Part shown: positions 1 to 21,368 of the stretch, one piece after another
Layout: each line of letters starts with the position of its first letter
Numbering within the stretch: the stretch's first letter is position 1
Origin: a virus
Length of the DNA: 21,368 bases
Strand: one strand, 5' to 3'
IMG/VR virus record: IMGVR_UViG_3300003690_000322
Coordinates: 2,142-23,509 of that record
The notes under the pieces: generated by a model
The model's database searches: none
The model's input: only the letters and a program-made list of their open reading frames with translations
Told to the model about the DNA's origin: nothing
Position numbers and translations under genes: made by a program

Positions 1-121
1 ATCTGATTCTCTTTTTGATTTTAACATTGAACCCTAAGTCAATAAAGGCATCAAGTGTATCTCCATCTATAACTCTTATCAATTCGCATTTGTAATTAAA
101 TAAATCTGGTTTCTTTACCAT
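1..121 (-). CDS. staphylococcal nuclease-like protein, N-terminal part (cut by window edge)
   Basis: The reading frame starts with ATG at 121 and is open to the left edge, so only about 40 residues are visible. They contain RVIDGDTLDAFIDLGF followed by KIKKRIR. This is the first half of the thermonuclease (SNase) fold: the VIDGDT loop supplies a metal-binding aspartate, and an arginine of the KRIR segment falls where the first catalytic arginine is expected. The later catalytic Glu and Arg lie outside the window. A GGAAGG site lies upstream of the ATG, and the gene overlaps the end of the preceding 31-residue gene by 7 bases. SNase-like proteins in phages cleave DNA or RNA nonspecifically; the target here is unknown. 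No signal peptide is visible. The family call rests on a fragment. Confidence 0.7.
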   Translation of the reverse strand, partial: MVKKPDLFNYKCELIRVIDGDTLDAFIDLGFNVKIKKRIR

Positions 122-210
122 TTAGCATACCTTCCTTTTTTATCTCTCAATTTTCCTTCCTTGTCTTTTTTTAATTTAATCCTTTTAATTATTCTTTTCA
201 GAAAGTTCAT
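115..210 (-). CDS. 31-residue basic peptide
   Basis: A short frame, MNFLKRIIKRIKLKKD...KLRDKKGRYAKW, begins with an ATG whose last bases overlap the TGA of the preceding membrane protein (ATGA junction) and ends 7 bases inside the start of the nuclease gene. More than a third of its residues are Lys or Arg, and the first 14 could form an amphipathic helix. Both junctions are of the coupled type seen through the window, which is the main argument that it is translated. It could also be only a spacer that carries the GGAAGG site of the nuclease gene. No function is assigned. Confidence 0.45.
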   Translation of the reverse strand: MNFLKRIIKRIKLKKDKEGKLRDKKGRYAKW

Positions 211-1004
211 TGAACACTTATCGGTTCTTCTATGTTGTTGTTAATTTCAAGATTGCCTATACTAACTGTATCTTCAATAATAAATGACGGATTATCAATA
301 CCGGTTCCATCACCGATTGTGCTATTCACTATTAACAATGTTCCCACTCTGAAATTAGAAATACTAACACCTCCACCAAATGCTTTAATGTTTTTCAAAG
401 TTAATGTATTACAAATGCTATCTGCTGAACTGCTGTCTAAGACAATTCTATCAAAGTGAGAGTTGGATACATAAGGAATATCTATACTTCCTCTTGTTGA
501 ACCGAATGTTATGTCTGCTACATTAGAGAGGATTGAACTAAATGAATTTCCATCTGCTACATTATCTAAAATTACTAAGTTATGTGCTGTTCCGTTTTCT
601 ATTGTTAAAGTTGGTGCTATTAATCCATCAATAATTAATGTCTCACAGGACAAATCTGCTCCTGAATCTCCAAATAAATCAAAAGAGCTTTCTAATCCCA
701 TTTTGCCAATTTCTAAGTTTTCAAAATAAAAGTTGTTAATTCTTGCTCCACCTATTAATAGATTAAGTGTTTGGTGTGTTGCATTCTGTCCATACCTCAA
801 AACTTCTTCTCCTTTAGCTTGTTCTACTTGAACATGATAATCTGCTGGGTCTGGAAATGCTGCAGAAGATAATGGCATAGTTACTACTGTTGTAAATGTT
901 GCTACTAAAAAGATTGTTGCTATAAATCCAACAGCAACCGACATCATCATAAGCCACATTAACTTACTGGATTTAAAACTAATCTTCGGTCTTTTCGGTA
1001 TCAT
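207..1004 (-). CDS. membrane-anchored protein with beta-helix-like ectodomain
   Basis: The 265-residue product has a basic N terminus (PKRPKISFKSSK), one hydrophobic segment at about residues 15-45 (LMWLMMMSVAVGFIATIFLV...), and then an exterior domain rich in short beta strands separated by Asn, Gly and Asp turns (LTIENGTAHNLVILDNV, LTLKNIKAFGGGVSISNF, LLIVNSTIGDG). This pattern resembles a right-handed parallel beta-helix of the pectate-lyase type. NGT and NST sequons occur in that domain. The start is preceded by GAGAGGAGGAAAA, and the gene overlaps the preceding membrane gene by 26 bases. It probably sits in the host membrane or virion surface with the helix outside. No catalytic motif is recognised. 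The fold is inferred from sequence periodicity only. Confidence 0.7.
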   Translation of the reverse strand: MIPKRPKISFKSSKLMWLMMMSVAVGFIATIFLVATFTTVVTMPLSSAAFPDPADYHVQVEQAKGEEVLRYGQNATHQTLNLLIGGARINNFYFENLEIGKMGLESSFDLFGDSGADLSCETLIIDGLIAPTLTIENGTAHNLVILDNVADGNSFSSILSNVADITFGSTRGSIDIPYVSNSHFDRIVLDSSSADSICNTLTLKNIKAFGGGVSISNFRVGTLLIVNSTIGDGTGIDNPSFIIEDTVSIGNLEINNNIEEPISVQ

Positions 1005-1245
1005 TTTTCCTCCTCTCGCTTAACATTTTCTGACAAATTGCTCCCACTATTATAGAAACTGGATTTGAAAAAATCGCAAATGCCACTAAAATAATGTCTA
1101 AATGTGGCGCAATGACTGCCGGATTTGAAGTCGCCTTCCACACGATTATAATCCCTAAACTCACAAACGCAAATATTATTGGAAGTATTACCAATATTGC
1201 TATAAACTGATGCCCTGTCAAATTCGTTTGTTCTTGTTTCGCCAT
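979..1245 (-). CDS. small two-pass membrane protein
   Basis: The 88-residue product starts MAKQEQTNLTGHQ, has a first membrane segment (FIAILVILPIIFAFVSLGIIIVW) at about 14-36, a second hydrophobic stretch near 50-70 (ILVAFAIFSNPVSIIVGAI), and a charged tail SERRKNDTEKTED. Short proteins of this layout, with a TGHQ-like N terminus, are familiar next to tail or lysis genes of phages but have no firm function. It is the first gene after a strong terminator and has TATA-like sequence upstream, so it probably opens a transcript with the beta-helix protein. A different frame with an ATG at 1255 was rejected because this frame gives a coherent membrane protein. Confidence 0.65.
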   Translation of the reverse strand: MAKQEQTNLTGHQFIAILVILPIIFAFVSLGIIIVWKATSNPAVIAPHLDIILVAFAIFSNPVSIIVGAICQKMLSERRKNDTEKTED

Positions 1246-1286
1246 TCGGAATCATACCCTTGTTAATATTCTCTTGCTTATATGCT

Positions 1287-1295
1287 TTATTATAC
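1287..1295 (-). promoter_or_regulatory. candidate TATA element upstream of the small membrane protein
   Basis: On the minus strand this reads GTATAATAA, followed by a second TATA-like stretch (GCATATAAGC, about 1278-1287). It lies between the hairpin/T-tract terminator and the ATG at 1245. A start site roughly 25 bases downstream would give a leader of about 20 bases. It does not match the 11-base element repeated elsewhere in the window, so it could belong to a different expression class. Support is positional and compositional only. Confidence 0.35.
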
Positions 1296-1308
1296 TTTCC
1301 ATTTAGTC

Positions 1309-1394
1309 AAAAAAAAATAAAACACCTGCTTTTTAGCGAGAGCAGGTAAACTCGCAACCTAATCTTACAAAAGAGTGCGTCCCATCGGATGCAC
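1309..1394 (-). terminator. two hairpins then T-tract after the 161-residue gene
   Basis: Reading the minus strand after the stop at 1424-1426, a first hairpin pairs GTGC...GCAC plus an inner TCC/GGA around a GATG loop (1375-1394). A second has a perfect 7-bp stem ACCTGCT/AGCAGGT (1341-1347 with 1324-1330). The second stem is followed by GTTTTATTTTTTTTT, with nine T in a row at 1309-1317. This is a textbook intrinsic terminator shape; in an archaeon the T-tract alone could suffice. The upstream hairpin might protect the mRNA 3' end or be part of a short RNA. Confidence 0.75.
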
Positions 1395-1423
1395 CCCTTT
1401 ATAGTGAATCAGTTATTTAAGGT

Positions 1424-1909
1424 TTATGCTATTGTTGCATTAACCACTGGGCTTTCATCTTCTTCATAATCTACGGTTACATCAAATGTTTGATAACACT
1501 TATCGTCTGCGTCATCTAAATACTTGAACTTAACAGTGTAGAATACAGAATAATCTTCCCAATCGTTATCTTCTACGCTAATACCAAAATCCTTAAACCA
1601 CTTCAATTCGATTTCATCTTCATCATATTCAACTCCCTCACATTCTAAATACAAACTATGTTCGTCGTATTCGTCAAGGAATTCGTCGTGTGCTGAATCT
1701 AAATAAGTTGATTCAAAATCAAAATCGCCTTCGGTTTCTACTGTCTGGTTAACATATTCAATAACTGTGATTATCTCTCCTGGAATTTCTATCTCTACTT
1801 CATTAACCACTTCTCGTGGCATAAATCCATAAACGAATAATCCTCCAAGAATTAGTGCTAAAATTGCACCTGCCCAATAACTACTATTATTATTATTATT
1901 ATTTGTCAT
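1424..1909 (-). CDS. membrane-anchored acidic protein
   Basis: The 161-residue product begins MTNNNNNNSS, where the Asn run is encoded by a repeated AAT. A single membrane segment follows (WAGAILALILGGLFVYGF, about 12-29), then about 130 residues dominated by Asp and Glu with many aromatic residues (DDFDFES-type patches, LYLECEGVEYDEDEIELKWF). The single N-terminal anchor and beta-rich acidic body suggest a surface-exposed domain. It contains NQT and NAT sequons and two cysteines that could pair. The start is preceded by AAGGAGG at a spacing of about 10 bases. It has its own 160-bp upstream region with tandem repeats and its own terminator, so it is an independent transcription unit. I do not recognise a family. 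Confidence 0.7.
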   Translation of the reverse strand: MTNNNNNNSSYWAGAILALILGGLFVYGFMPREVVNEVEIEIPGEIITVIEYVNQTVETEGDFDFESTYLDSAHDEFLDEYDEHSLYLECEGVEYDEDEIELKWFKDFGISVEDNDWEDYSVFYTVKFKYLDDADDKCYQTFDVTVDYEEDESPVVNATIA

Positions 1910-1942
1910 TCTATCGATACCTCCTTATAGTTGTTAAATTTG

Positions 1943-1974
1943 AGTTATACTTGTGACTTAGTATATTTGTGACT
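1943..1974 (-). promoter_or_regulatory. tandem 16-bp repeat in promoter region of the acidic membrane protein
   Basis: On the minus strand two adjacent 16-base units read AGTCACAAATATACTA and AGTCACAAGTATAACT. They match at 12 of 16 positions, including AGTCACAA and TATA. Each carries a TATA-like core, so these are either two tandem promoters or an operator overlapping the TATA box. They lie 34-65 bases before the ATG at 1909. Farther upstream (about 1978-2008) the octamer CCACTTTT occurs twice on the plus strand. This 160-bp gap has no coding potential that I can see. Confidence 0.5.
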
Positions 1975-2069
1975 ACTCCACTTTTACTGGGTGGTTCTTC
2001 CACTTTTTTCATTGATTTAATAATCATTTTTACTATTTAAAAGCTCCGTGGAACGATAACCTGTATACT

Positions 2070-2540
2070 TCATTTATCTGTGTTTTCATTAATATATGGC
2101 GTTTTAAACCTATATATTAGAACATGTCTAAAACTATCAATCCTTTTTGCATTTAATTTATTTGTAAAATATTCAATTTCGGTATCATTAGAACCATTAG
2201 TGTAGAGAATAAGAATTTCTTGGCATTCTTTATTTAATTTCTCAATTAATCTATCTTCTTGATTACAACCTTTCATAAAATAATATAAAATATTATAAAT
2301 AGTAAAGTCCATTTCAAAAAGGTCTTTGTTATCAGTCCATCTTCTGAATTCAGCATTATCATAAAATTCCTTATCAATCTCAACTCCTCTAACAATGCTA
2401 CTATGTTTGAAAGCTAAACCAAGAACTTGTCCATTACCACTTCCCAAATCTAAGAAAGTTTTATTTGAACAATACTTTTTAAAAGTAGTTTCTAAATCTT
2501 CCAAGATACTTGGCACATAAATTCCTTCTTTAGTCATCAT
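2070..2540 (-). CDS. class I SAM-dependent methyltransferase
   Basis: The product has motif I, TFLDLGSGNGQV, near residue 30 and an acidic motif II, GVEID, about 20 residues later. This is the Rossmann-fold SAM-binding signature of class I methyltransferases. The length of about 156 residues is close to a minimal catalytic domain, with no obvious target-recognition domain. A DNA-methylase NPPY/DPPY motif is absent, so a protein or small-molecule substrate is more likely; the layout is vaguely DOT1-like, which is only a guess. The start is uncertain: an in-frame TTG lies at 2552 and ATGs at 2540 and 2537, all overlapping the end of the upstream fibre gene. The ribosome site is weak. It may modify virion or host surface components. 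Confidence 0.75.
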   Translation of the reverse strand: MMTKEGIYVPSILEDLETTFKKYCSNKTFLDLGSGNGQVLGLAFKHSSIVRGVEIDKEFYDNAEFRRWTDNKDLFEMDFTIYNILYYFMKGCNQEDRLIEKLNKECQEILILYTNGSNDTEIEYFTNKLNAKRIDSFRHVLIYRFKTPYINENTDK

Positions 2541-3318
2541 AGTAGTATACAAGTTCCACTATAACTTTTTCTAAATCTATAGTTCCTGCAACTCCACTCG
2601 CAGCGAAAGAAATTCCTAAATAATCTCCAGCACTAAAGCTATCTACATCTCTTGCTTGGGTGAACTCAAATCTTTTATTAGTTCCAGTTGTAGTGACTAA
2701 AGTATTATTCCAAACTCTTGAACCATTGACCATAACTTGTACTTGCAATGCGCTAATCTTGTCAACAGAAGTGCAATCATAATTTACAGTAACACCTACG
2801 ACAGAACCAGCTGTTAATGTAGTCATTCCTTTACCTGTGCCTAATTCTACTCCGCCTAATTCAATAAATTTGTCAGCAATTAACCCTACTTCAAACTCAT
2901 CGTTTTTTGTGAAAACTGTAGAGTGCTTTGTTCCTTCGACTTCATCTTCAAATGTATTTGTTCCTGTCCATGTGTTTGCTGTAGAAAAACTAAAAGAAAG
3001 AGTATCACCTATTAATTGAATTGGGCTTGATACTGCCAAATTTGTATCATCTCCTATGTCTATTGTTGCAAGAGAAAGAGTGTCATCTGTTAAAACGATA
3101 GGTGCTGATACTGCCAAATTTGTATTAGCACTAATATCAATAGGACTTGTTAGCAATCCTGCCTCACTCGCAGTTTGATTAATCCAATCTCCTGAACTAT
3201 TATCATAAGCTAAAAGTTCATTATCTGCTACCGAAGTAATTGCTACATCGCTTAGTTCTTCTAAGGCAATAGTTTCAATAAGTGTCGCTGGGTTATTTAT
3301 ATCTCCTCCTAATGTCAT
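2530..3318 (-). CDS. tail fibre-like protein with internal repeats
   Basis: The 262-residue product opens with a segment typical of phage tail fibres (LSDVAITSVADNELLAYDN then WINQTASEAGL). Two 26-residue repeats follow, each of the form ID(I)...TNLAV(A/S)(A)PI.L..DTLS, at about 75-130. The C-terminal half (about 150-262) looks like a beta-sandwich adhesion domain, ending EKVIVELVYYYDD. The ATG directly follows the stop of the preceding gene (TAAATG), with GGAG in the end of that gene. Expected role: receptor contact or fibre shaft. The identity of the ligand cannot be read from the sequence. Confidence 0.75.
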   Translation of the reverse strand: MTLGGDINNPATLIETIALEELSDVAITSVADNELLAYDNSSGDWINQTASEAGLLTSPIDISANTNLAVSAPIVLTDDTLSLATIDIGDDTNLAVSSPIQLIGDTLSFSFSTANTWTGTNTFEDEVEGTKHSTVFTKNDEFEVGLIADKFIELGGVELGTGKGMTTLTAGSVVGVTVNYDCTSVDKISALQVQVMVNGSRVWNNTLVTTTGTNKRFEFTQARDVDSFSAGDYLGISFAASGVAGTIDLEKVIVELVYYYDD

Positions 3319-3678
3319 TTACATCTCCGTAACTGTCACATTTTTACTTCCACTTGAGCATATCCCTGTTATTGCTCCAGTGTAAAGCTCTTCTCTAATA
3401 GAGCCACCACTTGCATTTAATCTAATTCCTTCATTCATTACAGCAGTGGCACTATAATTCAAAAAAACTGTTTGATTAGAATCATTGACAATAATTGCTG
3501 CTTTTCTATTAGCATTGACTGCTAAAATTGCTGTTGAACTATTACCTACTGTTACCTTTCCAGAAGTTGAAGAAGCTGTTGCTTTTTCAACTGCTATACT
3601 CGCTGGGTTAGTAACACTTACATCCGCCCCTCCAACTCGTAAATTATGCTTGCTTAGATTATACTGAGATATTGCCAT
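3319..3678 (-). CDS. small beta-rich virion protein
   Basis: The 119-residue product contains the pattern VNANRKAAIIVNDSNQTVFL, then LNYSATAV, GIRLNASGGSI and YTGAITGICSSGSKNVTVTE. This arrangement of short strands, with a GIRL.A.GGS loop and YTGA.. near the end, is common in small phage proteins encoded near tail and fibre genes, where it is usually called hypothetical or minor structural. A GGAGG-type site precedes the ATG, and only 8 bases separate it from the previous gene. Likely a virion accessory protein on fibre or tail; the exact role is unknown. Confidence 0.65.
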   Translation of the reverse strand: MAISQYNLSKHNLRVGGADVSVTNPASIAVEKATASSTSGKVTVGNSSTAILAVNANRKAAIIVNDSNQTVFLNYSATAVMNEGIRLNASGGSIREELYTGAITGICSSGSKNVTVTEM

Positions 3679-3686
3679 TTAACCTC

Positions 3687-4091
3687 CTACGAGGTTTTTC
3701 CTCTATACACAAAATCAACTGTCGCAGATGTACCACCTGCTTCGCTTACAAAAGAACATTTTATATTCTTTAGTGGCAAACTATAGTGCAATACATAAGT
3801 TCCATTTACTGTAATGGTTGCTCTTCCTGCTGCTGCTGTTAAACCTGTGGCTGCTACTGCTGCTACTGGTACACCCAAAGGTATTGCAAAGAAGTTCGTG
3901 CCATCAAAGCTTCCTAACGTTTCTACAATAACATTTGTGTCTACGGCTGCAACTTTTATAGCTATTCCATGTTCAGAAATTCCTTCAACATCTACTGCTG
4001 AAGTAAGTCCTGGTGCTGTTAGTTGTGTAAAGGTCTTGGTTTTGAAAAAAAAACCTGAGTCAAGTGCCTTCTCATAAACTCCGTCTGTCAT
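3687..4091 (-). CDS. beta-rich structural protein
   Basis: The 134-residue product has alternating strands and small-residue turns (DVEGISEHGIAIKVAAVDTN, VIVETLGSFDGTNFFAIPLG), as in jelly-roll or Ig-like virion proteins. The pattern VE.LGSFDGTNF is frequent in phage minor structural proteins. It is the first gene after a copy of the repeated TATA-like element, with 29 bases between element and ATG. No Shine-Dalgarno site is evident, which fits a short leader. It probably works with the two following fibre proteins. Confidence 0.65.
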   Translation of the reverse strand: MTDGVYEKALDSGFFFKTKTFTQLTAPGLTSAVDVEGISEHGIAIKVAAVDTNVIVETLGSFDGTNFFAIPLGVPVAAVAATGLTAAAGRATITVNGTYVLHYSLPLKNIKCSFVSEAGGTSATVDFVYRGKTS

Positions 4092-4120
4092 AAGATTTCT
4101 TACTCAGTGAGTTATTTAAA

Positions 4121-4131
4121 CATTGTTATAT
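4121..4131 (-). promoter_or_regulatory. repeated TATA-like promoter element, copy 1
   Basis: On the minus strand the site reads ATATAACAATG, one base different from the other four copies (ATATAACAAAG). It lies in the 65-bp gap before the beta-rich gene, with exactly 29 bases between the element and the ATG at 4091. That spacing recurs at two other copies. A TATA box here would put transcription start about ten bases before the start codon. Confidence 0.65.
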
Positions 4132-4156
4132 TTTTAACTTGCTCAGATATTTTTAT

Positions 4157-4345
4157 TTATTTAGTTCTATTGATAAAAGGTAAATCTCTTATTCCGAATA
4201 CCGCCAAGATTAAACCTACATCTAACATAGCAGTCATAAAGAAAGTGTTGAAGTCGATTGTACCTCCAAGCCATCCTCCAAGTGTTCCAAGAAATGCACT
4301 ACCTCCAATCAGAAGTCCTGCCCATTTTGTTTTTGATTTTAACAT
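4157..4345 (-). CDS. small two-pass membrane protein, holin-like
   Basis: The 62-residue product has a basic N terminus (MLKSKTKW), a glycine-rich membrane segment (AGLLIGGSAFLGTLGGWLGG), a short linker, a second segment (FMTAMLDVGLILAVFGI) and a basic end (INRTK). Size, two spans and charged ends fit a holin or small membrane pore. It directly follows an XhlA-like gene. The start has a strong AAGGAGG site. An alternative is a virion membrane-interaction protein. No enzyme motif. Confidence 0.55.
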   Translation of the reverse strand: MLKSKTKWAGLLIGGSAFLGTLGGWLGGTIDFNTFFMTAMLDVGLILAVFGIRDLPFINRTK

Positions 4346-4367
4346 TTTGAATACCTCCTTATGTTTA

Positions 4368-4577
4368 TTAAGATAACATCTTATTAATAAATATGCCTAT
4401 CCCGGCACCTATTGTTGCGATTACTCCACTTACATAGGCGACTTTTCTTTTAATTCCTTTAATCTCAACCTCGTGAGATTGCACTTTATTATTAATATCT
4501 TTTAAGTGTTGTTTAATTCCACCAATGTCTGCTTTAATTTCAATTATGTAATCAAGAATTTGGTCTGTCTTACTCAT
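4368..4577 (-). CDS. XhlA-like holin/haemolysin protein
   Basis: The 69-residue product begins MSKTDQILDYIIEIKADIGGI, a long amphipathic coiled coil with heptad-spaced Ile, Leu and Val to about residue 45. It ends in one membrane segment (VAYVSGVIATIGAGIGIFI) and a short tail. This coiled coil plus C-terminal anchor is the layout of the XhlA family, which helps lysis in bacterial phages. The ATG at 4577 overlaps the TGA of the upstream gene (ATGA) and sits behind GGAG; an in-frame TTG at 4589 is less likely. In an archaeal host it might mark the membrane for lysis or virion release. Confidence 0.65.
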   Translation of the reverse strand: MSKTDQILDYIIEIKADIGGIKQHLKDINNKVQSHEVEIKGIKRKVAYVSGVIATIGAGIGIFINKMLS

Positions 4578-4918
4578 TTCTTTCTCCAAACAAATAAAGT
4601 ATTAGTTGCTCTTGCCTTATCAAAATTAAGAACTATGGTTAATGATAGAACTATCCCTATAAGGCCGTAGAGTGCTCCGGACTGTGCTAAAAACATTGAG
4701 GTAAGGATTAAGATTAGTCCGAAGTATTCGTGTCCTATGAAGTCCCAGAATTGAAATCCCCATTGATACACATGTTCAACATATAGAAAACTACCAGTCA
4801 AAAGTAATATCATTCCAATCAAAGTATTTGTATAGAATAAGATTATCGCAATTCCTAAAAAGAAAAAGAAAGTTCCCCACATTCTCCGGTAATAGTTCGG
4901 TAAAGGTTGTCTTTTCAT
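4574..4918 (-). CDS. four-pass membrane protein
   Basis: The 114-residue product has four hydrophobic segments (about 14-30, 33-50, 63-80 and 82-99), short loops, a basic N terminus (KRQPLPNYYRRMW) and a basic C terminus (FVWRKK). Segments two and three are joined by an aromatic loop (EHVYQWGFQFWDF). The ATG directly follows the stop of the Asp-box fibre gene, and its own end overlaps the XhlA-like gene by 4 bases, so the three small membrane genes look translated together. It may be a lysis or release component; no family is recognised. Confidence 0.6.
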   Translation of the reverse strand: MKRQPLPNYYRRMWGTFFFFLGIAIILFYTNTLIGMILLLTGSFLYVEHVYQWGFQFWDFIGHEYFGLILILTSMFLAQSGALYGLIGIVLSLTIVLNFDKARATNTLFVWRKK

Positions 4919-5974
4919 TTATCCCGTCTCGTCTATCTTTGCTAATTCAGAATCTCCAACAACAAAGAGTAATTTATTTGTGTCATATTCAACTAATTGT
5001 GCTTTTGTAATATTAGTTGATAAAGCTGTTATGGCATTAAATGAATTATCTCCAATACTTCTATTTTGCCAAGTTACTCCGCTATCAGTAGAACGATACA
5101 ATGTCATTGTCATTCCCATTCTTGGAGTTACACTGGAACCGTATGTATCAAATTTGTATATTGTAAAGTAAATATTTCCATTTGTTGTCTTTAATAGATT
5201 GGAAACAAAGCTTTCTGTAGATGAATGGACAAATGACATACGTACTGTTACTGCGTCTGCTGCAGTATCAACAGTTTGTATAATTACCTCAGTTCCTGAT
5301 AGTGCTACAAATGTAGTGGCACTCGTAGCTATAATTGAACCATCTTCATGCAGACTTGTCATAGTTTCGGACTCCACAACCCAATTAACTCCACCATTTG
5401 TTGTTTTCCATATTGCAGCTCCCTGAACTGCAAAACCTGTTGTTCCATCTAACATATCTATTCCGCTTGTTGTTCCTGTGGGTCCAGCAGCACAAACTGT
5501 CCATGTATCTCCGGCATTTGTTGAATAATAAATACTTCTTGTAGTCATTGAACTATCTCCACAACATACTGCCACGGTTGCTGTTGGAAATGAGCAATCA
5601 AGAATCCTTCCACTTCCGGCAGGACTTGTACTTGAAGCTGACCAAGTATCTCCACTATCCGCTGCTTTAAAGCAACTTAAAGTATTATGGTCAAAACAAA
5701 CTGATTTAGTTTTATCTGCTACACAAACTTTCGCAACTCCAGTCATATCTGCATTATCTGCAGAGGCAGCTGCCCAAGTCACTCCACTATTAGTAGTTCT
5801 TATTGTGGAAGTCCCATTTGTTGCTGACCATGTTGTAGCGCTATGATTTAAAACTCCTTTAATACTACCTGTTGTATAAATTAAATCATTCCAAATTGAA
5901 TTATTAAATCTATTAGCTTCACTTGCGTAAAGTATATCTCCATCTACTTTGGGAAATCCGCCTTCTGCTGCCAT
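4919..5974 (-). CDS. Asp-box (BNR) beta-propeller tail fibre
   Basis: The 351-residue product carries five Asp-box motifs of the S/T-x-D/N-x-G-x-T-W type: about 60 (TTNSGVTW), 104 (AADSGDTW), 151 (STNAGDTW), 191 (TTNGGVNW) and 295 (STDSGVTW). These mark blades of a beta-propeller as in sialidase and sortilin folds. The N terminus (EGGFPKVDGDILYASEANRF) is shared with the tandem paralogue downstream in coordinates, and is probably the module that docks onto the baseplate. Sialidase catalytic residues (the FRIP motif and Arg triad) are not seen, so glycan binding is more likely than cleavage. The ATG follows AAGGAGAA. This copy is intact. Confidence 0.8.
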   Translation of the reverse strand: MAAEGGFPKVDGDILYASEANRFNNSIWNDLIYTTGSIKGVLNHSATTWSATNGTSTIRTTNSGVTWAAASADNADMTGVAKVCVADKTKSVCFDHNTLSCFKAADSGDTWSASSTSPAGSGRILDCSFPTATVAVCCGDSSMTTRSIYYSTNAGDTWTVCAAGPTGTTSGIDMLDGTTGFAVQGAAIWKTTNGGVNWVVESETMTSLHEDGSIIATSATTFVALSGTEVIIQTVDTAADAVTVRMSFVHSSTESFVSNLLKTTNGNIYFTIYKFDTYGSSVTPRMGMTMTLYRSTDSGVTWQNRSIGDNSFNAITALSTNITKAQLVEYDTNKLLFVVGDSELAKIDETG

Positions 5975-6017
5975 TAATTATTTCTCCTTATCATTTTATA
6001 TATTATTTGCCTTTCCA

Positions 6018-6539
6018 TTATGTTGCTGTCTCATCGATTACCATGACTTCTCTTTCTGCACCCATCAATATCAATTTATTTGTTCCGATTTCACTTAGTC
6101 CACCCATTGTCCATGCAATTATAGGCGGGTTATTGTCTCCTACGTTTGGAAGTGCACTCGTCTCCCATGTTAATCCTGAATCTTTAGACCTCCAGAGAGT
6201 TGTATTTACTTGAGAAGTTTCATAATTTCCAACAACACAATACAAATTCCCATTAGTTGTTTTAACTAAATTCGTCACAAGCATATTGGAACCTCCCATG
6301 TCACCCTGATATGCCCTTTCAGTGCCTCCGGCTGATGTGGTTCCAGTTTCAATAAAATTAGATTGGTTATTATGAACCATCACATAAGTTGTAGCCGAAA
6401 GTGCAATTAAATAACAATCAAATCTTGTTGGGGTCTGATTGCTGTTCTGACCGGAATCTGTCCAGTTTATCCCTGCATTAGAAGTAGTCCAAATATTTCC
6501 AGCATCATCTACTGCTATCCCTACGGTTGTGCTAAACAT
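6018..6539 (-). CDS. Asp-box fibre paralogue, C-terminal half (separated by frameshift)
   Basis: The 173-residue frame continues the homology of the intact fibre. The region just before its first ATG reads, in the same frame from about 6578, CAAGPT...LDM, matching CAAGPT...IDM of the paralogue. It then has IWTTSNAGINW and WRSKDSGLTWETS Asp-boxes and the shared ending TNKLIL...VIDETA. The ATG at 6539 is therefore an ancestral internal methionine. It overlaps the surroundings of the upstream TGA (TGATATG), so reinitiation after termination is possible. No Shine-Dalgarno site lies before it. It is either a stand-alone product or the untranslated remnant of one gene. Confidence 0.6.
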   Translation of the reverse strand: MFSTTVGIAVDDAGNIWTTSNAGINWTDSGQNSNQTPTRFDCYLIALSATTYVMVHNNQSNFIETGTTSAGGTERAYQGDMGGSNMLVTNLVKTTNGNLYCVVGNYETSQVNTTLWRSKDSGLTWETSALPNVGDNNPPIIAWTMGGLSEIGTNKLILMGAEREVMVIDETAT

Positions 6540-6540
6540 A

Positions 6541-7020
6541 TCAAGCGCACAAACATCTGCTGTGGGTCCTGCCGCACATCGTTGCTGAACCTCTATCTAA
6601 TCCAACCACCGCTACAGATGTAGAAGGCGCACTCACACAAAGTGCATTTGTTGCATTAGCCCACGGAGTAGAAATCTCAGTGTAGCTTTGTCCACTATTT
6701 GTTGAAATTGAAATATTGTTACTATCGTTTCTGCCTACCATTGCATTTGTTCTATCTGAATCTACAATGCACATGGCTCCTGTATTATGAGAGATTGTTC
6801 CGTTTGTCCAAGTCCCACCTGTATTAGAAGTATATGCAACTCCAGTACTTTCATATGCTGACCAGGCAGTTGCCGAATGTCCTAATACTGCTTCGCCATC
6901 TGTAACTGCATCTGCATTAATATGAGAAATAGTATTAAATTTGTTCCCATGATATATATTAGCTTCGCTTGCGTATGCTACATCTCCTGCTGCTTTTGGA
7001 AATACTCCTTCGCCTGCCAT
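6541..7020 (-). CDS. Asp-box fibre paralogue, N-terminal half (frameshifted)
   Basis: The 159-residue product begins MAGEGVFPKAAGDVAYASEAN, aligned with MAAEGGFPKVDGDILYASEAN of the intact neighbour. It has Asp-boxes at about 64 (TSNTGGTW) and 106 (STNSGQSY). After VAVVGLDRGSATM the frame leaves the homology and ends at a TGA at 6541. In the paralogue about 14 residues containing a complete Asp-box (around YYSTNAGDTW) stand at this place, so a deletion whose length is not a multiple of three is the simplest explanation. The ATG has a GGAGAA site. It may still make the docking module plus two blades. Confidence 0.65.
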   Translation of the reverse strand: MAGEGVFPKAAGDVAYASEANIYHGNKFNTISHINADAVTDGEAVLGHSATAWSAYESTGVAYTSNTGGTWTNGTISHNTGAMCIVDSDRTNAMVGRNDSNNISISTNSGQSYTEISTPWANATNALCVSAPSTSVAVVGLDRGSATMCGRTHSRCLCA

Positions 7021-7049
7021 TTATTTCTTCTCCATATTATTATAACTTT

Positions 7050-8096
7050 TTAATCCCATGCCTTAACTCCAAATTCATAAATATATGCTGGTCTATCTGC
7101 AGCACTTACAATTGATGCTTTTAATACTAATTGATAACTTGGTGTTCCTATTGTCGTAACTTCGTTTTCATTTAATGTTGAAAAGTTTGAACCATCATCC
7201 GAACTAAGTGACCAAGTAGCAGTTGCTCCTGCCAATTCTTTATTTGCTGTGAAAATTCCGTGGTCTAAAGTAATTACTCCAGAAGGACTGGTTGCAGTTT
7301 GGTGGTGGTCATATCCATGAGATTGAAAAACTTGGGTTACAGCTCCTTTAACATACCATGTATCGAAAACCTCCATTAATGCAGTTGAACCACCAGAAGT
7401 AATATTAAACTCAACATACCAATTTGAAGTAGCTGAAGAAATATCGGTAGTGGCTCCCCAAACGCTCCACTCATCTTTTTTATCTCTCTTAACACGAACT
7501 CTTGCGGTTTCTGCAGATACATCAAAATAAATCTCTACAAACTCAACATAATTATGTAATGTGAAAACTGTAACTGCCGTAGTCCCATTAGTAACTTTTA
7601 TAGTCCCCACACAACTATCTATTGTTGTGTCTACGTTGCAAATAAAAGTTGAATCTGCTGTCCTTGCATCAAATCCAGGACCACTTCCCTGTGTTCTTGC
7701 CGTTGAAGCTACACCATTACCGGATAAAATCATTTTTCCTCCTGCCTCAGTCACTGTTCCAGAAGTAGTCCATATAGCTGAATTAACGGTGCCAGTTGCA
7801 AAAGTATCTAATAATGTTGCAGTAAAATATCCAACAAGAGAATCATACATCATTGTAGTAGCTCCAGTATCTACCTCACCACTGGATTCTAAGGTTTCAA
7901 AACCAGCAACCCAACCATCTGCAGATACAGTTTCAAATTCAGTAACATCACTATCATAAATTATTGCATATCTATTCTGTGCTTCTGTTTGAAAAGCATA
8001 TCCCAGCACTCTTACATCAGATATATAAGTTGTTGAATTTCCTGCTAAATTCAGGACTTCATCCGCGCTTGCTGTTGAGCCATCTGCTATTGTCAT
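7050..8096 (-). CDS. large tail fibre or baseplate adhesion protein
   Basis: The 348-residue product is beta-rich. The central part (about 95-265: LLDTFATGTVNSAIWTTSGT, GGKMILSG, NWYVEFNITSGGS) has the alternating pattern of a concanavalin-like carbohydrate-binding sandwich. The C-terminal 70 residues (WSLSSDDGSNFSTLNENEV, then ...PAYIYEFGVKAWD) resemble the end of the hub protein encoded upstream. The ATG overlaps the stop of the previous gene by one base (TAATG). Likely a receptor-binding or fibre component attached near the hub. No enzymatic residues are identified. Confidence 0.65.
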   Translation of the reverse strand: MTIADGSTASADEVLNLAGNSTTYISDVRVLGYAFQTEAQNRYAIIYDSDVTEFETVSADGWVAGFETLESSGEVDTGATTMMYDSLVGYFTATLLDTFATGTVNSAIWTTSGTVTEAGGKMILSGNGVASTARTQGSGPGFDARTADSTFICNVDTTIDSCVGTIKVTNGTTAVTVFTLHNYVEFVEIYFDVSAETARVRVKRDKKDEWSVWGATTDISSATSNWYVEFNITSGGSTALMEVFDTWYVKGAVTQVFQSHGYDHHQTATSPSGVITLDHGIFTANKELAGATATWSLSSDDGSNFSTLNENEVTTIGTPSYQLVLKASIVSAADRPAYIYEFGVKAWD

Positions 8097-8488
8097 TATA
8101 TTAGTTTATCTTTCTCCACATAAGTAACTTCAATCGTGTTCGTCTTGGCTACTACTGTGTGTGTGGTTCTTGCCCACATTAATTTAGTTGAATCTGTGTT
8201 GAAAATACCGAATTCTGTCAAAGCATCTCCATTTGCCTCTGTGCTATTTACTAAGCATCTAAATGTGATTTGGTGATTTACCTCGTCTAATACTGGATAT
8301 CCTGTAACAAATACTTTAGTATTTGAGCCATTTATATTTACTGCTGTTACTAAATCAGTATTGGTTACTGCCGGTGTAGTTGTTCCTGTTCCTATCTTAA
8401 AGATTGTCGGTGCTGTATAATCTGGGCTTGCCTTAAAAGCCCTATTAATCATTAATTTTTTACCGGAGTTAGTTATTAGTCCACCCAT
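8096..8488 (-). CDS. collar-fibre-like tail protein
   Basis: The 130-residue product starts GGLITNSGKKLMINRAF, followed by YTAPTIFKIGTGTTTPAVTNTDL, then FRCLVNSTEANGDALTEFGIF near residue 85. This order (ITN.G..., FKIGTGTT.., and a late ...LTEFGIF) is the usual N-terminal region of tail-collar or fibre proteins. It probably links the hub to the larger fibre encoded immediately after it, with which it overlaps by one base. It is the first gene after a copy of the repeated TATA-like element, and no clear Shine-Dalgarno site precedes the ATG. Confidence 0.7.
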   Translation of the reverse strand: MGGLITNSGKKLMINRAFKASPDYTAPTIFKIGTGTTTPAVTNTDLVTAVNINGSNTKVFVTGYPVLDEVNHQITFRCLVNSTEANGDALTEFGIFNTDSTKLMWARTTHTVVAKTNTIEVTYVEKDKLI

Positions 8489-8517
8489 CTTATAATTTAT
8501 ATTCTTTCATTTTTAAT

Positions 8518-8528
8518 CTTTGTTATAT
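8518..8528 (-). promoter_or_regulatory. repeated TATA-like promoter element, copy 2
   Basis: On the minus strand the site reads ATATAACAAAG, followed by ATTAAAAATG. It lies in the 42-bp gap between the hub gene and the collar-fibre-like gene, with exactly 29 bases to the ATG at 8488. The same bases ATATAACAAAGATTAAAAA also occur at the protease promoter. Confidence 0.7.
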
Positions 8529-8530
8529 AT

Positions 8531-10531
8531 TTAATGATAACCCTCCACTATGATTTTGCTAATTTCTCCTGTTAAACCTGCTGATTCTGTAGCTTTCCAA
8601 CGTAAATCTGTTCCGGTATTTGTAAAGGTGTGAGTTGTTCCACTTGTTACAGTTTCCCAATTAGCACCCCCATTTGCTGTTAAATAATATGTGAATGCAC
8701 CACTTGCTACTGTACTTGTTAATTTAGCCGATGTCACTGTTGCATTATTATAATCTATTGCTAAACTTCTGGCATCCTGTCTATTTGTAAATGTTGTACT
8801 TCCTGTTGCTGCCCAAGTAGAACTACCTCCGGTATCTTTAAAATCATCATCTATGAAATTCTCGGTATAGATATTTTGATATTGCTGAACGAAATGATTT
8901 AGCTGAGCAATCTCTTCCTCTCCTAATTCGCTTGTTCCTAATAGTGCTGCTCCTGGATGACTTAAAATAAATCCTCTAAATGGGTCTCCCCACTTATTAG
9001 TTCCCCAAATTCCAAGAGTGGCACTTCCCCAAATCATACCAACACCAGCATATTGTGCAAAGTTGTAAAGTCCAGAACTCGCATGATTATAAACTAAAGT
9101 ATTTCCAGTTATCTGCTTTGTCTGAACTGTCCAATATCTTGGCTCGGTTTTAAATGTATAAGCATTATTAAATAACTCCATAACCAAATCTTGGTTTTGT
9201 GAATCTCGTTCTTCTATTCTTTTAATTCTTTCTTCTATATTTACTTGCCAATCTGATAATCTTAGTGGATTATCTCCCACTACTAATTCTTGGAATGAAC
9301 CAGGATATTTGATTGTTTGTTTCAAGATTACTAACTCTTTATTTACTGTAGGATTATTTATATTATCAACTATTGTTACCCTCTCTCCTACATTAAGATT
9401 TAAGTCAGTTGCTGATTTCAATAGGATTTCTCCAGTTTCAAAAGGAACTGAGAATTTATTTAAGATTTCTACAGCTCTTGCCTCTGCGTCTGCTATTGTA
9501 ATAATATCTGAAAGTGTAATCTCTTTTTCAAATACCCCATAAGTTGTTTGGCTTTCTGCATTTTCCATATGAATTGGTGCTGGTGCTAACCAAGAATAAT
9601 TTACAATAGCATAATCATTATTTGTATAAGCCGTTCCAGTTATAGGAAAGATTTTCTTAGTTTCCTTATCAACATAATAATAATTTCCAGTGCTACCATC
9701 CTTTGCTCCTCCTAATCTCTGAGTTGTTGGTGGATTAGAAGAATCAATTAATAATTCTACAATCTCTGGTGTTTTAGTTAAAAGAATACTTGCAGTTGTA
9801 TATCCACTTGTTGTCCCAATTCTTCCAGTTTCTTGTTTTTGGGTTTCTACTACTGCTCCATCCACTCTTAAGTCATTAACCAATTGACTTGTATCATAAC
9901 TCCATTTAGGAACTCCAATAATTTCTGTTCCTGTTGTTAGTGTTTTTCCAGAGTCAGTATTTCCTCTTGGTTCAAAATAAACTTTATTAGTTACTGGATT
10001 ATAATACACTTGATAATCTACTGCTTTAGCAAGAGCCATTAATCTTGAATAGATATCTACATGAATACATTTGAATTGTTCTATCTTTTCTCCAGCAAGT
10101 GTTCCTGTTGCTACTACTTCTGCAGTTAATCCTCCATACGTTTCTATTAAATCTTCGGCTATTGCACTTATCTGTCCGGCTTGTGAGCCAGTATCAAAAT
10201 AAACTTTATTAACATTCTTTCTTACTAAATCCCACATCTTGTCCTTTCCGGTTATCGATATGATACCTCCATCTGGTTCAAAATCAGAAACATAACCATC
10301 AAAGATTTTCTCATCTGTTGCAGTTGAAAATCCCTTCCAGATTTCTAATCTTTGTCCTACTTGTAAATTTATTGTATCATTTGTTGCCTTTAATACAATA
10401 AGTTTTAATTCAGAAATTCCACTTTGAGTTGTTCTTTCATACTCCCAATTTAAAGCTAATTTTGGAGTTCCAGCAGTAGTATCTAAAATAGTAACTCCCC
10501 CAATATTTACTTTCGTTTTGAGATTTGCCAT
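8531..10531 (-). CDS. baseplate hub / tail-tip protein
   Basis: The 666-residue product begins with a beta-barrel region (about 1-110: LQVGQRLEIWKGF, IFDGYVSDFEPDGGIISITGKDKMWDL) typical of gp27/gpD-type hub and Gp37-like proteins. In these, a short-range Q-VG-x-x-EIW and D-G-Y-V-SD pattern precedes an ISITG strand. Residues 110-220 continue the hub domain (IDIYSRLMALAKAVDYQVYY). Near 440 a coiled segment (IEERIKRIEERDSQNQDLV) leads to a variable C-terminal part with a beta-sandwich at about 560-666. It overlaps the previous gene by one base (TAATG). It should sit at the tail tip and carry the fibres. No peptidoglycan or pseudomurein hydrolase motif is visible. Confidence 0.75.
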   Translation of the reverse strand: MANLKTKVNIGGVTILDTTAGTPKLALNWEYERTTQSGISELKLIVLKATNDTINLQVGQRLEIWKGFSTATDEKIFDGYVSDFEPDGGIISITGKDKMWDLVRKNVNKVYFDTGSQAGQISAIAEDLIETYGGLTAEVVATGTLAGEKIEQFKCIHVDIYSRLMALAKAVDYQVYYNPVTNKVYFEPRGNTDSGKTLTTGTEIIGVPKWSYDTSQLVNDLRVDGAVVETQKQETGRIGTTSGYTTASILLTKTPEIVELLIDSSNPPTTQRLGGAKDGSTGNYYYVDKETKKIFPITGTAYTNNDYAIVNYSWLAPAPIHMENAESQTTYGVFEKEITLSDIITIADAEARAVEILNKFSVPFETGEILLKSATDLNLNVGERVTIVDNINNPTVNKELVILKQTIKYPGSFQELVVGDNPLRLSDWQVNIEERIKRIEERDSQNQDLVMELFNNAYTFKTEPRYWTVQTKQITGNTLVYNHASSGLYNFAQYAGVGMIWGSATLGIWGTNKWGDPFRGFILSHPGAALLGTSELGEEEIAQLNHFVQQYQNIYTENFIDDDFKDTGGSSTWAATGSTTFTNRQDARSLAIDYNNATVTSAKLTSTVASGAFTYYLTANGGANWETVTSGTTHTFTNTGTDLRWKATESAGLTGEISKIIVEGYH

Positions 10532-10896
10532 TATGCCAATCCCTCAATTAGTGTGAGAGAGTAATTTATCCTATTAACAGAACCTGCTGACCAAGTCCAA
10601 TTAAAATCTTGGATTAATACTGTTTTGTTGGTAGTAATAAAATCTCCAACATAAGTTAAGCCAGTTTGACTTCCATTTTGTAGTCCCTCTATATCTGTAA
10701 CAAATGCTACTAAGTTCGCTTTGGTATTATGTTGGAATACTCCATCTATTGTAATAGTTCTTGTTGTTCCAAATAAATCTAATAAGATTGTAGAATCGCT
10801 ATCACTTACTGGAAGTGGTTGAGTGAATAAACCAGAGTTCTTGGCTTGCCCTTCTGATTGAATTTCTCCTAAACTTTTTCCTCCTATTGTCGCCAT
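10531..10896 (-). CDS. baseplate / distal tail protein
   Basis: The 121-residue product lies between tape measure and hub, the position of a distal tail or initiator protein. It reads IGGKSLGEIQSEGQAKNSGL, then a strand-rich middle (TITIDGVFQHNTKANLVAF) and NWTWSAGSVNRINYSLTLIEG at the end. Sequences with ...RTITIDGVF and a C-terminal ...INYSLTLIE pattern are typical of LysM-associated or gp48/gp53-like tail proteins. The ATG is preceded by AAGGAGG and follows the tape-measure stop directly; the end overlaps the hub start. Identity within the family is uncertain. Confidence 0.65.
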   Translation of the reverse strand: MATIGGKSLGEIQSEGQAKNSGLFTQPLPVSDSDSTILLDLFGTTRTITIDGVFQHNTKANLVAFVTDIEGLQNGSQTGLTYVGDFITTNKTVLIQDFNWTWSAGSVNRINYSLTLIEGLA

Positions 10897-11721
10897 TTAA
10901 CTTTGCCTCCTTTTCATATCCATTTGTAATCTTTGACTTATCATCATTGTAAGTTTTCTTAAATCGGCATCTTCTCTTATTACTGGATTATTAATATTAA
11001 TTGTCATTCCTCTTCCTGCTCCAAATGGACCCTCTCCTTTAAATCCTATAATTGTATCTCTTGGGTCTGTTCTGATTATCTGTCCATTAGGTCTCAAAAT
11101 GAAATCGTCTAAATCTGTTGTTGTTGTGGAAGAAGACCTACCTCGATTTCTGAATGGATTAAAAGCTTTTACAAGAGCCACAAGAATTGCTGCAAATGCA
11201 ACAATTATAGCATCGACAATCTTAGGAACAAATGGAAGCAATGCCATAATTATATCTACGAATGCCTGAACTATCGTGTCTAAAAATTCTGGTTTTAGTA
11301 GTTCTTCGGTTATTGCTAAAATTAAATCTACAATTGGTGGAATAAGTTGAGTAACTAAAGGCAAAAGTGCCACTAATACTGTCACCAATGCATCAATAAT
11401 TTTTTGCAGTATTCCTGCTTCAAGTAAAGAGTTAATTACATCTACGAATGCCTGAATGAGAACCATAGCAAAATCTGCCAACTGCAGAATAACTGATACT
11501 AATCCATCTATAAGTGCTGGCAGTATAGTTGGAAGTGCCTCCAATATAATATTAAGAATAGTTGTAAAGAGTTCTATAAACATTGGCAAAACAGTATCTG
11601 CCATTTCAGTAATTAGTACAGCTACTGCTGCTCCAAATCCTCCTTCTTCAAATGCTGCCTGAACTTTTGCTGCTACTGCTTGCATAACTGGAAGTAATTT
11701 TTTGGCAAAATCTGCCAACAT
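10897..11721 (-). CDS. tape measure protein, main part (frame-disrupted)
   Basis: The 274-residue frame is dominated by long hydrophobic helices (about 10-180: VLPMFIELFTTILNIILEAL, PTILPALIDGLVSVILQLAD) and a C-terminal tail with GRGMTININNP and a basic end (RLQMDMKRRQS). This is the hallmark of a tape measure, placed after tail tube and chaperone genes. Upstream of its ATG the same frame reads IPILKPALL, which is typical tape-measure sequence, so the ATG at 11721 is probably not the true start; no ribosome site precedes it. The N-terminal segment is in another frame (11736-11933). Joined, the protein would be about 345 residues, implying a tail of roughly 50 nm by the usual 1.5 angstrom per residue rule. 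Confidence 0.75.
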   Translation of the reverse strand: MLADFAKKLLPVMQAVAAKVQAAFEEGGFGAAVAVLITEMADTVLPMFIELFTTILNIILEALPTILPALIDGLVSVILQLADFAMVLIQAFVDVINSLLEAGILQKIIDALVTVLVALLPLVTQLIPPIVDLILAITEELLKPEFLDTIVQAFVDIIMALLPFVPKIVDAIIVAFAAILVALVKAFNPFRNRGRSSSTTTTDLDDFILRPNGQIIRTDPRDTIIGFKGEGPFGAGRGMTININNPVIREDADLRKLTMMISQRLQMDMKRRQS

Positions 11722-11735
11722 TAACAGTGCTGGTT

Positions 11736-11933
11736 TTAAAATTGGTATTTAAATAGAAGTGCTCCTACTGATGCTGCTATTTTACCAAGTGATACTAAAG
11801 ATTTCTTTCCTGTTGCTCCTCCTGCTCCTGCTCCAGCAAAACCTCCAGCTGCTGCTCCACGAGGAATTATACTTTTTCCTGCTCCTCTTTTGGAATCAAT
11901 AGTTATAGGAACTTCTACCTTAAAATCTGCCAT
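11736..11933 (-). CDS. tape measure protein, N-terminal part (frame-disrupted)
   Basis: The 65-residue frame starts MADFKVEVPITIDSKRGAGK, a short beta-hairpin opening common in phage tape measures, followed by a Gly/Ala-rich linker (AAAGGFAGAGAGGATGKK) and a helix (LVSLGKIAASVGALLFK). After LLFK it ends YQF-stop. Moving one base back at that place (the run TTTAAA, plus-strand 11748-11753) joins it to IPILKPALL of the main part. The ATG lies 23 bases past the stop of the gpT frame and has no Shine-Dalgarno site, as is usual after a frameshifting chaperone gene. Most likely this is one gene with a one-base deletion or a sequence error. Confidence 0.65.
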   Translation of the reverse strand: MADFKVEVPITIDSKRGAGKSIIPRGAAAGGFAGAGAGGATGKKSLVSLGKIAASVGALLFKYQF

Positions 11934-11955
11934 TGTGTTTTTGTTTAAATCTCAT

Positions 11956-12153
11956 TTATTTTCTCATTGCCTCAGCTTCTAATTTCTTAAACTCTTCTTC
12001 GGCTTCTCTAAGAAATATAAGTCGTGAATCAAATTGACTATCTACTTGTTGAGGTGTCCAACCAAAGCTATGTGCGTAATACCAATAAATTAATTCCCTA
12101 TTGGCAAACTCATCATTGGGTCTTAATCCTCTAAGGGCTTCTCTGATACTTCT
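11956..12153 (-). CDS. gpT extension of tail assembly chaperone, made by -1 frameshift
   Basis: In the -1 frame relative to gpG, starting at the last A of a nine-A run, the sequence encodes RSIREALRGLRPNDEFA, then LIYWYYAHSFGWTPQQVD and a charged end EEEFKKLEAEAMRK, 65 residues to TAA at 11956-11958. The pattern of an aromatic helix followed by GWTP..VD is characteristic of gpT-type extensions. There is no start codon suited to independent translation. The fused gpGT product would be about 187 residues. It fills the otherwise empty 189 bases between gpG and the tape measure. In lambda-type phages the G:GT ratio set by such slippage is needed for tail assembly on the tape measure. Confidence 0.85.
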   Translation of the reverse strand, partial: RSIREALRGLRPNDEFANRELIYWYYAHSFGWTPQQVDSQFDSRLIFLREAEEEFKKLEAEAMRK

Positions 12154-12518
12154 TTTTTTTTATCAGTAGTACCTGCAAACTCATTAAGCTCTGCCATCAA
12201 GTAATCGAAAACTACTGTTGGAAGTTTCTTAACTGTTATCAAATCCGTAGGAAATGGTGCAGATTTAATTCCTGCATGAAGAATCCTTGCTTCTAACTCT
12301 GCATCGTTAACATCTATTCTTGGCTGAGTTCCAATTATTTTTACATTAGTACATTCTGAACGAATTTGTCCTCTCTCGCCTGCCGTGATTTTTCTTAAAA
12401 CAACTATCTCTTCTTTACCATTTACCATTAATGGTATCTTGGTTGTTTCTTCTTGGAAATTTCCAGATTCATCTATCTGTAACTTGGGTACTTGCCCTTC
12501 TTTGGTTTTTTCTGTCAT
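12123..12518 (-). CDS. tail assembly chaperone gpG-like
   Basis: The 131-residue product lies between tail tube and tape measure. It has a basic N-terminal arm, a core (TKIPLMVNGKEEIVVLRKIT, then AELEARILHAGIKSAPFP) ending LPTVVFDYLMAELNEFAG, and a short tail DKKKEVSEKPLED. The resemblance to gpG-type chaperones is in position, size and the helical core ending close to a slippery run. GAT AAA AAA AAA GAA provides an A-AAA-AAA/G slip site at 12153-12161. Ribosomes that slip back one base make the gpGT fusion. The ATG has AAGGAGG upstream. Confidence 0.8.
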   Translation of the reverse strand: MTEKTKEGQVPKLQIDESGNFQEETTKIPLMVNGKEEIVVLRKITAGERGQIRSECTNVKIIGTQPRIDVNDAELEARILHAGIKSAPFPTDLITVKKLPTVVFDYLMAELNEFAGTTDKKKEVSEKPLED

Positions 12519-12531
12519 TTTTTATACCTCC

Positions 12532-13530
12532 TTATGATTGTTCAGCTGGTGCTGTTTGAAATGTATTTGTATAGATAACGCTTGTGCATGCTCTTGCCCA
12601 ACCAGTAATATCTTCTTTAACAACTTCTCCTGCATTTTGTGGCAAGGTTTCTTCGTTAAATTTTATTCCTGTCCAGTTGATATCAAGAATATCTCCGTCA
12701 TCATTTGTAAATGTTAATTCAAGTGTAGCGATTTCTGTTCCACTTCCTGGCGTTGGTATAGTTGCTGAACTTGTTCCATTTAAGAAATAAGTAAATAAGT
12801 CCGTACGGTCATTAAATGCTGCTGTCAATTTGAAGTTGTATTCTCTTGTCTTTGCTACGATTGCTTTCGGAAATCTGCTACCAACTTCTGATACTATTTC
12901 TAAGTTATTAACGAACGTTAGCTCTACTGTTTGAACTGCTGCTAATTTTGTTCCATCTGGAATTTCAATACTTCCATGTGCAAAAGTGAAAACCGGATTT
13001 GGCTCTACTACGTTTGAGCTTGCTGAAGTACCTAAAGATTCATATCTATAAGGGCATTCCAAACTGAATTTTACTGGTTCATTTACTGCTGCACTAATTG
13101 TACATTGATTTACTCGACATCCTAATAGAATACTTTGTGCATCTGTAGTGCCTAACTCATAAGCTAATTTTGTTGTAAAGCTTGGTAATACATTAGTTTC
13201 TGTGTATGTATGAGTATAAGCTCCAGAACTTCCAGCATCTGCATTAGCTCCAAGTACACCTAATAACCAATAAGCATTTGATAAAGCTCCATTGATTGTA
13301 ACTGACCCAGAATAAATAGTATTAATTGTTGATGTTGCATTTCTTGCTCCAACTCCATAAATTCTCTCAGCACTATTTTTACGACTTACGCTTATTTCAA
13401 TTCCTTGTCCGAATGCTACATAACTCTCAGTTGATGCTGAGTGTGCTGTTGCTGCTCCGTCCCATTGTGCTGCTTGCTCAAACGCATAAATTGCTACGCT
13501 ATCTCCACCTGATATATAGTTTTGTCCCAA
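12532..13530 (-). CDS. major tail tube protein
   Basis: The 332-residue product is placed immediately before the gpG/gpT chaperone. It shows the tube-protein pattern: N-terminal VAFGQGIEISVSRKNSAERI with a GVGARNA turn, and repeated beta strands (SGSVTINGALSNAYWLLGVL, then a later second half with EIPDGTKLAAVQTVELTF and LFTYFLNG), ending with an added strand-rich tail. The two similar halves fit a tube protein with duplicated barrel topology. Translation must begin at TTG (13530), since no ATG or GTG is nearby and a strong GGAGG lies 9 bases before it. It should polymerise around the tape measure. Confidence 0.75.
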   Translation of the reverse strand: MGQNYISGGDSVAIYAFEQAAQWDGAATAHSASTESYVAFGQGIEISVSRKNSAERIYGVGARNATSTINTIYSGSVTINGALSNAYWLLGVLGANADAGSSGAYTHTYTETNVLPSFTTKLAYELGTTDAQSILLGCRVNQCTISAAVNEPVKFSLECPYRYESLGTSASSNVVEPNPVFTFAHGSIEIPDGTKLAAVQTVELTFVNNLEIVSEVGSRFPKAIVAKTREYNFKLTAAFNDRTDLFTYFLNGTSSATIPTPGSGTEIATLELTFTNDDGDILDINWTGIKFNEETLPQNAGEVVKEDITGWARACTSVIYTNTFQTAPAEQS

Positions 13531-13531
13531 T

Positions 13532-13708
13532 TTATTTTACCTCCTTGTGAATTTTAAATCTCTTTTTTCTTTTAGAGTTGTAATTTTTTTTAATATCTTT
13601 TTTTAAATCTTTGAATACTTTTTTTATATTTCCTACTTCTTTTTTAATATCTTTTTTTGCTTTTAACCAAGCTTCTCTTTTTAATTTTATCATTTCTTCT
13701 CTTTCCAT
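13532..13708 (-). CDS. 58-residue lysine-rich helical protein
   Basis: This short frame fills the gap between tail terminator and tail tube. It starts MEREEMIKLKREAWLKAKKD, has two similar stretches (KKDIKKEVGNIKK and FKDLKKDIKK) and ends RFKIHKEVK. About 40% of its residues are Lys or Arg, and it should form an amphipathic helix. The ATG shares one base with the upstream stop (TAATG), and its TAA is one base from the TTG of the tail tube gene; the GGAGG for that TTG lies inside this gene. Those tight junctions argue for translation. It may bind nucleic acid or regulate tube translation; the function is unknown. Confidence 0.65.
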   Translation of the reverse strand: MEREEMIKLKREAWLKAKKDIKKEVGNIKKVFKDLKKDIKKNYNSKRKKRFKIHKEVK

Positions 13709-14379
13709 TATGCTATTCTCTCCACGTTTATGATGCTTTGGAAGTCAAGGTTTTGACTCATTATCTCTTGCCTCTTAGCTGGGTCTTCAATCATTGGACC
13801 GATGCCTGTTGGTTGAATATATCCAAGCGTATAAAACGACTTCCTATTTTCTAAGAACTTTGTCCTTATAGTTTTTGTGTAACTATTCATACTAACTACG
13901 GATTGTGCAAAGATTTGAACACTGAATAATATATTAGAAATATCTTCATTACCTCCAATACCAAATGCAGTTGTAGAAACACTTAATACATCTACTGATA
14001 TTCTTGGGTATGAACTAATGCTTAAATCATCTCTTGGAAAATCTGGCCAAATCTTATCAGTGCCATAATCATAATCTATTGAATAAGAACCTGTTTGTGC
14101 TGTGACAAATGTAATTTTACACTTTCTTGTTCCACTATCGTTAAAATAATAATCCACAGAATAATCTGTTCCGAATGATTTTACTACACTTGCTACTGTT
14201 ATACTTTTAATATTCTTTACATTAGTTCGATTAATTAAATATGACGAAGTAGAGCTAAAAGTTCCGGTATCTTGTGTATTAGTTACCCCTCTATTAGTTA
14301 CTGAGATAATATTTTGGTTTCTAAGAAATACAACCAACTCTTCTTTAATCTCTTGAATATCAATTACTTTGACTGCCAT
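13708..14379 (-). CDS. tail terminator / tail completion protein
   Basis: The 223-residue product lies between the HK97 gp10-like gene and the tail tube, where tail terminators are usually encoded. The N terminus (IQEIKEELVVFLRNQNI) is a helix; the middle has VDYYFNDSGTRKCKITF and YSIDYDYGTDKIWPDFPR, then YPRISVDVLSVSTTAFGIGG. The YPRISV...GIGG segment followed by strands (FSVQIFAQS) and an RTKF..NRKSFY helix fits the terminator fold. It begins at an ATG with no clear ribosome site. Expected role: caps the tail tube and joins it to the neck. Confidence 0.7.
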   Translation of the reverse strand: MAVKVIDIQEIKEELVVFLRNQNIISVTNRGVTNTQDTGTFSSTSSYLINRTNVKNIKSITVASVVKSFGTDYSVDYYFNDSGTRKCKITFVTAQTGSYSIDYDYGTDKIWPDFPRDDLSISSYPRISVDVLSVSTTAFGIGGNEDISNILFSVQIFAQSVVSMNSYTKTIRTKFLENRKSFYTLGYIQPTGIGPMIEDPAKRQEIMSQNLDFQSIINVERIA

Positions 14380-14386
14380 TATCTAA

Positions 14387-14758
14387 TTAATTTTGGTTAT
14401 TTAATACCTCGTTTAATCTTTTCTGAACAATTCCTCTTAATTTGGTATGTAAAGTAGTTCTAATAAATGGATTGGGTCTTGTTCCTGGATGGTTTACTTT
14501 CTTAACAATAATAGTATCTCCTCCTGATTTAAATGCCAGTGCTTTCTTAGTATTAGGTGTAATTGTATGTGGTGGTGTTCCAAATTCAACAAATTTAGCA
14601 TAATCTACAAAATAAAACATTAAACCATTTGAAGTTACCTCTGCAATAATCCTACCTGCCAAATTTCCTGTTTTGAATGGTGCTGCATCGCCAAAGGCAT
14701 TTCTTAAATCTTGTCCTATAGCAAACATAGCTGAATCCAACGCTTGTTGTATGTCCAT
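14387..14758 (-). CDS. HK97 gp10-like neck / tail component
   Basis: The 123-residue product has the family pattern almost complete: KTGNLAGRI near residue 30, then FVDYAKFVEFGTPPH, KKALAFKSGGDTIIVKKVNHPG and RPNPFIRTTL. It ends with a basic helix. This is the HK97_gp10-like family, a head-tail joining or tail completion protein that works with adaptor and closure proteins. It is the first gene after a copy of the TATA-like element. GAGGG lies just upstream of the ATG. This is one of the clearest family matches in the window. Confidence 0.85.
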   Translation of the reverse strand: MDIQQALDSAMFAIGQDLRNAFGDAAPFKTGNLAGRIIAEVTSNGLMFYFVDYAKFVEFGTPPHTITPNTKKALAFKSGGDTIIVKKVNHPGTRPNPFIRTTLHTKLRGIVQKRLNEVLNNQN

Positions 14759-14801
14759 ATTCCCTCTTGGGTAATTAAAATAGTAGTCAATACCTTATAA
14801 C

Positions 14802-14812
14802 CTTTGTTATAT
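14802..14812 (-). promoter_or_regulatory. repeated TATA-like promoter element, copy 3
   Basis: On the minus strand the site reads ATATAACAAAG, followed by GTTATAAGG. It overlaps the TAA of the upstream closure gene and leaves 43 bases to the ATG at 14758. The spacing is longer than the 29 bases seen at three other copies, so the leader would be about 25 bases, leaving room for the GAGGG ribosome site. Confidence 0.65.
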
Positions 14813-15160
14813 TTCAAATAATAAAATTGTTTTGAAGATTACATTACTTGCGAATAATCTTTGTGACATTGTATCTACACGATAGTTCTTTGAATTATGT
14901 AATATCTTATCGTTCTTGTTCAGAGTTTCGGTTCCCTTAATGAACATTCTCGCATCTGCTCCTTTAGTTAAACCTGCTTTATCAAAAGAATATTTTTGAT
15001 TTGTGTTTTCAAATACTCCTGTTAAAGTATTCGTTGTAGTATCTACATAAATCTTCTCCCCAGTAATATTATGGATTGAAGTAGTTACTGGTGTTCTTGT
15101 AACTGTTACTCCAAAATCTGCAGAAGGTCCATCTATAAAGTCGTTTTCTGTTATAGCCAT
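14807..15160 (-). CDS. head closure / neck protein
   Basis: The 117-residue product lies between adaptor and gp10-like genes. It reads SADFGVTVTRTPVTTSIHNI, then TGVFENTNQKYSFDKAGLTK, ADARMFIKGTETLNKNDKIL and a terminal strand. The GV.VT..PVT..... G and ...GLTK..DARMFI pattern matches small phage neck or head-completion proteins. It follows the adaptor gene after one base. Such proteins form a ring below the adaptor that seals the head and binds the tail. Confidence 0.7.
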   Translation of the reverse strand: MAITENDFIDGPSADFGVTVTRTPVTTSIHNITGEKIYVDTTTNTLTGVFENTNQKYSFDKAGLTKGADARMFIKGTETLNKNDKILHNSKNYRVDTMSQRLFASNVIFKTILLFEI

Positions 15161-15161
15161 T

Positions 15162-15983
15162 TTAAATTATTATAGTATGTGTTATTTTTAATCTCTTCAT
15201 AATTTCGTCTTTCTCTTTGATTAGTTGTACTGCTGTTTCTCTCCACTGTGTATAAGGTTCTCCTTTCTGAACACTAAACTGCCCCATAGAATATCCAACT
15301 ATATCATCATAACTTTGTCCTACGAATCTTGCTACTAAAGCTAAAGATACCAATATTTTTAATAATCTTTCGAATAATACAGGAATAGCTACAACGTTTA
15401 CTAAACTATTGTCTGAGTGACTATAACTTATTTCGTCAAGTGTCAAATTATTTGAAGAAATAGCTGTTATCTTGGAAACTTCCTTATATCCATCATCTCC
15501 ATAGATTTCTACCCAGTTACCAACAGAATAAGCTGAACCATCATCTACTCCTGCTGTAACAGACGTTCCCTTTGAAATTGCTGCAGTTAGTAGATTACCT
15601 ACTCCCGTAGATGTAACTCTTCCATAAATATATTTTAAAAGTATTTTTTGTTCCTTATTAGTAAAATTAGAAATGGTTGAATCAGAGCTTAATCTAATTC
15701 TTCCAGACCTTCTAAAATTCAAATCGGATACTGTTAAAGCTGTACCATCATTTTTGACACTTCTTACTGCTAACAATGGCCCTTTATCTGCAAACATAGT
15801 CGCCTTATCTGAACCGTCTTGTACTTCATATTCTATTGTCGGAACAAATACTGTATTATAATATCTTTCAACCTGATATTCTACATCTTCTATTACTGCA
15901 GTAACATCTGCGTCTGAGATTTCTGCCGAGGAAATACCTACAACTGTCCTGACTTGTGCTATGGTGATATACCTAACTGCCAT
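15162..15983 (-). CDS. head-tail connector (gp6-like adaptor)
   Basis: The 273-residue product begins VRYITIAQVRTVVGISSAEI, then SDADVTAVIEDVEYQVERYYNT, the helical start typical of gp6/gp15-like adaptors. A middle beta-rich insert follows (RVTSTGVGNLL...AGVDDGSAYSVGNWVEIYGDDG), which makes it longer than usual (commonly 100-200 residues). The C-terminal part returns to helices (LFERLLKILVSLALVARFVG). The ATG directly follows the stop of the small basic gene. It should bind the portal from outside and start the neck. Confidence 0.7.
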   Translation of the reverse strand: MAVRYITIAQVRTVVGISSAEISDADVTAVIEDVEYQVERYYNTVFVPTIEYEVQDGSDKATMFADKGPLLAVRSVKNDGTALTVSDLNFRRSGRIRLSSDSTISNFTNKEQKILLKYIYGRVTSTGVGNLLTAAISKGTSVTAGVDDGSAYSVGNWVEIYGDDGYKEVSKITAISSNNLTLDEISYSHSDNSLVNVVAIPVLFERLLKILVSLALVARFVGQSYDDIVGYSMGQFSVQKGEPYTQWRETAVQLIKEKDEIMKRLKITHTIII

Positions 15984-16211
15984 TTATTTTTTTTCTTTAA
16001 GTTTTTTTGCCTTCTTTTTAGTTTCTATTTGCTTTTTACCTATTGAAGATTTTACTGCTTTAACCTCGCATTTTACTAATCCGTGACTTAATGCTCTTTC
16101 CTCGTCTTCAATTTCCTTATATTCTCCTGGTCGAACAGTTACCCATTCGTTACCATACTTATATCCTAAGCAAAACTTTATCCTTTCTGAAGTGTTGTTT
16201 GTGAATTCCAT
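15984..16211 (-). CDS. small basic protein upstream of adaptor
   Basis: The 75-residue product starts MEFTNNTSERIKFCLGYKYG, then NEWVTVRPGEYKEIEDEERA and HGLVKCEVK, and ends in a lysine-rich tail (KKQIETKKKAKKLKEKK). The compact pattern ...N.T...I.......W.TV.PGE...I is widely seen in short phage proteins encoded between capsid and adaptor genes. The ATG at 16211 has GGAGG 7 bases upstream, so I prefer it to the in-frame TTG at 16223. It follows a copy of the TATA-like element and a poly-T tract. Function unknown; the tail may bind nucleic acid. Confidence 0.7.
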   Translation of the reverse strand: MEFTNNTSERIKFCLGYKYGNEWVTVRPGEYKEIEDEERALSHGLVKCEVKAVKSSIGKKQIETKKKAKKLKEKK

Positions 16212-16250
16212 AGCTACCTCCAACTATGGAACTGAAAAAAATTATATAAA

Positions 16251-16261
16251 CTTTGTTATAT
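16251..16261 (-). promoter_or_regulatory. repeated TATA-like promoter element, copy 4
   Basis: On the minus strand the site reads ATATAACAAAG, directly followed by a second AT stretch (TTTATATAATT). It lies immediately after the poly-T tract that ends the previous unit and 39 bases before the ATG at 16211. The terminator-promoter order is what a unit boundary should look like. Confidence 0.7.
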
Positions 16262-16263
16262 TC

Positions 16264-16295
16264 AAAAAAAAAAGAAAAAAGAAAAAAAAAGAAAA
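16264..16295 (-). terminator. poly-U terminator after capsid-associated gene
   Basis: The minus strand has three T runs (about 9, 6 and 10 T), separated by single C bases, within 32 bases right after the stop of the 149-residue gene. No stem-loop precedes them. Factor-independent termination at T-rich tracts without a hairpin is characteristic of archaeal RNA polymerase, which makes this one of the better hints about the host. Confidence 0.6.
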
Positions 16296-16300
16296 TGTTT

Positions 16301-16750
16301 TTAAGATATACGATAAGCTATGAACGTATTTGCTGCGCTTCTTCTGAATCTAAATACTCCTGAACTATTAATATCTGTTCCTGCGTCATCTACTGTTGCT
16401 GAACCTACTACTGTAACTCCAGTTCCTCCAACTAATGTAATAATATCTCCGGCTCCGCCTAAATTTATAATACATAAATCAAAAGTGTCGTTTGTTGCTA
16501 TAGTTGTTGAAAGTGCTGCTTCTAAAAGTGTTCCTGTTAGCGTAGTATAGTTTGCTGTTGCTGCCGGTGTTCCTACTAAAATTCCACCAGTCATTTGAGC
16601 TGCCGTCATTGTTGTTGTTCCTGTTGCTGTCTGAGGTGCTGCTTGCGAACCATATTCTGTACCTGCAAAGGTTATGTCATTTGAAAATCGTAAATCTCCT
16701 GAACCCTCAAATGGCGTACTTGCCACTCCGATTTCTGCTGTTAATGTCAT
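16301..16750 (-). CDS. capsid-associated beta-rich protein (possible decoration)
   Basis: The 149-residue product has TTTMTAAQMTGGILVGTPAA, then a segment with TLLEAALSTTIATNDTFDLC and IINLGGAGDIITLVGGTGVT, and ends FRFRRSAANTFIAYRI. The order TMTA.Q..GGI....P.A.....T...L..AL......G..FD..I.N.G......T....GVT is a familiar phage structural protein found beside capsid genes, usually a decoration or minor head protein. It ends a transcription unit, just before a poly-T tract. Decoration is inferred from position. Confidence 0.6.
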   Translation of the reverse strand: MTLTAEIGVASTPFEGSGDLRFSNDITFAGTEYGSQAAPQTATGTTTMTAAQMTGGILVGTPAATANYTTLTGTLLEAALSTTIATNDTFDLCIINLGGAGDIITLVGGTGVTVVGSATVDDAGTDINSSGVFRFRRSAANTFIAYRIS

Positions 16751-16757
16751 CTTAAAA

Positions 16758-17051
16758 TTAATGACACCAGATTATTGCCGTCTTAGCTCCAGTATCTGAA
16801 CCGCCAAGTGTTATAACTAAAACTCCTGCTGTAACTACTGTAGTTGGTGCCTGAGTAACTACCACACTACCAGTTGTAGTTTGGTCAAATACTAAAATTC
16901 CATCTAAGAGTGTACAACCGAAATCGTTCAAATCAACTTGAACTGTATCTGTTCCACCAATAACAGTGTCTGCATAAACTACTCGAATCATTTTGACTCC
17001 AAGATTTGGTGCAACCTCTATCATTGTTCCTACTTCTCCTAATGCTGTCAT
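16758..17051 (-). CDS. small capsid-associated protein
   Basis: The 97-residue product reads MTALGEVGTMIEVAPNLGVK, then VVYADTVIGGTDTVQVDLND and WC at the end, with an even alternation of strands. It follows the major capsid gene after a 113-bp leader and has GGAGG upstream. Position, small size and strand content fit a head decoration or stabilisation protein, or a phage structural protein of the YADTVI..TDT type. The exact role is not established. Confidence 0.55.
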   Translation of the reverse strand: MTALGEVGTMIEVAPNLGVKMIRVVYADTVIGGTDTVQVDLNDFGCTLLDGILVFDQTTTGSVVVTQAPTTVVTAGVLVITLGGSDTGAKTAIIWCH

Positions 17052-17079
17052 GTTTGTTTTTACCTCCTTGTGCTTGTTT

Positions 17080-17098
17080 GATAGATTAAGGTTCTATC
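17080..17098 (-). promoter_or_regulatory. hairpin in leader of the small capsid-associated gene
   Basis: A perfect 6-bp stem GATAGA/TCTATC with a 7-base loop lies about 10 bases before the GGAGG of the gene starting at 17051. A second stem GGGTT/AACCC is at 17115-17130. Together they fill the leader between a T-rich tract and the ribosome site. They might control translation or protect an mRNA end. No structure probing is possible here. Confidence 0.35.
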
Positions 17099-17130
17099 TA
17101 CCTAATGGATTTTAGGGTTCCATTAAACCC

Positions 17131-17160
17131 ATAAAAAATAAAAAATAAAATAAAATATAC
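17131..17160 (-). terminator. T-rich tract after the major capsid gene
   Basis: The minus strand reads TATTTTATTTTATTTTTTATTTTTTAT a few bases after the capsid stop, with no hairpin before it and two hairpins after it. It may terminate part of the capsid transcripts, leaving the following genes at lower level, since no copy of the TATA-like element lies in this gap. Confidence 0.45.
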
Positions 17161-17164
17161 CTAC

Positions 17165-18298
17165 TTAAGAGATATTATCGATACCTGAGCAAAATTCTGG
17201 TGCTCTATTGATGATAACTTCATAAATCTTCAACATAAACTTACGGCTATCGTTAGTTTTTGCTAATTCTTCAAAAGTCATATCTTGTAGAACTCTCATT
17301 TCAATATAGTCCATATCCCAGAAGAAAATTTGCTTTGCTCCTGAAACGTTAGACATATACATAGATGGAATTACCGGAATTCTTCCGACTGGTGTTTGTA
17401 GAACCAATTGCGCATTAATACCGAAAGCTATTTCAGTTGCGTTGTCTGCTGGGCTCATTCTGAAAGTATCTATCATGATTTTTCTCAAATCATTCAAAAC
17501 ACTACTCGAACAAGTAGCTAAACTTGGTCGTCCACCATCGTCGAATGCTGCTGTTACTGCTGTATCTACGTCACTCCATACAAGAGCTGATGTAGATTTA
17601 TCTGTAACATTTGTACTTCCTTGTAGTGTAATCAATCCATCGAATTCTGTTCCGTTAGGTCCAGAACCAACTGATGTTGTGTTACTACCTAATAGCATCA
17701 AATTTTCTTCTAATTCTTTCAATGCTCTTGCTGCAAGTAATACTTCTTGTTGTAGTGCGCTACTTGCCGGTGCATTACTGAATGGACTTCCGCCGGTTTG
17801 TGCTCCGCCTGGTTGAAATCCTTCCATCATATAAGCTGGTACTGCTGCTTGTGCTGGGCCTGTAACTCTTCCTACAGAATAAAGATACTTGATTGACTTA
17901 CTGACTCTTTCTCTTGTATGAGAAACGTCTGCCAATGCTGCGTCTTCTGCTGCAGTTGTTGCTGCTCCCTTTGCAGTAACTCTGTTATAATCTGCTGTAA
18001 TACCTTGGTTTGCGACTCTTGGAATTAACTCTGTCAATGGTGTGTATTTCCTTGACACGTCTACAATTCTGCTATCTACATAGACAGGAATCATAGCGTA
18101 ACCAGCTGTTCCAGCTCCGCCTGTTGTGGTTGCAAAAGATTTTAATCCAGCTGTGAATTTAGATTTAAGTTCACTTCTGTTATCAAATCCTCTATAACCA
18201 CCTGCGTAAACTGTTCCGTCTGGCAAGTTTCCAAATGATTGCGCATACAATGCTTTAGTATCGATGCTTCCACCGAAACTTGATGTAACTGCTGTCAT
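17165..18298 (-). CDS. major capsid protein, HK97 fold
   Basis: The 377-residue product follows directly on the prohead protease/scaffold gene (TAATG overlap), the normal place of the major capsid protein. It has an N-terminal segment (about 1-60), an E-loop/P-domain-like region with VDSRIVDVSRKYTPLTELIP, a long helix (LQQEVLLAARALKELEENLML), an A-domain with GLITLQGSTN and LNDLRKIMIDTF, and a terminal stretch (YIEMRVLQDMTFEELAKT). Residues QTPVGRIPVIPS and FFWDMDYIEMR resemble capsid proteins of tailed archaeal and marine viruses. Codon and residue choice (Ala, Thr, Ser-rich, few Lys) fit a highly expressed virion protein. Confidence 0.85.
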   Translation of the reverse strand: MTAVTSSFGGSIDTKALYAQSFGNLPDGTVYAGGYRGFDNRSELKSKFTAGLKSFATTTGGAGTAGYAMIPVYVDSRIVDVSRKYTPLTELIPRVANQGITADYNRVTAKGAATTAAEDAALADVSHTRERVSKSIKYLYSVGRVTGPAQAAVPAYMMEGFQPGGAQTGGSPFSNAPASSALQQEVLLAARALKELEENLMLLGSNTTSVGSGPNGTEFDGLITLQGSTNVTDKSTSALVWSDVDTAVTAAFDDGGRPSLATCSSSVLNDLRKIMIDTFRMSPADNATEIAFGINAQLVLQTPVGRIPVIPSMYMSNVSGAKQIFFWDMDYIEMRVLQDMTFEELAKTNDSRKFMLKIYEVIINRAPEFCSGIDNIS

Positions 18299-18594
18299 TA
18301 TCCAATTATGTCCAAAGGTTCTACAGACACGATATCCTTAACTTCTTTAGGTACTGTGTGCGCTAAAGCTTTAGAATTTACTTTCTTATTCATTGAGATT
18401 AAGTTAGCAACTTCTTCCTTTAATGCTTTTACCTCTTCAGCTAATGAGTCCGAAGCGTCTTCACTTTCTTCAGCTTCTGGTGCTGCTTCTTCCGGTGCTT
18501 CTGCTTCTGCTTCTGATTCCTCTGATTCAGTAGATTCAACTACTGCCTCAACTTCCTCAGATGCTTCTTCGCTTGTCTGTTGTTCGTCTGACAT
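18298..18594 (-). CDS. scaffold protein from internal start within protease gene
   Basis: Inside the protease-scaffold gene an in-frame ATG at 18594 follows AAAAAGGAGG with 8 bases spacing, one of the best ribosome sites in the window. It would yield 98 residues starting MSDEQQTSEEASEEVE, highly acidic, with a coiled coil (SLAEEVKALKEEVANLI) and the same C terminus. This mirrors lambda, where the scaffold NU3 is made from an internal start in the C protease gene. The protease-scaffold fusion would deliver the enzyme to the prohead while the free scaffold drives assembly. Inference from the ribosome site. Confidence 0.65.
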   Translation of the reverse strand: MSDEQQTSEEASEEVEAVVESTESEESEAEAEAPEEAAPEAEESEDASDSLAEEVKALKEEVANLISMNKKVNSKALAHTVPKEVKDIVSVEPLDIIG

Positions 18595-19365
18595 TTTTAT
18601 ATCCTCCTTTTTGGTTTTTATTTCACTATGTGAATTTGATTTGTCTTTTACTTCTAATAATTCTTTGTTTTCTGAGTTCGATTTATAATCTTCCATTACT
18701 TCATCAAGTAATTCCACAATCATGGCTTTGTATTTTTCTTTTGTTTTATTCTTTTTCTTTTTCTTTTCTTCATCATCATCATCTTCTTCATCTTCTTTTT
18801 CTGGTGGGTTTTTAGGTCTCTTGTGGGGAATTCCCATTTTCACTGCTTCCATAGATTTAATCATGATTTCTCTGATTTGTGCTCCGGTATTTACTGGGTT
18901 TCCTGTTAGAGCTACATTTAATAAAACTAAATCATCTAATAACCTTACCTCTTCCCCATTCTTTACTTCATTACTAACTCTTGTTGGAATATAAGCAATA
19001 CTGAAAGCATCGAGGTACTGTCCTTGAATACTTCCTTTTGTTTCATCATATCTACTATGATGGGGATTAATTTTTGCTTTAACTCTTAATTTGTTATTCT
19101 CAATAGTGGCATCCACTAATCTACCTATTGGAACTTTAGTTTTATTAATTTCTTTTTCTTCATTATCCGCGCCTTTAAATGACTCATGTTCTAAATCTAA
19201 TTTAATATTTCTTTCAAGAATTTGTGTCTTCATACTTTCTAAACACTTTACAGTGATAACATCATTTACTAAATCTTTTTCCGTTGTTGATATAAAACCA
19301 TCCAAATATAAATCGTCTCCCTTTGTCTGAATATCAAATGGCCTTGTGAATATGAAACTCTGCAT
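18298..19365 (-). CDS. prohead protease fused to scaffold domain
   Basis: The N-terminal part (about 1-165) matches the HK97-type prohead protease: strand FDIQTKGDDLYLDGFISTTE, then KLDLEHESF with the catalytic His (about 60), LDAFSIAYIP with the catalytic Ser (about 122), and LLNVALTGNP. A long charged linker (EDEEDDDDEEKKKKK) and a C-terminal acidic and coiled-coil part (EEVKALKEEVANL) form the scaffold. The fused gene lies directly before the capsid gene. ATG at 19365 is preferred because it gives the same 29-base spacing from the TATA-like element as two other genes; an in-frame GTG at 19374 is possible. A strong internal start makes a free scaffold likely. Confidence 0.8.
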   Translation of the reverse strand: MQSFIFTRPFDIQTKGDDLYLDGFISTTEKDLVNDVITVKCLESMKTQILERNIKLDLEHESFKGADNEEKEINKTKVPIGRLVDATIENNKLRVKAKINPHHSRYDETKGSIQGQYLDAFSIAYIPTRVSNEVKNGEEVRLLDDLVLLNVALTGNPVNTGAQIREIMIKSMEAVKMGIPHKRPKNPPEKEDEEDDDDEEKKKKKNKTKEKYKAMIVELLDEVMEDYKSNSENKELLEVKDKSNSHSEIKTKKEDIKMSDEQQTSEEASEEVEAVVESTESEESEAEAEAPEEAAPEAEESEDASDSLAEEVKALKEEVANLISMNKKVNSKALAHTVPKEVKDIVSVEPLDIIG

Positions 19366-19394
19366 ATCCTCCACAGTGTTCAGTTCTTTTTAAT

Positions 19395-19405
19395 CTTTGT
19401 TATAT
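19395..19405 (-). promoter_or_regulatory. repeated TATA-like promoter element, copy 5
   Basis: On the minus strand the site reads ATATAACAAAG, then ATTAAAAAGAAC. It is in the 62-bp gap before the protease/capsid operon, 29 bases before the ATG at 19365. The same 19-base core also occurs at copy 2. Confidence 0.7.
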
Positions 19406-19427
19406 TATTATTGAGTAACAAAAATAA

Positions 19428-19667
19428 TTAACTATATGTATAAGTTGTTCTATCAGTCCAATTTACTGTGAAATTTATAGATTCAGCACTTGCCCATTGA
19501 ATATTGGTAACCTTTCCTGACACATCATATGTGTATTTCTTTATTCTCCACTCATTTACTCCGTCAGTATTCCCTGGTGGTGTTTCTCCAATATAAATAG
19601 CATTCGTGCCAGAGTATTCTATCTTTGTAGATACTCCTTCACTGGATAGAGAATATAGTTCACTCAT
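19428..19667 (-). CDS. small phage protein of unknown role
   Basis: The 79-residue product reads MSELYSLSSEGVSTKIEYSG, then AIYIGETPPGNTDGVNEWRI, KKYTYDVSGKVTNIQWA and a C-terminal WTDRTTYTYS. The order KIEYSG....IYIG...PG......W.I.K.TYD..G.V...... W..R..Y.Y is common in small virion proteins of phages, often encoded with head or fibre genes. The ATG follows CGGAGG and overlaps the upstream gene by 8 bases. It ends the first unit, before the protease promoter. Confidence 0.6.
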   Translation of the reverse strand: MSELYSLSSEGVSTKIEYSGTNAIYIGETPPGNTDGVNEWRIKKYTYDVSGKVTNIQWASAESINFTVNWTDRTTYTYS

Positions 19668-19896
19668 TTATGCCTCCGAACTCTCTAACATTCCAAACTG
19701 GAAGTGATTCTGGTAAACTTCCTAACAATAATAGATAACTCATCTTGTCTTTTGGCTTCCTTATTAGTGTTCTGAAAACTACTCCTGTTCTATTTGCGTA
19801 GTATAGAATTATGTAAAGTGGTGTTTCGTTTCTAAGTAATGGACTTCCTGAAGTTACAAGCTTCTTCATATTGTTTAATGATATATCAACTATCAT
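19660..19896 (-). CDS. small hypothetical protein
   Basis: The 78-residue product reads MIVDISLNNMKKLVTSGSPL, then TPLYIILYYANRTGVVFRTL and an end with WNVREFGGINE. I do not recognise it. It mixes strand-rich and basic stretches without a membrane segment. Its start overlaps the stop of the 43-residue gene (ATGA) and its end overlaps the next gene, so it belongs to one translated string from the zeta-like gene onward. Confidence 0.5.
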   Translation of the reverse strand: MIVDISLNNMKKLVTSGSPLLRNETPLYIILYYANRTGVVFRTLIRKPKDKMSYLLLLGSLPESLPVWNVREFGGINE

Positions 19897-20024
19897 TTTA
19901 TTTTGACCTTTGAGGCATATAATTCAAATATTTCTTTCACTAATTTTCCGGTTTTGAAGTAATGATTTATTACAATTTTATCTTCTTCTGTTAATGTTTT
20001 CCAAAGTTCTTTATTTATTTTCAT
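19893..20024 (-). CDS. 43-residue hypothetical protein
   Basis: The short frame encodes MKINKELWKTLTEEDKIVIN, then HYFKTGKLVKEIFELYASKVKIK. It starts in an ATGA overlap with the upstream gene and ends in an ATGA overlap with the downstream one, filling what would otherwise be a 124-base gap. The content is a basic, mostly helical peptide, possibly a small HTH-like or antitoxin-like protein. No clear ribosome site beyond coupling. Confidence 0.5.
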   Translation of the reverse strand: MKINKELWKTLTEEDKIVINHYFKTGKLVKEIFELYASKVKIK

Positions 20025-20710
20025 TTAGTTCCTAAAATCTCCTTTTTAATTTGAGTATTAAGGACACTTGTATATTGTTCATTAAATACTATATTTTCTC
20101 TTACTTCGCTACTGCTGAATTCTTTACCAAAATATGCTATCCCAGAAGTCCATTTGTCATTTAGTTGCTGTGTAGGGTCAAAGTATTTTCCATTAATCTT
20201 ATTCCAAGCATGTGGAAATGGCATTGGGAAACCTTTAAAAATATAAACTCCTTCTACATAAGTTATATTAGGATTTCTTTGTGAAAGAATTTGAGCATTT
20301 TTAAAACACTCTTTCATCTTTGGGAAATCATCACCATAACTCGCTATAACTTGTTTCTTTTCTTGTTCATTTAATTGTCCGATTTTCATTTCTTTAGTTC
20401 TTTTCTGCATCATCTTCCATTGTCTTTTTTGTGGTTGAGGGAGAAATTCTATCATATTTTTCCAAGCGTCTTTTGGTTCGAATTGCTTTTCTGGGTCCTT
20501 ACTTGAACTTCCAGTAGGTCCGTAGTAATGATATCTATAATTACCAGGACTTCCTATTCGTTTTATGTATTTATGTTTAACTTCTTGAGATGGCTCTCCA
20601 ATTAGTTCTTCAATCTCATCAAGTTCCTTATCAGATACATCTAAATCCCAATCGTCAGACCTTTCTTTCCAAGACATTTTCGTTAATTCCTTATCTATAT
20701 ATTGTCCCAA
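20021..20710 (-). CDS. protein with Cys-His-Asp transglutaminase/papain-like domain
   Basis: The 229-residue product has an acidic first part (about 1-40), a segment HKYIKRIGSPGNYRYHYYGP (46-65) like the R....Y.Y linkers of virion-associated proteins, and a C-terminal domain with ECFKNAQIL (Cys135), FPHAWNKING (His167) and KYFDPTQQL (Asp178). The order C...HAW..i.G...DPT is typical of transglutaminase-like or papain-like folds, including small phage members. Spacing is compatible with a catalytic triad. It starts at TTG behind GGGAGG and overlaps the kinase gene by 16 bases. It could be an ejected peptidase or amidotransferase-like enzyme, or a non-catalytic relative. Confidence 0.6.
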   Translation of the reverse strand: MGQYIDKELTKMSWKERSDDWDLDVSDKELDEIEELIGEPSQEVKHKYIKRIGSPGNYRYHYYGPTGSSSKDPEKQFEPKDAWKNMIEFLPQPQKRQWKMMQKRTKEMKIGQLNEQEKKQVIASYGDDFPKMKECFKNAQILSQRNPNITYVEGVYIFKGFPMPFPHAWNKINGKYFDPTQQLNDKWTSGIAYFGKEFSSSEVRENIVFNEQYTSVLNTQIKKEILGTK

Positions 20711-21366
20711 TTTATATCCTCCCTATTAGTTTTAATAGTTTTTAGATTATTAAAATCTTTCTTTAAACCTAAAACTGTATTCCTAACTGCCGGTCCGGCT
20801 TCGGCAATCATTTCATAATGGACATACCTTCCCTTTTCTTTAAATCTTTCAGCTGCGTTATAAATTGCTACTGGTACAGGGGTGTCTATATATATACATT
20901 TTGTAGTATATCCCATATCTTTAAAGGTTTTAACCTTTTTTAAAGAACTTGTAGCATTGGATAGTGTCCCATCAAAAATTACATTTGCATTTCGACGAAT
21001 TGCTAAAGCCATAATTTTTTTAGAAAGAGTGCTGCTTTCCTCATGGACTAACGATGCTCCATCCCCACCTTTATATTCCGGTATCATCTCTTTTATATCA
21101 TCGGCATTTATAATTACGAAAATTTTATTAGTTTGTAAGCTTCTGGCAGATTTCCCATCTTCTGAATATTTAAAAATTTTTTGAGTATTGTAAGTTTTAC
21201 CTGCTCCTGGAATTCCTGCCATAAAAACAACTTCAGGGGTTTTCTTGTCTTTTACGATTGCCTTATTTATTGCTTTGGAATAAAGTTTATAAATTGGTTT
21301 ATGAACTTCTTTCTTTCTCTTATCTGTAAATTCGCCATTCTTATCGGTGTTTAAACCAAGTGTGTC
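20695..21366 (-). CDS. zeta-toxin-like P-loop kinase (N terminus cut by window edge)
   Basis: About 223 residues are visible; the frame is open to the right edge, so the ATG at 21222 is internal. The upstream residues (GLNTDKNGEFTDKRKKEVHK) are the lead-in usual for phage zeta domains. Then come Walker A GIPGAGKT, ADDIKEMIPEY, HEESSTLSKKIMALAIRR, VIFDGTLSN and RYVHYEMI, matching the zeta order Walker A, D-D-x-x, H-E-x-S, D-G-T, R. Zeta toxins phosphorylate UDP-GlcNAc or related sugars. Here the gene heads the virion operon next to portal/head genes, so it may be a virion-associated enzyme rather than a toxin-antitoxin half. Confidence 0.75.
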   Translation of the reverse strand, partial: DTLGLNTDKNGEFTDKRKKEVHKPIYKLYSKAINKAIVKDKKTPEVVFMAGIPGAGKTYNTQKIFKYSEDGKSARSLQTNKIFVIINADDIKEMIPEYKGGDGASLVHEESSTLSKKIMALAIRRNANVIFDGTLSNATSSLKKVKTFKDMGYTTKCIYIDTPVPVAIYNAAERFKEKGRYVHYEMIAEAGPAVRNTVLGLKKDFNNLKTIKTNREDINWDNI

Positions 21367-21368
21367 TT

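Follow-up and report, generated by a model that had tools for sequence, protein, structure and literature searches.

What does a short sequence that recurs before several genes of an anonymous metagenomic tailed virus do? The stretch of DNA analysed here (the window, 21,368 nt) belongs to a viral record of 23,509 bases. The genes of the window lie on the minus strand, and the plus-strand ORFs overlap them. Tail tube, tape measure and neck genes are present beside a capsid gene of the SU10/HK97 type. The best matches of the tail tube among named phages include the Haloarcula tailed viruses HCTV-1 and HCTV-16 (~30% identity) and two bacteriophages, and no similar capsid was found in the named phages of the collection. 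Our set of relatives comprises 74 loci with related capsid (MCP) genes and 57 with related tail tubes, and the nearest kin are L006 and L005, with capsid identities of 82% and 75%, respectively. We consider it very likely that each copy of the recurring sequence forms the upstream half of a promoter for archaeal RNA polymerase (BRE plus TATA box) that opens a structural-gene unit of a tailed virus, most likely with an archaeal host.

Copies of the 11-mer and the genes they precede

Exact copies of ATATAACAAAG lie on the minus strand of the window at 8518, 14802, 16251 and 19395 (n = 4), and a one-mismatch copy, ATATAACAATG, lies on the same strand at 4121, confirming the five copies listed in an initial annotation. 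No further match at ≤1 mismatch occurs on either strand of the window. The opposite strand of the whole record holds no exact copy, and the record beyond the window adds none. Exact copies number four, where 300 order-3 Markov simulations gave 0.037 on average and at most 1, and the five matches at ≤1 mismatch compare with 1.53 expected, a count reached in 1 of 100 shuffles. One other 11-mer reaches four copies on the minus strand, all of them within genes. By comparison, each of the five copies described here lies between genes or across a stop codon, although 93% of the window is coding. The initial annotation had proposed that its reading would be refuted if the 11-mer were equally common inside genes or on the plus strand; no copy lies wholly inside a gene, and none lies on the plus strand.

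The recomputed spacing from the 11-mer to the ATG is 29 bases (ATG 19365), 39 (16211), 43 (14758), 29 (8488) and 29 (4091), and the copies at 8518 and 19395 have exactly 19 bases in common (ATATAACAAAGATTAAAAA), both in agreement with what had been annotated. For the gene below the 19395 site, the relatives favour ATG 19365 over GTG 19374 as the start. Because of its position, this gene is labelled as a putative protease, and it has no Pfam or PHROG match. In addition, a sixth, degenerate copy, GTATAATAAAG, which is absent from the initial annotation, was found at 1285–1295, followed by CATATAAG and again 29 bases from an ATG (1255). The features are collected in Table 1. T-tracts were also considered as terminators and are not claimed as such, their strand bias being only mild (66 regions of T7 or longer vs 40 of A7 or longer).

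Table 1. Proposed promoter elements and associated genes in the window (SD, Shine–Dalgarno sequence)
Feature	Position	Strand	Remark
BRE-position element ATATAACAAAG, protease–capsid unit	19395..19405	-	The orthologous gene is preceded by CTATCACAAAG in L006 and by CTGTAACAAAG in L005
Predicted TATA octamer ATTAAAAA	19387..19394	-	Centre 25 nt before ATG 19365; register set by relatives
Putative head maturation protease-like gene, first gene of the unit	18298..19365	-	Followed immediately by the major capsid gene
Major capsid protein, HK97 fold, SU10_MCP family	17165..18298	-	Pfam PF17236, E=2.5e-23; PHROG major head proteins
ATATAACAAAG	16251..16261	-	Preceded by a long T-rich tract, a possible terminator of the upstream unit
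Predicted TATA octamer TTTATATA	16243..16250	-	Predicted longer leader with GGAGGT before ATG 16211
ATATAACAAAG	14802..14812	-	Shares bases with the preceding gene's stop codon; L006 (10848) and L005 (7037) have orthologous elements
Predicted TATA octamer GTTATAAG	14794..14801	-	Predicted leader with AGAGGG before ATG 14758
ATATAACAAAG	8518..8528	-	Before a tail-module gene
Predicted TATA octamer ATTAAAAA	8510..8517	-	Centre 25 nt before ATG 8488; no SD (predicted leaderless); same register in 10/18 orthologs
ATATAACAATG, one-mismatch copy	4121..4131	-	
Predicted TATA octamer TTTAAATA	4113..4120	-	Centre 25 nt before ATG 4091; no SD (predicted leaderless)
GTATAATAAAG, degenerate sixth copy	1285..1295	-	
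Predicted TATA octamer CATATAAG	1277..1284	-	29-nt register to ATG 1255

Register of the predicted TATA box and transcript starts

The element had initially been annotated as a viral late TATA element, and its position within the promoter was re-examined. The octamer directly after the 11-mer conforms to NWTAWAW at all five window sites, against an intergenic background of 3%. Taking this virus together with L006 and L005, the same pattern follows 10 of 11 promoter copies as compared with 0 of 12 non-promoter look-alikes elsewhere in the sequences scanned; it was picked after the sites had been seen, and the P value of 1e-5 for this comparison is to be read as indicative. At three of the five sites, those spaced by 29 bases, the centre of the octamer lies exactly 25 nt before the ATG.

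The relatives place the box in the same register. EM motif finding on the intergenic regions of the capsid-gene relatives yielded TTTATAAA preceded by A-rich sequence; this BRE/TATA motif emerged only with a third-order background, as plain motif discovery returned poly-T tracts first. At 163 SD-less starts with an upstream gap in the relatives, TATA-like 7-mers peak at –29 (18) and –28 (16), as compared with about 2 per position, and a TATA match at –31..–26 is present in 62 of 382 upstream regions of the relatives vs 22.5 ± 4.4 in shuffles. The –29/–28 peak was not seen in unrelated viral contigs. By comparison, a Woesearchaeota MAG displays the same TATA peak, at –31..–28. Given the octamer counts and the peak in the relatives, the predicted TATA box is the octamer after the 11-mer, rather than the ATATAA inside it, and the 11-mer fills the BRE position and reaches beyond it. 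The archaeal BRE has the consensus RNWAAW, of which ACAAAG at –6..–1 meets five of six positions, and A-rich BRE-like columns are found at –8..–4 from the TATA box in 42 ortholog promoters. Relative to SD-less ATGs, the element occupies –40..–22, and no –35 partner was seen in the upstream sequences, as had been annotated. The initial description is supported for a viral, TATA-type promoter that heads structural-gene units and is not supported for the ATATAA register, and late timing would follow from gene content only.

The 11-mer is nearly invariant within the virus, whereas the TATA octamers are degenerate (ATTAAAAA, GTTATAAG). This greater constancy is unusual for a BRE as compared with a TATA box; it could stem from a dedicated factor, from recent copying or from selection towards the optimal BRE.

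In the mechanism we propose, the host TATA-binding protein would sit on the AT-rich octamer that immediately follows the 11-mer, with TFB contacting AACAAAG in the BRE position. Transcription would begin some 25 bases below the centre of the TATA box, and five or six such promoters in parallel would open consecutive units of the structural region. With 29 bases of spacing, the ATG follows the TATA centre by 25 bases, the distance expected of a leaderless archaeal mRNA, and at 19365, 8488 and 4091 the start would be the A of the ATG, giving a leaderless or near-leaderless mRNA. The 8518 and 4121 sites show this distance and no SD. By comparison, the 16251 and 14802 sites combine longer spacing with SD-like sequences (GGAGGT and AGAGGG), so that the predicted starts would leave short leaders of 10–15 bases holding the SD before ATG 16211 and ATG 14758. 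The 19395 site is ambiguous: with GGAGG immediately before ATG 19365, its transcript may not be leaderless. SD sequences are frequent at genes within the units.

Conservation among relatives and the probable host

In both nearest kin, the counterparts of the genes that start at 19365 and 14758 have elements related to the 11-mer before them (CTATCACAAAG and GTATCACAAAG in L006, CTGTAACAAAG and CTGTAACAAAA in L005). The proteins of these genes share only ~45–48% identity over their length with the orthologs, so the match between the elements is more than recent shared DNA. The exact spacing is not kept, as the protease element of L006 and L005 sits further from the ATG than 29 bases. Across the wider set, a TATA match at –31..–26 was counted before 32 of 51 orthologs of the protease gene and 10 of 18 of the 8096–8488 gene, as compared with 18 of 292 control genes (P=1e-22). 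It is mainly the close lineage that has the neck-gene promoter (4/46). Only two orthologs of the 15984–16211 gene were found, neither with the promoter in register, and no relatives were found for the 3687–4091 gene below the 4121 promoter.

The sequence in the BRE position differs by lineage (CAATAAAG, ACAAATAT, CAACAATA, GAAAGTAG and others), and a close version of the 11-mer is kept by only two near relatives. The initial annotation had put forward the 11-mer, if general, as a marker for relatives and hosts, a use that is not borne out: the exact sequence occurs in two copies in the 74 MCP relatives, and a scan of IMG/VR with the 11-mer plus TATA pattern returned 120 contig stretches, with a single chance-like copy in each of the 80 matches listed. 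It is the BRE/TATA architecture, together with its 25-base distance to SD-less starts and its place in the gene order, that is general, and the 11-mer is not.

Judging from this promoter architecture, the host is likely an archaeon. Capsid relatives occur in contigs binned as Woesearchaeota (G001), WOR-3 and Bacteroidia. Of 371 genomes sampled from the archaeal phylum of the Woesearchaeota bin, 3 carry MCP relatives; the samples from the Bacteroidia-bin phylum (396 genomes) and the WOR-3-bin phylum (147) contain them only in the respective seed genome. The capsid-bearing contigs in genomes, including those of the archaeal phylum, look virus-only, and mis-binning is possible. A Woesearchaeota-type host is a suggested but unproven lead. 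Among the observations that count against the archaeal promoter reading are the changed spacing in L006 and L005, the GGAGG at the 19395 site and the variability of the octamers. So do G037, one of the three contigs of the archaeal phylum, which has almost no such promoters (one minor match), and the replication markers, since archaeal MCM, PCNA and primase gave no match in 20 related records, MCM not being a specific marker.

Alternative readings and comparison with known systems

A tentative possibility, compatible with the archaeal BRE/TATA explanation rather than exclusive of it, is that the 11-mer acts as an extended, lineage-specific operator, in which the BRE is joined to a site for an extra viral or host factor (or a TFB paralogue) that co-activates the structural units. 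Conservation extends 11 bases upstream of the TATA box, and YTRTMACAAAG-like elements precede orthologous genes in the close kin. Furthermore, three relatives (L045, L075 and L077) each repeat an element of their own, and upstream elements are slightly more alike within contigs (P=0.017 when the window is included, 0.09 when it is left out), making within-genome coherence of the element in the relatives suggestive only. These statistics are weak, no candidate factor was identified, and recent copying or BRE optimisation would give the same picture. In a stronger form, which appears rather unlikely, a dedicated, co-evolving element (ATATAACAAAG here; CTATCACAAAG, CTGTAACAAAG and other versions in the kin) would be read by a transcription factor of the virus lineage or by a host TFB paralogue and would put the structural genes under a virus-specific switch, the host being an uncultivated archaeon.

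It is improbable that ATATAA within the 11-mer is itself the TATA box, with AACAAAG as a virus-specific downstream extension and leaders of about 12 bases. The hexamer is TATA-like, and one subgroup of relatives carries CTTTTAAAAAGATTAAAAAT before the protease gene, where the upstream place holds an AT-rich box and an SD is present. However, it is the downstream octamer that is TATA-like at every site and absent after the non-promoter look-alikes, ATATAA is not kept in the nearest kin (CTGTAA in L005, CTATCA in L006), and the peak of the relatives fits the octamer, not ATATAA at –40.

A bacterial-type late promoter of a bacteriophage, either T4-like (TATAAATA) or read by a phage sigma factor, is very improbable. 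The WOR-3- and Bacteroidia-named bins with capsid relatives and the SD sequences common within operons would suit it, but a fixed 25-base distance from TATA to ATG at SD-less starts is unexpected for –10 elements, the –29/–28 peak is absent in unrelated contigs, and sampling of those bacterial phyla gives no further members. Neither the sigma70 arrangement (a –10 element near the start with a –35 partner) nor the late TATAAATA was found. Chance repetition, for which the AT-rich genome and the lone copies of the pattern dispersed over many unrelated contigs could speak, is practically negligible given 0.04 exact copies expected, the bias in strand and position and the conservation at orthologous genes.

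With the archaeal BRE/TATA reading preferred, the virus and its ~70 relatives are likely archaeal viruses on internal evidence, and operon boundaries and predicted start sites are supplied for them. The TATA peak 25 nt before SD-less starts provides a promoter-register test for sorting archaeal from bacterial viral contigs, whereas the exact 11-mer is of little use as a marker.

Our comparison with the archaeal BRE/TATA core promoter (TBP/TFB) of the leaderless type reveals a TATA centre 25 nt before an SD-less ATG, an A-rich element directly upstream of the TATA box, no –35 element and a positional peak as in the Woesearchaeota MAG. A difference is the combination of a degenerate TATA box with a nearly invariant 11-mer in the BRE position. 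In SIRV2 and other archaeal viruses, a shared upstream sequence of BRE and TATA (TTTAWATA) marks a class of co-expressed genes (PMC11065993). Those sequences mark early, putative anti-defence genes (PMC11065993), while the elements of this virus precede structural genes. The intergenic repeats of halovirus HF2, an archaeal tailed virus, are 29–58 bp long, carry BRE/TATA promoters and hold their position among relatives (PMC8707807). Counted from the mapped start, their TATA box begins at –26 and the BRE lies at –33 to –37; the repeats also include a conserved start-site motif, a reporter assay established their activity, and changes in the BRE left it unaffected (PMC8707807). Like the HF2 repeats, the putative promoters described here recur between genes of a tailed virus, with five or six copies and orthologous positions. 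The conserved part here is the upstream element, and activity is a prediction from the DNA sequence. The repeated element of this virus is another example of the type of signal already known from HF2.

Reading frames and a T-rich tract beside two promoter copies

Two alternative frames overlap next to the sixth, degenerate promoter copy; the 84-aa frame starts exactly 29 bases downstream of this copy, and the membrane-protein frame looks the more protein-like of the two. The long T-rich tract, flanked by a stop codon on one side and the promoter at 16251 on the other, is a possible archaeal intrinsic terminator.

Other genes in the window

Both paralogues start with MAxEGxFPKxxGDxxYASEAN, and one is apparently broken into two ORFs, perhaps by a frameshift or sequencing error. 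The kinase-like domain in the head gene region forms the end part of a longer protein extending past the window edge. The FLDLGSGNGQV motif of a small protein is of a type typical of SAM-dependent methyltransferases; this protein has no PHROG match.

Coordinates of the features in the window
Feature	Position
Overlapping frames	979-1255
84-aa frame	ATG 1255
Membrane-protein frame	ATG 1245
Small protein	2070-2552
Second paralogue	4919-5974
Apparently broken paralogue	6018-7020 (ORFs 6541-7020, 6018-6539)
T-rich tract	16262-16300
Zeta-toxin/polynucleotide-kinase-like domain (PF06414, E=8e-25)	20695-21366

Promoters before the protease in relatives

A near-invariant TAAATACTTTTAAAAAGATTAAAAATA promoter lies upstream of the protease-like gene in one subgroup of related loci, L018, L020, L021, L025, L028, L031, L039, L053 and L072, mostly with a Shine-Dalgarno leader, an arrangement that differs from that of the leaderless subgroup of relatives.

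Follow-up and report, generated by a model that had tools for sequence, protein, structure and literature searches.

In phage lambda, the tail assembly chaperones gpG and gpGT are related by a -1 frameshift, for which the slip heptamer is G_GGA_AAG. Frameshifting of this type is general in the long-tailed dsDNA phages (for review see PMC5009743). The lambda genes and their long-tailed phage counterparts share the order tail tube, G, T and tape measure, a T confined to the -1 frame close to the 3' end of G, and a heptamer at the end of G (PMC5009743). For archaea and their viruses, sequence-based inferences of -1 frameshifting are limited to a few cases, and the G/GT type has been inferred for the haloarchaeal tailed viruses HVTV-1, HCTV-1, HCTV-2 and HCTV-5 (PMC5009743). 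In addition, HCTV-16 is annotated with a "putative programmed translational -1 frameshift" next to its tail tube gene. An A-rich -1 slip that is kept by selection is also known from the archaeal magnesium-chelatase genes of Methanocaldococcus and Methanococcus, which use A_AAA_AAR sites (PMC5009743). Here, the gene is cellular and the proteins are unrelated to G and T.

The locus described here is a new example of this known mechanism, -1 G/GT frameshifting, with an A-run as the slip site, and introduces no new principle. It lies in the window, that is, the whole stretch of DNA analysed, which covers 21.4 kb out of the 23.5 kb of an IMG/VR virus record. The virion genes of the window are all read from the minus strand, and tube, G, T and tape measure follow one another on that strand, with G directly between the tail tube and tape-measure genes. 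The features are as follows:

17165-18298, minus strand: SU10-like major capsid protein
14387-14758, minus strand: HK97-gp10-like protein, weak by Pfam, with a clear neck/tail-completion match in PHROGs
12532-13530, minus strand: tail tube protein gene, upstream neighbour of G (Phage_tube_2, E 3.2e-23)
12518-12123, minus strand: G, candidate tail assembly chaperone ORF, 131 aa, start ATG at 12518, stop TAA at 12125-12123
12161-12153, minus strand: A9 slip site, register GAT AAA AAA AAA GAA
12159-12153, minus strand: slip heptamer A_AAA_AAA within the A9, in the register of G
11956-12153, minus strand: T, the -1 frame extension, 65 codons plus a stop at 11958-11956
11956-12518, minus strand: GT, predicted frameshift fusion, 187 aa (122 codons of G and 65 of T)
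10897-11933, minus strand: tape-measure gene, downstream neighbour of T (PHROG tape-measure matches)

The window shares the three features of the lambda system given above and differs from it in having A_AAA_AAA as the heptamer, a G of the XkdN/TAC_5 type and a T that lacks detectable similarity to gpT. The comparison with HCTV-16 is similar. Its tail tube is 31% identical to that of the window, whereas its heptamer, in register, is G_GGA_AAC and its G and T have no significant similarity to the G and T of the window. The group of viruses with the A-run also differs from the haloarchaeal viruses in being AT-rich and mostly from metagenomes.

Positions 12153-12161 are precisely nine T on the plus strand and A9 on the coding strand, and the 3' end of G reads ACT GAT AAA AAA AAA GAA GTA TCA GAG AAG CCC TTA GAG GAT TAA, with the 0-frame stop coming 27 nt past the run. 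At the other end of the gene, the ATG is preceded by a strong Shine-Dalgarno sequence, AAGGAGG. In the -1 frame, a TAA directly before the A run closes the frame, after which 65 codons are open (RSIREALRG...EAMRK). The first ATG, GTG or TTG of this ORF is an ATG that leaves only 3 codons and, as a result, a fusion to G is the only form in which T of the window can be produced. The ORF of the tape measure starts at 11933, downstream of the stop of T. These findings agree with an earlier note on this DNA, which had described a nine-A site in GAT AAA AAA AAA GAA, a G ending soon after it, and a -1 frame that is open for 65 codons and fills the gap to the tape measure with no start of its own. It gave the site in plus-strand coordinates, whereas the genes are on the minus strand.

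Several other features of the record and its relatives were observed in passing. The tape-measure gene of the window is broken into two frames (11933-11736 and 11721-10897) and in nearly all relatives it is one intact ORF of about 311-417 aa. As there is no evident slip heptamer at the break, an indel or a mistake in assembly seems the likelier cause than a second programmed frameshift. The usual rule for tail length is 1.5 Angstrom per tape-measure residue, and the tape measures of this virus group imply a short tail of roughly 50-60 nm. A fibre-like gene at 6018-7020 (minus strand), a paralogue of 4919-5974, is also frame-broken near 6580-6605. A zeta-toxin-type kinase domain (PF06414, E 7.9e-25) is encoded at 20695-21222 (minus strand), followed by a 229-aa ORF that has no family match. 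In two relatives (L004 and L006), an ORF resembling HNH homing endonucleases sits between T and the tape-measure gene, and similar HNH-like ORFs are found at other places in L129 and L130. Finally, many relatives, for example L005, L009, L012 and L019, have a small MNEKELKELKEINKTLSSIRTFIIA-like ORF of 58-97 aa after the tape measure, which overlaps the next gene.

The G protein matches known tail assembly chaperones, weakly by sequence and, as modelled, clearly by fold. Here, the window protein on its own is below threshold, with an E of 1.9e-4 and 21.8 bits over residues 26-86 against PF08890 (Phage_TAC_5, XkdN-like), whose curated cut-off of 27 bits is not reached. Consequently, G is called XkdN-like in fold and is not filed in PF08890. 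The family as a whole does better: 30 of the 41 G family members match PF08890 at E<=0.1 (best 1.6e-8), and 25 of the 41 match the XkdN-like family of PHROG. For structural comparison, G and T were modelled separately, each as the translation of its own frame. The AlphaFold2 model of G has a pLDDT of 83, and its best PDB match is YqbN of B. subtilis (3klu) which, with an E of 0.014, is nonetheless far ahead of the rest. A search of solved structures with the sequence profile of G gave no match, YqbN being found by fold comparison only. Among the best viral fold matches are annotated tail assembly chaperones of Bacillus phages, FS-gp41 of Mu and that of the haloarchaeal HHTV-2. Thus, the window G domain shares with the XkdN-YqbN family its predicted fold and a weak sequence match, and differs from it in scoring under the Pfam cut-off.

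The T protein is gpT-like by position and architecture only, for it has no detectable similarity to lambda gpT or to T of HCTV-16 when each is compared by hhalign. T domains are known to diverge, and the lack of a match is compatible with T belonging among them. The model of T is confident and all-helical, with a four-helix domain (pLDDT 95). A search for family matches with T of the window found none, and four members of the T family weakly match phrog_9001, a tail assembly chaperone (best E 0.0098). The best viral structural match is A0A1S5Y388, a 72-aa protein of an "uncultured archaeal virus" (E 0.023, probability 1.00). Its accession is close to that of A0A1S5Y368, a match of G, and the two may be halves of one G/T gene. 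The earlier note had called the -1 sequence gpT-like, and this holds for its canonical position, its architecture and its being a conserved domain, but not for its sequence. The larger claim of that note, a programmed -1 frameshift that makes gpG and gpGT, draws its support from the architecture, the conservation and the G domain, and not from homology to gpT.

To assess conservation, relatives were fetched through the tail tube, as none had come to light when GT itself was the query. The tube search produced 57 loci in viral contigs with tube identities of 42-72%, except for one poor match (L059), which was left out as unrelated, and one contig of a Woesearchaeota MAG (see below). The relatives counted are the 52 with enough sequence downstream of the tube and, together with the window, they represent 42 distinct G-T sequences at 90% nucleotide identity. 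The nearest relative is 58% identical to the window over G-T. In all 52 relatives and in the window, G ends at a run of A7, A9 or A10 with A_AAA_AAA in the register of G, and in all 52 a -1 ORF of 61-77 codons stands behind the slip site. A wider scan added 12 further loci of the same type, with A9-A11. The slip site and open frame, which the earlier note would have expected to be lost in close relatives were its proposal wrong, are thus kept throughout. Matches outside this set were absent when G and T of the relatives were compared with cultured phages by tblastn.

This conservation bears directly on whether the frameshift is an artefact, an indel made by sequencing or assembly in the A run of a G-T ORF that is truly continuous. 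The run is a homopolymer and the same record carries the frame-broken tape-measure and fibre-like genes; with these two other breaks, the window by itself would not suffice to dismiss such an error. However, the relatives come from many metagenomes and have varied run lengths and flanking codons, all 52 show the same -1 arrangement, and a continuous G-T ORF occurs in none of them. The conserved arrangement excludes an indel as the general explanation, and we regard one as scarcely credible at this locus.

The sequence comparisons further indicate selection on the G/T arrangement, of the purifying kind for T as read in the -1 frame. Past the stop of G, the T frame is free of stops in 42 of 42 loci, whereas the other two frames average 6.1 stops (+1) and 4.6 stops (0). 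T is never found in the +1 frame, and a +1 placement was rejected on its average of 6.1 stops. Between relatives, the pN/pS of T in the -1 frame is 0.26, and changes concentrate at the third codon position of that frame (1276/874/2465 for the first, second and third positions). Elsewhere in these genomes, the in-frame A_AAA_AAA is found 52 times in 118,788 codons, or about once per 2,300 codons, as against about 107 in synonymous shuffles, which include the slip genes.

As T is under purifying selection, it is translated. The possibility that re-initiation or internal initiation yields T as a separate product gains something from the 20 of 42 loci in which an ATG, GTG or TTG leaves at least 50 codons of the -1 ORF, although many of these early starts are a TTG formed by the stop region of G (GATTGA). 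The other 22 loci have no early start, the window has none until 3 codons from the end, and the few start contexts that were inspected have no obvious ribosome-binding site. Moreover, if T were translated separately, the in-frame slip heptamer would have no reason for being kept. Separate translation of T, or a T that is never translated, is therefore very improbable.

Programmed -1 ribosomal frameshifting is instead, with high probability, the best explanation for G and GT at the window locus. The model that follows predicts the slip, its efficiency and the functions of the products. One start would yield two tail assembly chaperones. Most ribosomes would translate G (131 aa) and terminate 27 nt past the A run. 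A minority would slip one base back on A_AAA_AAA while their P and A sites each carry a tRNA-Lys paired with AAA; the tRNAs would re-pair on AAA AAA, and reading in the -1 frame through T would give GT (187 aa). If lambda is a guide, the tape-measure protein would be coated by G and by the G portion of GT, T would serve to bring in the subunits of the tail tube, and neither G nor GT would be present in the finished virion.

No RNA stimulator of the frameshift, either a stable downstream stem-loop or an upstream Shine-Dalgarno-like sequence, was detected here. Folding of the downstream RNA in the 42 loci, considering nested structures only, was no stronger than in control stretches (mean z of -0.30 versus -0.17), and with the same restriction the window, at a z of -0.30, has no stimulatory structure. 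An upstream GGAGG within 20 nt of the slip site is absent from 42 of 42 loci, and Rfam gave weak, chance-level matches only and no frameshift-element family. As neither downstream structure nor upstream GGAGG was found, it appears that the heptamer by itself is enough for slippage at these sites, perhaps helped by the stop codon close by.

Variation of the slip site is seen both within and beyond the group. Within it, the run is no longer than A7 in five distinct relatives, where its register is unchanged (TCA AAA AAA GAT and similar). Beyond it, a distant virus group whose tubes are 30-32% identical (loci L117-L124, L137, L140, L142, L146 and L148; six distinct sequences) has as its candidate slip site U_UUU_UUA, which stands in register where the -1 ORF begins (AAT TTT TTA). 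In this distant group, the 0-frame tail of G that overlaps T is much longer, and T, again in the -1 frame, has the same iYxFxA.kFGWT signature as the present T; the two T profiles match by hhalign with a P of 7e-5 and a probability of 63%. Among the distant loci, L147 has a -1 ORF resembling T but none of the listed heptamers at its boundary. Two single cases, in genomes of the phylum of a Woesearchaeota MAG (see below), have A_AAU_UUU (L159) and A_AAA_AAA (L160) at a G/T-like overlap, each standing alone with no conservation behind it. Across these loci, the heptamer changes and the -1 relation stays.

These variants help to separate slippage by the ribosome from slippage by RNA polymerase. 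In the latter, the polymerase would add or drop an A on the A9 and ordinary translation of the altered mRNA would yield GT. Most loci have A9-A10, and runs of this length are classic sites of transcriptional slippage. In many bacterial genomes, nine A is the length where selection against polymerase slippage is evident, and such runs are used for slippage by Thermus dnaX and by IS elements (PMC1088944). In opposition to this, the A7 relatives, which fall under this nine-A length, and the group with six T followed by A (T_TTT_TTA) have runs that are short for a polymerase and suit tandem tRNA slippage. Furthermore, no shift other than -1 is seen, and although the run length varies (7, 9 or 10), the heptamer keeps a constant codon register. 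The A7 relatives and the U_UUU_UUA of the distant group are the reason why the ribosome is favoured. Ribosomal slippage is better supported than transcriptional slippage, short of proof, and the polymerase is an unlikely source of GT.

The host of the virus is probably archaeal. The indications are indirect: an MCM helicase, present in a distant-group member of 64 kb, an Hjc-type resolvase that scores above the cut-off in a close-group member of 40 kb (the control search matched three archaea and Thermotoga), matches of the window tube to the tubes of Haloarcula viruses, and a contig of a Woesearchaeota MAG. This contig (L060, JAIPIC010000016.1) was the only match when 84,980 species genomes were scanned with the tail tube. 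It has a related tube and related G and T genes with the slip site AGT AAA AAA AAA GAC TGA, and could be a provirus or a free virus that was binned with the MAG. When window DNA was searched for in 371 genomes, all from the phylum of this MAG, the part across the capsid gene matched contigs in two more of them. The same search also gave a large number of matches that were short and weak, most of them to a small set of repeat-prone stretches, and no CRISPR spacer that was convincing. A DPANN host is a reasonable guess.

For annotation, the practical consequence is that T will escape automatic gene callers in every one of these genomes and should be annotated as a fusion. The interest for specialists comes from how large the conserved set is and from the slip-site variants that occur naturally. 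A7, A9, A10 and U6A form a ready test series for ribosomal versus polymerase slippage. More broadly, G/GT frameshifting in probable archaeal viruses gains an example that is well supported and very widely conserved. A tentative extension, to which we give a little less than an even chance, is that a large, mostly uncultured group of archaeal tailed viruses, possibly with DPANN/Woesearchaeota hosts, depends on -1 ribosomal frameshifting that has no recognisable stimulator, and that related lineages have swapped heptamers (A_AAA_AAA, U_UUU_UUA and possibly A_AAU_UUU) while keeping T and the -1 frame. If this is true, such frameshifting in viruses with DPANN hosts would be evidence that DPANN ribosomes carry out programmed -1 frameshifting.
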